From Acidobacteriaceae bacterium (GTDB lineage Bacteria > Acidobacteriota > Terriglobia > Terriglobales > Acidobacteriaceae), in the NCBI GenBank assembly GCA_030041515.1, contig JASHNS010000041.1, positions 1-49,887 on the forward strand: a stretch of 49,887 nucleotides of DNA. The letters run 5' to 3'. Below the pieces are notes generated by a model that saw nothing but the letters and a program-made list of their open reading frames with translations, ran no database searches and was not told the origin of the DNA. Shown here one piece after another: positions 1 to 49,887 of this stretch. Position 1 is the stretch's first letter, and each line of letters begins with the position of its first letter. The translations under genes and the position numbers were made by a program.

Positions 1-196
1 TTGCGATCGTGATGCCGCGCTCCCGCTCCTCAGGCGCGTTGTCGATCGAATCGAACGAACGAAACGCGATCTTCGGGTTGTGCTTCGACAATACCTTCGT
101 GATCGCCGCCGTCAAAGTCGTCTTCCCGTGATCGATGTGCCCAATCGTCCCCACGTTCACGTGCGGCTTCGACCGGTCAAATTTCTCCTTCGCCAT
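1..196 (-). CDS. tuf: Elongation factor Tu, N-terminal part (cut by window edge)
   Basis: Read on the minus strand, the last 65 codons before the window edge begin [20 protein letters not shown] and contain the G1/P-loop [11 protein letters not shown] followed by the switch-I flank [10 protein letters not shown]. This is EF-Tu, the GTPase that delivers aminoacyl-tRNA to the ribosome. The ATG at 196 lies 62 nt downstream of the fusA stop, so tuf is the last visible gene of the str operon (rpsL-rpsG-fusA-tuf), the classical order. Only the start of the G domain is present; domains II and III lie outside the window. Identification is very secure. Confidence 0.97.
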
Positions 197-258
197 GCTT
201 CTACCCTCGCTTCAAATTCCCGGCTGCCATTCGTCGCAGCGGCTGTTACAAAACTCGT

Positions 259-2340
259 TTACTTCCCCTGGTTCCGTCCGATGATCTCTTCCGAAATCAT
301 CCGCGGAGCCTCTTCGTACCGCGCAAACTGCATCGTGTAGGAGGCGCGTCCCTGCGTCGACGACCGGATATCGTTGACGTATCCGAACATCTCCTTCAGC
401 GGCACCATCGCCTTGATCACCTGCGAGCCGCCCACGTGCTCCATGCCTTCGATCCGGCCGCGCCGCGAGTTGATGTCGCCGATGATCGTGCCCATGTGCT
501 CTTCCGGCACGGTGACTTCGACCGCCATCACCGGTTCCAGCAGCACGGGATTGCCCTTGCGCGCCGCTTCCTTGAAAGCCAGCGAGCCGGCGATCTTGAA
601 GGCCATTTCGTTCGAGTCGACTTCGTGATAGCTGCCGTCGTAGAGCGTCGCCTTAAAGTCCACCAGCTCGTAGCCGGCCAGAATGCCGCCCAGCGCCGCC
701 TCGCGAATGCCCTGCTCGATCGGCTTGATGTATTCCCTGGGCACCACGCCGCCCTTGATCTCGTTAATGAACTCAACGCCCTTGCCCGGCTCGTTCGGCT
801 CCAGCCGAATCTTCGCGTGCCCATAGTTGCCTGAGCCGCCCGTCTGCCGAATGTACTTGCCTTCAGCTTCCGACGCCCTGCGCACCGTCTCGCGGAAGGC
901 CACGCGAGGCTCGCCCACATTGGCTTCCACCTTGTGCTCGCGCTTCATGCGGTCCACAAGGATTTCCAGGTGCAGCTCGCCCATCCCGCTGATGATCGTC
1001 TGTCCCGACTCCTCATCGGTCCGTACCTTGAAGGTCGGATCCTCTTCGGCCAGCCGCGACAGCGCGATGCCCATCTTTTCCTGGTCGCCCTTGGTCTTCG
1101 GCTCAACCGCCACCGAAATCACCGGCTCCGGAAAGTCAATGGCGCTCAGCGCGATCGCGTGGTGCGGATCGCACAGCGTATCGCCGGTCTTGATTTCCTT
1201 CAGCCCCACGCACGCGCAGATGTCGCCGGCGTAGATCTCCGTGATCTCCTCGCGCTTGTTGGCGTGCATCTTCACCAAGCGCCCCACGCGCTCGGTACGC
1301 CCCGTTCGCGGATTCAGCACCGTGTCGCCGGTCTTCAGCGATCCCGAATAAAGCCGAATGAATCCCAGCTTGCCGTACGGATCGTTGATCAGTTTGAACG
1401 CCAGAGCGGAAAACGGCGCGTCGTCCTTTGCTTCCCGCTTCAGGATCACATCGTGATCCTTCGGATCGATGCCCTCAATCGCAGGAACATCCAGCGGGCT
1501 GGGCAGAAAATCCACCACCGCATCCAGCAGCGTCTGCACGCCATTGTTCTTGAAGGCCGAGCCGCACAGCACCGGGAAAACCTTCATCTCGATGGTCGCC
1601 CGCCGCAGCGCCGCTTTCAGCTCTTCCGCCGTCGGCGTCTCGCCTTCGAGAAACTTGTGCAGCATCTCGTCATCGTTCTCGGCGACAGTCTCGATCAGCT
1701 GCATCCGGAAGGCTTCCGCCTTCTTCTTCAGATCCGCCGGGACTTCTTCGGTCGAGTACTCGGCGCCCATGGTCTCGTCGTGCCACAGGATCGCCTTCAT
1801 CTCGATCAGGTCGACCACGCCCTTGAACTTCGCCTCGGCGCCGATCGGAATCTGCGTGGCCACCGGCCGCGCGCCCAGGCGCTTGCGGATGGTCTCGATC
1901 ACGTGCTCGAAATCCGCGCCCGCCTTGTCCATCTTGTTCACGAAGCAGATGCGCGGCACTTTGTACTTATCGCCCTGCCGCCACACCGTCTCGGTCTGCG
2001 GCTGCACGCCGCTGACGGAATCAAACAGCGCCACCGCGCCGTCCAGCACGCGCAGCGACCGCTCCACCTCGGCTGTGAAGTCCACGTGCCCCGGCGTATC
2101 GATGATGTTGATACGGATGTTCTTCCAGGTGCAGGTGGTCGCCGCGGAGGTGATCGTGATCCCGCGCTCCTGCTCCTGCTCCATGTAGTCCATCGTCGCG
2201 GTGCCTTCATGCACTTCGCCGATGCGATGCGTGATCCCCGTGTAATAGAGGATGCGCTCGGTCGTCGTCGTCTTCCCGGCGTCGATATGCGCCATGATTC
2301 CGATGTTCCGGCAACGATTTAATGGCACCTGTCGCGGCAC
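259..2340 (-). CDS. fusA: Elongation factor G
   Basis: Encodes 693 residues, the usual EF-G length. EF-G is the GTPase that drives translocation on the ribosome. The N-terminus carries the P-loop [15 protein letters not shown], then the G3 motif DTPGHVDFT and the G4 motif [10 protein letters not shown]. Domains II, III, IV (with the [17 protein letters not shown] segment) and V follow to the end, IIGRNQGK. The start is a GTG at 2340 with a GAGAGAG ribosome binding site just upstream; the codons before the P-loop leave no good alternative. It sits 133 nt downstream of rpsG, a gap holding a hairpin and a G-rich element, and 62 nt before tuf. No sign of duplication or damage. Confidence 0.98.
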
Positions 2341-2427
2341 AATACTCTCTCTTTGCTTCTTGCGGACTTTCTCAGCCCGCGGCTAAATCTTGTCCTTCGC
2401 TCTGCAGGATCGGGTTTGCTTCTCTGG

Positions 2428-2452
2428 CCCCTAAACCCTATCCCCTAATCCC
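2428..2452 (-). other. G-quadruplex-type, telomere-like G-rich element
   Basis: On the minus (coding) strand four G-runs of 3-4 are separated by loops of 3-4 nt (runs at 2450-2452, 2442-2445, 2436-2438, 2428-2431; loops ATTA, ATA, TTTA). It lies in the rpsG-fusA spacer, so the str mRNA would carry the G-rich strand. A near-identical element follows lon at 15679-15702. That it folds is inference. Confidence 0.6.
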
Positions 2453-2453
2453 T

Positions 2454-2480
2454 GTGGTGATCGGCTCCGCCGATCACCAC
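2454..2480 (-). promoter_or_regulatory. Perfect 12-bp hairpin overlapping the rpsG stop
   Basis: The sequence is a perfect inverted repeat (arms 2454-2465 and 2469-2480, loop TCC) and the TGA stop of rpsG (2474-2476) lies inside one arm. On the minus strand it is followed by the G-rich element, not by a T-run, so it is not a normal intrinsic terminator. It may act as an mRNA processing or stability element, or pause, between rpsG and fusA. Confidence 0.6.
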
Positions 2481-2947
2481 CTGTAATGCGCGAACGCCTT
2501 GTTCGCTTCCGCCATGCGGTGCACGTCTTCCTTCTTCTTCATCGCCGCGCCGCGTCCGTTGGCCGCATCCAGCAGCTCGTTGGTCAGCTTGTCGATCATG
2601 CCCTTCTCGCCGCGCGCCCGGCCGTAGCTCACCAGCCAGCGAATCGCCAGCGAGGTCCGCCGGTCCGGATTCACTTCCACGGGAACCTGATAGTTCGCGC
2701 CGCCCACACGCCGCGTCTTCACTTCCAGCAGCGGCTTGCAGTTCTCCACGGCCTTCTTGAACAGCGTCAGCGCGTCGGTCCCGCCGCCCTTCTGCTCGAG
2801 GTTCTTCATCGACGTGTAGAAGATCCCCTGCGCCGTCGACTTCTTCCCCTCGTACATCATCGAGTTGATGAACTTCGTCACCAGCGTCGAGTTGTACACA
2901 GGGTCCGCCGCCACTTCCCGCTTCGCGATATGTCCTTTTCTCGGCAT
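2474..2947 (-). CDS. rpsG: 30S ribosomal protein S7
   Basis: Encodes 157 residues, the standard bacterial length, starting [20 protein letters not shown] and ending [13 protein letters not shown]7 nucleates assembly of the 3' domain of 16S rRNA and contacts tRNA at the E site. The conserved [12 protein letters not shown] and [15 protein letters not shown] segments are intact. The ATG at 2947 has an AGAGAG-type binding site. It lies 93 nt after rpsL. In E. coli the corresponding spacer is where S7 binds to repress its own operon; here the spacer holds a dispersed-type repeat (2976-3008), so whether that control exists is open. The stop codon is buried in a perfect hairpin. Confidence 0.98.
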
Positions 2948-2975
2948 GCTCTCTAAACCTTCAGTTCCGATCTTT

Positions 2976-3008
2976 GTCAGATCCTTCGCGCTCCGCGCTC
3001 AGGATGAC
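2976..3008 (-). repeat. GTCATCCTGAGCG-type intergenic repeat in the rpsL-rpsG spacer
   Basis: On the minus strand the element starts GTCATCCTGAGCGCGGAGCG and ends GAAGGATCTGAC. Nested complementary arms (GTCA/TGAC, ATCC/GGAT, GCGC/GCGC) make a long imperfect hairpin. From memory, GTCATCCTGAGCG elements are dispersed in many copies in Acidobacteriota genomes; only this one is in the window, so the repeat call rests on recognition, not on copies seen here. Confidence 0.5.
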
Positions 3009-3040
3009 GGCCCGCGGCTCAGACGCCGCGGAACGCGCCG

Positions 3041-3427
<387 letters not shown>

Positions 3428-3806
3428 TTCCTGACTCCTTCAGCCTCGTAACCGCTCAAAACTCATACGCGCCCCGCAGATCAGACCGCGCGCCGGAGAT
3501 CCTCTCCGGTACGCACGAAGTCCGTGATCTACTTCGCGTCCGCTAACTTCTTCCCTGCTCAGACGAGAACCTGCGACGGTGACCGAGCGTGCCTCAAACC
3601 CCGCTCTTCAGCGGAGCTCACGGAACAGCCGATTCCGTTTCGAAGTTCCAGCCCGCATAGTCCGCCCAGGTGGCGGATGTCGCAGGCCCTATGCGATCCG
3701 TTACTGCAATTCTGCCGCGATCCACTTCATTCCGCCGGATTTCCGGCGCGCGGCCCCGCTACCGTATTCCCCCTCAGCCACAAGGTGAAAAATGATGTAA
3801 GGCAGC
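3428..3806 (-). promoter_or_regulatory. Long structured leader of the str operon
   Basis: No coding sequence is recognised between the predicted promoter (3813-3841) and rpsL. On the minus strand the leader has two strong hairpins: arms 3733-3738/3743-3748 (CGCCGG with a 4-nt loop) and 3493-3499/3503-3509 (CCGGAGA with a 3-nt loop). The second lies about 65 nt before the rpsL start. A regulatory role (anti-termination, or binding by a ribosomal protein) is inference. Confidence 0.4.
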
Positions 3807-3812
3807 TTTTTG

Positions 3813-3841
3813 AGAATAGCAATTGTTGATAATGCAGTCAA
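3813..3841 (-). promoter_or_regulatory. Probable housekeeping promoter of rpsL-rpsG-fusA-tuf
   Basis: Minus strand: TTGACT (3836-3841), exactly 17 nt spacer, then TATTCT (3813-3818), matching the sigma-70 consensus at 5/6 and 4/6. It lies in an AT-rich island that contrasts with the GC-rich surroundings and faces rpsL. Expected start of transcription is near 3806. Confidence 0.55.
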
Positions 3842-3871
3842 ATTTCAGGCACCAAAACCGTCAATCACCTG

Positions 3872-3897
3872 CGTGCCCCACAATCGTGCCCCACAAT
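3872..3897. repeat. Tandem 13-bp repeat, two copies
   Basis: CGTGCCCCACAAT occurs twice head to tail (3872-3884, 3885-3897) with no mismatch, just upstream of the str promoter on its far side. It looks like a recent slippage duplication. Confidence 0.8.
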
Positions 3898-3910
3898 ATG
3901 GTCTGAACGA

Positions 3911-3944
3911 AATCGAAGGCCCTGCCCAATCGAAGGCCCTGCCC
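3911..3944. repeat. Tandem 17-bp repeat, two copies
   Basis: AATCGAAGGCCCTGCCC occurs twice head to tail (3911-3927, 3928-3944), perfect, only 13 bp after the preceding 13-bp tandem repeat. Confidence 0.8.
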
Positions 3945-4004
3945 AGTTTTGGCAGATTTCGCAGGACGCGACTCCCAAACGGGCATCGTCGAGGTGTGTA
4001 TCGG

Positions 4005-4062
4005 GGTACGACTTCAGTCCTGCTGTGCGGCACCCAAAGAGGCGCGGGCTTTAGCCCCTGCG
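4005..4062. repeat. Acidobacterial-type intergenic repeat (ACTTCAGTC / GGGCTTTAGCCC)
   Basis: This stretch joins GGTACGACTTCAGTCCTG to GCGCGGGCTTTAGCCCCTGC, whose core GGGCT-TT-AGCCC (4046-4057) is palindromic. I recognise this kind of noncoding element from Acidobacteriota genomes, where such words recur between genes. No second full copy is present here. Confidence 0.4.
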
Positions 4063-4128
4063 CATTGCCCCTGAACACCAGCCCCGTGTTGCCACTCCCC
4101 TCCCACCTTCTATACGCTGGAATCCCTC

Positions 4129-5550
4129 ATGCGCACTCTCTATTCCGCCGTTACCACGCTCGCCCTGGCCCTCCTCGCGCTCCCCGCCTTCGCCGCCAGC
4201 CCGAACGCCGCCGACCTCCACGGCGCCTACCGTTTCCAGCGCGACCACTGGATCTACGTCCACCTCCAGGGCTCACCCCACCAGATCGGCTACCAGCACG
4301 GCTACCTCCTCGCGCCGGAAATCGACGAGGCCTTCCACGCCGCCCGCCTCGACAATGTTCATGGCACCGGCCGCCCCTGGTCCTTCTTCCGCAACGTCGC
4401 GCAGAACATCTACTGGCCCCACATCGAAACGCAGTACCGCGAGGAGCTCCAGGGCATCGCCGACGGCGCCCGCGCCCACGGCGTCACCGACATGGACCTC
4501 TGGGACGTCGTCGCCCTCAACGGCTTCCTCGAAACCCCGCAGTACTACGTCCCCTGGCTCGACGCCCAACATCACGGCGCGACCCAAGCCGAACCCAAAA
4601 CCCGCGGCAATTGCAGCGCTTTCGTCGCCACCGGCGACTGGACCCGCGACCACCATCCGGTCATCGCGCACAGCATGTGGTACTCCTTCATGGCCGGCGA
4701 GTGGTGGCGCATCGTCTTCGACATCCAGCCCGACCACGGCTATCACATCCTCATGGACGGGTTCCCCGGCAAGATCGACAGCGGCGACGACTTCGGCATG
4801 AACTCCGCCGGCATCGCCATCACCGAGACCACCATCACCGGCTTTCGCGGCTTCGATCCCAACGGCGTCCCCGAATTCGTCCGCGCCCGCAAGGCGATGC
4901 AGTACTCGGCATCCATCGACGACTTCGTCCGCATCATGCTGGATGGCAACAACGGCGGCTACGCCAACGACTGGCTGATCGCCGACAACCGCACCAACGA
5001 GGTCGCCCGCCTGGAGCTCGGCCTCAAAGTCCATCGCGTCTGGCGCACGAAGAACGGCTACTTCGTCGGCTCGAACTTCCCCAGCGACCCGACCTTAATT
5101 AAAGAAGAGACCGACTTCAATCCCAACGATCCCACCAGTTCCATGAACGCCCGCCATAAGCGCTGGAAGGAGCTGATGGCCCAGTACAAGGGCCGCATCG
5201 ATGCGCATCTCGCCGAGCAGTTCCTCGCCGACCACTACGACGCCTACGAAGGCCGCATCGACCCCGACGAGCGCACGCTGTGCGGCCACGTCGACCAGTC
5301 GCCGCGCGGCGTGCCCCAGTGGGACTCGCCGCCGTACGACCCCAGCGGCGCCGTCAACGCCAAGGCCGCTGACAGCGCCCTGATCGCCCACCTGTCGTTC
5401 TACGCCCGCAGCGGTCGCCCCTGCGGCCAGGACTTCAAAGCGGCCAGCTTCCTCGCCGCGCATCCGCGATTCGCCTGGCAAAAACCCGACCTGACGGACA
5501 TGGGCGGAAACCCCTGGGCGTTGTTCGAAGGCAATGATCACGCCCAGTAG
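4129..5550 (+). CDS. Secreted phospholipase B-like / C45-type Ntn hydrolase
   Basis: Encodes 473 residues. A signal peptide (residues 1-22, ending LPAFAAS) precedes the mature protein, so it is exported. GNCSAF places a candidate N-terminal nucleophile at Cys162, as in the Ntn hydrolases of the phospholipase B-like and C45 acyltransferase families. Further family-like segments are GFPGKIDSGDDFGMNSAG, the ETTI motif shortly after it, and NDWLIAD. The early GYQHGYLL segment also fits. If it follows the family, the chain is autocleaved before Cys162 and hydrolyses an amide or ester bond; the substrate is unknown. TATACG at 4111-4116 is a possible -10 box, giving an mRNA with a very short leader. 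It stands alone between repeats and the toxin-antitoxin fossil. Confidence 0.8.
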   Translation: MRTLYSAVTTLALALLALPAFAASPNAADLHGAYRFQRDHWIYVHLQGSPHQIGYQHGYLLAPEIDEAFHAARLDNVHGTGRPWSFFRNVAQNIYWPHIETQYREELQGIADGARAHGVTDMDLWDVVALNGFLETPQYYVPWLDAQHHGATQAEPKTRGNCSAFVATGDWTRDHHPVIAHSMWYSFMAGEWWRIVFDIQPDHGYHILMDGFPGKIDSGDDFGMNSAGIAITETTITGFRGFDPNGVPEFVRARKAMQYSASIDDFVRIMLDGNNGGYANDWLIADNRTNEVARLELGLKVHRVWRTKNGYFVGSNFPSDPTLIKEETDFNPNDPTSSMNARHKRWKELMAQYKGRIDAHLAEQFLADHYDAYEGRIDPDERTLCGHVDQSPRGVPQWDSPPYDPSGAVNAKAADSALIAHLSFYARSGRPCGQDFKAASFLAAHPRFAWQKPDLTDMGGNPWALFEGNDHAQ

Positions 5551-5561
5551 CGCCCCGCGGG

Positions 5562-5597
5562 TACTGGAAGGACTGGCAAAGGAGGACCGCCCCATGA
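5562..5597 (+). pseudogene. C-terminal remnant of a HigB/RelE-type toxin
   Basis: Directly after the preceding hydrolase, an open frame reads YWKDWQRRTAP and then TGA. This resembles the last helix of HigB/RelE-like killer proteins. The TGA overlaps the next ATG as ATGA at 5594-5597, the coupling typical of toxin-then-antitoxin pairs. The rest of the toxin is absent, since the hydrolase stop lies only 11 nt upstream. The match is short, so the assignment leans on the antitoxin that follows. Confidence 0.5.
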
Positions 5598-5619
5598 AAG
5601 ACAGACCGCGCGATGAGGC

Positions 5620-5892
5620 ATGGCCGATGTGTTTCGCGACGATCCCACCTGCGCTGTCGAGTTGCTGAACAGCATTCTCGAGGACGGCGACCAGGGAGAG
5701 CTCCTGATCGCCCTTCGGCAACTCACCAAAGCCTTCGGCGGAGTGCAAACCGTGGCCGAAAAAGCCAACCCGAATGCTACCCAGATTTACCGGATACTCT
5801 CCAGCGAAGGCGATCCGGAACTCCGCAGTCTCGCCGCCATCCTCAGAGTCATGGGCCCGCGCCTCGCCGGCGAACGCGTCCGCGTCGCCTGA
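5620..5892 (+). CDS. HigA/XRE-like antitoxin, 5' end frameshifted
   Basis: The 90-residue product reads MADVFRDDPTCAVELLNSIL, then an HTH-like region (QLTKAFGGVQTVAEKA, IYRILSSEGDPELRSLAAIL), which fits the antidote proteins paired with HigB/RelE toxins: it would bind its own operator and block the toxin. The good ribosome binding site (AAAGGAGG, 5578-5585) serves an ATG at 5594 in another frame (MKDRPRDEA, then stop after 24 codons). In homologues as I remember them, MKxRxHDEA runs straight into MAxVF, so one base seems lost near 5615-5620. The toxin is reduced to its last 11 codons. Translation from 5620 would have no ribosome binding site, so the product may be poorly made. Confidence 0.65.
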   Translation: MADVFRDDPTCAVELLNSILEDGDQGELLIALRQLTKAFGGVQTVAEKANPNATQIYRILSSEGDPELRSLAAILRVMGPRLAGERVRVA

Positions 5893-6054
5893 CTGTCCGC
5901 GTCTCGCTTGCGCTCAGGGCGTACCGAACGGTTCGCGGCCGGTGGTACGGGGAAGCTCTGCCCAGCGTGCGCCTCCCTGTCCGTGATATCCGTCACATCT
6001 TCCCGATCCGGGAACGCGCACGATGATGCTTCTCGCACTGAAGGATGGTTCCCT

Positions 6055-6324
6055 GTGGCCCCGGACGTGGAAGACATGCAAAAGCTCCTGATCCGGATTG
6101 TTCGTGAGCTGGTGAACAACCCCGATGCGGTGAGCGTCCAGATGATGTCCGAGTCTCCCAGAGGCATCCGGCTGCTCCTGCGGGTGGACCCTCCCGATAT
6201 GCGCAAGATCGTCGGGGCGACGGGCCGGACAGCGGATTCGATCAGAAGGATATTGAACGGTCTGGGCGAGCGCGAGGGGCGGAAATACATCCTCGACATC
6301 GAGGAGGCGCCTGCGGCCGAATGA
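6055..6324 (+). CDS. Small KH-domain RNA-binding protein (KhpA-like)
   Basis: From a GTG at 6055 with AAGGA about nine nt upstream, 89 residues are encoded. The centre is one type II KH domain: RGIRLLLRVDPPDMRKIVGA, with the GxxG loop as GATG in KIVGATGRTADSIRRIL. KhpA-type proteins (about 75-90 residues) bind single-stranded RNA and act with KhpB in cell-wall and division control in Gram-positives. Here no khpB or rpsP neighbour is seen, so the role is inferred from the fold only. The open frame extends back to 5908, but that part has an irregular composition and no family match; I treat it as noncoding. Confidence 0.7.
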   Translation: MAPDVEDMQKLLIRIVRELVNNPDAVSVQMMSESPRGIRLLLRVDPPDMRKIVGATGRTADSIRRILNGLGEREGRKYILDIEEAPAAE

Positions 6325-6728
6325 GCGCTTCGGACGCAGCGGTCCGCTTTGCGATGGTACCGTCGTACCGCTTCGCGAGCCGATTTCTCTTGCCTTCGAT
6401 TTCCTGCGCGCCCTACGCTGAAATTGGAGAGCTTTGTCCGCCCTGGCGCCGACGGAGCTTTTGCTTTTCAGGGTGGAAACAATGGTGCGATTCGACACCT
6501 CGGCCTGTAGTTCCTGATCGGTAACACCAGGGTCGAGAAGGGTCGAAACGAGCGAAATGGTCGCTGCAAGCCACGTAAAATCAGGAGCTTGCCATTGATT
6601 CAAGGCGACCTGGAAGAAGCCTCCTCGAATCAGCGGTTTGCCACCTGGTCGGCGCCAGGGGGGACCCTTCCGCAGACATCGAAGCGCACCCGCTGGCCGA
6701 TGACCGCTGATCCCTGACTCCTGGAGTC
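6325..6728. other. Gene-poor stretch next to tRNA-Met
   Basis: I see no convincing gene in these 404 bases. The minus strand is open from 6603 leftward and the first 70 codons look less GC-biased than the neighbours (MNQWQAPDFTWLAATISL at the start), but it runs into the antisense of the KH gene and matches nothing I know. With the toxin-antitoxin fossil it may be debris of an old insertion at the 3' end of the tRNA gene; no direct repeat of the tRNA end was found. Confidence 0.3.
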
Positions 6729-6805
6729 TGGTGGCGGCGGGTAGGATCGAACTACCGACCTTGGGGTTATGAATCCCACGCTCTAACCATCTGAGCTACG
6801 CCGCC
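6729..6805 (-). tRNA. tRNA-Met (anticodon CAT), CCA encoded
   Basis: On the minus strand a complete cloverleaf is readable. The acceptor stem GGCGGCG pairs with CGCCGCC. The D arm contains AGCTCAGATGGTTAGAGC. The anticodon stem GTGGG/CCCAA surrounds the loop TTCATAA with anticodon CAT. The T arm GTAGGATCGAACTAC-type carries TTCGATC, and the gene ends in an encoded CCA. The pattern matches elongator methionine tRNA; the CAT anticodon would also fit initiator or lysidine-modified tRNA-Ile2. The perfect first pair G-C argues against the initiator. Confidence 0.93.
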
Positions 6806-6900
6806 AATCGGAGGGGAGCAGGCTTCATCATACGAATCGTCCGCGCTGGCGGTCAATGCTGCGCGAGGCCTGGCAGTGGGTCGGTTTAAGAGGGATCGCA

Positions 6901-6975
6901 CCTCAGAGGCTAACGCCCCTGCATATTTTGGGCTCTGTCCGGCATGGCTGAAGCCGTGCTTCTTCAAAACAGAAC
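6901..6975. repeat. GGCTGAAGCC-type intergenic repeat
   Basis: The stretch contains GAGGCTAACGCCCCTGC and GGCATGGCTGAAGCCGTGCT followed by TTCAAAAC. The imperfect palindrome around GGCTGAAGCC is a word I associate with dispersed intergenic elements of Acidobacteriota. It fills most of the 321-base gap between tRNA-Met and the GH31 gene, in which I see no other feature except a probable leader for the GH31 gene. Confidence 0.45.
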
Positions 6976-7126
6976 TCAACTGAGCCAGACGAGCGGCGCT
7001 CGGCACCGCAGCCAAAACGATTCACTCGCGGGTGCTGCAGCGCGGCAGAATTTGAATCGCCGGGCTTTGCGGACGTAGACTGCCAACGGCGCTTCACCGA
7101 ATCCATTTCTTCAGGAAACTCCTGCC

Positions 7127-9529
7127 ATGATTCGTTTTGTCCGCTCGCTGTGCGCTTTGTTGGGAGTCCTCTTCCTCGTCCTCGCCGGCGCTGCGGCGCA
7201 AAAACAGGTCGTGCTCCAGCGGCGCAACGCTACGGTGACGCTTGAGTCCTACGCGCCCAACATTGTGCGGGTGACGCTGAGCCTGAACCGCGATGCAGCG
7301 CTGGCGGCGCCGGGTTACGGGATCACGGCGCAGGCCGCCGATTCCGGCTGGACCTACACGCACACGGCAACGATGGACATGTACTCGTCCGGCGTGATGA
7401 CGGTGAAGGTGCCGGTGATCCAGTACGGTTCCGGCGGCCCGCCGCCGAACTGCGACGCGTGCAGGTACTTCACCGGCAACGTGCCGTGGATTCCGCTGAC
7501 GTTTGACGCAAAAACCGGCGAAAATCTGCTGCGGATGGAAGGCTGGTCGATGACGGTGCCCAACCATAAGGACGAGAACGCGGAGATCCTGGCGGAGACG
7601 AAGCCCGACATCGCGTTCGACGAGATGGCGCCGCGGCCGGCCGATGCGATCTACGATCGCGTTTCGGCGACGTTCTTTTCGCCGGATAACGAGCATTACT
7701 ACGGCCTGGGCGAGAACCAGCAGGGCTACTTCGACCATCGCGATCACCAGATCCAGTGCTGGAACGACTACACGGCGGCTGCGGGGCCCAGTTTCTGCGT
7801 TCCCTTCCTTGTCACGAACCGACACTACGCGGTTTTGTGGGATAACCCGTCGAAGACGACGATCGATCCGGGCTTCAACGAACGGACGCAGTGGAGCTCG
7901 CAGGTGGGCGACCGGGTTTCGTTCTTCGTGATCTACGGCCAGACGACGGACCAGCTGTATGAGGGCTATCGGCTGCTGACGGGCGCGACGCCGATGCTCC
8001 CGAAATCCGCCTACGGCTACATCCAGTGCAAGAACCGGTATTCAAGCCAGGCGGAGGTGATGGCCGTCGCCGATGGATATCAGGAGCGGCATCTGCCCGT
8101 TTCGATGATCGTGGTGGACTGGTTCTACTACACGAACATGGGGCAGATGGACTTCAATCCGAAGTACTGGACGGACCCGGCGGCGATGAACGCGAAGCTG
8201 CACCAGATGGGGATCCAGACGATGATCAGCGTGTGGCCCCGGTTTGTGCCGACGGACCGCTTCTACAAGACCCTTGAGACTCACGGATGGTTCGAGCACC
8301 TAGCCGATGGCACACCCACGAGTGGCGAGCCGTACGATCATGCGGGATCGGATATCGACACGACGAATCCCGAGGCAGCGAAGTGGTACTGGAACACGAT
8401 CCAGGACAACATTCTCAGCAAGGGGTTCAACTACATCTGGGCGGACGAGACAGAGCCGGATCTGCCACCGGACGGCAGCTACTTCCATATCGGACCGGGG
8501 ATTGAGTACTTCAACGTCTATCCGCTGTTTCACACGGCGGCGCTGTATAACGGCTATCGATCGAGCGGCGACACGCGCGGGCTGATCCTGTCGCGCGATG
8601 GGTTCACGGGGATCCAGAGGAACAGCACGATTGTGTGGTCATCGGATATTTATCCGACGTGGGACACGCTGCGGCGGCAAATTCCGACGGGACTGGATGT
8701 GGCCGCGTCCGGGCTGAACTACTGGAGCAACGATACGGGAGGCTGGCAGCCGCTGCCGCCGGTGCATCACCCGGAGCACACGCCGCTGCTGAGCCCGGCA
8801 GGAGCCGAGGCGAATGTGGGCGGATACGTGGATTACCCGGAGCTGTACACACGCTGGTTTGAGTACGCGACGTTCCTGCCAATTTTCCGGACCCATGGGA
8901 CACGGAAATACAACGAGGTGTGGTCGTACGGGAAGGCGGCTGAGCCCATTCTGGAGAAGTACGTGCGACTGCGGTACGCGCTGATGCCCTACATCTACTC
9001 GCTTGGGTGGAGCACACATGAGACGGGCGCACCGTACATGCGGGCGCTCTTCATGGATTTCCCGAACGATCCGAAAGTGGATGCGATGGGGGATGAGTAC
9101 ATGTTCGGGCCGGCGTTCCTTGTTGCTCCGGTGACGACGCAGGGCGAGACAACGAAGCAGGTGTACCTGCCGGCGGGAGCGGACTGGTACGACTACTGGA
9201 CGCACAGGAAATATACGGGGGGGCAGACGGTCACGGTGGCGGCGCCGATCGAGGAGATCCCTTTGTTTGTGCGGGCGGGGTCGATTATTCCCATCGGGAG
9301 CCGGATCGAGAGCGCCACGCAGAAGCAGATTATCGCCAAAGTCGAGGTTTGGCCGGGAGCCAATGCCAGTTTTACGTTGTACCGCGACGATGGGACGACG
9401 TACGCCTACGAAAAGGGCGATTATCAGCTGACGCACCTGCACTGGGACGAGGCGACGCGGCAGTTGAGCCACAGCGGCACGGCCGCGTGGAGGGGACCCG
9501 ACAGCCAGGTGGTCGAGATCGTTCAGTAG
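7127..9529 (+). CDS. Secreted GH31 glycosidase (alpha-xylosidase/alpha-glucosidase type)
   Basis: Encodes 800 residues with a signal peptide (1-24, ending LAGAAAQ). An N-terminal beta-sandwich (about 25-270) precedes the TIM barrel. The nucleophile is Asp440 in IWADETEPD and the acid/base is Asp536 in YWSNDTGGW, both standard for family 31. The wording WxDxxEPD resembles the alpha-xylosidases of the CjXyl31A/BoGH31 group that strip xylose from xyloglucan. The C-terminal beta domains follow (LFVRAGSIIPIG). Export to the periplasm or surface and action on plant oligosaccharides are inferred. No transporter or regulator sits next to it, so it looks monocistronic. Alpha-glucosidase activity remains possible. 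Confidence 0.9.
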   Translation: MIRFVRSLCALLGVLFLVLAGAAAQKQVVLQRRNATVTLESYAPNIVRVTLSLNRDAALAAPGYGITAQAADSGWTYTHTATMDMYSSGVMTVKVPVIQYGSGGPPPNCDACRYFTGNVPWIPLTFDAKTGENLLRMEGWSMTVPNHKDENAEILAETKPDIAFDEMAPRPADAIYDRVSATFFSPDNEHYYGLGENQQGYFDHRDHQIQCWNDYTAAAGPSFCVPFLVTNRHYAVLWDNPSKTTIDPGFNERTQWSSQVGDRVSFFVIYGQTTDQLYEGYRLLTGATPMLPKSAYGYIQCKNRYSSQAEVMAVADGYQERHLPVSMIVVDWFYYTNMGQMDFNPKYWTDPAAMNAKLHQMGIQTMISVWPRFVPTDRFYKTLETHGWFEHLADGTPTSGEPYDHAGSDIDTTNPEAAKWYWNTIQDNILSKGFNYIWADETEPDLPPDGSYFHIGPGIEYFNVYPLFHTAALYNGYRSSGDTRGLILSRDGFTGIQRNSTIVWSSDIYPTWDTLRRQIPTGLDVAASGLNYWSNDTGGWQPLPPVHHPEHTPLLSPAGAEANVGGYVDYPELYTRWFEYATFLPIFRTHGTRKYNEVWSYGKAAEPILEKYVRLRYALMPYIYSLGWSTHETGAPYMRALFMDFPNDPKVDAMGDEYMFGPAFLVAPVTTQGETTKQVYLPAGADWYDYWTHRKYTGGQTVTVAAPIEEIPLFVRAGSIIPIGSRIESATQKQIIAKVEVWPGANASFTLYRDDGTTYAYEKGDYQLTHLHWDEATRQLSHSGTAAWRGPDSQVVEIVQ

Positions 9530-9543
9530 CTTTCCGGGACCGG

Positions 9544-9642
9544 TTAGTCGCCGCTGGCAAACTTGTTGATCAGGGTCACCGAAACGATGACGATGATGGC
9601 GGCTGCGATGAGCCCTCCAATGGCCAGGGTCGCGAGATTCAT
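9544..9642 (-). CDS. 32-residue single-span membrane peptide
   Basis: Reading the minus strand from ATG at 9642 gives MNLATLAIGGLIAAAIIVIV followed by SVTLINKFASGD and TAA. A GAGAGGAG ribosome binding site sits six nt before the start. The whole centre is one hydrophobic helix (residues about 5-25) with a short polar tail ending in Lys and Asp. I do not recognise a family. The strong ribosome binding site, clean hydrophobic pattern and regulatory-looking upstream region (palindrome 9744-9757) support a real small protein. It may be a membrane partner or stress peptide; no function can be assigned. Confidence 0.6.
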   Translation of the reverse strand: MNLATLAIGGLIAAAIIVIVSVTLINKFASGD

Positions 9643-9675
9643 GGCTGCTCCTCTCTCTCTCGTTCATCGGCTCGG

Positions 9676-9769
9676 CCCAACGGGAGATGAGGAGCGCGGC
9701 GCGAGGAACTTCTCACCATAGAAAGAGCCGGCCCGGGCGTACAGTGACCGCGGTCACCCCAACGGGAGA
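9676..9769. promoter_or_regulatory. 14-bp perfect palindrome flanked by a 12-bp direct repeat
   Basis: GTGACCGCGGTCAC (9744-9757) is a perfect palindrome, fitting a dimeric regulator site. The word CCCAACGGGAGA occurs at 9676-9687 and again at 9758-9769, directly next to the palindrome. The region lies 35-130 bases upstream of the 32-residue peptide gene and after the TonB-like gene. Operator function is inferred. Confidence 0.45.
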
Positions 9770-9876
9770 GCGTATCGGAAGCGTTATCAGTAACCAGGTG
9801 GATGCCATCATGCGTTACACGCAGGACAGCTTCTATCTGTTTGAAAACAAACTCAAATACTGGCAGCTTTTTGTGC

Positions 9877-10344
9877 CTAGTCGTATCGGAAGATGAGACG
9901 CAGGCGGAGGCGGCGAGCCCTGACGCCGGGGGGAAATGGCGGATAGGGGCTGGCACTCCTGGCGGCTCCAATGGCAGCGTGGAGCAGCGAATGGACGCCG
10001 GTGGAACGCGTGACGCGAATATGGCGCACGACGCCCTTCCGTCCCAGCTGGACGAGCAGGACCGCAGTGCCGGATTCGCCCATCGGGTAGCGTGCGGTAT
10101 CAGGGAGCAGCGGACGCCAGCTCATCAGCAACTTCTGGCGAACGGACAAGAGCCAGGCCTGGTCGAGGAGCTGGCGATCGGCGGCGCTGACGTGACTGGC
10201 GATGGTGGCGGTGATTCGGGCATGCGGCAGGGCGGATCGCGTCCCGTTCGCAGGGGGCGGAACCGGGATGGAGGAAGTCTGGGCGCCGGCGGGTGCGGCG
10301 GCAAGGCCGGTCAGCAACAAGAGCAACAGGATGCGGCGGATCAT
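9877..10344 (-). CDS. Exported TonB C-terminal-domain-like protein
   Basis: Encodes 155 residues with a signal peptide (MIRRILLLLLLTGLAAAPAG, cleaved near AQ22). The rest resembles one TonB C-terminal domain: WRPLLPD, then the strand GTAVLLVQLGRKGVVRHIRV, the helix containing LLHAAIGAARSA, and PYPPFPPGVR before the last strand LRLRLIFRYD. TonB links the proton-driven ExbBD motor to outer-membrane receptors, but this protein lacks a membrane anchor and long proline linker, so it is more likely a periplasmic TonB-C domain protein of unknown partner. It follows the aldolase gene by 77 nt on the same strand and may be co-transcribed. Confidence 0.65.
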   Translation of the reverse strand: MIRRILLLLLLTGLAAAPAGAQTSSIPVPPPANGTRSALPHARITATIASHVSAADRQLLDQAWLLSVRQKLLMSWRPLLPDTARYPMGESGTAVLLVQLGRKGVVRHIRVTRSTGVHSLLHAAIGAARSASPYPPFPPGVRARRLRLRLIFRYD

Positions 10345-10421
10345 GGCGAGGTCTCCACCTCGGTGAGATGCAGGGTTGGCGCTGTGCTGCGCTCGCCCGC
10401 AACTGCCCTTGCGAACGGTCC

Positions 10422-11498
10422 TCAGTTGCGAATGTCGGCCATGACCGAGGCGACTTCAGCACGCTGCTCGGCAGTGAGGGGGAGTAACGGGAGGCGCGGA
10501 ACGCCTCCATAGTAGCCGTTGAGGTCGCAGGCGCATTTCAGGCCGGGGACACCGTACTTGTTGGCGACGATCTTCGAGGGCTCAGCGAGCCGGCGCTGCT
10601 TCTCGGCCGCAACAACGGGATCGTTTTCCTTCCAGGCGGTATAGATCTCCTGACAGGCCTGGGGAGCGGGCGAGGCGAAGGCAAGAATGGCGGCGGAGAC
10701 GCCGGCCTGGAGGGCGGGCAGGAGGTTTCCGGCCGAGCCTGTGATCACCTGAAATCCGACTTCCTTTTTGCGGGTCGCCTGGGCTCGGTGCGGGTGCGCC
10801 ATTACGACAGCCGGAGCGACCGGCTGGGCTCCCAGGGCATCGACAGGGATGAGGCTGGCGGCCAGAGCTGCTTCCGCTTCGGCTTCCGCCAGGATCATGC
10901 GGGTGGTGACCGCCTCGAAGATGGGCGTAACGGCGACGGAGCGTTTAGGAGCATTGCGTGTTGCGGCGACCAGCGCGGCGAGCCGGTCCAGACTGCCGCT
11001 GGAGTCCTTGATGCCGATGACGTTGGGATGCTGGGCGAGATCGGCGACGACCTCGAGGGGCAATTCCAGATGCGTGAATTTGGGAATGCTGTAGAGGACT
11101 ACGGGCAGCGGAGATTGATCGGCCAGAGCCCGGTACCAGGTCAGCAGTTCCAATGGCTGCATCTGGGGGCCGTAGAAGTGCGGGGTGCGCACGAGGACGG
11201 CGTCGAACTGGTGCTCGGCGGCATATTCGGCTAGACGGAGGGTTTCGAGGAGGCTTTCGCGGCCGATGCCGGCCAGAAGCACTTTTTCGGGCGCTGCGGT
11301 GCGAGCCACGGTGCGCAGGACCTCGCGGGTTTCGTCATCGCTGAGCATGACGGCTTCGCCGGTGGAACCGAGGACTACCATGCCCGCGGCAGCCGTGAGG
11401 GAGTAGCGCTCGACGTTGTGTTCCAGTTTGCGCAGGTAGAGGCGGCCGTCGGGGTAGAACGGCGTGGTCATGGCCGGGAAGATGCCTTCGAGCAGCAT
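10422..11498 (-). CDS. DapA-superfamily aldolase, HOGA-like, with ~60-residue insertion
   Basis: Encodes 358 residues, about 60 more than the family norm. The DHDPS/NAL signatures are present: GSTGE near 44-48, Tyr136 in VVLYSIP, and the Schiff-base Lys164 in IGIKDSSG. The pattern of LPLEVVADLAQHPNVIGIKD and FQVITGSAG resembles 4-hydroxy-2-oxoglutarate aldolase rather than DapA itself. Between Lys164 and FQVITGSAG (249-257) there are 85 residues instead of about 25; the extra part (about 185-245) is alanine-rich (AEAEAEAALAAS). Known relatives cleave or form 2-oxo acids such as KDG or HOG. Substrate unknown. A stem-loop terminator separates it from the csbD gene upstream. Confidence 0.8.
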   Translation of the reverse strand: MLLEGIFPAMTTPFYPDGRLYLRKLEHNVERYSLTAAAGMVVLGSTGEAVMLSDDETREVLRTVARTAAPEKVLLAGIGRESLLETLRLAEYAAEHQFDAVLVRTPHFYGPQMQPLELLTWYRALADQSPLPVVLYSIPKFTHLELPLEVVADLAQHPNVIGIKDSSGSLDRLAALVAATRNAPKRSVAVTPIFEAVTTRMILAEAEAEAALAASLIPVDALGAQPVAPAVVMAHPHRAQATRKKEVGFQVITGSAGNLLPALQAGVSAAILAFASPAPQACQEIYTAWKENDPVVAAEKQRRLAEPSKIVANKYGVPGLKCACDLNGYYGGVPRLPLLPLTAEQRAEVASVMADIRN

Positions 11499-11543
11499 GC
11501 AGCCATTTTAAGTCGCGAGGTCCTGAGTGGGGCCAAAAACAGC

Positions 11544-11573
11544 AAAGGCCCGCGGAGTGATCCGCGAGCCTTT
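11544..11573. terminator. Bidirectional intrinsic terminator
   Basis: AAAGGC-C-CGCGGA / GTGA / TCCGCG-A-GCCTTT forms a 12-bp stem with one mismatch and a 4-nt loop, with T-runs on both strands. It lies just beyond the csbD stop (minus) and before the aldolase start. Confidence 0.8.
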
Positions 11574-11592
11574 CCGTTGGTGCGCTGGATAA

Positions 11593-11907
11593 CTACGCCG
11601 AACGGCGCAGCTTCTCGCGCTCCTTCACCTCGTCGATTTTCTCGTTCGCACGGTCCTTCGCGTGATCGATCTTTTCGGACATGCGCTCGCGAGACTCGGC
11701 ATTGCGCTCATGCTGCTCGGCCTCACGGTTTTTCGCGGTTTCATGAGCAGCGTCCTTCAGGTTGCCCCATGTTTCCTGGGCCGCGCCTTTCGCCTGGTCG
11801 GCTACGCCGCGATTGGCCAGGTTTTCGTTGCCCGTCGCTTCGCCTGCAGCCTGTTTCACCTTGCCGCCCATATTGGTCATCTTGCCCTTTACCTGGTCCG
11901 AGTTCAT
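11593..11907 (-). CDS. CsbD-family stress protein with coiled-coil tail
   Basis: Encodes 104 residues. Residues 1-60 are CsbD-like: MNSDQVKGKMTNMGGKVKQA, then GEATGNENLANRGVADQAKG, all charged, glycine/alanine-rich and hydrophilic. Residues 60-104 are an added highly charged helix (heptad-like RERMSEKIDHAKDRANEKID). CsbD proteins are strongly induced in general stress in several bacteria; the mechanism is unknown. It follows the Lmo0937-like membrane gene by 39 nt on the same strand, and Lmo0937-type proteins are also stress-linked in Firmicutes, so the two probably form one stress operon ending at the terminator 11544-11573. Confidence 0.85.
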   Translation of the reverse strand: MNSDQVKGKMTNMGGKVKQAAGEATGNENLANRGVADQAKGAAQETWGNLKDAAHETAKNREAEQHERNAESRERMSEKIDHAKDRANEKIDEVKEREKLRRSA

Positions 11908-11946
11908 GGTTTTCTCCCTGGGTTAAGATCACTTGCTCGATGCCGC

Positions 11947-12096
11947 TCAAGCTACTCTTCGCCCGCTAATGAGCTGGATGATCAGCACCACCAGCGCGAG
12001 CACGAGCAGGATGTGGATGTACCACGCCACGATGTGAAAGCCCACCAAACCGATCAGCCATGCAATCAACAGGATTACAAACAGTGTCCAAAGCAT
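11947..12096 (-). CDS. Lmo0937-family small membrane protein
   Basis: Encodes 49 residues beginning MLWTLFVILLIAWLIGLVGF and ending LISGRRVA: two hydrophobic helices (2-20 and 26-43) and a basic tail. Length, the MLWT start, the central helix-turn-helix of hydrophobics and the GRR end match the Lmo0937 family of two-span membrane proteins. A GGAAAGGAAG ribosome binding site lies just before the ATG at 12096. It heads a two-gene unit with csbD. Function is unknown; family members are often stress-regulated. Confidence 0.8.
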   Translation of the reverse strand: MLWTLFVILLIAWLIGLVGFHIVAWYIHILLVLALVVLIIQLISGRRVA

Positions 12097-12157
12097 CCCC
12101 GAGTCACTTCCTTTCCGGACCGAGTCTTTTCTGCCCGGGCCCATGAGTTGGGTGCGT

Positions 12158-12167
12158 GAACCGGTTC
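12158..12167. promoter_or_regulatory. 10-bp palindrome between the stress pair and pheA
   Basis: GAACCGGTTC is a perfect palindrome in the 117-nt gap between two divergent genes, 62 nt upstream of the Lmo0937-like start. It may be a regulator site; the evidence is the symmetry and position only. Confidence 0.25.
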
Positions 12168-12213
12168 GCCGGGTTGCCGTTGGGATACAAATGGAAAGAG
12201 AGGAACGTGGATT

Positions 12214-13026
12214 TTGCTGATCGCGATTCAGGGCGAACCGGGCTCCTTCAGCCACGAGGCGGCCCTTCTGGCGGAGCCGCAGGCAACCTTGTTGCCGTGT
12301 GCCCTGTCGGCCGATGTGTTCGAAACGCTGGCCGGGAAAGCCGCGGACGCGGCGGTGATCCCGATCGAGAATTCGCTGGCCGGGTCCGTGGTGGAGCATT
12401 ACGACCTTCTGCTGGCGCACCAGGTGGGCGTGGAGAGCGAGTGGCTGGTCCGCATCCGGCACAATCTGATCGGGATGCCGGGCACGGAGCTGAGCCGGAT
12501 CCGGCGCGCGTATTCACACCCGGTCGCTCTTGCGCAGTGCCGGAGGTTCTTCGCGGAGCATCCGGAGATCGCCGCGTCAGCCGGCTATGACACGGCGGGC
12601 AGTGTGAAACAACTGATGGAATTGGGCGACCCGTCCGTGGCGGGGATCGCGAGCGCCCGGGCAGCGCAGCATTACGGCGGGGCGATTCTGCTCTCTGACA
12701 TCGAAGACAATCCCGAGAATTACACCCGTTTCTTTCTGGTACGCCGGCGGGGCGAAGTACGACCGGCGCCACAGCCCAACAAGGTGAGCCTGGCCTTCAC
12801 GGTGGAGAACCGGCCGGGGAGTCTGGTGGAAGCGCTACAGGTATTTGCCGGACTGGGAACGAACCTGACGCGGATCGAATCGCGGCCTGTGCCGGGCCGT
12901 CCGTGGGAATACGTCTTTTATGCCGATTATCAGCTGGATCGGCCGGATGCCGCCGACCGGGCCCTGGAGATGCTGCCGCGGCACTGCTCGATGGTGCGGG
13001 AACTGGGACGGTACCGAGCGGCGTAA
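12214..13026 (+). CDS. pheA: Prephenate dehydratase with ACT domain
   Basis: Encodes 270 residues, normal for the monofunctional enzyme that converts prephenate to phenylpyruvate in phenylalanine synthesis. The catalytic domain (1-180) has IAIQGEPGSFSHEAA, IPIENSLAGSV and the hallmark ENYTRFFLV, whose Thr-Arg-Phe is the active-site motif. The ACT domain (about 190-265) contains FTVENRPGSLVEALQVF, then LTRIESRPVPGRPWEY, the Phe-binding ESRP loop, so feedback inhibition by phenylalanine is expected. The start is a TTG with AGAGAGG upstream; no in-frame ATG fits. It is a single gene on plus, divergent from the Lmo0937-like gene. Confidence 0.95.
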   Translation: MLIAIQGEPGSFSHEAALLAEPQATLLPCALSADVFETLAGKAADAAVIPIENSLAGSVVEHYDLLLAHQVGVESEWLVRIRHNLIGMPGTELSRIRRAYSHPVALAQCRRFFAEHPEIAASAGYDTAGSVKQLMELGDPSVAGIASARAAQHYGGAILLSDIEDNPENYTRFFLVRRRGEVRPAPQPNKVSLAFTVENRPGSLVEALQVFAGLGTNLTRIESRPVPGRPWEYVFYADYQLDRPDAADRALEMLPRHCSMVRELGRYRAA

Positions 13027-13096
13027 TCCTCAGGGTACCTGGCTGCGTGGTGCATCTCACCCGCAGAACCGGCTGTGCCGATAAGGCGTGGAGAAA

Positions 13097-13125
13097 GGGG
13101 AATTTGGGGGTGGGGCCGATCCGGG
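13097..13125 (+). other. G-quadruplex motif upstream of lon
   Basis: Four G-runs (13097-13100, 13106-13110, 13112-13115, 13123-13125) with loops of 5, 1 and 7 nt satisfy the usual G4 rule on the plus strand. It lies 105-135 bases before the lon start. Folding is inference. Confidence 0.45.
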
Positions 13126-13230
13126 CATCGAACGGAGTGAGGCTCTGGTCAGGCCTGCGCGGACTGTTGCTCTTGAGACTTTTTTAAATCTGCTGAATCC
13201 AATGAGTAATTATTTGATATAAGGACACTC

Positions 13231-15666
13231 ATGGCAAGCGACTTCATTAGCGTTATCGAACCCGGGGACACGCGCGGACGAGAGGGCGGAGCAAGCCGCG
13301 TTCTTCCGATTCTGCCTGTTCGGGATACCGTTCTCTTTCCTCATGCTGTCCTGCCCCTGACGGTGGGACGGGAAAGCTCTATCCAGTTAATTCAGTCTCT
13401 GGGAGAGGAAAAGAGCATTGTAGTGGTGGCACAGCGGGATGCTCGCGTGGACGCGCCGCAGCCGCAGGATCTGCACGCCTACGGCACGCTGGCGACGGTG
13501 CACAAGGTCGTCAAGATGCCGAACCAGAGCCTCTTCGTGTTCACGGAGGGGACGGAACGTGTGCGGCTCGGGGAGTTCTCGAAGATCGAGCCGTTTATGG
13601 TAGCGGCGGTGGAGACCGTTCCCGAGGTGCCGGCGGCGAAGGATGCCTCCCTTGAGGCGCTCCAGCGGAATGTCGTCACCCAGTTCCAGCAGATCGTTTC
13701 GGCCTCGCCGACACTGTCGGATGAGTTGCAGACGATCGCGATGAATATCGACGATCCGGGCCGGTTGGTGGACTTTATCGCCGCTTCCCTGCCGTTTCTC
13801 GCCACCGGCGACAAACAGGAACTGCTGGAGACGCCGGATGTGGGAGCTCGGCTGGATCGGATCAACAAGCATCTGGCGAAGGAACTGGAAGTTCAGCAGC
13901 TGCGCAACAAGATTCAATCGGAAGTGCAGGACCAGGTGCAGCAGTCGCAGCGGGACTACTATCTGCGCGAGCAGCTCAAGGCCATCCAGAAAGAACTTGG
14001 CGAGATGGATGAGGGCCAGAAGGACATCGAAGAGCTGCGCGAGAAAATCGAAGCGGCGGGGATGCCGGAAGAGACAAAGAAAGAAGCTCTGAAGGAGCTC
14101 AACCGGCTCTCGCGGATGTCGCCGATGGCCGCAGACTACTCGCTGACGAGGAACTACATCGAGTGGCTGGCGGTGCTGCCGTGGGCAAAATCGTCAGGCA
14201 GCGCGGTGGACATCGTTAAAGCGAAGGAAATCCTGGACGAGGACCACTACGACCTGAAGAAGGTGAAGGACAGGATTTTGGATTACCTTTCGGTGCGCCG
14301 TTTGAAGGCGGACATGAAAGGGCCGATCCTGTGCTTCGTGGGGCCTCCGGGAGTGGGCAAGACTTCGCTGGGGCGCAGTATAGCGCGGGCGCTGAGTCGC
14401 GAGTTCCGGAGGATTTCGCTGGGCGGCATGCATGACGAGGCCGAGCTGCGCGGGCATCGCCGGACGTACATCGGGGCTCTGCCGGGCCAGATCATCCAGA
14501 ACCTGAGGCGCGCGGGCGCGAACGATCCCGTGTTCATGCTGGACGAAGTGGACAAGCTGGGACGCGATTTCCGGGGCGATCCGGCGTCGGCGCTGCTGGA
14601 GATCCTGGATCCGGAGCAGAACAACACGTTCAGGGACAACTACCTCGATCAGCCGTTCGATCTGTCGAAGGTGCTCTTTATCTGCACGGCAAACATGCTG
14701 GACACGGTGCCGGAGCCGCTGCGCGATCGCATGGAGATCATCGAACTGCAGGGATACACCGAGGAGGAGAAGAAACATATCGCCTTCCGGTACCTGATTC
14801 CGCGGCAGATTAAAGAGAACGGAATTCAGGCGGATAACATCGAGTTCCCCGAGGAATCGGTGCCGCACATCGTGCGGCATTACACGCGCGAAGCGGGCGT
14901 GCGCAAGCTGGAGCAGCAGATCGGGACGATTTGCCGCAAGCAGGCGCGACGCATTGCCGAGGGGAACACCGAGAAGCTGGTGGTCACGAAGGAGATCATC
15001 CAGGAGTTCCTCGGCGGGATGAAGGTTCGGGTCGATACGGAGATCGCGGAGCGGACCAAGCGCTCCGGCGTGGCCGTGGGGCTGGCGTGGACTCCTGCGG
15101 GCGGCGACGTGCTCTTTATCGAAGCGAATCGGATGAAAGGCAAGGGCGGATTCACGATGACCGGCCAGATCGGCGAGGTGATGCAGGAATCCATGCAGGC
15201 TGCGCTGACCTGGGTGCGGTCGAACGCAAAGTCGCTAGGGCTGGATGAGGACGTGATGAAAGACACCGACATCCACATCCACGTGCCCTCGGGGGCGATT
15301 CCGAAGGATGGGCCTTCGGCGGGCGTGACGATGGCGACGGCTCTGGTCTCACTGCTGACGGATCGGCCGGTGCGGCCGCTGACGGCCATGACGGGCGAGA
15401 TCACGCTGAGCGGGAATGTGCTGCCGGTCGGCGGGATCAAGGAGAAATTCCTCGCGGCGAAACGAGCCGGCGTGAACGACATCATCCTGCCTGCGGAAAA
15501 CAAGCTGAACGTGGAGGAGGATCTGATGGCGGATCAGATCGACAACGTCACGATCCACTACGCCACGCGCATCGACGACGTCCTCGCGGTGGCTCTGCCG
15601 CGGACGGTCGCCGAAGAGCACCGCGACGAGGAAGTCCGGGACGAGGTGCTGCAGAAGACGGCTTAA
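13231..15666 (+). CDS. lon: ATP-dependent protease Lon
   Basis: Encodes 811 residues. The N-terminal LAN domain starts at [20 protein letters not shown]; the AAA+ module has Walker [10 protein letters not shown] at 371-379 and Walker [10 protein letters not shown]. The protease domain has the Ser-Lys dyad at Ser696 (PKDGPSAG) and Lys739 ([14 protein letters not shown]). Lon degrades unfolded and regulatory proteins. The ATG has AAGGA six nt upstream. The leader is AT-rich (TTTTTTAAAT near 13174 and GATATAAGG); CTTGAGA nearby resembles a heat-shock -35 but no matching -10 is clear. G4 motifs lie on both sides and a terminator follows. It faces an S10 peptidase gene. Confidence 0.98.
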
Positions 15667-15678
15667 AGACAGGATGTA

Positions 15679-15702
15679 GGGGATAGGGTATAGGGGTTAG
15701 GG
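15679..15702 (+). other. G-quadruplex, telomere-like element after lon
   Basis: Runs at 15679-15682, 15686-15688, 15693-15696 and 15700-15702 with loops ATA, TATA, TTA. It shares TAGGGGATAGGGT.TAGGGG with the rpsG-fusA element on the minus strand. Its last G-run is also the first three bases of the terminator stem. Confidence 0.6.
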
Positions 15703-15724
15703 CGCCGAGCAATGGCGCCCTTTT
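15700..15724 (+). terminator. Intrinsic terminator of lon
   Basis: GGGCGCC (15700-15706), a 7-nt loop, GGCGCCC (15714-15720), then TTTT. It starts 34 nt after the lon stop. Confidence 0.8.
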
Positions 15725-15794
15725 CTCCCTGCCTGAATACCGCGGGCTGCGTTGTGGAGGTCTGAAACAGCGACTGTTGCGCTGCGGTTGATTT

Positions 15795-17357
15795 TTAGTG
15801 CTTGCTGTACATATCCTCCACGATCTTCTGGAAAGCCACACGGCTGGCCTCGCGGGTGTAGAACATGTGGCCACCGGGGAATTCATGGACGGAAACGCGG
15901 GTGGGGTCGCCCATCACCGGCATTTCGTTGACGGTGAGGACGGAGCCCATGAAGGGGCAGGACAGATCGTCCCAACCATGCGCGATGACGACGCGGAACT
16001 CCGGGTCGGCAGCGATGGCGTCGCGTAACTGGGTCACGGAGCCTTCGCGCATCGCGGGATTGCTGCGATCCCATGCGGCGTTCACCGCGTAGGAGAGCGC
16101 GTAGTACTGGGCGTCCGTTTTCCATCCCACGGTTTGCGTGACGAAGTTGACCATGGCGGTGGTGGTGGGGCCGACCATACTGGCGAGGAGCGGGTCATTG
16201 GCTTTGGGCCACGGCGACCACGGGAAGGGATCGTACATCGTGACATTGGAGTCATAGACGGAGCCGACCTTACCCTGCTCGCGCCAGACCTCGCGCAGAT
16301 AAGCTTCGGTTTCCAGGCGGCCGCCGGATTCTTTGACAAATGTCGGATCGAGTCCGGTCATCTCGGTAACCTTCTGGATCATGGCCTGCTGAAGAGCCGG
16401 ATCGGAATTGCCCTTGATGAGCGCCGTGGCATAGTCGCCCTCGTCATAGGCGATCACGGATTGCATCGCTTCGGGGGTGAGCTTGCCCTGGCGTTCGAGA
16501 TTGGCAGCAGTAATGGGCGGCAGAGTGAGCATCCACGGAAGCGGCGAAAGATCGCCGTGCGACTCGACGGTTGGATTCATGTAAGGCGAGACGAGGACTT
16601 CACCGTTCATGGCAACGCCCAGTTGCGACTGGAGTTCGTAGACGATACGCGGGACGCGGTAGCCGCCGTAGCTTTCGCCCACCATGTATTTGCGCGAGGT
16701 CAGCCGGCCGTTTTTGACGAGCCAGTCATAGATGGCCTCGGAGAGGTAGTTCACGTCGCTTACAGGACCGAAGAAGAGCTTCTTTGCCTGGGCGGGATCG
16801 ACGAGCGAGCGGCTGAAGCCGGTGCCAATGGGATCGAGGAAGACGAGATCGGTGAAGCCAAGCCAGGTTCCCTGGTTATCGCTGAAGTGGATCGGCTCGG
16901 AGGCGCTGTCGTTTTTGTTGCCGATGCCGTCGAGATGCTTCGGTCCGATCGCGCCGAAGTTCAGGAAGACCGACGAGGCGCCGGGACCACCGTTGACGGC
17001 AAAGGTGACGGGGCGATCGGGCTGGTCGATGGTGTACGCGGTGTAGACCAGCTCACCCGCGACTTTGCCGTCGGGCTGACGAACAGGCAGCGTGCCCACG
17101 GTGACGGTGTAGTGGAGAGTCCTGCCGTCGACGACGACGCTCTGGTCGATGCTTTTGTCGGGCGGAAGCGGGGGCAGCTTGTTGTAATCGGCCTGCGCGG
17201 AGGCAGGAGCAGCGGGAGCGGCGGCTGAAGGTGCAGCGCTGGAGGGGTTGTGATCCTTTTGCGCTGCAGCAGGGAAAGTGCACAGCGCGGCAAGACCCAG
17301 CACGGCGCAGGGAGCCACCATGCCTCTGGGGAGGCGTGCAAGGGCGTTCATCGTCAT
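15795..17357 (-). CDS. Exported S10-family serine carboxypeptidase
   Basis: From ATG at 17357 it encodes 520 residues. A signal peptide ends near LCTFPAAAQ; an Ala/Pro-rich linker follows. Family S10 motifs are complete: NGGPGASS (oxyanion region), GESYGGYRV with the nucleophilic serine, the aspartate in AHGWDDLSCPF, and the histidine in PGGHMFYT. Such enzymes remove C-terminal residues at acidic pH, here outside the cytoplasm, perhaps for nutrient peptides. TATATC (17367-17372 on minus) stands nine nt before this ATG and there is no ribosome binding site, so the mRNA may be leaderless; a TTG at 17366 and an ATG at 17351 are the alternatives. It converges with lon. Confidence 0.9.
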   Translation of the reverse strand: MTMNALARLPRGMVAPCAVLGLAALCTFPAAAQKDHNPSSAAPSAAAPAAPASAQADYNKLPPLPPDKSIDQSVVVDGRTLHYTVTVGTLPVRQPDGKVAGELVYTAYTIDQPDRPVTFAVNGGPGASSVFLNFGAIGPKHLDGIGNKNDSASEPIHFSDNQGTWLGFTDLVFLDPIGTGFSRSLVDPAQAKKLFFGPVSDVNYLSEAIYDWLVKNGRLTSRKYMVGESYGGYRVPRIVYELQSQLGVAMNGEVLVSPYMNPTVESHGDLSPLPWMLTLPPITAANLERQGKLTPEAMQSVIAYDEGDYATALIKGNSDPALQQAMIQKVTEMTGLDPTFVKESGGRLETEAYLREVWREQGKVGSVYDSNVTMYDPFPWSPWPKANDPLLASMVGPTTTAMVNFVTQTVGWKTDAQYYALSYAVNAAWDRSNPAMREGSVTQLRDAIAADPEFRVVIAHGWDDLSCPFMGSVLTVNEMPVMGDPTRVSVHEFPGGHMFYTREASRVAFQKIVEDMYSKH

Positions 17358-17426
17358 GCGAACCAAGATATATCGCGGAGTGACGGATTGAGAAATCGCG
17401 CTCCTGGACAGAGCAGGAGACTGCGA

Positions 17427-19991
17427 TCAGTTGGCACCGAGTTTGGCCTCTTCGCGTCCGGTCCGGGCAGAAGCACTGGGTTTTGCACCGGCAGCAGAAC
17501 TCAGCTCGCGATACATGGCTTCGTTGCGCAGAATGGCCTGGACGTATTCGCGGGTCTGGGTGAACGGGATCGACTCCACGAATTCATCCATTCCGTGATA
17601 CGTGCCGTCGGCCTTCCATGCGGTCACGCGATAATCGCCGGCATTGTAGGCAGCAAAAGCATACTCGGGCTGGCCGCCGAATTCGTCGAGCATCTCGCGC
17701 AGGTAGCGCGTGCCGAGTTCCAGATTGATGACGGGGTTGAGGAGATCGGATGTGCGGAAGTGGCGCATCCCCACCTGGCGGGCCATCGCGCGTCCGACGG
17801 AGGGAAGCAGTTGCATCAGGCCGTAGGCATTGGCACCGGAGACGGCGCCGGGATTGAACTCGGTTTCCTGGCGGATGAGGGCGGCGACCATATACGGATT
17901 GAGGCTGTTTTTCGCTGCGTCCGCCTGGATGTACGACCAATACGGCTCCGGGAAAAGGATCTTCCAGTACGCCGCGGGGATGGCATCGAGGGGGGCGCTT
18001 TCGTAGAAGGGGAGCTCGCGCTTGAGCAGGCGCATGGCTCGCCATTCTTCGCCGTCAGAGGCGTAAATTTCGGCTTCGGCAAAGGCGCCCCACTCGCGGC
18101 TTCCGTCGGCGGCGGCGATTTCGGGGGCGATGTACGCGTTCAGGCCGGCGTTGGCGAGGAGTTTTGCTTCGACGACGTGGGGGTCGTCCTCGGGCACGTC
18201 GTCCGTGAGCTCCGGAATCGCCTCGGGGCGCATCGCATCCAGAAACGCGAGGCGCGCGGGAGTGACCTGGCCCAGCTCCGACAACCGCTCCTGCGACATG
18301 AGCGCGTAGTAGTAGTGCGGATACACACGCACAATGGCTGCATAGTAAGCCGCTGCCATGGCGGGGTCGTGCTGGTCCTCGTAGAGGCGGCCGCGCCAAT
18401 AGAGGGCGGAGACGGCCTGCTCGGAATCGGGATAGAGCTTCGTCTGCTCGTCAAAGAGGCGCGCGGCTTCGTCAGCATTGCCGCTCCGGTAATTCAGCCA
18501 CGCGGCGCGCCAGTGGGCGACGGGGGCGTAGTGCGAGGTCGGGAAACGTCGTGCCAACTCGCCGTAGTACTCGATCGCCTGGGGATCGTCGTTGGTGAGG
18601 AGGTACATGTTGCCGCTGGAGAAGAGGGCCTCAGCGAGCCAGGGGCTGTCAGGAAACCGCTGCTCCATCTCGGTGAGGACCGCCTGCTGCCGGGCAAGAT
18701 CGTCGTGGTCGCGGGCCAGCTCCATTTCCAGGTAAAGGCGACGCGCGCCCGCATCGTCGTTGCTATCGGGCAAATCGTCCAGCTCGCTCTCCGTCAGGCG
18801 ATGCAGCTTCCAGTCGCACTCAGCTGCGGCGACAAGAAGCCAGTCGCGGGAGACACCGTCGGTGTCCGGCTGGCTGGCAAGCGAGCGATACTCCTCGGCA
18901 GCATCGGCATAATGGCGGGCTTTGTAGAGCGCGTCCGCGTGGGTGCGGCGCTCGGCCGGAGGTAAGGTGTCGAGCACGCCGGTGGATTGGAGCTGGGTGC
19001 GCGCATATCCTGCCTCAATGCTGAGCGGATAGCTGAGATAAACGTGTTCGAAGAGTTGGGCAGCGCGGGCGGTGTTTCCTGCCAGAAATTCCGCTTTGGC
19101 GAGAGCGAGCTGATAGTCGGAGTGACCGGCGATCGGCTCACCCTCGTGAGCGCTCAGAATCTCCAAGGCTCGCTGCGCGTCGCCTTCCTGCAGGTACAGA
19201 TTCGCGCGCAGCACCGGCACGTTGTCGACAAAAATGCTGTCGGGATATGTGCGATTGAAATCGGCCAGAACTGCCTCAGCCTGAGGAAGCTGGTTGCTCT
19301 GGAGGTAGGCCTGCGCAGTCAGGTAATCGGCGAAGTCGTTGAGCACGCCGCTCGTGTCGGCGAGGCGCGCCCGGCGCAGCGCAGCAAGGGCATCCGGAAA
19401 GCGGTGATCGAGCAAATAGGCATTGCCGAGGGCCAGCCAGGCAGCCGCGGCAGCGTCGCCATGATGCTGCTGGGCATAGCGCGTCACGCCCGCATAAGCG
19501 GCAGGCGTGCGCATGAACGCAAGCTGCTGCGCCATGGGCTCCAGCTGCGAGGACGCGATGAAGGCACGCCGAATGCGGCGGCTGCGCGCCAGTTCACGGG
19601 CGGTGAGACGGCGATGATGATAGCGGCGTGCCGAGCGCCTGCGGGAGGCCAGCTCCCGGCGGCTGCGCGTGGAGTGCGTGACCGGGCGGGTGGACGGATG
19701 ACCGGCATGAGCCGCGCCGCGGGTCTTCACAGGCTTTCGCGCGGAGGCAGTGCGCTCCGCCGTCTTTTTCGTCGAGTGATGCTGGATCTGAGCCTGAGCC
19801 GCCGGAGACGCGGATTGGCTATGAGCCGGCAGTATCATGACGAAGCCCAGCACCATGAAGGCGGCAGGCGCGAGCCTTCGCGGCCAGGAGAAAGTTCTGA
19901 AAGGAGCGCCCGGCTTCCCCTGGTTGTTCCCTGTTCCACACAACCGGGTAATCGCCCCGTTGCCTGCCCGACCCCGCGCACCGACCAGCAT
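17427..19991 (-). CDS. Soluble-type lytic transglycosylase with TPR repeats (Slt-like)
   Basis: The chosen ATG (19991) has GAGAGAGG seven nt upstream and gives 854 residues; an ATG at 20048 is possible. A hydrophobic export segment lies near residues 40-60 (LAPAAFMVLGFVMILPAHSQ), followed by a very basic linker (about 95-150, rich in RR and HH). Residues about 155-620 are tetratricopeptide-like helices such as the doughnut of Slt70. The SLT domain at the end has the catalytic glutamate (about 709) in IRQETEFNP, GLMQLLPSVG and FAAYNAGDYRV. It cleaves peptidoglycan glycan strands to anhydro-muropeptides in the periplasm. It lies downstream of the CuA lipoprotein gene on minus, with a short gap. 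Confidence 0.9.
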   Translation of the reverse strand: MLVGARGRAGNGAITRLCGTGNNQGKPGAPFRTFSWPRRLAPAAFMVLGFVMILPAHSQSASPAAQAQIQHHSTKKTAERTASARKPVKTRGAAHAGHPSTRPVTHSTRSRRELASRRRSARRYHHRRLTARELARSRRIRRAFIASSQLEPMAQQLAFMRTPAAYAGVTRYAQQHHGDAAAAAWLALGNAYLLDHRFPDALAALRRARLADTSGVLNDFADYLTAQAYLQSNQLPQAEAVLADFNRTYPDSIFVDNVPVLRANLYLQEGDAQRALEILSAHEGEPIAGHSDYQLALAKAEFLAGNTARAAQLFEHVYLSYPLSIEAGYARTQLQSTGVLDTLPPAERRTHADALYKARHYADAAEEYRSLASQPDTDGVSRDWLLVAAAECDWKLHRLTESELDDLPDSNDDAGARRLYLEMELARDHDDLARQQAVLTEMEQRFPDSPWLAEALFSSGNMYLLTNDDPQAIEYYGELARRFPTSHYAPVAHWRAAWLNYRSGNADEAARLFDEQTKLYPDSEQAVSALYWRGRLYEDQHDPAMAAAYYAAIVRVYPHYYYALMSQERLSELGQVTPARLAFLDAMRPEAIPELTDDVPEDDPHVVEAKLLANAGLNAYIAPEIAAADGSREWGAFAEAEIYASDGEEWRAMRLLKRELPFYESAPLDAIPAAYWKILFPEPYWSYIQADAAKNSLNPYMVAALIRQETEFNPGAVSGANAYGLMQLLPSVGRAMARQVGMRHFRTSDLLNPVINLELGTRYLREMLDEFGGQPEYAFAAYNAGDYRVTAWKADGTYHGMDEFVESIPFTQTREYVQAILRNEAMYRELSSAAGAKPSASARTGREEAKLGAN

Positions 19992-20058
19992 CCCGCCCTC
20001 TCTCACCAGAGTATGACGAAAGGATGCCCGGAAAGGGGGTCCACGCATGAAAAAGTGC

Positions 20059-20439
20059 CTACTTGTGCACCGGGGTCATGGAGACTGGCGGCGAGGGGGT
20101 GACGATGACCTCGCCGGTCATCTGATCGTGGCCGCGGCCGCAGGCGATGCTGCAGCGCATTGGATAAGTGCCGGGCTTCTGCGCCAGAAAGCGGACCACT
20201 GTAGTCCAGCCGGGCTGGACGGGCTCATTGATGGCAAGGCCGGGAACCGCAATGCCGTGCTCGACATCGCTGGTAACGACAATCAGTTCCACCTTTGCGC
20301 CCTGGGGAACGACCACGCGGTTGGGGACGATTGCCCATTTCTTCATCAACATGTGGATGACGAGATTCGGAGGCCCGGAGTAGGTGGGGGATTGGCGGCA
20401 CGCGGTAAGTAATCCCATCAGGATGAGCGCGAGGAGCAT
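20059..20439 (-). CDS. Single-domain CuA cupredoxin lipoprotein (cytochrome oxidase subunit II-like)
   Basis: From the ATG at 20439 it has 126 residues: a hydrophobic stretch with lipobox LLTAC, then a cupredoxin fold. CSIACGRGHDQM has the full CuA spacing (C-x3-C-x3-H-x2-M), and DVEHG supplies the other histidine, as in oxidase subunit II and nitrous oxide reductase. A dinuclear copper electron-transfer site, anchored by lipid outside the membrane, is therefore likely. There is no haem-copper subunit I nearby, so this is an orphan. The frame is open to ATGs at 20529 and 20541 that would overlap the divergent sigma gene; I prefer 20439 because it leaves room for promoters. Confidence 0.75.
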   Translation of the reverse strand: MLLALILMGLLTACRQSPTYSGPPNLVIHMLMKKWAIVPNRVVVPQGAKVELIVVTSDVEHGIAVPGLAINEPVQPGWTTVVRFLAQKPGTYPMRCSIACGRGHDQMTGEVIVTPSPPVSMTPVHK

Positions 20440-20450
20440 TCGAGCCGACT

Positions 20451-20480
20451 TTGCTCCCGTTCCCGGCCGCCATTTACTAT
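20451..20480 (+). promoter_or_regulatory. Probable promoter of the ECF sigma operon
   Basis: TTGCTC (20451-20456), 18-nt spacer, TACTAT (20475-20480) on plus. The same TATA-rich core (TATAGT on minus) can also serve the divergent CuA gene. Predicted leader to the sigma ATG is about 40 nt. Confidence 0.4.
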
Positions 20481-20527
20481 AAAGAAGGTATCCCGGGACC
20501 GCGTACCCTGAAATTCTGAAGCGATTC

Positions 20528-21169
20528 ATGTCCTCTTCCATCCAATCACAAGGAACGGCTGAAGTTCATCCCGACGTACTGCTCGTGGAGCGGGCGCGGG
20601 GGGGCGACATGGCCGCGTTCGAGAAGCTGGTGAGGCAGTACGAGCGCCAGGTCTTCCGGATATCGCAGCATATCGTCCAGAACCGCGAAGACGCCGAGGA
20701 TGTGGTTCAGGACGCGTTCCTGAAGGCGTACGAGAAGCTGGACCAGTTCCAGGGAAATTCGAAGTTTTATACCTGGCTGGTGCGCATTGCAGTGAACGAG
20801 TCTCTGATGCGCCTGCGCAAGCGGCGCACTGGACGGATGGTTTCGATCGACGAGGATGTGGAGACGGAAGAAGGCTCCATGCCGCGCGATCTGGCGGACT
20901 GGAGCCCCGATCCGGAGTCGCTGTACGGGCAGTCGGAGATGGCAGAGATTTTGCGCAAGACGATCCAGGGGCTGCCGCCGGGCTTCCGGGTGGTATTTGT
21001 GCTGCGGGACGTCGAGGGTCTGTCGACGGAGGAAACGGCAGAGTCGCTGGGACTGAGCATCCCGGCGGTGAAGTCGCGGCTGCTGCGCGCGCGTCTGCAG
21101 CTGAGAGAACGGCTGACGCGGTACTTCAAGAAGGGGACCCGCGCGAAGGCCCAGGATGGTGTGAAGTGA
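20528..21169 (+). CDS. ECF (RpoE/SigW-type) RNA polymerase sigma factor
   Basis: Encodes 213 residues. Region 2 runs from AFEKLVRQYERQVFRISQHI through DAEDVVQDAFLKAYEKLDQF to FYTWLVRIAVNESL; region 4 is LPPGFRVVFVLRDVEGLSTE with the helix-turn-helix ETAESLGLSIPAVKSRLLRA. Regions 1.1 and 3 are absent, as in group IV sigma factors. It directs polymerase to envelope-stress or similar promoters. The following gene overlaps by four bases and is a zinc anti-sigma factor, the usual control. A DDSS extension is not present at the C-terminus, which is basic (KKGTRAKAQ). The target promoters are unknown; the CuA lipoprotein is divergent. Confidence 0.92.
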   Translation: MSSSIQSQGTAEVHPDVLLVERARGGDMAAFEKLVRQYERQVFRISQHIVQNREDAEDVVQDAFLKAYEKLDQFQGNSKFYTWLVRIAVNESLMRLRKRRTGRMVSIDEDVETEEGSMPRDLADWSPDPESLYGQSEMAEILRKTIQGLPPGFRVVFVLRDVEGLSTEETAESLGLSIPAVKSRLLRARLQLRERLTRYFKKGTRAKAQDGVK

Positions 21170-21405
21170 CCTGCACAGAGTTTTTGCAGAAGCTGGATGA
21201 AATGCTGGACCCGGAAGTTGCCGGCCCGTTACGCGCAGAACTACAACAGCACCTGCATTGCTGCGAGCATTGCGAGATCACTCTGAACACAACGCGCAAA
21301 ACGATTGAGATCTACCGCAAGCACGAGCTGTACGAGCTGCCGGACGAACTCCGCGAGCGGCTGCACGAGGCCATTCTGGCGAAGTGCAAAGGATGCTCGA
21401 AGTAA
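21166..21405 (+). CDS. Small zinc-finger anti-sigma factor
   Basis: Encodes 79 residues from a GTG that overlaps the sigma stop as GTGA. The anti-sigma zinc motif HX3CX2C is present as HLHCCEHC, with an upstream cysteine in MTCTEF. The rest is helical (TRKTIEIYRKHELYELPDEL), without a membrane span, so it is a soluble ZAS protein like those that sense redox or zinc state. It should bind and hold the sigma factor made just before it. The CKGC pair at the end is an additional possible thiol switch. Translational coupling makes equal synthesis likely. Confidence 0.88.
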   Translation: MTCTEFLQKLDEMLDPEVAGPLRAELQQHLHCCEHCEITLNTTRKTIEIYRKHELYELPDELRERLHEAILAKCKGCSK

Positions 21406-21689
21406 ATTCCCACGAGAGATTCTTCGGGGCCTGAAGACCCTCCTTTCAGAAAGATGCAGCGTCTCCGCAGCCTGAACGCCGCGGCTTCTTCGGAGGTGCC
21501 GCCGGCGTGGCACCTGATGCCGATGCCGCACCGCATCTGAATCCTGGCTCGCGCGGCGTTCCATGCTGAGCCGTCGTTACGCCTGCAGGCAAGCCGGCCC
21601 TGGCGCTTCATTCATCCCGATGGCGATCGTTCGATCGGCCCCGCGAAAATACCACATTCGTCGGAAAGACCATCCTTCCGGCGGCTGGG
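21406..21689. repeat. Intergenic stretch with a hairpin; possible dispersed repeat
   Basis: No gene is evident. AGGTGCC (21494-21500) and GGCACCT (21509-21515) form a 7-bp stem. The surrounding wording, with GAAGAAGCCGCGGCGTTCAG and CTGAAAGGAGGGTCTTCAGG on minus, reads like noncoding elements I associate with Acidobacteriota. Only one copy is in the window. Confidence 0.3.
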
Positions 21690-21695
21690 TACAAT
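21690..21695 (+). promoter_or_regulatory. -10 box for a probably leaderless mRNA (first GT87 gene)
   Basis: TACAAT followed by exactly seven nt and then the ATG at 21703, with no ribosome binding site. Transcription would begin at or next to the start codon. The -35 is weak. Confidence 0.5.
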
Positions 21696-21702
21696 CGCGG
21701 GC

Positions 21703-22893
21703 ATGCCTCAGCCTGCGGGCGGTCCCGAAGCCGGTACGAAGCCTGGCCTCTCCGACATCGTGATGGTGGTAGCCTGCGCGCTCTCGCTGACCTCGACGGG
21801 CGTCGCGCTCGCCATTCTGCCCCTCGGCCACAACTTTGCCGGAGCGCGAGATTTCGCGTTTTTCTGGGCCACAGGCCATCAGTTGATCCACCATGGCAAT
21901 CCCTGGAGCGCTGCGGCGATGGGTGCGCTGGAGCGGTCCGCTGGATTTACCGGACACGGCGCGTACTTCATGCGCAATCCGCCGTGGGCACTGCCGCTGA
22001 TGTTGCCACTGGGGTTTTTCAGCGCGCGAGTGGATGCTCTGCCATGGTCACTGCTGCTGATCGGCGTGCTGGCTGTGGCGCTGGAATCGCTGTGGAAGAC
22101 GTTTGGGCGGCCACGCAATCCGATCGACTGGCTGGGCTATTGCTTTCCGCCTGCGCTGATCTGCGTTGCGATGGGACAGACCTCCCTGTTTCCTCTGCTC
22201 GGTATGGCATTGTTTCTCCGCCTGCACAGCAGTCGGCCGTTTTGGGCGGGGGCTGCGCTGTGGTTCTGCACGCTCAAGCCGCATCTGCTGCTGCCCTTCG
22301 CGGTTGCGCTGGGGGCATGGATTGTGGTGTCGCGCAGTTACCGCGTGGTACTGGGATTGTTTGCCGCTCTTGCGGCCAGTTCCCTGCTGGTCACGGCTCT
22401 CGATCCTGCGGCATGGGTGCAGTATCTTGCCTGGGCGCAGCACTCCGGGATCGCGCACGAGGCGGTTCCCTGCCTTGCCGTGGAGTTGCGGGCGCGGATT
22501 GCCCGCGCGAAAGCGTGGCTGGATTTTGTGCCGGCTGGGATTGCGTGCGTCTGGGCGGCGGGATATTTCTGGCGGCAACGAACCTCCTGGAACTGGCTGG
22601 ATCAGGGCGGACTGCTTCTGCTGGTGTCATTGGTGGTGGCGCCGTATTGCTGGATCAACGATCAGTGCCTCGCGCTTCCGGCTCTGTTGTTCGCTGCATC
22701 GCGTTGTGACTCGCGGCGGCTGCTCGGAGTGTGGGGAGGATTCTGCCTGGTGCTGGCATCGCAGGTGTTTCTGGTTGGGCGGCTTTATTCGGGGTGGTAT
22801 TTGTGGCCGGCGCCAGCGTGGCTGATCTGGTTTCTTTTCGCGCGAGCGTCGGCTCGACGCAGCGTGGGTGAGGAACGCCCAGCCCTGGCCTGA
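21703..22893 (+). CDS. GT87-family (DUF2029) membrane glycosyltransferase, copy 1
   Basis: Encodes 396 residues with about 9-10 hydrophobic spans. A conserved acidic loop follows the first span: ARDFAFFWATGHQLIHHGNP, then FMRNPPWALPL and the later WFCTLKPHLLLPFA. This matches the GT-C fold family 87, whose mycobacterial members are mannosyltransferases using polyprenyl-phosphate mannose on the outer face of the membrane. The Asp in ARDF is the likely catalytic base position. It is the first of three consecutive family members on plus; copy 2 is clearly its tandem paralogue. Acceptor and sugar are unknown. The start follows a TACAAT box by 7 nt and lacks a ribosome binding site. Confidence 0.8.
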   Translation: MPQPAGGPEAGTKPGLSDIVMVVACALSLTSTGVALAILPLGHNFAGARDFAFFWATGHQLIHHGNPWSAAAMGALERSAGFTGHGAYFMRNPPWALPLMLPLGFFSARVDALPWSLLLIGVLAVALESLWKTFGRPRNPIDWLGYCFPPALICVAMGQTSLFPLLGMALFLRLHSSRPFWAGAALWFCTLKPHLLLPFAVALGAWIVVSRSYRVVLGLFAALAASSLLVTALDPAAWVQYLAWAQHSGIAHEAVPCLAVELRARIARAKAWLDFVPAGIACVWAAGYFWRQRTSWNWLDQGGLLLLVSLVVAPYCWINDQCLALPALLFAASRCDSRRLLGVWGGFCLVLASQVFLVGRLYSGWYLWPAPAWLIWFLFARASARRSVGEERPALA

Positions 22894-22942
22894 GCAGATA
22901 CCTCCCCGCAAAGTGGAATCGCTGATGGAACGGCGCGGCCCG

Positions 22943-22948
22943 TAGAAT
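22943..22948 (+). promoter_or_regulatory. -10 box for a probably leaderless mRNA (second GT87 gene)
   Basis: TAGAAT, then seven nt, then ATG at 22956; no ribosome binding site. The geometry is identical to that before the first copy, as if promoter and gene were duplicated together. Confidence 0.5.
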
Positions 22949-22955
22949 CGCCTCG

Positions 22956-24143
22956 ATGGCCCAGCCTATTGTTAGCCGTAAGCCAGACGCGAATTTCGCC
23001 GGACTGATCATTGCCGTGGCCTGTGGGCTGACCCTTGCCTTCACAGCGCTCTACCTGTGCGTGATCCCGTTCAACCGGTCACTGTCTGTTTCCCGCGATT
23101 TCGTTTTCTACTGGGCGGCGGGGCAGCAGTTAGTCCACCACCTGAATCCCTGGGATCCGGTGATGGTGAGCCAGGTGGAGCATGCGGCGGGATTCACGGC
23201 GCAGGGATCGTATTACATGCGGAATCCGCCGTGGGGGTTGGTGCTGGCATTGCCTCTTGGATTCCTGCCGCCGCGAGTGGGCGCCCTGCCATGGTCGCTG
23301 CTGCTGCTTGCGGTGGCGTGGATCTCGGTTCGGCTCGTTTGGTCGACGCTCGGCCGCCCCGGGAATTTCGTTCAGTGGCTTGGCTACGCCTTTTTTCCGG
23401 CGCTGCAATGCGTGGTGATGGGGCAGACTTCGGTCTTCCCGCTGCTCGGGCTCGCATTGTTTCTGCGCCTGCATCGATCGCGGCCGTGCTGGGCGGGCGC
23501 GTCGCTGTGGTTTTGCATGCTCAAACCGCATTTGTTCATGCCCTGGGCGATTGTGCTGTTCGCGTGGATCGCGGTGACGCGTGCCTGGCGCATTCTGGCC
23601 GGCGGCGCAGCGGCGATGGCGGTGAGTTGTCTGGTGACGGAGTTGCTGGATCCGCATGCGTGGACGCAGTATCTGGCATGGGCGCGAAGCTCCGGCGTTT
23701 CGCAGCAATACATTCCCTGCCTGAGCGTGGAGCTGCGGGACCTGGTAAGCCCCGGCCGGGAGTGGCTCGCATTTGTGCCGGTGGCCCTGGCCTGCATATG
23801 GGCGCTCGCCTGGTTCTGGCCGCGGCGGCAGACCTGGGACTGGATGAGCGACGGAAACCTCCTGATCCTGGTATCGCTGGTTGCGGCGCCGTATTGCTGG
23901 TTTTCAGATCAGTCGGTGGCGATGCCCGCGCTGCTGGCCGCGGCGGCGTGCACGCGATCCCAACAGATTCTGGGCGCGCTGGGGGCGCTGTATCTGATGG
24001 TGCTGATCCAGCCCTATGCGTTCAGCGTAGGTGTCACGTCGAGGTTGTTCCTGTGGACGGCGCCGGCGTGGCTGGTGTGGTATCTCTGCGCGCGGGCTCC
24101 GGCTCTCCGCGTGCGGCCCGCAATCGAAGCCTCGCCGGCGTAG
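22956..24143 (+). CDS. GT87-family (DUF2029) membrane glycosyltransferase, copy 2
   Basis: Encodes 395 residues, a close paralogue of the preceding gene over the whole length (compare SRDFVFYWAAGQQLVHHLNP, YYMRNPPWGLVLALPLGFLP, WFCMLKPHLFMPWAIVLFAW). About ten membrane spans and the same conserved Asp after the first span argue for a GT-C fold enzyme using a lipid-linked sugar on the outer membrane leaflet. It lies 62 nt after copy 1 and has its own TANAAT box. Divergence between copies suggests different acceptors rather than gene dosage. The overlapping +2 frame stays open through this gene only because of base composition. Confidence 0.8.
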   Translation: MAQPIVSRKPDANFAGLIIAVACGLTLAFTALYLCVIPFNRSLSVSRDFVFYWAAGQQLVHHLNPWDPVMVSQVEHAAGFTAQGSYYMRNPPWGLVLALPLGFLPPRVGALPWSLLLLAVAWISVRLVWSTLGRPGNFVQWLGYAFFPALQCVVMGQTSVFPLLGLALFLRLHRSRPCWAGASLWFCMLKPHLFMPWAIVLFAWIAVTRAWRILAGGAAAMAVSCLVTELLDPHAWTQYLAWARSSGVSQQYIPCLSVELRDLVSPGREWLAFVPVALACIWALAWFWPRRQTWDWMSDGNLLILVSLVAAPYCWFSDQSVAMPALLAAAACTRSQQILGALGALYLMVLIQPYAFSVGVTSRLFLWTAPAWLVWYLCARAPALRVRPAIEASPA

Positions 24144-24214
24144 CGGATCGCTGCCCCGATGGTGCTATGCGAGCTCCCGTACCGGGGGTTTTATACTTGC
24201 GGCGAGACTTCAGC

Positions 24215-25504
24215 TTGACGTCGACTTCCACAGCCACCCGCGCGCCAGGAACGCAGCGGCAGGTCGTTCTGATGATTCTGCTGGCGCTCGTGGTCGCTGC
24301 CCCTTTCGAGTACATCCATATCGTGAACCGCTCGATCCCGAGCCAGCGCACCGGGTTGCTGCCGCGGTGGGTTGGGACGCGCGCCGCGCTGCACGGGGAG
24401 GATCCCTACTCACCGGCGGTGCTGCAGGAGATTCAGACGGCGTTCTACGGGCAGGCGCTGGCGCCAGGCGAGAAGGAGAATCCGGAGAAATTCCTGTATC
24501 CGGCCACGGTGATTCCGCTGCTGGCTCCGCTGGCGCTACTTACGTGGCCGGCTGCGCGGGTCGCTTTCCTCGCCGTCACGGTTCCTCTTCTGGGGCTGGG
24601 ATTTTGGTTGTGCCTGGGAGCGCTGCCGTTGCGCTGGACAGCACGGACACGCGCAGTGACTGTGCTTTTGGCGCTGGCCGCGTGGCCGACAATGTGGGGA
24701 TTCCGCGTTCTGCAATTGACGATGCCGGTGGCGGCGTTCATTTTTGTCGCCTGGTATCTGCTGGCGCGCAGGCACCCGGTTCCGGCGGGAATTCTGCTGG
24801 CACTGGCGACGATCAAGCCGCAACTGATGCTGCCGCTCCTGCTGGCCTTGTTCGTCTGGGCGCTGTTTCGGCGGCAGTGGGCGCTGCTGGTGTCGTTTGT
24901 GGCGGCGATGGCGGTGCAACTGGCGGTGGCCCAGATGCTGGTGCCTGGCTGGTTTCCGCACTGGCGGGCCTCGCTGCGGAACTACACGGGAGTAACGCAG
25001 ACAGCGATGCCGCTGGAGCATCTCTTCGGCCACTGGGCGGGGCTGGTGATCACGCTGGCTCTGGCTACTGCTGCGCTGATGGCCTTATGGAGGGCACGCC
25101 GATCCGCTGCTGACAGCCTCGATTTCGCGCGGGCGATGAGTCTGGTGCTGGCGATCACCGTTTGCTTTGTGCCAACCAGCGTGGCGCTCCTCTACAACTA
25201 TGTGCTGCTGATGCCTGCTTGTGTGCTGCTCGCCTTCAGCCAGCCCAGCGGAACGTGGGCGTGGCTATTGCGGCTGATGGCCCTGGGGCAGCTCGGATTC
25301 GATTATTTACTGGTGACGCTGGGCGGGATCACAGGCCTGGCGGGGCACGTTCCCGCCGTCGTGGCCTGGCTAAGCTTTTCCGATTATTTGCTGCCGGCGC
25401 TGACCACCCTTGCGCTGACGCTCCAGATGGTCGAGAGCCGGGGGATCGAGGCGGGCGGCCCGTCCGCCGGAACCGCGCCGATGCAATCCGGCCTGGTAGA
25501 CTAA
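24215..25504 (+). CDS. GT87-family (DUF2029) membrane glycosyltransferase, copy 3
   Basis: About 429 residues with roughly ten spans. It is more distant from the two upstream copies but keeps family features: an early loop with HGEDPYSPAVLQEIQ and a central LALATIKPQLMLPLLLALFV, the equivalent of the KPHL segment in copies 1 and 2. The start is uncertain. The frame is open far upstream inside copy 2, so the start must be after 24143; TTG at 24215 follows the probable -10 box TATACT (24192-24197), while TTG 24197 and ATG 24272 are alternatives. Likely role: sugar transfer from polyprenyl phosphate to a cell-envelope glycan or protein. Confidence 0.72.
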   Translation: MTSTSTATRAPGTQRQVVLMILLALVVAAPFEYIHIVNRSIPSQRTGLLPRWVGTRAALHGEDPYSPAVLQEIQTAFYGQALAPGEKENPEKFLYPATVIPLLAPLALLTWPAARVAFLAVTVPLLGLGFWLCLGALPLRWTARTRAVTVLLALAAWPTMWGFRVLQLTMPVAAFIFVAWYLLARRHPVPAGILLALATIKPQLMLPLLLALFVWALFRRQWALLVSFVAAMAVQLAVAQMLVPGWFPHWRASLRNYTGVTQTAMPLEHLFGHWAGLVITLALATAALMALWRARRSAADSLDFARAMSLVLAITVCFVPTSVALLYNYVLLMPACVLLAFSQPSGTWAWLLRLMALGQLGFDYLLVTLGGITGLAGHVPAVVAWLSFSDYLLPALTTLALTLQMVESRGIEAGGPSAGTAPMQSGLVD

Positions 25505-25540
25505 GAGCCGTACTGACTCTTAATCCCCAGGAGAATGCAC

Positions 25541-25789
25541 ATGTCCGAAGTAAAGATCACGGTTCGCCCCAATGGGCCTTATCGCGTGGAAGGCCCGATC
25601 AAGCTTGTGGATGCAGAAGGCCGCGAGTGGGATCTTACCGGCAAGGCGGCGGTCTCCCTGTGCCGCTGCGGCGCGTCAGTGAATAAGCCTTTCTGCGACG
25701 GCACGCACTCGAAGATGGGGTTCCAGGCGGCGGAGGCCGCGGTGCGCGCGGAAGAGGGGAGCACCCCCGGATTCCCTGTAAAGATTTAG
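25541..25789 (+). CDS. CDGSH-type iron-sulfur protein
   Basis: Encodes 82 residues from the ATG at 25541, which has AGGAG seven nt upstream (an ATG at 25535 is too close). The CDGSH finger is complete: LCRCGASVNKPFCDGTHSKM, with Cys41, Cys43, Cys52 and His56 as ligands of a labile 2Fe-2S cluster. Such proteins act in redox sensing or cluster transfer; the exact job is unknown. The N-terminal half (VEGPIKLVDAEGREWDL) is the usual short beta extension of bacterial members. Its stop overlaps the end of the convergent yjbQ gene by four bases. Confidence 0.9.
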   Translation: MSEVKITVRPNGPYRVEGPIKLVDAEGREWDLTGKAAVSLCRCGASVNKPFCDGTHSKMGFQAAEAAVRAEEGSTPGFPVKI

Positions 25790-26175
25790 CTGGTTTTCAG
25801 GAAGTCCAGTGTCAGTTCGCGGCGGCGCGGGCCATCCAGTTCGATGAGGATGACGCGCTGCCACGTGCCGAGCACGAGCGACCCTTCCCGCACCGGCAAG
25901 GTGAGCGCGGTGCCGATGAGCGTCGACAGGATGTGATCGGGCACGTGCTGAGGATCGTGCGGATGCCGGTATTGCAGCTTCGGCATCATGGCTTCGAAGG
26001 CATCCAGCATGTCGAGGTCAGTGCCAGGATCGAGGTCAGCCGTGGCCAACGCCGAGGTGGTGTGCAGGACGTTCAGGAAGCAGATGCCGGAGTCTTCCGG
26101 CAGCATGCCGTCCACCGGTTCGGTGATGTCGACGATTTCACGCTTGCGATGGGTGGCGACGGTGAATGTCTTCAT
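25786..26175 (-). CDS. YjbQ-family (UPF0047) protein
   Basis: Encodes 129 residues, the typical length. The family pattern is intact: NVLHTTSALATADLDPG, a histidine-rich middle (YRHPHDPQHVPDH) and LVLGTWQRVILIELDGPRRR. Family members form trimers with a metal-like histidine cluster; some show weak thiamin-phosphate synthase activity, but the true role is not settled. The ATG at 26175 has GGAGG eleven nt upstream. It lies 29 nt downstream of neighbouring... the PBP gene ends at 26205 on the same strand upstream, so the two may be co-transcribed. It converges with the CDGSH gene. Confidence 0.88.
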   Translation of the reverse strand: MKTFTVATHRKREIVDITEPVDGMLPEDSGICFLNVLHTTSALATADLDPGTDLDMLDAFEAMMPKLQYRHPHDPQHVPDHILSTLIGTALTLPVREGSLVLGTWQRVILIELDGPRRRELTLDFLKTS

Positions 26176-26204
26176 CGCGGAACGTGCCTCCTGAAGCTCA
26201 GCTT

Positions 26205-28844
26205 TTACTGTTGGTTCTGGTCATCGTCCTGGGGCTTGTTGTTGTCCTTGTGCCCGAACAACCGCGACCAGAAGCCGTGCTTTTTCTTCTTTTTCTCCGG
26301 GGCCTGCTGACCGTTTTGTTTTTGTGCCTGGACGGGCTCGGCGGGAACCACCTGCTTTGGCGCCACGGGGGTGGGGCGGGTGACCGTGGGCGGCGGAGGC
26401 GGATTCACGGGCCGTCCGCCAAAACCGAAAATCTTCTGGAAGATGTTCCGCTGATCGCCCATCGAGTGATCGCAGGTATCGGTCGGCTGGGTGCCATCGA
26501 GAAAAGTGGCCGTCCAGTCGTCGGTGCACGATGCGTCGGCCAGCAGGTTGGTCGTGTCGTCGAGCTGAACCTGAATGACGCCCGGAGGGGGAACGAAGGG
26601 TTTGGTGTCGGAATACTGCGGCAGCTGGACGGCGTCCTTCATGAACTCGCCCCAGATAGGGCCGGCAGCGCGATCGCCTTCGGCTTCAGCGCCAAGGGTT
26701 GCGCTGAGCTCGCTGTAATCGTCGTTTCCCACCCACACGACACATAGCAGATTGCTGGTAAAGCCCGCGAACCATGCGTCGTGCGAGGTACCGGTCTTGC
26801 CGGCGGCGGGGGCGACGAAGCCCATGCTGCGAACGTTGGCGCCGGTTCCGTGCCGGTTGTTCATGACCTGTTCCATGAGGCCTACCGTGAGGAAGGCCGC
26901 CCTCGGGTCCAGGATGGTCGTCGTCTTCGGCGCGTAGTCGGCAATGACGTCGCCTTTGGGCGAACGAACGCTGGCCAGCATCCAGGGATCGAGTTTCACG
27001 CCGCCATTGGCGAAGACCGTATACGCGCCCGCCATCTGGAGCGGGGTCGCATCGTAGGAGCCGATCGCCATCGCGGGTGTTGGTTCGACGGAGGTAATTC
27101 CGGAGGCTTTGGCGAGATTCGCCACGTTGTCGTAGCCGACCATCTCTGCCAGCTCGACCGTGGCGTTATTCAGAGAGCGATACAGTGCTTCGACGGCGGG
27201 TATGTCGCCGAAGTACTCATTGTCGAAATTGTGCGGCGAGTAGGTCTGGCCGTTGTCGAAGGTAAAGGTCGTGGGCTCGTCGTGCAGGACGGTCAGCGGA
27301 GTGAAAATACCGCTGACGCCGCTGGGATTGGTGAGCGGAGTACCGGCAAGCGAAGTGTTGAAGGCGGCCGCATAGACGAAGGGCTTGAAGATTGATCCAG
27401 TAGGCCGGTGCGCGATGGCGTGGTCCAGCTGGCTTCGGGCGTAGTTCCTGCCACCGACGAGCGCGAGAACCTGGCCGGTATGCGGATTGAGAGCGACCAG
27501 GGCGACCTGGGGATAGACCAGCGGCGGCGGCTTGATTCCGCGGCGCGCGTAGATTTTGACCAGATGCGCGTAGTGAGCGCGAGCCTCCTGGTCAATGTGC
27601 GCAACGCCCAGGGTGACCGCATTTTGCGCGACCTGCTGGAGCTGGGGATCGAGGGAGGTGTAGATGCGCAGCCCCTGTTCGTTGTAATCCGGATCATCGA
27701 GGCGCTGTTGCAGCTGGTCCCGAACCAGCTCAGTAAACCAGGGCGCCTCGCCGGAATCGAAAGCGCCGGGAACGACATCGAGGGGCGCGGATTTGGCCTG
27801 AGCCGCCTGCTCCTGAGTAATTGCACCCGTATCGACCATGGCGTCCAGCACGAGATCGCGGCGCCGGGTAGCCCGCAGCGGATGACGGAAGGGATTCAGC
27901 CAGCTGGGGCTCTGGATCATGCCCGCCAGCAGAGCGCACTCCGGCAGGTTCAGTTGGCCAACGTCCTTGCCAAAGTAGGCCTGGGCTGCTTCCCCGAAGC
28001 CATCGATCCCATAGCTGCCCACTTCTCCCATGGGCACGTCATTGGCAAACATCTGGAAAATCTGCTTCTTGGAGAAGCGATGCTCCAGTTGCATGGCGAT
28101 AATCACCTGGGCGAATTTCCTGTGCCACGTCCGGTCCGGCTTCAGGAAGAATATCTTCGCTAACAGCATGTCAATGGTGGAAGCGCCTTCCAGGTAATGG
28201 TGCCCCGGGCGAATATCGTTGAATGCCGAACGGAGAACGCCACGATAATCCAGCGCGCCTTCGTCGAAGAAGCGCCGGTCTTCAATGGCGGTGACGGCTG
28301 GCACCATGTATTGCGGTAGCTCGTCATAGGTCACCAGACGGCGCTTGGCGCGGCTCTGGTCGGAAAGGCCTGTGATCAGAAGCGGCTCCAGCTCATAGGC
28401 GGCGAGCTGTTCGCCGTTGCCGCCGGCGATCTGGCTGACGAACCCATTGGCAAAGGTGATGGTTGCCGGGTCCTGGGCATGGTACGAATCGGGTCCGGGA
28501 CTGACCGTGACAGTGCCCGGACCAGTCGCATAGGTGCCCATGGTGGAAACGGGGGTATGGCCCTCCTGGGTGTATCCGGCCTGCTGCAATTCGGTGACGA
28601 CCCACTGCGCGGTCAGCTTTTGTCCGGGGCGAACCTCAGGGGGTGCGGCGAAGATCTGGGCGGTATGGACAAACAGCGGCTCCTGGAGCCGGTTGTTGAC
28701 GACTTCGCCGTATTTGGTCCAGTAGAAGGAAAAGACGATGCCGCCAGCCAGGAGGATGCTGACGCAAACCATGGCTGCGATGATGAGGACTTTTCGCCGG
28801 GTAGCGCTGACTGCGACGCGTGGAACTTTGAGTCTTACCGCCAA
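26205..28844 (-). CDS. Class A penicillin-binding protein (PBP1b-like), GT51 site degenerate
   Basis: Encodes 879 residues: cytoplasmic start, one span (18-40), a UB2H-like domain (about 60-145), GT51 (about 165-340), transpeptidase (about 440-720) and a Pro/Lys/Gln-rich tail. The transpeptidase is intact: Ser484-IF-Lys487, Ser557-L-Asn559, and KTGT at 683-686. The GT51 domain keeps Glu188 (IEDRRFF) but the usual HxG is missing, GGSTITQQ has become GASTIDML, and the second catalytic glutamate of RKxxE is Gln246 (RKFAQ). Glycan polymerisation may therefore be lost while crosslinking remains. Starts at a TTG. It lies upstream of yjbQ on minus. Confidence 0.92.
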   Translation of the reverse strand: MAVRLKVPRVAVSATRRKVLIIAAMVCVSILLAGGIVFSFYWTKYGEVVNNRLQEPLFVHTAQIFAAPPEVRPGQKLTAQWVVTELQQAGYTQEGHTPVSTMGTYATGPGTVTVSPGPDSYHAQDPATITFANGFVSQIAGGNGEQLAAYELEPLLITGLSDQSRAKRRLVTYDELPQYMVPAVTAIEDRRFFDEGALDYRGVLRSAFNDIRPGHHYLEGASTIDMLLAKIFFLKPDRTWHRKFAQVIIAMQLEHRFSKKQIFQMFANDVPMGEVGSYGIDGFGEAAQAYFGKDVGQLNLPECALLAGMIQSPSWLNPFRHPLRATRRRDLVLDAMVDTGAITQEQAAQAKSAPLDVVPGAFDSGEAPWFTELVRDQLQQRLDDPDYNEQGLRIYTSLDPQLQQVAQNAVTLGVAHIDQEARAHYAHLVKIYARRGIKPPPLVYPQVALVALNPHTGQVLALVGGRNYARSQLDHAIAHRPTGSIFKPFVYAAAFNTSLAGTPLTNPSGVSGIFTPLTVLHDEPTTFTFDNGQTYSPHNFDNEYFGDIPAVEALYRSLNNATVELAEMVGYDNVANLAKASGITSVEPTPAMAIGSYDATPLQMAGAYTVFANGGVKLDPWMLASVRSPKGDVIADYAPKTTTILDPRAAFLTVGLMEQVMNNRHGTGANVRSMGFVAPAAGKTGTSHDAWFAGFTSNLLCVVWVGNDDYSELSATLGAEAEGDRAAGPIWGEFMKDAVQLPQYSDTKPFVPPPGVIQVQLDDTTNLLADASCTDDWTATFLDGTQPTDTCDHSMGDQRNIFQKIFGFGGRPVNPPPPPTVTRPTPVAPKQVVPAEPVQAQKQNGQQAPEKKKKKHGFWSRLFGHKDNNKPQDDDQNQQ

Positions 28845-28974
28845 ATGAGGAACCTGCTTTCCAGTTTAGACGACGGAGAAGGCCGCTTCGACGTGATGGA
28901 ACCAGCGGCGGCACGTACCCTGAGGAGTCCGATGCGAAAACGACGCGTCAGGGCGGCGATTCAACGCAATTTGC

Positions 28975-30759
28975 TCATACTTCAGCCGATACGCGGCCCA
29001 GTTCCGTGGCTAAGTCTGCCATGGCGACGTCGCGGAAGCCATTCTTTGAGCCGCGACGCAGGAGTTCGACCTTGCCTTCGGCGGCCTTCTTGCCGACGGT
29101 CACCCTCCAGGGTACGCCGATCAGGTCCGCATCCTTGAACTTTACCCCGGCGCGTTCATCGCGGTCGTCCAGAAGAACATCGAAGCCGACGGCCTCCAGG
29201 GCGGCCGCGGCCTGCTCGCCGGCCGTCCTCAGGGCGGCGTCGGCAACATTGGTGACAGTGACCACGACGTCGAAGGGAGCGATGGACCGTGGGAGCCAGA
29301 AGCCGTTCTCGTCGTGGTTCTGCTCGATGGCGGCCGTGAGGATCCGCTCGACGCCGATTCCGTAGCAACCCATGATCGGAGTTACTTCCCTGCCGTTGGC
29401 GTCCAGGACGCGCGAACCCATCTTCTGGGTATAGCGGGTGCCGAGCTTGAAGATGTGGCCCACTTCGACGGCGGTGGCGACCTTGAGAGGCTTGCCGCAT
29501 TGCGGACATCCTTCGCCCTCGACGGCATTGCGAATATCCGCGACGATCGTCCAGGCGAAGTCGCGCCCGGGAGTGACGTTGCGGTAGTGGTAATCGAGTT
29601 TGTTGGCGCCGCAGACGAGATTCCTGCGATTCTCGATGCCTGGATCAAGCACGACATTGACTTTGCCATCGTGCAGCGTTTTCGCCGGGTCGAGTCCGAC
29701 GGGCCCCAGGTAGCCGGCCGGCGCGTGCATCCACTGGTCGAGCTCTTCGGCGGTCATGGGACGCAGGTCGGTTGCGCCGACCGCTGCCATCAGCTTCGTC
29801 TCATTCACAAAGTGATCGCCGCGCAGGAAGGCCACAACCGGGGAGTTGAACTCCGCGTCCGGCGATCCTTTCCTCGGTTCCTGCACAGCTGGGAGCTTCG
29901 CCATGTAGGCGACGCACTTGATATCGGAGCTGGCCTCGATGTCGAAGAACTTTGTGACATCGACAATGGCGGCCTGGCCGGGGGTGGAGACGAGCTCCGG
30001 TTTGCCGTCGCCGGTGGGTGCCATTTCCTGGACCGGCGCGAGGCGGGAGATTGCCTTCTCGAGATTGGCCGCGTATCCGCAGGCCGCACAGCTGGCGATC
30101 AGGTCTTCGCCGGCGTCGGTGTAGACCATGAATTCCTGGGACTGCGAACCGCCCATGGCTCCGGAATCGGCCTCAACCACGACGAACCTGAGGCCGGATC
30201 GCGTGAAGATCGCGCGATAGGCGCCGTCATGCAGCTTGTAGCTGCGGTCCAGGCCCGCTTCGTCGAGATCGAAGCTGTAGCTGTCCTTCATGATGAACTG
30301 GCGGACGCGCAGCAGCCCGGATTTGGGACGCGGCTCGTCACGGAATTTCGTCTGAATTTGATACCAGATCTGCGGCAGTTGCTTATAGCTGCGCAGAAGG
30401 TCGCGGGCAATGTCGGTCATCACCTCTTCGTGCGTCATGCCCAGGCACAGGTCGGCGCCCTTGCGGTCTTTGAGCCGGAACATGTTGTCGCCCATGATGG
30501 TCCAGCGGCCGCTTTCGCGCCACAGGTCAGCGGGCTGGATGGTCGGCAGGAGGAACTCCTGGCCGATCCTGTCCATCTCCTCGCGGACAATCCGGATGAC
30601 GCGGTTGATGGCGCGCTGTCCGAGGAAAAGGTACGAGTAGATCCCCGCGCCCAACTGCCGGATGTACCCGGCGCGCACCAGGAATTTGTGGCTGGCGACT
30701 TCAGCGTCAGCGGGAGCCTCGCGCAGAGTAGGAATAAACAGACTGGACCAGCGATGCAT
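28975..30759 (-). CDS. proS: Prolyl-tRNA synthetase
   Basis: Encodes 594 residues, the bacterial type with an editing insertion. Class II motif 1 ([20 protein letters not shown]), motif 2 ([20 protein letters not shown]) and motif 3 ([16 protein letters not shown]) are present. The INS editing domain, which removes mischarged Ala-tRNA-Pro, spans about residues 225-385 ([20 protein letters not shown] near its start, [20 protein letters not shown] near its end). The anticodon-binding domain follows ([20 protein letters not shown]). TACAAA nine nt before the ATG may be a -10 box. It is monocistronic; no T-box leader is seen. Confidence 0.97.
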
Positions 30760-31134
30760 GGATTCTTCTTTGTACCTTTGCTTTTCGCCCGGAGCCGGAC
30801 GAGGGAGTGTGCGATGCGATGCTCCATTTTAACTGGGTGAGCCTGCGCACCGTTCGAAACAGCTCGATGGCTATGCGGGCTGCGGTGCTGGGGCGGCTGA
30901 GCTGCGAGAGGAGCGGCTCGCGTGGCCGAGAGTGGGTAACGCCACCGTCGATCCCCCGGGGGGACGTGAGTTCGATGTAGACACTTCTGGTTACTTCGGT
31001 TTGTTCGTGCGTGACTTCTGCTACTGCGCTGTGACATGCTGAATTACCACTCATTTTGAGCGTACTTTGCCAATCCAGCGGAATTTCGGGCCGAGCCTGG
31101 AATGTGCTGAGTACGGACACGCGCAGGTTTCGTG
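30760..31134. other. Noncoding gap between proS and the diguanylate cyclase gene
   Basis: This 375-base gap separates divergent genes and should carry both promoters. I see no gene. A short GC palindrome (CCCCCGGGGG near 30950-30965) lies inside CGTC...GACG arms. I searched for a c-di-GMP riboswitch before the GGDEF gene and a T-box before proS and found neither. Confidence 0.5.
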
Positions 31135-32307
31135 ATGGACGGACCTTACCTTCTCTTCGGATACGCACTGGCTCTGGCGCTGGTTCTGGTCGGGTTTCGG
31201 ATCGTTCGCCGCGCGATTCCGGAATTGCGTGGAATTCGCCGGCTTTCGATCTTTATATTGTTCGGGGTGACCGCGACGTTCCTGCTGGCTGCGCGCAATC
31301 GCGCGCCGGCGGTGATGAGCGTCTTCGCGGGCAATTTCCTGCTGCTTTTTGGGCCGCTCTATTTCTATACGGCCGCCGCTGAGATCCTTGGCGTTCGCGC
31401 GCGCGGACTGCGGTGGCTGGCCGGGCTCGGTTTCGCGGGCACAGCGGTGCTGTATTGGTCCAGCCTGATCCATCCGCAGATATTCGTGCGACTGATGGTA
31501 CACAGCGTGGTGATCGGCACGATTTTTGCGGCCTCTGCGCTTCTTCTCTTCCGCACTCAAAAGGCGCCGCTGGCGAGCGCGGCGCGCGCTTCCGCATGGT
31601 TTGCCGCAGCCATGGCGGCTCTCGAGTTCACGTGGATGTTCTATCCATGGATCCTTCGAATCACGCCCAATTTTGAGCATCCTGACCCCGAAGACGCGGC
31701 CTTCAGTTATCTGGCAATGCTGCTGGCTTTGGCATCGGTGGGCGCGCTGAGCTGGCTTTCGCTGTGCGTTCATCGCGGCGAACTGGAGCACGTGGCGCAG
31801 ACCGATTCGTTGACCGGCCTGCTGAATCGGGGAGCCTTTGAGGTTGTGCTGCGCAGGGATCTGCAGCGCTGCCATCGCTCAGGTTCGACGGTGGCGGTGA
31901 TGCTGATCGATCTCGATTACTTCAAGCAGGTGAATGATTCCTTTGGGCATGCGGTGGGAGACCGGGTTCTGCGCCGGATCAGCTCAGCGCTGACGGCCCA
32001 CACGCGGCCCTCCGACGTGCTCTCCCGATACGGTGGCGAGGAGTTTGTCGTCCTGCTGCGCGAAGCAGGCGTGGACGATGCGCATGCGGCTGCCGAGCGC
32101 ATCCGGTCGGAAGTCCAGGCGCTGGAGGACCTTCCGGAGGGAGTTAACCTGACGGCGAGCATTGGCGTGGCTGTGAATCTGCCGGGGGAGGCGCCGGATG
32201 AACTGCTGGGGCGCGCCGACGAGGCTCTCTACCGGTCCAAGAAAGAAGGCCGAAATCTCGTTACCCTTTACCGCAGCCCCCGCCGCGGAAATCTGGTTTC
32301 GATGTAG
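31135..32307 (+). CDS. Membrane diguanylate cyclase (GGDEF)
   Basis: Encodes 390 residues. About seven hydrophobic spans (5-220) form a membrane sensor of unknown ligand. The catalytic GGDEF domain begins at TDSLTGLLNRGAFEVVLRRD, with the metal-binding VMLIDLDYFKQVNDSFGH and the active loop RYGGEEF. An inhibitory site RPSD lies five residues before GGEEF, so product feedback is expected. It makes c-di-GMP, which favours biofilm or surface life. There is no EAL domain. GTG at 31132 is an alternative start. It converges with the methyltransferase gene 30 nt away. Confidence 0.93.
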   Translation: MDGPYLLFGYALALALVLVGFRIVRRAIPELRGIRRLSIFILFGVTATFLLAARNRAPAVMSVFAGNFLLLFGPLYFYTAAAEILGVRARGLRWLAGLGFAGTAVLYWSSLIHPQIFVRLMVHSVVIGTIFAASALLLFRTQKAPLASAARASAWFAAAMAALEFTWMFYPWILRITPNFEHPDPEDAAFSYLAMLLALASVGALSWLSLCVHRGELEHVAQTDSLTGLLNRGAFEVVLRRDLQRCHRSGSTVAVMLIDLDYFKQVNDSFGHAVGDRVLRRISSALTAHTRPSDVLSRYGGEEFVVLLREAGVDDAHAAAERIRSEVQALEDLPEGVNLTASIGVAVNLPGEAPDELLGRADEALYRSKKEGRNLVTLYRSPRRGNLVSM

Positions 32308-32337
32308 GGGCTGCTACCCAGTTCGGGTCGTCCGGAA

Positions 32338-32982
32338 TCAGGCAGACTTCGCGGTCCTTTTTTGTGCAATCACCAGGCCTCGCGGAGTGGGCAGCAGCAC
32401 GAGAGAAATGAGGCCTTCGGCTTCGAGACGCTTCGCCGCGTCGCGTACCGTTCCGGGATGAGAACTGGCGTCGTGCATGAGGATGAGCCCGTGCGGGTTC
32501 ATTTGAGGCAGGAAACGCCGCACCTCCTGCTCGCGAATGTCCAGGTCGCTGTCGCTGAAGAGCAGATCGATTGTGCCCTCTACCTGCATTGCAAGGCTGG
32601 AGGCGTTGCGCAAATCGATCCAGTCGCGGAGTTCGGAGGCGGAAATTTTCTCCTGCGCCTTCGCGTAGACGACCGGGTCGAACTCGCAGCTGAGGATGCG
32701 GCCTTCGCCGTTGCGCCGCAAGCCCTCGGCCATCCAGAGGGTGCTGACGCCCAGAAAAGCGCCTGTCTCGACAATCAGCCTGGGTTTCAGGGTAGTCACC
32801 AGGGTGCGAAGGAATTCCAGAACCTCGAATTCCGCGGTCATGGAATCGTACATGCGCCAGCGCCGAGGCTCGGGACACTCCGGCGTGGCGCGATGATATT
32901 CAGGCAGAAGCTCGCCGGCGGCGCGCTCCGCCTGCAGCATCACCTTGTGTTCCTGCTTGAGCTTTCTGCCGAACAGGCCCAA
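32338..32982 (-). CDS. Class I SAM-dependent methyltransferase
   Basis: Encodes 214 residues. The Rossmann-like core shows motif I as LIVETGAFLGVSTLWMAEGL, an acidic end of beta 2 (LSCEFDP), the strand with IDLLFSDSDLD and a late strand LILMHDASSHPG. The layout (family Methyltransf_24) resembles catechol-type O-methyltransferases or sugar methyltransferases. The substrate is not evident. The start is TTG at 32982, 12 nt after the bacilliredoxin stop, with AAGGGG upstream, so both genes form one operon. Sequence between 1 and 50 is basic and helical. Confidence 0.85.
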   Translation of the reverse strand: MGLFGRKLKQEHKVMLQAERAAGELLPEYHRATPECPEPRRWRMYDSMTAEFEVLEFLRTLVTTLKPRLIVETGAFLGVSTLWMAEGLRRNGEGRILSCEFDPVVYAKAQEKISASELRDWIDLRNASSLAMQVEGTIDLLFSDSDLDIREQEVRRFLPQMNPHGLILMHDASSHPGTVRDAAKRLEAEGLISLVLLPTPRGLVIAQKRTAKSA

Positions 32983-32994
32983 TCGCGGCGCCCC

Positions 32995-33417
32995 TTAGAC
33001 CGCCTGCGCGCAGAGCTCATTGAATGCGCGCGACAACTCCTCCGCGATCAGCTGCGGCGTGCTGTTCTCAATGACGAAGCGCTGCATGAGGTAAACAAGC
33101 TTGCCGTCGCGGAGAATGGCAACCGCCGGAGAGGTAGGCGGATTCCCTTCGAAATACGAACGCGCGCGCTCCGTGGCTTCCCGATCCTGGCCTGCAAAGA
33201 CGGTGACGGACCGGTCCGGAGTGACGGCGTTCTTCAGCGCCATCCGTACCCCGGGGCGCATCTTGCCGGCCGCGCAGCCGCACACCGAATTCACGACGAT
33301 CATGGTGGTGCCTGGTTTGGCTGCGGCGCTGTCGACAGCCTCCGCCGTGCGTGCCTCTTCGATTCCGGCGCGGGTGAGTTCCTCGCGCATGGGGATCAGC
33401 ATGATCTCGGGATACAT
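32995..33417 (-). CDS. Bacilliredoxin (BrxA/BrxB family, YphP/YqiW-type)
   Basis: Encodes 140 residues starting MYPEIMLIPMREELTRAGIE. The active site CGC (Cys46-Gly-Cys48) is in NSVCGCAAGKMRPG, exactly as in bacilliredoxins, which remove bacillithiol from oxidised protein thiols. Other family words are VTVFAGQDREATERAR and LMQRFVIEN. It implies that the host makes bacillithiol, as Acidobacteriota are known to. GGAGGA eleven nt before the ATG is its ribosome binding site, and TACAAT (33480-33485, minus) a probable -10 box. It leads the operon with the methyltransferase and is divergent from murB. Confidence 0.93.
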   Translation of the reverse strand: MYPEIMLIPMREELTRAGIEEARTAEAVDSAAAKPGTTMIVVNSVCGCAAGKMRPGVRMALKNAVTPDRSVTVFAGQDREATERARSYFEGNPPTSPAVAILRDGKLVYLMQRFVIENSTPQLIAEELSRAFNELCAQAV

Positions 33418-33515
33418 TCGTCTTAGTTCCTCCGCTTACTTCAGATGCCTGTCCGTGCCAATACGGGTGGGTAATCGATATTGTACGTAGAGCCTTGGCG
33501 CTGCGCCACCGCCTG

Positions 33516-33521
33516 TACTAT
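33516..33521 (+). promoter_or_regulatory. -10 box of murB, probably leaderless
   Basis: TACTAT followed by nine nt and the murB ATG, with no ribosome binding site. TTGGCG (33495-33500) is a possible -35 at a short 15-nt spacing. Confidence 0.4.
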
Positions 33522-33530
33522 CTCTTTTAG

Positions 33531-34553
33531 ATGCTTCTTCAGGAACAGGTACCGCTGGCTCCGCTGACGACGTTCGGCATCGGGGGCCCGGCCCGCTGGC
33601 TGGCTGAAGCGGACAGCGAGAAATCCCTGGTGGAAGCCGTTTCGTACGCGCGGGAGCGTGGCGTTCCCCTCTTCGTTCTGGGCGGGGGCAGCAACGTGCT
33701 GGCGGCGGACGAGGGCTTTCCGGGGGTGGTGGTCCGCGTGGCCATGCGTGGCATCCAGAAGGACGGCAATCGCTTTCGGGTGGCGGCGGGCGAGGACTGG
33801 GATGCATTTGTCTCCCATGCGATTGAACTGGGCTTTGGGGGGATCGAGTGCCTGGCAGGAATTCCTGGAACGGTCGGCGGAACGCCGGTGCAGAATGTAG
33901 GGGCTTACGGCCAGGAAGTCGCGGACACAATTGCGTCGGTGCGCGTGCTCGACTTAAAGAGCATGGCGTTCTCCGAGTTACCGTCCACGGCGTGCGCGTT
34001 CGGCTACCGGCGCAGTATTTTCAACACGAGCCATCGGGGGCGGTTCGTTGTCACCCAGGTGGAGTATCGGCTGCGGACGGGGGCTTTTCCGGTCATTTCC
34101 TACCCCGACATCAAGCGGCACTTCCAGGGCCGCAGCCAGCCGCCTTCGCTTGCGGAGGCAGCGGCTGCGGTGCGTGAAATCCGTCACGGCAAGGGCATGC
34201 TGCTGGTGCCGGGCGAGGCAGATTGCCGCAGCGCAGGCAGCTTCTTCAAGAATCCCCTGATTGCGGAGGCGCGATACGAGGCAATCTCCGCTGTGGCGGG
34301 GTACCCGGCACCTCGATTCGCGGCGGCGCGGGGGTTCATCAAGATTCCGGCGGCCTGGTTGCTGGAAGAGAGTGGATTCCGCAAGGGTTTCGTGATGGGG
34401 AACGCGGGCATCTCCAGCCGCCACACATTGGCGCTGATCAATCGAGGAGGCGCGACGGCGAAGGACATTCTGGCGCTGCGCGACTGGATCGTGGGCGCGG
34501 TCGAAAAGAAGTTTGGAATCCGGCTCGAGCCCGAACCTGTCTGGCTCGGCTGA
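33531..34553 (+). CDS. murB: UDP-N-acetylenolpyruvoylglucosamine reductase
   Basis: Encodes 340 residues, E. coli (type I) length. MurB reduces the enolpyruvyl ether with NADPH to give UDP-MurNAc in peptidoglycan synthesis. FAD-binding words include TTFGIGGPARWL, FVLGGGSNVLAADEGFPG, GIPGTVGGTPVQNVGAYGQE and FGYRRSIF. The proton-donor serine is in GSFFKNP. The C-terminal part with IPAAWLLEESGF and GNAGISSRHTLALIN is complete. It is outside a mur cluster; neighbours are bacilliredoxin (divergent) and an MFS gene (convergent). Translation of the ATG seems to rely on a leaderless mRNA. Confidence 0.96.
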   Translation: MLLQEQVPLAPLTTFGIGGPARWLAEADSEKSLVEAVSYARERGVPLFVLGGGSNVLAADEGFPGVVVRVAMRGIQKDGNRFRVAAGEDWDAFVSHAIELGFGGIECLAGIPGTVGGTPVQNVGAYGQEVADTIASVRVLDLKSMAFSELPSTACAFGYRRSIFNTSHRGRFVVTQVEYRLRTGAFPVISYPDIKRHFQGRSQPPSLAEAAAAVREIRHGKGMLLVPGEADCRSAGSFFKNPLIAEARYEAISAVAGYPAPRFAAARGFIKIPAAWLLEESGFRKGFVMGNAGISSRHTLALINRGGATAKDILALRDWIVGAVEKKFGIRLEPEPVWLG

Positions 34554-34603
34554 GCGCGGCCGGATGGCGGATTGAAGGCGGGCGACGGCCGGATGAGCTG
34601 TTT

Positions 34604-35734
34604 CTACCTGATCACTACGAGCACCGCAAGGTTCAGGACCACCATCAGCACGGCTGAGGCGGGAATTACGAGGAGCGCCTTGCGCAGACGGGCAGGATCG
34701 CCGCCCGCGATGCTGCCGATGACGCGGGAACTGATGGCGAGTCCAGCCCAGCCGAAGGTGATGACAATGCCCATCGCCGTTCCGGTGATCTGCGGAAAGG
34801 CGCCCCCAACGATGGCGAGGGTGGTGGGAAAGACGGGGGCCATGGAGAGACCCGCGGCAAAGACCAAAACAGCGGCCATCCAGCGGCCTCGCGCGCGCAG
34901 CATGAGGAGCGTGGTGAAAGCCATGCAGACGGCTGCACCCAGGGTGACGTGCGCGGGCGTCGCATGCGAAAGAACAGGCAGCACACCTACGCGTCCGCTG
35001 AGGAGGCCCAGGGCAAAACCCAACGACAGGATGTTGAGCGCGGATTTTTCCGGCACGCCCTGCGCGATCAGGTGGCGGACAAGCCAGTTCCAGACCCCGA
35101 CTTCACAGCCGATATAGAGGAACATGAAGAAGCTCAGCAGCCACAGCAGAGGATTGGCCATGGCTGGGCCGGCTTCCGCGAAAAAGCGGCCCGTGGGCAG
35201 GGCGACCGGCATGCGCGTAGCAGCCTGGACCACCAGCGTGGCGAGGGTGATGCCAACAATCAGGTAGCACAATCGAACCCAGCTGCGTTTGAGCAGGTTG
35301 GCCGCGAGGAAGGGCGTTGCCAGCGCGCCGAGACCAAAAAAGATGTTGACGAGGTTCAGCGTGACGGCGCGATGCGCGGGGCTGACGGCGCTGGCCAGGG
35401 CGTCGGCCCCGGTGGTCACGATGCCGCCGCCACTGCCCAGGATGAAAAGCAGGAGGACGATGCCGCGGAATCCGGTGACGCGCGGCAGAGCGAGCAGAGC
35501 AAGCGCCATGAGCGCCAGGCCGAGGATCAGGCCGGGCTTGTCGCCAACATTGTCGAGCAGCGGCCCCACGCTCAGCGACGCAAGCATCAGCCCCAGTGCC
35601 TGAGCCAGGGCGATCGTGCCGTTTTGCCGCGGCGTCAGCTCAAATCGTTTGGAGAGCTCCGGAAGGATGGTCCCCAGCATGGACCCGGTCATGCCGTAGA
35701 CAAAGATCGCGATCACCGCGGCAAAGATGAGCAA
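34604..35734 (-). CDS. MFS transporter, probably sugar or sugar acid
   Basis: Encodes 376 residues with about 11-12 hydrophobic spans. The loop after span 2 carries a motif A-like DNVGDKPGLILG, and MLIFAAVIAIFVYGMTGSML starts span 1. The compact size and wording resemble the FucP-like/sugar MFS group. It lies 43 nt after the TIM-barrel isomerase on minus and next to KDG kinase and KDPG aldolase, so uptake of a hexuronate or aldonate is a reasonable guess. The substrate cannot be read from sequence. Confidence 0.82.
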   Translation of the reverse strand: MLIFAAVIAIFVYGMTGSMLGTILPELSKRFELTPRQNGTIALAQALGLMLASLSVGPLLDNVGDKPGLILGLALMALALLALPRVTGFRGIVLLLFILGSGGGIVTTGADALASAVSPAHRAVTLNLVNIFFGLGALATPFLAANLLKRSWVRLCYLIVGITLATLVVQAATRMPVALPTGRFFAEAGPAMANPLLWLLSFFMFLYIGCEVGVWNWLVRHLIAQGVPEKSALNILSLGFALGLLSGRVGVLPVLSHATPAHVTLGAAVCMAFTTLLMLRARGRWMAAVLVFAAGLSMAPVFPTTLAIVGGAFPQITGTAMGIVITFGWAGLAISSRVIGSIAGGDPARLRKALLVIPASAVLMVVLNLAVLVVIR

Positions 35735-35777
35735 GCTCAGACTCCGAAGGCCAGTTGCCCGATGGCCGGCTGGCGGT

Positions 35778-36737
35778 TCAGACCCACCAGGCGCCGCCGG
35801 CCGGATCGCCGATGACGATCTCGTTCAGGAAGGCCGCCGCCTTGCGCAGGCCCTCCTCGGGAGAGAGCAATGAGTCCTCGTGCTCGATGGAGAGCACACC
35901 GTCGTATCCATACATCCGCAATGTGGAAACAAATTCGCTCCACCATTCCGCGCCGTGGCCGTAACCGACGGTCCTGAAGATCCATCCGCGGTCGCGTTCT
36001 TCGGTGTACGGCTTGGTGTCGAGGACGCCTGTGCGCGCAAGGTTCGCAGGGTACATCTGGGTGTCCTTCGCGTGGACATGAAAAATGGCGTCGCCCAGGA
36101 CCCGAACGGCGGCGATGGGATCGATGGCCTGCCAGAAGAGATGGCTTGGATCGAGATTCGCGCCGACCGCCGGCCCGGCGATCTCCCGCAGGCGGAGCAT
36201 GGTTTCAGGACTGTACACGACAAAACCGGGATGCATCTCGATTGCGATCTGCACACCATGGTCCTGCGCAAATTTCGCGTGTTGCGTCCAGTAGGGCGCG
36301 ACCACCGCCTCCCATTGCCAGGCGAGCAGCTCACGATATTCGGGGGGCCACGCGCAGGTAACCCAATTGGGCTGCGTCGCTTTCGTGGAATCGCCGGGAC
36401 AGCCGGAGAATTCAACGACGGTTTTGACGCCGAGCTTCTCGGCGAGGAGAATCGTCCGCCGGCTGACTTCGCGGTCGCGCGCGGCGCGCGCCACATCGGG
36501 ATGCAGGGGATTGCCGTGACAGCTGAGGGCGCTGATGGTGGTGCGATGATCCGCCAACTCCTGCTGAAAAGTACGACGCGAGTGCAGATCGTCGAGCAGG
36601 CTGAGCGGGCAGTGCGCATCGCCGGGATAGTTTCCGGTTCCCAGTTCCACTGCGGAGATGCCAAGGGCTCCGATCTTGTCCAGAACCCCGGCCAGCTTCA
36701 GCCTGGACATCAAGGCAGTAAAGACTCCTACTTTCAT
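35778..36737 (-). CDS. Sugar phosphate isomerase/epimerase-like TIM-barrel protein
   Basis: From the ATG at 36737 (GGGAGC eight nt upstream) it has 319 residues of the xylose-isomerase-like/AP-endonuclease-2 fold. Putative metal ligands appear in order: VVEFSGCPG, IAIEMHPGFVV, NLDPSHLFWQ, IFHVHAKDTQM and SIEHEDSL. Such enzymes isomerise or epimerise sugars and sugar acids with divalent metal. It is the first gene of a minus operon with the MFS transporter and is divergent (120 nt) from KDG kinase, so it probably converts an imported sugar acid toward 2-keto-3-deoxygluconate. The open frame extends upstream to 37856 by composition only. Confidence 0.85.
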   Translation of the reverse strand: MKVGVFTALMSRLKLAGVLDKIGALGISAVELGTGNYPGDAHCPLSLLDDLHSRRTFQQELADHRTTISALSCHGNPLHPDVARAARDREVSRRTILLAEKLGVKTVVEFSGCPGDSTKATQPNWVTCAWPPEYRELLAWQWEAVVAPYWTQHAKFAQDHGVQIAIEMHPGFVVYSPETMLRLREIAGPAVGANLDPSHLFWQAIDPIAAVRVLGDAIFHVHAKDTQMYPANLARTGVLDTKPYTEERDRGWIFRTVGYGHGAEWWSEFVSTLRMYGYDGVLSIEHEDSLLSPEEGLRKAAAFLNEIVIGDPAGGAWWV

Positions 36738-36857
36738 GGCAAGCGCTCCCGGCTTCCGCCCATGTGTGTCTGCTGCAAGCAGCCATGATAGCGCGAGCTG
36801 CGATTTATACCATGCCCCGTTTGGTGGAGTTCGGCAGCCTTCGGCGACAATGGAGCT

Positions 36858-37955
36858 ATGCACACTCTTCAGCTGAAGGAAGGCCCATCGCGCTGGGAGC
36901 TGCTTGCTCTCGGCGAGGTCATGCTCCGGCTCGATCCACTGGAAGCCCGCATCCACACGGCGCGCCATTTTCAGGTGTGGGAGGGCGGCGGCGAGTACAA
37001 CGTCGCGCGCGGCCTGCGGCGCTGCTTCGGTCTTCGCACGGGCATTGTGACGGCTCTTGCCGATAACCCGGTGGGACGCCTGATCGAGGATCTGATGCTG
37101 CAGGGCGGCGTGGACACGACACTGGTCCGCTGGGTTCCGTACGACGGCGTGGGCCGAACGGTGCGGAACGGGCTGAATTTTACGGAGCGGGGCTTTGGCG
37201 TGCGCGCGGCGGCAGGCTGCTCGGATCGCGGACACACGGCCATCGCCCAGGCGCAGCAGGGCGCATGGGACTGGGAGGCGATCTTTGGAGCCAGCAACGG
37301 CGCTCGCTGGTTCCACACGGGCGGGATTTTTGCGGCGCTTTCTGAAAGCACCCCGGCGGTCGCGGCCGAAGCCATCGCCGCCGCCCATCGCGCAGGAACG
37401 CCGGTGTCGTACGACCTGAATTATCGCGACTCGCTGTGGAGAGCCATCGGGGGAAAAGCACGGGCGCAGGAAGTGAACCGGGAGCTGGTTCGCCAGGTGG
37501 ACGTGCTGCTGGGCAACGAAGAAGATTTTGCAGCGATGCTGGGAATTACGGTGCAGGGCGTTTCTGACGATTACGTGGAACTGCCGGCAGCCGCCTACGA
37601 GGAAATGCTGCGCGAAGTGGCGAGCGCTTATCCGAACCTGCGGCTGATTGCGACCACGCTGCGCACCGCTCATACGGCTACACGCAATGCATGGGGCGCG
37701 ATGGCGTTGTCCGGAAACGAAATCGCGCACACGCCGCAGCGGGACATCGAGATCCTCGATCGCGTCGGCGGGGGAGACTCGTTCGCGTCCGGGCTGATTT
37801 ATGGCCTGGTCCAGGGCAAGGGGGCTGAGTGGGCGGTTCGTTGCGGGGTAGCTCATGGCGCGCTGGCGATGACGACTCCCGGCGACACCAGCATGGCTAC
37901 GCTGGCTGAGGTGGAACGTGTGATGCAGGGCGGGTCAGCGCGGATCGCGCGATGA
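36858..37955 (+). CDS. kdgK: 2-dehydro-3-deoxygluconate kinase (PfkB family)
   Basis: Encodes 365 residues. PfkB signatures: LGEVMLRLDP and GGGEYNVARGLRR near the start, YDLNYRDSLW in the middle, and the C-terminal DRVGGGDSFASGLIYG with catalytic Asp307. The RLDP and EYNVARGL wording is typical for KDG kinases rather than ribokinases. It makes KDPG, which the next gene, eda, would split. GACAAT lies six nt before the ATG, another case of the leaderless-type arrangement, although GGAG also sits close by. About 40 residues longer than E. coli KdgK, mostly within 105-130 and 225-245. Confidence 0.9.
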   Translation: MHTLQLKEGPSRWELLALGEVMLRLDPLEARIHTARHFQVWEGGGEYNVARGLRRCFGLRTGIVTALADNPVGRLIEDLMLQGGVDTTLVRWVPYDGVGRTVRNGLNFTERGFGVRAAAGCSDRGHTAIAQAQQGAWDWEAIFGASNGARWFHTGGIFAALSESTPAVAAEAIAAAHRAGTPVSYDLNYRDSLWRAIGGKARAQEVNRELVRQVDVLLGNEEDFAAMLGITVQGVSDDYVELPAAAYEEMLREVASAYPNLRLIATTLRTAHTATRNAWGAMALSGNEIAHTPQRDIEILDRVGGGDSFASGLIYGLVQGKGAEWAVRCGVAHGALAMTTPGDTSMATLAEVERVMQGGSARIAR

Positions 37956-38020
37956 GGCGGACCGCAAAATGGGTTGAACCTGTGCAGCCGGCCGCGAGCC
38001 GAGGGGAGAGGGACTGAATC

Positions 38021-38674
38021 ATGTCGCCAGAAGTTACCAGGGAAACGATCGAACGCTCCGGCATCATCCCCGTGCTGCGCGCCCGCTCAGCGGACGAAGG
38101 CCGCGCGCTGGTGGAAGCCCTGGTGGCCGGCGGCATAACGGTCATCGAGGTGACCATGACGGTTCCCGGTGCGGTCGATTTGCTTCGTACGCTCAAATCC
38201 GAATACGGCGAGCGGTTGCTGCTCGGGTCCGGCACGGTGACGACCGCCGCGGAGGTGGCCGCCACGATCGAGGCCGGGGCTGAATTTGTGGTTTCGCCGA
38301 GCCTGCATCCGGAAGTGATCGCGGCGACGAAGGCACGCAACAAAGTATCGATTCCCGGCGCTCTGACGCCCACGGAGGCGATCACTGCGTGGCACGCGGG
38401 CGCCGACTACGTAAAGATCTTTCCCTGCTCCGCTGTCGGCGGCGCCAGCTATCTCAAATCGCTGCTTGCGCCTTTCCCGGAACTGCGGCTGATCCCCACG
38501 GGGGGCGTGACGCTGCAAACCGCGGCTGATTTTCTTCGCGCCGGAGCGCGGGCGCTCGGTGTCGGATCGGACCTTGTGAATCAGCAGGCCATCGCGCAGG
38601 GCCGTCCTGAAACTGTGACGGCGACAGCGCGCGCTTATCTCAACATCGTCGCGAAGGCTCGGGCCGGCTCGTAA
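38021..38674 (+). CDS. eda: KDPG/KHG aldolase
   Basis: Encodes 217 residues. The Schiff-base lysine is Lys132 in DYVKIFPCSAVGG and the acid/base glutamate is Glu43 in VIEVTMTVPGA. Further family words are GSGTVTTAAEV, VSPSLHPEVI and LIPTGGVTLQ. It cleaves KDPG to pyruvate and glyceraldehyde 3-phosphate (Entner-Doudoroff and uronate paths). GAGAGGGA provides a normal ribosome binding site, unlike its leaderless-type neighbours. It follows kdgK by 65 nt and is likely co-transcribed with it. Confidence 0.95.
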   Translation: MSPEVTRETIERSGIIPVLRARSADEGRALVEALVAGGITVIEVTMTVPGAVDLLRTLKSEYGERLLLGSGTVTTAAEVAATIEAGAEFVVSPSLHPEVIAATKARNKVSIPGALTPTEAITAWHAGADYVKIFPCSAVGGASYLKSLLAPFPELRLIPTGGVTLQTAADFLRAGARALGVGSDLVNQQAIAQGRPETVTATARAYLNIVAKARAGS

Positions 38675-38706
38675 TCAACCATCCCCGTGGACGCGGCAGA
38701 ACCCGC

Positions 38707-38712
38707 TACAAT
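38707..38712 (+). promoter_or_regulatory. -10 box for a probably leaderless mRNA (nth)
   Basis: TACAAT, seven nt, then ATG at 38720; no ribosome binding site. The spacing equals that of the two GT87 genes. Confidence 0.5.
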
Positions 38713-38719
38713 TCCCTCC

Positions 38720-39487
38720 ATGCCCGCGAAGAAAGCCACAAAGAAACAGCAGCGCAGAACCTCCTCAAGTCCGGCGCCGAGCAAAGCGCAGCAACCTGCC
38801 AGGGCGTTGAAGGCGAAAGCCGCCGGAAAATCGGCAAACGCGACCGATCCAGCGAGGATCGCAGAAATTCTGCGACGGCTGGCGGCCGCGTATCCCAACG
38901 CCGAGTGCGCCCTGCACCACCGGAGCGCCTGGGAACTGCTGGTGGCGACCATTCTGTCAGCTCAGTGCACGGATGCGCGCGTCAACATGGTGACCCCCTC
39001 GCTGTTCGGGAAATTTCCGACGCCGGCAGCGTTCGCGCAGGCGACGCTGCCGGCCATCGAGGAGGAGATTCGTTCGACTGGGTTCTATCGCAACAAGGCG
39101 AAATCCGTATCGGGTGCGGCGAAGAAGGTTGTGGCGGAATTTTCCGGGAAAGTTCCCGACACGATGGATCAGCTCCTGACGCTGCCGGGCGTTGCCCGCA
39201 AGACCGGAAACGTTGTTTTGGGCGTCGCGTTTCAGAAGGCAGAGGGGGTGGTGGTGGACACCCACGTTCTGCGGCTTTCCCGTCGACTGGGGCTCACGAG
39301 GGCGGAGGACCCGAAACGCGTGGAAGAGGACCTGATGCGGATGATTCCCAGGGAGCGCTGGATCAGCTTCTCTCACGAGCTGATCCAGCATGGACGCCAG
39401 ATTTGCATTGCGCGGAAACCGCGCTGCGTCGATTGTCCGCTGGAGACGCTCTGCAACGCACCGGATAAGACCTGGTCGAGCCACTAA
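38720..39487 (+). CDS. nth: Endonuclease III
   Basis: Encodes 255 residues from the ATG at 38720. A basic Lys/Ala/Ser-rich tail (1-40, MPAKKATKKQQRRTSSSPAP) precedes the core. The helix-hairpin-helix LPGVARKTGNVVLGV carries the catalytic lysine, VVVDTHVLRLSRRLG the catalytic aspartate, and CIARKPRCVDCPLETLC the 4Fe-4S cluster (C-x6-C-x2-C-x5-C). It removes oxidised pyrimidines in base excision repair. The N-terminal extension is longer than in E. coli (211 residues in all). It ends 8 nt from the end of the convergent histidine kinase gene. Confidence 0.96.
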   Translation: MPAKKATKKQQRRTSSSPAPSKAQQPARALKAKAAGKSANATDPARIAEILRRLAAAYPNAECALHHRSAWELLVATILSAQCTDARVNMVTPSLFGKFPTPAAFAQATLPAIEEEIRSTGFYRNKAKSVSGAAKKVVAEFSGKVPDTMDQLLTLPGVARKTGNVVLGVAFQKAEGVVVDTHVLRLSRRLGLTRAEDPKRVEEDLMRMIPRERWISFSHELIQHGRQICIARKPRCVDCPLETLCNAPDKTWSSH

Positions 39488-39495
39488 TGGGGCAA

Positions 39496-41271
39496 TCAGG
39501 CGGTGGCAGTCTCGATATCTTCGGAATCCTGGCTCGTTGTCAGCCCATGGAGGGGCATGGTCGCGATGAACGCGGTCCGCATGCTTCCGGCGCCGTTGCG
39601 CTCTTCGAACTCCAGAGTTCCGCCGTGGCGCGTCATGATCTCGCGCGATACCCACAAGCCGAGGCCGGTGCCGACATCCTTTTTCGTCGTAAAGAAGGGC
39701 TCGAACAAGCGCTCGCGATCCCTGGCTGCGATGCCTGCGCCATCATCCTCTACGACAATCTGCACGCAGCCGGGTGACGCACCGTAACGCAGACTCACCC
39801 GGATCCTGCCTCCTGTCCCGACGGCGTCCGCTGCGTTGGAGATGAGGTTGGCGAGCACCTGGCGGATCTCGCCGCCCAGCACAACGACGGGAGGGCAGGG
39901 AGCCAGCTCCGTCTCCACCACGATCTCCCTGGCGCGCAGCTTGTTCTCGTGCATGGCCAGAACGGAGCGAACCAACTCGCCAAGATCCGCAGGGCCGGCC
40001 TCCGCGGTTTCGCGATAGAAACCGAGTGTTTGCCGCGCGATCAGAGAGACCCTGACCAATTCCTGCTCTGCCGCCGACAAATAGCCGGTTACGTCGTCGG
40101 GCAGATTCGGCGACAGGCGCGCGAGGTAGACAAGATTCCCCACGGCTTCGAGCGGGTTGTTAATCTCGTGAGCCATGGTTGCGGCCAGACGGGCTGCGGC
40201 CGCCAGTTTTTCCGTCCGGCGCATGAGCTCCTGGGTTTTGCGCGCACCGCTGGCATCGCGGAAGACGAGCACGACGCCGACAATCCCACCGCTGTCGTCA
40301 CGAATGGGAGAAGCGCTGTCCTCAATGGGAACGAGCGCACCATCAGAGCGCTCAAGGACTGTGTGATTCGCCAACCCCACCACAAGTCCCAGCTCGAGCA
40401 CCCGTCCTACGGGATTCTCGACGGGCTTGTGACTGTACTCGCCGAAAATGCGAAACACATCCTCGATTTGTTTGCCTTCCAGAGCGCCCATTTCGAGGCC
40501 GAGCAACTTTTCCGCAATCGGGTTCACGAAGGTCACGCGGCCTTCCCGATCCGTCGCGATCACAGCGTCTCCCAGGCTGGTCAGGGTCGCGCGGAACCAC
40601 TCCTCCCTTTCGACGAGATGCCGTCCATGGCGTTCCCGCAGGCGTCCCTCGCGCAGGATGGCAAGGCCCAAAAGGAGGAGGCCCAGAGCCGCCACAGCGC
40701 TGGTTACATAGACGCTGGTCACCGTCAGCCGCGAGTTCCTGCGGTAAGCCGCAGTCCGCAGGTCTTCCAGTCGATCCTCTTCGGACTGCATTCCGGAGAT
40801 CTCCGCGTTGATCTGCACCGCCAGAGCGCGGCCCACGTCTGTCAGCACAAGCGCCCGGGCCTGGGCAGCGTGGCCGGCGTTGTACAGTGCCAGGGTTCGC
40901 CCGAGCTCATTGAATTTGGCGCCCACCAACCGGCGCAGCCTGGCAATCGCAGCGACTTGCCGAGGATTGTCGGCAGTCAGCTGAGCTAATGCGTCCAGGT
41001 CCCCGCGGACCCTCGCTTCCGCGCCCTTATAGGGAGCCAAATAACGATCGTCGCCGGTGTAGAGATATCCCCGCTGGCCGGTTTCGGCCTCCAGGACCAG
41101 ATTTCGGGTTTCAGCCAGCGCGTACTTCACCTCGCGCGAGTGGGCAACCGAGGCCGCAGCTCGTTCCTGATTGATGAGTTCGCGCCGAGTAATCCAGCCG
41201 TTGAAAATGAGCAGGAGGAGGAAGGCGGCAAAGGCGGCGACGATTTGGATATGCCTTCGGGTTGGTGGCAT
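39496..41271 (-). CDS. CHASE3-PAS sensor histidine kinase
   Basis: From the ATG at 41271 it has 591 residues (GTG at 41325 is an alternative). Span 1 (about 7-25) and span 2 (about 180-203) bracket a CHASE3-type periplasmic helical domain (ETGQRGYLYTGDDRYLAPYK). A PAS domain follows (FRATLTSLGDAVIATDREGR, GVVLVFRDASGARK), then HisKA with the phospho-acceptor in TMAHEINNPLEAV and HATPase (LANLISNAADAV, DDGAGIA, GTGLGLWVS). No response regulator gene is adjacent, so it is an orphan kinase. TATAGT (41291-41296, minus) is a likely -10 box. Confidence 0.92.
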   Translation of the reverse strand: MPPTRRHIQIVAAFAAFLLLLIFNGWITRRELINQERAAASVAHSREVKYALAETRNLVLEAETGQRGYLYTGDDRYLAPYKGAEARVRGDLDALAQLTADNPRQVAAIARLRRLVGAKFNELGRTLALYNAGHAAQARALVLTDVGRALAVQINAEISGMQSEEDRLEDLRTAAYRRNSRLTVTSVYVTSAVAALGLLLLGLAILREGRLRERHGRHLVEREEWFRATLTSLGDAVIATDREGRVTFVNPIAEKLLGLEMGALEGKQIEDVFRIFGEYSHKPVENPVGRVLELGLVVGLANHTVLERSDGALVPIEDSASPIRDDSGGIVGVVLVFRDASGARKTQELMRRTEKLAAAARLAATMAHEINNPLEAVGNLVYLARLSPNLPDDVTGYLSAAEQELVRVSLIARQTLGFYRETAEAGPADLGELVRSVLAMHENKLRAREIVVETELAPCPPVVVLGGEIRQVLANLISNAADAVGTGGRIRVSLRYGASPGCVQIVVEDDGAGIAARDRERLFEPFFTTKKDVGTGLGLWVSREIMTRHGGTLEFEERNGAGSMRTAFIATMPLHGLTTSQDSEDIETATA

Positions 41272-41506
41272 AAGGGCCTGTAACTTCGCCACTATAACCG
41301 GAAAAAGCGCTTCCCTCAATCGCACCTCGGCATACTTTCGGAGGCGCGAGTTGTCCGCCAGCCGGCCGATGACTCTCCGGTCCTCCTCAGGGGGAATACA
41401 CAGGTGCGTGTGCTGTTATAAAAGTGCTACTCTACCTCCGCATCGTGCTGCGGCCGAACGGCCAAAGCATCCTGCTTCCGAATGCGGGTTCCCGTGGAGG
41501 CGGATT

Positions 41507-43009
41507 ATGCGTGCAATCGCTGTACCATCTGCAGCAACGTTCCTCGCTCTTGTTCTAACCGCGCCCGTTCTCACCGCACAAAGCATCGCCACCGTATCCC
41601 CTTCGCCTGGGATGTCCAAAGTGCGCATCGTGCGTCTGAGCGAAGTGATGGGAGCGGTGCAAATGGATCGCGGGGTCGGCCGCGGTTTCGAGCCGGCGAT
41701 CGAGAACCTCCCCGTGGTCGAATCCAGCCGCATCCAGACCGAAGCGGGCGCCGCCGAAATCGAGTTCGAGGACAACAGCACGGTGCGCGTAGCTCCTGAC
41801 AGCGAGGTCGATTTTCCTGAGCTGGAGCGCACCGCATCCGGAGTCCCGGTAACGGAAGTGCGGGTGGTTCGCGGCATGGCCTATGTGAGTTTAGTGAAGA
41901 ACCGCAACAGCGATTTCACACTCGTGTTCGGGCCTGACAAGAAGCCGGAAGCGCTGCGTCTGCTCCCTGCGAGCCACGTACGGCTGCGGACGAATGCGAT
42001 GGAAGCGCAGCTCGCCGTGCTGGGTGGAACAGTCCAGGTGGACGGTGCCGACGGGGCGATCACTGTTCCGCGCAAACGAACGGTCTCCTTTTCGTTCACG
42101 CAGCCGAACCATCCGGCGATTAGCAAAGATGTGGCACCAGAATCGCTCGACAAGTGGGACAGCCAGTCGGCCGAGTATCACGCGCAGAAAGCGACGCTTT
42201 CCGCCTTCGGCAACGCACCTGCTTCTTATGGGCTGAACGACATGGCGTACTACGGAGCTTTCAACAATGCCGGAGGCTGCGGAATGATGTGGCAGCCCTA
42301 CTTCGCCGGGGCAGCGTGGAATCCTTATTCTGCCGGCGTGTGGGCGTGGTATGGCAACGCGGGATATTCCTGGGTTTCGCCCTATCCCTGGGGATGGATG
42401 CCGTATCACTACGGCTCCTGGTCGTATTGCCCGGGGAATGGGTGGGGGTGGACGCCAGGGGGCGCGTGGAACGGGCTGGGGAATGTCCCGGCGCTGAGCA
42501 AAGGCATTTTGCCGCGCACAGGTTCACCGCTTCCGCATCCGCCGTCTGGGCCGCCCGCGGCTGGGCGGCTGACGCTGACGCTGGTCACGTCGAGTCCTCT
42601 GGTGGTTTCCGGTATCGACCGGAAGGGCTCGTTCATTTTCCGGCAGGACTCGGCGGGACTGGGCATTCCGCGGCAAGGGTTGGGGAACCTGCGTCACTTC
42701 TCACAAACCAGCTTCCGACGCGGCACAGCGAGCACTCCGGTTTATCTCAGCCTGGATCGAGACAGGGACTCAATGAGCGGCCGTTCCGGGGCGGGAAACA
42801 GCCAGCTGGCGCCGATGACGATCCATCGGGGATTTGCTCCCTCCGCGGAAATGCCCTCCGAAGCGGACTTCGGCGGAATGAACGGCCCCGGAAGTACGTC
42901 ACCCAACAGCGGAGGAGCGAGCCTGCCTTCCCGCGTTTCGGCAATGCCTTCAGGCCCGGCTGCGGGTGGGGCGCCGCGCGGCGGTGGAGCGGCCGGAAAT
43001 CCGCGCTAA
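41507..43009 (+). CDS. Exported FecR-domain protein with Trp/Tyr/Gly-rich repeats (DUF6600-like)
   Basis: The ATG at 41507 has GGAGG six nt upstream and gives 500 residues with a signal peptide (ending VLTAQS). A FecR-like beta domain covers about 35-190 (IEFEDNSTVRVAPDSEVDFP, AQLAVLGGTVQVDG). Residues about 245-330 form a repetitive aromatic region (NPYSAGVWAWYGNAGYSWVS, then PWGWMPYHYGSW), as in DUF6600 proteins. The tail is Gly/Pro/Ser-rich. Its role is unknown; similar proteins are predicted to be surface or periplasmic. It abuts the convergent DUF1440 gene with no base between the stops. Confidence 0.8.
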   Translation: MRAIAVPSAATFLALVLTAPVLTAQSIATVSPSPGMSKVRIVRLSEVMGAVQMDRGVGRGFEPAIENLPVVESSRIQTEAGAAEIEFEDNSTVRVAPDSEVDFPELERTASGVPVTEVRVVRGMAYVSLVKNRNSDFTLVFGPDKKPEALRLLPASHVRLRTNAMEAQLAVLGGTVQVDGADGAITVPRKRTVSFSFTQPNHPAISKDVAPESLDKWDSQSAEYHAQKATLSAFGNAPASYGLNDMAYYGAFNNAGGCGMMWQPYFAGAAWNPYSAGVWAWYGNAGYSWVSPYPWGWMPYHYGSWSYCPGNGWGWTPGGAWNGLGNVPALSKGILPRTGSPLPHPPSGPPAAGRLTLTLVTSSPLVVSGIDRKGSFIFRQDSAGLGIPRQGLGNLRHFSQTSFRRGTASTPVYLSLDRDRDSMSGRSGAGNSQLAPMTIHRGFAPSAEMPSEADFGGMNGPGSTSPNSGGASLPSRVSAMPSGPAAGGAPRGGGAAGNPR

Positions 43010-43561
43010 TCACATGACGGCTCGCAAGGCGCGCCGCAACACTTCAGTGGTTGCGCCGTAGACCAGGTGCGCGGTGAACGGAGTGGCCAGCGACTTCAGG
43101 GGGAACTCCTTCAACGGAGGCGACAGGCGGAACGCCGGAACCGCGATCAGGTCGGCGCCGGCAAAGAGCGCGGTACCGAATCCAGTGCCGAGGCCGGCTC
43201 GCACGGCGCCGGAATACTCCGCGAGGCCACCGTAGAGGGCGCCCATCAAAGCGCCGAATCCGTAATGGACGAGAGGGCCCGCCTTTTGCTTGCCCTCCAT
43301 AGAAAGATGCTGCCCACCTGTGGCAGCCGCCGTAAGGGAGTCGGCGGCCTTCATGGTGGCATCGATCTGAGGCTCGCCGCGATCCTGCCTCAGTTGCTCC
43401 CGCTCGCGTTCCTGGCGCTGTTCGTCCTGGGTCTCCAGTACCTCGTGCAGCTTTGTGCCGGGCCCGGCCATGAAGATGTTCATGGCCCAGGACGCTGCCA
43501 GGCCCGCTCCGGCGCCGGCCAGGATGCCGCGCAGCAGGTGATGGTTCTTCTGATCACTCAT
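43010..43561 (-). CDS. DUF1440 (YagU-like) membrane protein
   Basis: Encodes 183 residues. Hydrophobic segments lie at about 10-30, 100-120, 122-142 and 160-178, with a charged, Gln/Glu/Arg-rich loop between the first two (ETQDEQRQEREREQLRQDRG). GILAGAGAGLAASWAMNIFM and HYGFGALMGALYGGLAE match the YagU/DUF1440 family, inner-membrane proteins linked to acid resistance in E. coli. The ATG has GGAGGAG six nt upstream. It is divergent from the TPR gene and directly abuts the FecR gene. Confidence 0.8.
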   Translation of the reverse strand: MSDQKNHHLLRGILAGAGAGLAASWAMNIFMAGPGTKLHEVLETQDEQRQEREREQLRQDRGEPQIDATMKAADSLTAAATGGQHLSMEGKQKAGPLVHYGFGALMGALYGGLAEYSGAVRAGLGTGFGTALFAGADLIAVPAFRLSPPLKEFPLKSLATPFTAHLVYGATTEVLRRALRAVM

Positions 43562-43636
43562 CAGGCTCCTCCTCTTTCAGGAGATGCGGTGACGGTGGAA
43601 GAGGGTGGATTGGGGAGGCAGGGCCGGACCGCAACC

Positions 43637-43642
43637 TATAAT
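43637..43642 (+). promoter_or_regulatory. -10 box for a probably leaderless mRNA (TPR gene)
   Basis: Consensus TATAAT, nine nt, then GTG at 43652; no ribosome binding site. It drives the TPR-nfeD-slipin-SPOR series. Confidence 0.5.
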
Positions 43643-43651
43643 TCTCTTGTT

Positions 43652-45280
43652 GTGTTTTCTATTCGCCGATTTCGCTTTCTTATCGCATGGGTTTTGCTGG
43701 CCGCCGCAGGAGCCGCGTGTGCCCAGGACCCCGCGCAGAGCAAACCTGCAGGACCGGCGCAGATGCATGGCCGTCTGCTGCTCGTGTTGCCGTTCGAAAA
43801 TCGCAGCGGGCAGGGTGGGCTGAACTGGATCGGCGAGGCTTTCCCCGACATTCTCAATCGCCGGCTGAATTCTTCCGGATACATGGCAATCGGGCGCGGC
43901 GATCGGCTGTACGCATTCGATCACCTGGGGCTGCCGCTGACTCTGGAGCCCTCGCGAGCGATGACGATCCGCATTGCCCAGATGCTGGACGCCGACTATG
44001 TGATCTTCGGCGCTTATACGGCTGACGCGAACCAGCAGTTGACCGCCACGGCGGAGGTTCTGGATGTCTCGGCACTACATTTGGGGCCCAATATCACCGA
44101 AACGGGCCCGCAGGGTCAGCTCGTAAGCCTGATCAACCGGCTGGCATGGAAGGTTGCACGGCAGCTTGATCCGGGCTTCGCCGTCGACCAGCAGACGTTT
44201 CTGGTGGCGGATGGCGATCTGCATACGGATGCATTCGAGGAGTACATTCAGGGGCTGGTGGCCACATCGCCGGACGAGGAACTAACGCACCTTCGGGCGG
44301 CGGTGAAGCTGGACCCGCAGTTTGCTCCCGCGTGGCTGCAACTGGGGCTGGCCTACTTCCGGGACCAGGATTTCCCCGATGCTGCAGCGATGCTGGGACA
44401 CCTGCCTACAGACGATCCGAACGCGCTGGAAGCGGACTTCTACCGCGGCATGGCTTTCTTTCACATGGGGGACTATCGCGAGGCAGAGGATGCTTTCGGC
44501 TTCGACAGCCGGCGGATGGCGCTACCGGAAGTGGTCAACAACGAAGGGGTGGCCGCCAGCCGTCGCGGCAAAGATGCGACGGCGATGTTTCGCCAGGCCG
44601 TGGAGGCCGATCCACGCGATCCGGATTACCACTTCAACCTGGCGATCGCTTTGGCCCGGCATGGCGATACGGCAGGGGCTCTCGCGGAAATCGAAGAGAC
44701 GCTGAAGCTGCGGCCGACGGATGGGGATGCGCAGGCCTTCGAGGTGCAACTGAAGAACCCGCCTCCACCGAATCCGGATCCGGGGCACGCAATCACCGAC
44801 TGGCAGGGGCCGCTGGAGCGCATCAAACCGAGCTACAGCGATACGGAAGTGCGCCAGGCCGCCTTCGAGCTGGAACAGATTCAGGCCATGCATCTGGCCT
44901 CGATGCCGGCGGCTGCGCGCGCAGCCGCGCTGGTCAGGGAAGCGGATGCGTTCTTTCAGCGCGGTCTGGTGCTGGAAGCGGAACGGGAGTATCGTGAGGC
45001 TCTAACCGCGGACTCGGCGTCAGCGCCAGCCCATGCGGGGCTGGCGGCAGTGTGGGAGCGCGATGGAAACCCCGGAGCCGCGCGGCAGGAGGCAAACGCA
45101 TCGATTCAGATTCATCCGAATGCTCCGGCTTATTTGGTGCTGGCCAAACTTGAATTACAGGCCAATCAGGTGGCCGCGGCGCAGCGGGATGTTGCGGAAG
45201 CGCTGCAACTGGATCCGCAGAATTCCGGCGTGAAGGCGGTCCAGGAGGCTGTGCAGAAGCGGGAAAACAGTAGTCAGTAG
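43652..45280 (+). CDS. Exported TPR protein with TolB-like N-terminal domain
   Basis: The GTG at 43652 gives 542 residues with a signal peptide (RFLIAWVLLAAAGAACAQ). Residues about 35-175 look like the TolB-type beta/alpha domain found in TPR regulators (LLLVLPFENRSGQGGLNWIG, MLDADYVIFGAYTADANQQL). Residues about 200-530 are tetratricopeptide repeats (LGLAYFRDQDFPDAAAMLGH, YREALTADSASAPAHAGLAA). It is a periplasmic scaffold or adaptor. It starts a same-strand series with nfeD (29 nt gap), slipin and SPOR genes. The open frame extends upstream to 43067, but that part is antisense to DUF1440. Confidence 0.78.
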   Translation: MFSIRRFRFLIAWVLLAAAGAACAQDPAQSKPAGPAQMHGRLLLVLPFENRSGQGGLNWIGEAFPDILNRRLNSSGYMAIGRGDRLYAFDHLGLPLTLEPSRAMTIRIAQMLDADYVIFGAYTADANQQLTATAEVLDVSALHLGPNITETGPQGQLVSLINRLAWKVARQLDPGFAVDQQTFLVADGDLHTDAFEEYIQGLVATSPDEELTHLRAAVKLDPQFAPAWLQLGLAYFRDQDFPDAAAMLGHLPTDDPNALEADFYRGMAFFHMGDYREAEDAFGFDSRRMALPEVVNNEGVAASRRGKDATAMFRQAVEADPRDPDYHFNLAIALARHGDTAGALAEIEETLKLRPTDGDAQAFEVQLKNPPPPNPDPGHAITDWQGPLERIKPSYSDTEVRQAAFELEQIQAMHLASMPAAARAAALVREADAFFQRGLVLEAEREYREALTADSASAPAHAGLAAVWERDGNPGAARQEANASIQIHPNAPAYLVLAKLELQANQVAAAQRDVAEALQLDPQNSGVKAVQEAVQKRENSSQ

Positions 45281-45309
45281 CCGGGAGTCAGGAACAGCGA
45301 GCGAAAGCG

Positions 45310-46671
45310 ATGGATCGGCGAGAGCGGAGTACAGGACGCAGCGTGCGGATTGTCCAGCGTGGGACGGCGGCGTGGGTGGCGGGAATCGCAGTTTTTCTGG
45401 TCCTTGCAATCGCCGGGCCGCCGCGGACGGTACACGCGCAGTCCAGGCCCATTGTGGTGATCCATCTGGATGACACGATCCAGCCGATCAGCGCCGATTA
45501 CCTGAAGCGCGGACTTGACCGCGCCGCAGACGTGCACGCCGAGGCCGTCCTGGTGATCATGGACACGCCGGGCGGCCTGCTGGATTCGATGCGCGAGATG
45601 GTGGCCGACATCCTTGCCTCACCTGCGCCGGTGATCGTCTACGTGTCGCCTTCCGGGGCGCGAGCCGGATCGGCAGGCTTCTTCATCATGGAATCGGCGG
45701 ATCTGGCGGCGATGGCGCCGGGGACGGAGGCGGGCGCGGCGCACCCGGTGATCGAAGTCGGAAGCGTCTCCGACACGATGAAGGAAAAGATTCTCAACGA
45801 TGCGCTGGCGTTTCTGCGGTCGTACGTTTCGGTGCGCGGGCGTGACATGGACGCGGCTCAGGAAGCGGTAACCCATTCAAAATCCTATGCGGCCAGCGAG
45901 GCGCTGCAGCTGCATCTGATCGATCTGATTGCTCCCAACATTCCGACACTTCTGAGCGACATCGATGGACGCACTGTGAAGCGGTTCAACGGGAGCACGG
46001 TTGTGCTGCACACGAAGGGCGCACAACTGGTGACGGTCGATCCGGATCTGCGTGAATCGATCATGGGCGCCCTGATCAATCCCAATGTCGCGGTGCTGAT
46101 CCTGCTGGCCGGCGCGCTGCTGATCTATCTGGAGTTTCACAATCCGGGAACGATTGTGCCGGGGGCGCTGGGCACTCTGCTCGTGCTGCTGGGGCTTTTT
46201 TCACTGAACATGCTGCCGGTGCGATACACCGCGTTAGGGCTGATTGTTGCGGCGCTGATCCTGATGGCGCTCGAAGCGAAATTCCCGAGCCACGGGATTC
46301 TGGCGCTGACGGGCACGGCCGCTCTGATCCTGGGGACGCTGACGCTGGTGGCCGGACCGATTCCGCAGATGCGGGTGCAACTGGCCACGGCGATCTCTAC
46401 CGGGCTGGCGTTTGGGCTGATCACGACCTTCCTGGTGCGGTTAGCCTGGCGAGCGCAACGGAATAAGCAACTGCTGGGACCGGAGGCGCTGGTGGGTGCA
46501 GAAGCAATCGCGCAGCAGCCGATCGCGCCGCGCGGACAGGTGCTGGTGCACGGCGAGTTATGGATGGCAGAATCGCCTTCACCGGTGGCTGCGGGAGAAC
46601 GGGTGCGCGTTCGTGCGGTGCAGGGACTCACGTTATTGGTCGATCCGGTACGCGAGAGCGTTTCGCGCTGA
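45310..46671 (+). CDS. NfeD family membrane-bound ClpP-class serine protease
   Basis: Encodes 453 residues. After a signal or anchor segment (22-42) comes a ClpP-like protease domain with VLVIMDTPGGLLDSMREMV and the nucleophile in SGARAGSAGFFIME. Four to five membrane spans (about 255-385) follow, then a soluble OB-fold NfeD C-domain (LGPEALVGAEAIAQ, VHGELWMAE, GERVRVRAVQGL). This is the long NfeD form that pairs with a stomatin-like protein and cleaves its C-terminus; the next gene is that partner. It acts at the inner membrane, in quality control or membrane microdomains. Confidence 0.9.
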   Translation: MDRRERSTGRSVRIVQRGTAAWVAGIAVFLVLAIAGPPRTVHAQSRPIVVIHLDDTIQPISADYLKRGLDRAADVHAEAVLVIMDTPGGLLDSMREMVADILASPAPVIVYVSPSGARAGSAGFFIMESADLAAMAPGTEAGAAHPVIEVGSVSDTMKEKILNDALAFLRSYVSVRGRDMDAAQEAVTHSKSYAASEALQLHLIDLIAPNIPTLLSDIDGRTVKRFNGSTVVLHTKGAQLVTVDPDLRESIMGALINPNVAVLILLAGALLIYLEFHNPGTIVPGALGTLLVLLGLFSLNMLPVRYTALGLIVAALILMALEAKFPSHGILALTGTAALILGTLTLVAGPIPQMRVQLATAISTGLAFGLITTFLVRLAWRAQRNKQLLGPEALVGAEAIAQQPIAPRGQVLVHGELWMAESPSPVAAGERVRVRAVQGLTLLVDPVRESVSR

Positions 46672-46737
46672 AAATATGCGCTGATGGGGCACACCGGTGC
46701 GTTACAATCGGGCCGGGCGCAAGAGGACCCGGGTACA

Positions 46738-47547
46738 ATGACTATTCCTGTTCTCGTATTCATTGCCATTGTTGTTCTTTATCTGCTGAACTGCATCAAG
46801 ATCCTGCGCGAGTATGAGCGCGGCGTTATCTTCCGGCTGGGCCGCGCGCTGCCGCAGCCCAAGGGACCGGGCGTGATCTTCGTTTTCCGGCCGTTCGATC
46901 AGATCGTGCGGGTTTCCCTGCGCCAGGAAGTGATGGAAGTGCCACCGCAGGATGTGATCACCAAAGACAACGTCACCATCAAGGTGAATGCCGTAATCAC
47001 GATGCGGGTCCTGGACCCGGCAAAGGCAGTCATCGAGGTTTCCAACTACATCTACCAGACGTCGCAGTTCGCGCAGACGACGCTGCGCAGCGTGCTGGGC
47101 GAAGTGGAACTGGACGGATTGCTGTCGCACCGAGATGTGCTGAATCAGCGCATCCAGTCCATCATCGACCTGCGCACGGAGCCGTGGGGTGTGAAGGTGG
47201 TCAGCGTAGAAGTGAAGCAGGTGGATCTGCCGGATTCGATGCTGCGGGCTATGGCGCGCCAGGCCGAGGCGGAGCGCGAAAAGCGGTCGAAGATCATCAA
47301 TGCCGAAGGTGAATTTGCGGCGGCGCAGCGGCTGGTGGAGGCGGCGGATCTGCTTTCGTCCCAGCCCTATACGCTGCAGTTGAAGTATCTTCAGACTTTG
47401 ATCGATATCGGAGTCGAGAAGAACACGACCATCGTCTTCCCGCTGCCGATGGAGCTGATTTCCCTGCTGGGGAAAAACCTGGGCGCAGGACCGGGTACCA
47501 CCAGCGCGCCGGTTGCGAAAACCGGCGAAACAAATTCGCAGCAGTGA
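46738..47547 (+). CDS. Slipin (stomatin/SPFH-family membrane protein)
   Basis: Encodes 269 residues. An N-terminal hydrophobic hairpin (3-20) is followed by the SPFH domain: [39 protein letters not shown] and [21 protein letters not shown] coiled-coil segment follows ([19 protein letters not shown]). Slipins oligomerise into membrane microdomains and are substrates of the NfeD protease just upstream. TACAAT at 46703-46708, between the two genes, may give an additional promoter. GAGG at 46723-46726 lies eleven nt before the ATG. Confidence 0.94.
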
Positions 47548-47561
47548 GGGTCTGAAGCACC

Positions 47562-48299
47562 ATGAGATATGCCGTCGATCGCGAGGAAGAAACCAACGTC
47601 AGGAGGCGCGGGCGAGGCCTGGGACGGAGCGTTGCCGATGACGATCGGGAAATCACGCTTGGCACACGGTCTCTGCTGGGCATCTTCTTCGGCCTGGTGC
47701 TGGTGTGCGGTATCTTCTTCGGGCTTGGTTACTCAGTGGGGCGCGTGAGCGAGAGGGCCATTGGGGCCTCGGTAACGGATATGACAGCACCGCCGGCGAC
47801 AACCCTGACCAAGCCTTCGCCCCAGGAGGCAGTCAGCCAGCCCGCGGCGGATGCAACTCCCGCGCCAGACGGAACGACGGCGGTGGTTCCAACCACTGAC
47901 ACACCCGGGGGACCGGCGACGGGCAGCGCTCCTGGTTCGACAACACCGGCGGTAGCCGCGGCGACGGTACCGGCAACGGCGGTTCCCGCGGCAGCGGTGT
48001 TTCCCGCGAATCCGGCCACGGCGCCGGCCGCAGCGCCCGCGGTGGTGCCGGCTGTGCAGAAGACCGTTGTGGCTCCAGCGAGCGAGGGATTGATGGTCCA
48101 GGTGGCAGCGGTGAGCATCCCGCAGGATGCCGATATTCTGGTGGCCGCGCTGCGCCAGCATGGATACACGGCGGTGGTTCGGCATGAACCGGGCGATCAG
48201 TTGCTGCACATCCAGATGGGACCCTTCACATCGCGCGTACAGGCTCAGGCAATGCGAGGACGCCTGCTCGCCGACGGCTACAACGCGGTCATTCGGTAG
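47562..48299 (+). CDS. SPOR-domain membrane protein
   Basis: Encodes 245 residues: a charged cytoplasmic start (1-35), one span (37-60, LLGIFFGLVLVCGIFFGLGY), a long Ala/Pro/Thr-rich periplasmic linker (65-165) and a C-terminal SPOR domain (LMVQVAAVSIPQDADILVAA, HIQMGPFTSRVQAQAMRGRL). SPOR domains bind denuded glycan at division sites, so this may act in cell division or wall remodelling. It follows slipin by 14 nt with no clear ribosome binding site. Its stop overlaps the end of the convergent plsC gene by 11 bases. Confidence 0.9.
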   Translation: MRYAVDREEETNVRRRGRGLGRSVADDDREITLGTRSLLGIFFGLVLVCGIFFGLGYSVGRVSERAIGASVTDMTAPPATTLTKPSPQEAVSQPAADATPAPDGTTAVVPTTDTPGGPATGSAPGSTTPAVAAATVPATAVPAAAVFPANPATAPAAAPAVVPAVQKTVVAPASEGLMVQVAAVSIPQDADILVAALRQHGYTAVVRHEPGDQLLHIQMGPFTSRVQAQAMRGRLLADGYNAVIR

Positions 48300-49005
48300 T
48301 CCTCATCCACTCCGGCAACCCTGAAGCGATCGAAGTGCGCACTGCGGCCATCAGTGCTTCGCGGTTAGCGAAGGCGCGTGGATTGAGTGGTGGGTGGAAG
48401 ACGACATGCGCTTTCCCTGGAAAGACTCTGAGACTGCCCTTGCGCATCATGGTTTCGGTTCCGTAGATCGAGACAGGAACGACCGGGACGCCGCTGCTCA
48501 TGGCCAGAAAGAATGGGCCTTTTTTGAAGGGCTGCAGCTTCCCGGTACGCGAACGCGTTCCCTCGACAAACGAAAGCACAGGCACCCCTGAAGCCAGAGC
48601 CCTTGCTGCAGCGTCGACGCTTTCGACCGCGCTCTCCACACGGCCGTCACGATCCACCGGGATGAACCCGGCGAGCTTCATACCGTACCCAAGGACGGGA
48701 ACCTGCATGAGCGAGCGTTTGAGGAAGGCCACCGGCCGCCCGGGCAGGAGAGGAAAAAGCACTGGCGGATCCAAATTCGATACGTGATTCGAGAGGTAGA
48801 TGCAGGTCTGGGCGGGGTCAATGGGCGCGCGCCATTCGGCTTTTACGCAGATGCCACTCAAACGCAGTCCGCTTCGCACCACGGTCATGGCCCAGTGGTA
48901 CATGAGGGTGGGATCGCGGGTGAGCACCGTCCAGGGGATGACAACCATCGCGACAGGAATCCCGAGGACGATCCATGTGGCGAAAAGGACGAAAGCGGCG
49001 AACAT
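48289..49005 (-). CDS. plsC: 1-acyl-sn-glycerol-3-phosphate acyltransferase
   Basis: Encodes 238 residues. The acyltransferase motifs are SNHVSNLDPP (HX4D, block I), the substrate-site block around AFLKRSLMQVPVLG, and VEGTRSRTGKLQPFKKGP (block III), with VPVVPVSIYGTE as block IV. A hydrophobic N-terminus (3-28) anchors it to the inner membrane. It acylates lysophosphatidic acid to phosphatidic acid. It starts 3 nt after the mpl stop on the same strand, so the two are co-transcribed, an odd pairing of phospholipid synthesis and wall recycling. Confidence 0.9.
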   Translation of the reverse strand: MFAAFVLFATWIVLGIPVAMVVIPWTVLTRDPTLMYHWAMTVVRSGLRLSGICVKAEWRAPIDPAQTCIYLSNHVSNLDPPVLFPLLPGRPVAFLKRSLMQVPVLGYGMKLAGFIPVDRDGRVESAVESVDAAARALASGVPVLSFVEGTRSRTGKLQPFKKGPFFLAMSSGVPVVPVSIYGTETMMRKGSLRVFPGKAHVVFHPPLNPRAFANREALMAAVRTSIASGLPEWMRTTE

Positions 49006-49008
49006 GGC

Positions 49009-49887
49009 TCAGGACTCCCGCGAGGGTCCCCTGAGCGCAGCCGGGAGCTTGTCGTAGATGCCGTCGAAGCCTCCGTTTGAAAGGATGGCCACCACGTCAC
49101 CGGGGCGAAGGCGCGGCGCCAGATTTGAAACTATGGCATCGGCGGTGGGAAGCAGGACGGCGTCGCGTCCGGAGGAGCTGAGAGAGGCGACGACATTTTG
49201 CGGATGCAGGCGCTCAGCCTCCGGAATTCTCTCGGAGTGAAAGACGCCAGCCAGAATCACGCGATCGGCGAGGGACAGGCTTTCGACCAGTTCGCGCTCA
49301 AAGACATTGCGGCGGAGTGTATTCGAGCGTGGCTCCAGCACAGCCCAGAGCTGCCGGCCAGGATACGCGGCACGCAGAGCGCGGAGGGTTTCGCGAATCG
49401 CAGTAGGGTGGTGAGCGAAGTCATCAATGACGGTGATGCCGTTGACTTCCGCGCGAACCTCGAGGCGGCGGCGGACGCTGCGGAAAGTGGCGAGAGCTTC
49501 GATAATGACTTCTCCGGGAACGCCCTGCCCGACCGCGAGGGCTGCGGCGGCGGTGGCGTTCAGGGCATTGTGCTCGCCGGCCATCGCAAGCCGGAACTCC
49601 GCCCATGGCTCGCCGCTGCGAAGCACATGCCATCGACTGGCGCCATTCTCGAAGCGCAGATCGGCGAGCCTCCACATCGAATCCGGTTTGAATCCGTAGC
49701 GTTCGACGGCACAGAAGGCCCGGCCCACGCATTCGGTCACATTGTCCGAGCCGTCGAAGGCGACGATGCGGCCGCGGCGGGGTACGAGATTCACGAGGCG
49801 CCTGAAGGCGGTCTTCACGGAATCCAGGTCGGCGTAGATGTCGGCGTGGTCGAACTCGACGTGCGTAAGAATCAGCGCGTCGGGAAA
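49009..49887 (-). CDS. mpl: UDP-MurNAc:L-Ala-gamma-D-Glu-meso-DAP ligase, C-terminal part
   Basis: The 292 visible residues lack the N-terminal third, which lies beyond the right edge. The first ones read FPDALILTHVEFDHADIYAD, a Mur-ligase central-domain signature. The C-terminal domain (about 165-290) contains DDFAHHPTAIRETLRALRAA and WAVLEPRSNTLRRNVF, the wording of Mpl rather than MurC. Mpl attaches recycled tripeptide to UDP-MurNAc in murein recycling, and fits with meso-DAP peptidoglycan. A GTG at 49818 is internal, not the start. It precedes plsC by three bases. Confidence 0.92.
   Translation of the reverse strand, partial: FPDALILTHVEFDHADIYADLDSVKTAFRRLVNLVPRRGRIVAFDGSDNVTECVGRAFCAVERYGFKPDSMWRLADLRFENGASRWHVLRSGEPWAEFRLAMAGEHNALNATAAAALAVGQGVPGEVIIEALATFRSVRRRLEVRAEVNGITVIDDFAHHPTAIRETLRALRAAYPGRQLWAVLEPRSNTLRRNVFERELVESLSLADRVILAGVFHSERIPEAERLHPQNVVASLSSSGRDAVLLPTADAIVSNLAPRLRPGDVVAILSNGGFDGIYDKLPAALRGPSRES

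Follow-up and report, generated by a model that had tools for sequence, protein, structure and literature searches.

About one gene in ten of this soil acidobacterium seems, judging by its upstream sequence, to be read from messages beginning at the start codon. A TANNNT box stands in a fixed register just 5′ of these start codons, avoids Shine-Dalgarno (SD) sites, favours the first genes of operons and is conserved across species. With a probability of roughly 0.87, these boxes would be sigma-70-type −10 elements that set the transcription start at, or at most ~4 nt from, the start codon, so that the resulting mRNA would carry neither leader nor SD site. We infer that transcription begins at the ATG or GTG itself and that ribosomes take up this 5′-terminal codon directly; much of the remaining genome, above all operon-internal genes, would use SD-led initiation.

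Box signal at SD-less gene starts

The sample comprised 1.135 Mb of the 4.77 Mb metagenome-assembled genome (MAG) of this uncultured member of the Terriglobia (24% of the genome, 778 genes). Gene starts were called with our own caller without motif information; a retrained run changed some of them. We defined a strict box as TANNNT with its first T at −16 to −11 from the start, and SD as a Shine-Dalgarno tetramer, which was present in 309 of the 778 genes. A strict box was found in 75 of the 469 SD-less genes of this motif-blind sample (12–17 in six control windows) and in 1 of the 309 SD genes. Thus 75 of 76 box-positive genes lacked an SD tetramer, partly by construction, since the two motifs take the same positions and their mutual exclusion is to some extent built in.

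The TANNNT peak that the initial annotation expected at SD-less starts was indeed present in this 24% of the genome, but it sits at −12 (26 of 75 strict cases) and not at −13 to −15. This corresponds to a 6-nt spacer, the mode of a 5–10 nt range, and 6 nt is the usual distance between a −10 element and the transcription start. When starts were pinned, the box occurred in 47 of 174 SD-less genes (controls 3–8), and with an in-frame stop at most 5 codons upstream in 24 of 62 (controls 0–3). Unsupervised 7-mer enrichment before starts returned the SD-like AAAGGAG together with the box-like TACACTG, CTACACT and TAAACTG; TACACT and TAAACT were the commonest boxes, with 7 each of 75. As for a −35 element, no column 5′ of the box reached 0.2 bits or more and none is claimed.

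We estimate the leaderless-type share at 8% from the strict excess among all genes and at 12% from pinned starts. A free-start mixture model (SD, TA or none) was dropped for estimation, since it expected as many TA genes with decoy upstream regions as with real ones: 154 in real sequence against 167–168 in decoys, and 203 when retrained on shuffled sequence. Separation appeared only at a posterior above 0.8 (72 real, 16–27 decoy), hence our reliance on motif-blind counts and pinned starts. The supposed enrichment of the leaderless-type set in envelope functions was not supported, a predicted membrane segment being present in 26 of 75 TA genes versus 279 of 702 others (p = 0.46). Among 20 pinned box genes compared with Pfam, 19 had a match and 1 had none, and they were mostly metabolic enzymes.

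Box sites in the window and in its relatives

Seven boxes had been proposed in the window, that is, the whole stretch of 49,887 nt analysed here, and re-reading of the sequence located all seven with their spacers; five fit strict TANNNT, GACAAT and TATATC falling outside it. At motif-blind starts, 5 of the 40 window genes carried a strict box (1.4 expected): three of the proposed sites and the genes at 4129 and 11498 (minus strand). Our caller placed two starts elsewhere, at 38942 for 38720 and at 43307 for 43652, the proposed position being backed by orthologs in both cases, and the retrained caller chose 17321 for 17357.

A GT87-family gene (21703–22893) starts at ATG 21703, 7 nt after the TACAAT at 21690–21695 (plus strand), and this TACAAT-7-ATG arrangement is kept in relative G001, the single genus ortholog compared. 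A second gene of the GT87 family (22956–24143) has TAGAAT at 22943–22948 (plus), 7 nt before its ATG 22956; its single compared ortholog, again in G001, has an in-frame stop immediately 5′ of the ATG. The HhH-GPD (endonuclease III-like) gene (38720–39487, plus) has TACAAT at 38707–38712, 7 nt before ATG 38720, and all 9 genus orthologs read there carry TACAAT 6–7 nt before ATG. Less clear is the −10-like GACAAT at 36846–36851 (plus): the pfkB-family gene (36858–37955) starts 6 nt after it, at ATG 36858, but GGAG also comes after the box, which makes the site ambiguous. Seven of 8 genus orthologs have GANAAT 6–7 nt before the ATG, one of 8 has GGAG at the window's place (the box-less G009), and G005 and G007 have SD-like tetramers overlapping the box. 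The S10-type peptidase gene (15795–17357), of uncertain start, has the −10-like TATATC at 17367–17372 (minus), 9 nt before its ATG 17357; one ortholog (G001) reads TTTATC there, and this is the weakest of the proposed sites. Two strict boxes came in addition: TAAAAT at 11505–11510 (minus), 6 nt 5′ of the DHDPS-family gene (10422–11498, ATG 11498) and absent from the earlier list, and TACGCT at 4113–4118 (plus), 10 nt before ATG 4129, a possible but weak further case. For neither gene was an ortholog found in the relatives' stretches searched. Normal SD sites were seen, as proposed, at the CDGSH, eda-type aldolase and bacilliredoxin genes.

A further conserved site precedes murB (33531–34553, plus), whose ATG 33531 is pinned by an adjoining in-frame TAG. 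Its box TACTAT (33516–33521), with TG just 5′, lies 9 nt before the ATG and is kept in 11 of 11 orthologs read. Within the family, 20 of 24 members have TANNNT or TANNNC in register and 0 of 24 an SD tetramer, TANNNT occurring in 13 of 210 upstream control windows; beyond the family the orthologs are mixed, and 4 of the 6 carry an SD tetramer. The same spacer holds a leadered contrast: the divergent bacilliredoxin gene (Disulph_isomer, Pfam) is SD-led (all 11 orthologs have an SD tetramer), and its TACAAT (33480–33485, minus) is 62 nt before ATG 33417. This TACAAT is conserved at ~60 nt from the gene's own start; seen from murB it reads ATTGTA at −51, in 8 of 12 members of the genus.

The gene of a TPR protein (43652–45280, plus) has TATAAT at 43637–43642, 9 nt before its GTG 43652, and all 5 orthologs read keep TATAAT. 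Spacers of ~8–10 nt, as in murB and this gene, allow a leader of 1–4 nt. The boxes could be −10 elements whose transcripts begin slightly 5′ of the ATG, with a leader of a few nt that ribosomes bind via the leaderless route or S1. We hold this to be rather unlikely: spacers do vary between 5 and 10 nt, those of murB and the TPR gene measure 8–9 nt, and the exact offset drifts, the GTG of the TPR gene in G009 lying 6 nt after the box, yet 6 nt is the commonest spacer (26 of the 75 strict cases).

That the boxes are not promoters at all but unstructured, A/T-rich sites of translation initiation, bound by S1 or directly by the ribosome, is very unlikely. SD-less genes are common, 394 of 777 in the motif-blind sample having neither strict box nor SD tetramer, and in a small sample of relative G039 boxes are not clearly depleted within operons (8/58 internal genes versus 13/62 first genes, a weak contrast). 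Against this, the signal is TA---T in fixed register and not general A/T richness, and in our genome the box is nearly absent from operon-internal genes (3/172, versus 71/563 first-in-unit genes), which would need no promoter of their own but still a translation signal. In addition, TG stands just 5′ of the murB boxes in the genus, a trait of extended −10 promoters. Speaking against the leaderless reading itself, small samples of two other relatives gave no box excess (G022: 7; controls 5–9) and little (G017: 11; controls 2–12). Chance or wrong start calls are a very remote explanation, for although high-GC gene starts are uncertain and three proposed sites differ from one or other caller run, pinned-start genes give a stronger signal and orthologs keep the box. 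The position of the box, its avoidance of SD sites, its operon context and its conservation in orthologs strongly support, on sequence grounds, the initially proposed coexistence of leaderless and SD-led modes.

Heptamer arrays before start codons

The heptamer arrays described here, which carry TACCCT and lie just 5′ of start codons, are those of relatives within the window's genus rather than of the window; a first period-7 scan of our own genome gave 7 arrays. The unit CCCTGTA/CCCTATA produces TACCCT, and so TANNNT, every 7 nt, and CCCTGNN units occur too. Counted on TA-bearing arrays (3 TA-less ones were available), 64 of 114 lay at most 40 nt 5′ of a start on the same strand and 2 on the opposite strand, an SD tetramer being present in 1 of the 64. 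A box fell somewhere in −16 to −11 in 61 of 81 arrays, but any array of period 7 that touches a start should show one in 6 of 7 cases, so that only the residue-class bias (p = 1.7e-4) and its agreement with single boxes (r = 0.92) bear on register. From start-proximal to distal units, TA was present in 35, 30, 21 and 15 of 41 arrays; we do not count this decay as evidence, since a perfect pair was a condition of the search pattern itself and arrays near starts were retained. With the CCCTGNN pattern, where TA is not demanded, NN was often other than TA, and a hand tally of 47 G005 arrays, using the 3′-most match among those listed, counted TA 21 times at the first joint and 26 times at the third, with little gradient. 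Many arrays of G011 are pure CCCTGCT, without TANNNT.

The arrays may be promoter repeats creating or reinforcing leaderless starts. We tentatively suggest that the repeat could have spread to between a handful and ~30 places per genome as a ready-made leaderless promoter, abutting the start with its last box in the single-box register and either reinforcing a leaderless gene or converting an SD-led one; repeat expansion would then be a route to leaderless expression. A G-quadruplex role is also possible, GGG runs lying on the opposite strand (compare PMC4692102). Candidate SD-to-leaderless conversions were noted at a UPF0047-family gene in G008 and at an AP-endonuclease-like gene in G005, G007 and G011; the latter gene has an SD in the window and an array in G005.

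The closest match is the TAACTGA direct repeat found 5′ of Beggiatoaceae start codons, for which a post-transcriptional role was proposed (MacGregor 2015, PMC4679880). Both are forward heptamers a few nucleotides before starts, mostly without ribosome binding site (RBS), in patchy lineages. Our arrays differ in unit (CCCTGTA/CCCTATA), in phylum and in that the unit bears TANNNT in the leaderless −10 register (PMC4679880). The TA-bearing arrays showed forward placement near starts and, in all but 1 of 64, no SD tetramer; the arrays examined, picked by the CCCTGTA/CCCTATA and CCCTGNN patterns, consist of these units and not of TAACTGA.

Relation to known leaderless systems

A leaderless signal in Acidobacteria is not new in kind. 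The initial annotation named lineages with leaderless mRNAs and omitted Acidobacteria, though Zheng et al. (2011, PMC3160421) had already published TA-led (TANNNT) leaderless genes in 3 of 3 acidobacterial genomes (mean 13.3%, 9.7–19.4; their Table 2). As in their set, TANNNT lies ~12 bp before the start, in 8–12% of genes here against a mean of 13.3% there. They worked in silico with three genomes of Acidobacteria, whereas our analysis concerns an uncultured Terriglobia member and adds ortholog footprints and operon context (PMC3160421). No acidobacterial transcript-start map was found in the literature searched. In Deinococcus radiodurans, TACACT is the commonest box, ~6–7 bp 5′ of the open reading frame (ORF), and promoter function of such boxes was demonstrated experimentally (PMC12340547). 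Our genome resembles Deinococcus-Thermus in TANNNT with TACACT commonest, ~6–7 bp before the ORF, and without pathway bias, but unlike D. radiodurans, where nearly 1/3 of genes are concerned, here it is ~1/10, with an SD tetramer in 309/778 (PMC12340547).

Our comparison of orthologs supplies further evidence of leaderless expression for a large soil phylum, most of it uncultured, and affects gene-start annotation in Acidobacteria. The start-adjacent heptamer arrays with leaderless signal are unusual and the more surprising side result: if they are promoters, they would offer a natural, species-by-species series of switches from SD-led to leaderless expression.

A -10-like box at start codons

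We read the window directly and found, at the stated positions, all seven boxes (TANNNT-like candidate -10 elements before start codons) that the initial annotation had taken as marks of leaderless mRNAs. They precede genes for two GT87 glycosyltransferases, murB, a pfkB-family kinase, an HhH-GPD glycosylase/endonuclease III relative, a TPR protein and an S10-type peptidase. An additional box, TAAAAT-6-ATG, lies ahead of a DHDPS-family gene, and the window alone held 5 strict boxes (TANNNT with its first T at -16 to -11) among 40 genes vs 1.4 expected. Three GT87-family genes stand in a row (21703-25504), with leaderless-type boxes at the first two; the third (24272) carries no strict box and no Shine-Dalgarno (SD) tetramer at its called start.

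Contig C74, the window, belongs to a 4.77 Mb genome (123 contigs, 99.9% complete) in which a bacterial 16S model found no match, and whose prolyl-tRNA synthetase has its nearest named records in Acidipila rosea and other Acidobacteriaceae, at no more than 74% identity; this places the genome in Acidobacteriota, Terriglobia. Genes were called with coding potential and start-codon type as sole inputs, upstream motifs never being used (motif-blind), in the window and 59 usable stretches totalling 1.135 Mb (60 fetched; L019, which reads as N, was left out). Among 810 called genes, the 778 with 80 nt of upstream sequence were counted: 309 carried an SD tetramer (GGAG, GAGG or AGGA within -20 to -4) and 469 did not. 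A strict box was observed in 75 of the 469 SD-less genes vs 1 of the 309 SD genes, while control windows of equal width in SD-less genes gave 12-17; -12 was the commonest position (26 cases), and the excess amounted to 60.5 genes, or 7.8% of 778.

At pinned starts, where no other start codon of the ORF precedes the called one, the box was present in 47/174 SD-less genes (controls 3-8), and its share among all 341 pinned genes was about 12% once controls were subtracted. With an in-frame stop at most 5 codons upstream of the pinned start, 24 of 62 genes had a box (controls 0-3); the signal was weaker at starts not first in their ORF (28/295, controls 5-13). Model-free 7-mers enriched before starts were SD-like (AAAGGAG) and box-like (TACACTG, CTACACT, TAAACTG). 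Boxes occurred in 3/172 operon-internal genes vs 71/563 first-in-unit genes of the own-genome sample, and ATG was the start codon in 88% of box-positive genes.

Outside the window, 37 box genes had their box at -12 or -13, 20 of them pinned; Pfam names among these 20 include ALAD, GatC, NAD synthase, CoaBC-type flavoprotein, Mur ligase, enoyl-CoA hydratase, rhomboid protease and two IS200-like transposases, and one of the 20 had no Pfam match. IS200-like (Y1) transposase genes in two sequence stretches (L017 6252-6707, L047 11002-11367) carry a leaderless-type box at their own start. The proposed enrichment of the leaderless-type set in envelope functions was rejected, a membrane segment being predicted in 26/75 box genes vs 279/702 others (p=0.46).

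A leaderless interpretation of these boxes is very likely. Table 2 of Zheng 2011 (PMC3160421) gives leaderless genes in 3/3 Acidobacteria (mean 13.3%), and PMC12340547 describes the same box and spacing in Deinococcus, where promoter function was experimentally shown. The phenomenon is therefore already known in kind and the present genome is a further instance. Judged by title and abstract opening, no other acidobacterial leaderless or TSS study on point was found in the literature searched; PMC10783764 is concerned with anti-SD sequences.

Conservation of the box and leadered contrasts

We compared stretches around the window's orthologs from 11 genus members. The murB box was in register in 11/11 genus orthologs, as TANNNT or TANNNC. 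Across 24 family members (own included), TANNNT was found at -17 to -11 in 12 and TANNNC in 8 more, with an SD tetramer in none; six loci outside the family had TANNNT in 2 and an SD tetramer in 4, and upstream control windows had TANNNT in 13/210. In the window, G001 and G009 (two relatives' genomes), an in-frame stop directly abuts the murB ATG, so the start does not lie further upstream. TACAAT stood 6-7 nt ahead of an ATG in 9/9 HhH-GPD orthologs read, and the box was kept in register in 5/5 TPR orthologs read and in the single ortholog read of each of the two GT87 genes. The one S10-type peptidase ortholog reads TTTATC. For pfkB, GANAAT was kept in 7/8 orthologs and GGAG at the window's place was present in 1/8, that of G009, the sole one without the box; in G005 and G007, however, SD-like tetramers share bases with the box, which leaves the initiation mode of pfkB ambiguous.

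From their upstream sequences, two genes are putative leadered contrasts to the box genes. The bacilliredoxin gene, divergent from murB in a shared spacer, has an SD tetramer in 11/11 orthologs and a TACAAT about 60 nt ahead of its start, conserved in 8/12 genus members. A TACAAT also lies about 35 nt before the Band_7 gene (46738-47547) and is kept in 5/5 orthologs read, with leaders that are alike and possibly regulatory. An MFS transporter gene of the window (34604-35734, minus strand) has TTG at its aligned start, as do 8/8 orthologs read, with AAAGGAG-like sites in several.

The same test, on small samples of 130-232 genes for each set of relatives, put the box excess at 8.5% for genus stretches, 11.4% for the class member G039 and 15.4% for the order member G025; values were low in two family members (G017, 3.9%; G022, 0.5%). 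The operon contrast was weak in G039 (8/58 internal vs 13/62 first genes).

Heptamer arrays before start codons

Repeats such as CCCTGTACCCTGTA were observed directly 5' of the start codon at some own-genome box genes and many in relatives. Their units, CCCTGTA/CCCTATA, give TACCCT every 7 nt. Among the matches listed, the pattern CCCTRTACCCTRTA occurred in 11/12 genus genomes (five hits in our own genome, none in G003), once each in 2/14 sister-family genomes, and in 0/13 other family members and 0/2 class members, with its reversed pattern at most once per genome. The longest array (L289 1594-1670, minus strand) has at least 11 perfect units and does not precede a called start; others lie at L204 18766-18793 (plus strand), L292 1552-1579 (minus strand) and L047 14895-14931.

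We scored 114 distinct arrays from the loci covered, among the matches listed. Sixty-four ended within 40 nt before a same-strand motif-blind start, and two of these also had an opposite-strand start no more than 40 nt away; 9 lay within opposite-strand genes, 1 within a same-strand gene and 7 at 41-200 nt before a start, and 33 were elsewhere, partly owing to genes running off the locus. A second scoring, with open-ended ORFs allowed and a limit of 60 nt, gave 81 same-strand, 10 opposite-strand and 23 neither. An SD tetramer was found at 1/64 and 5/81 array genes, respectively. The position of the last TANNNT was biased across the seven possible residue classes (69 genes, p=1.7e-4) and tracked where the box sits in genes that have just one (r=0.92, Spearman 0.86). 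For the most part, the arrays are restricted to the window's genus and lie right before start codons, with TACCCT in the leaderless -10 register.

Own-genome orthologs of 14 array genes had a single in-register box in 4 (9.6% expected, p=0.04), an SD tetramer in 2 (40% expected, p=0.04) and neither in the remaining 8 (hand count). Two features count against a promoter role: the array core is CCCTGNN, in which NN is often something other than TA, and CCCTGCT arrays are numerous in G011. Pure CCCTGCT variants, devoid of TANNNT, were seen on G011 contigs C182, C184, C194 and C236, among the matches listed. Two genes are candidate SD-to-array switches: a UPF0047 gene, with SD in the window and G001 and an array in G008, and an AP-endonuclease-like gene, with an SD tetramer in the window and 4/5 non-array orthologs and heptamer repeats in G005, G007 and G011.

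In the open-licence literature searched, we found no paper that describes arrays of this kind from Acidobacteria or that treats them as promoters of leaderless genes. The nearest published parallel found was a set of TAACTGA repeats in Beggiatoaceae (PMC4679880), where a translational role was proposed. Among the present findings, the heptamer-array lead is the one that could surprise.
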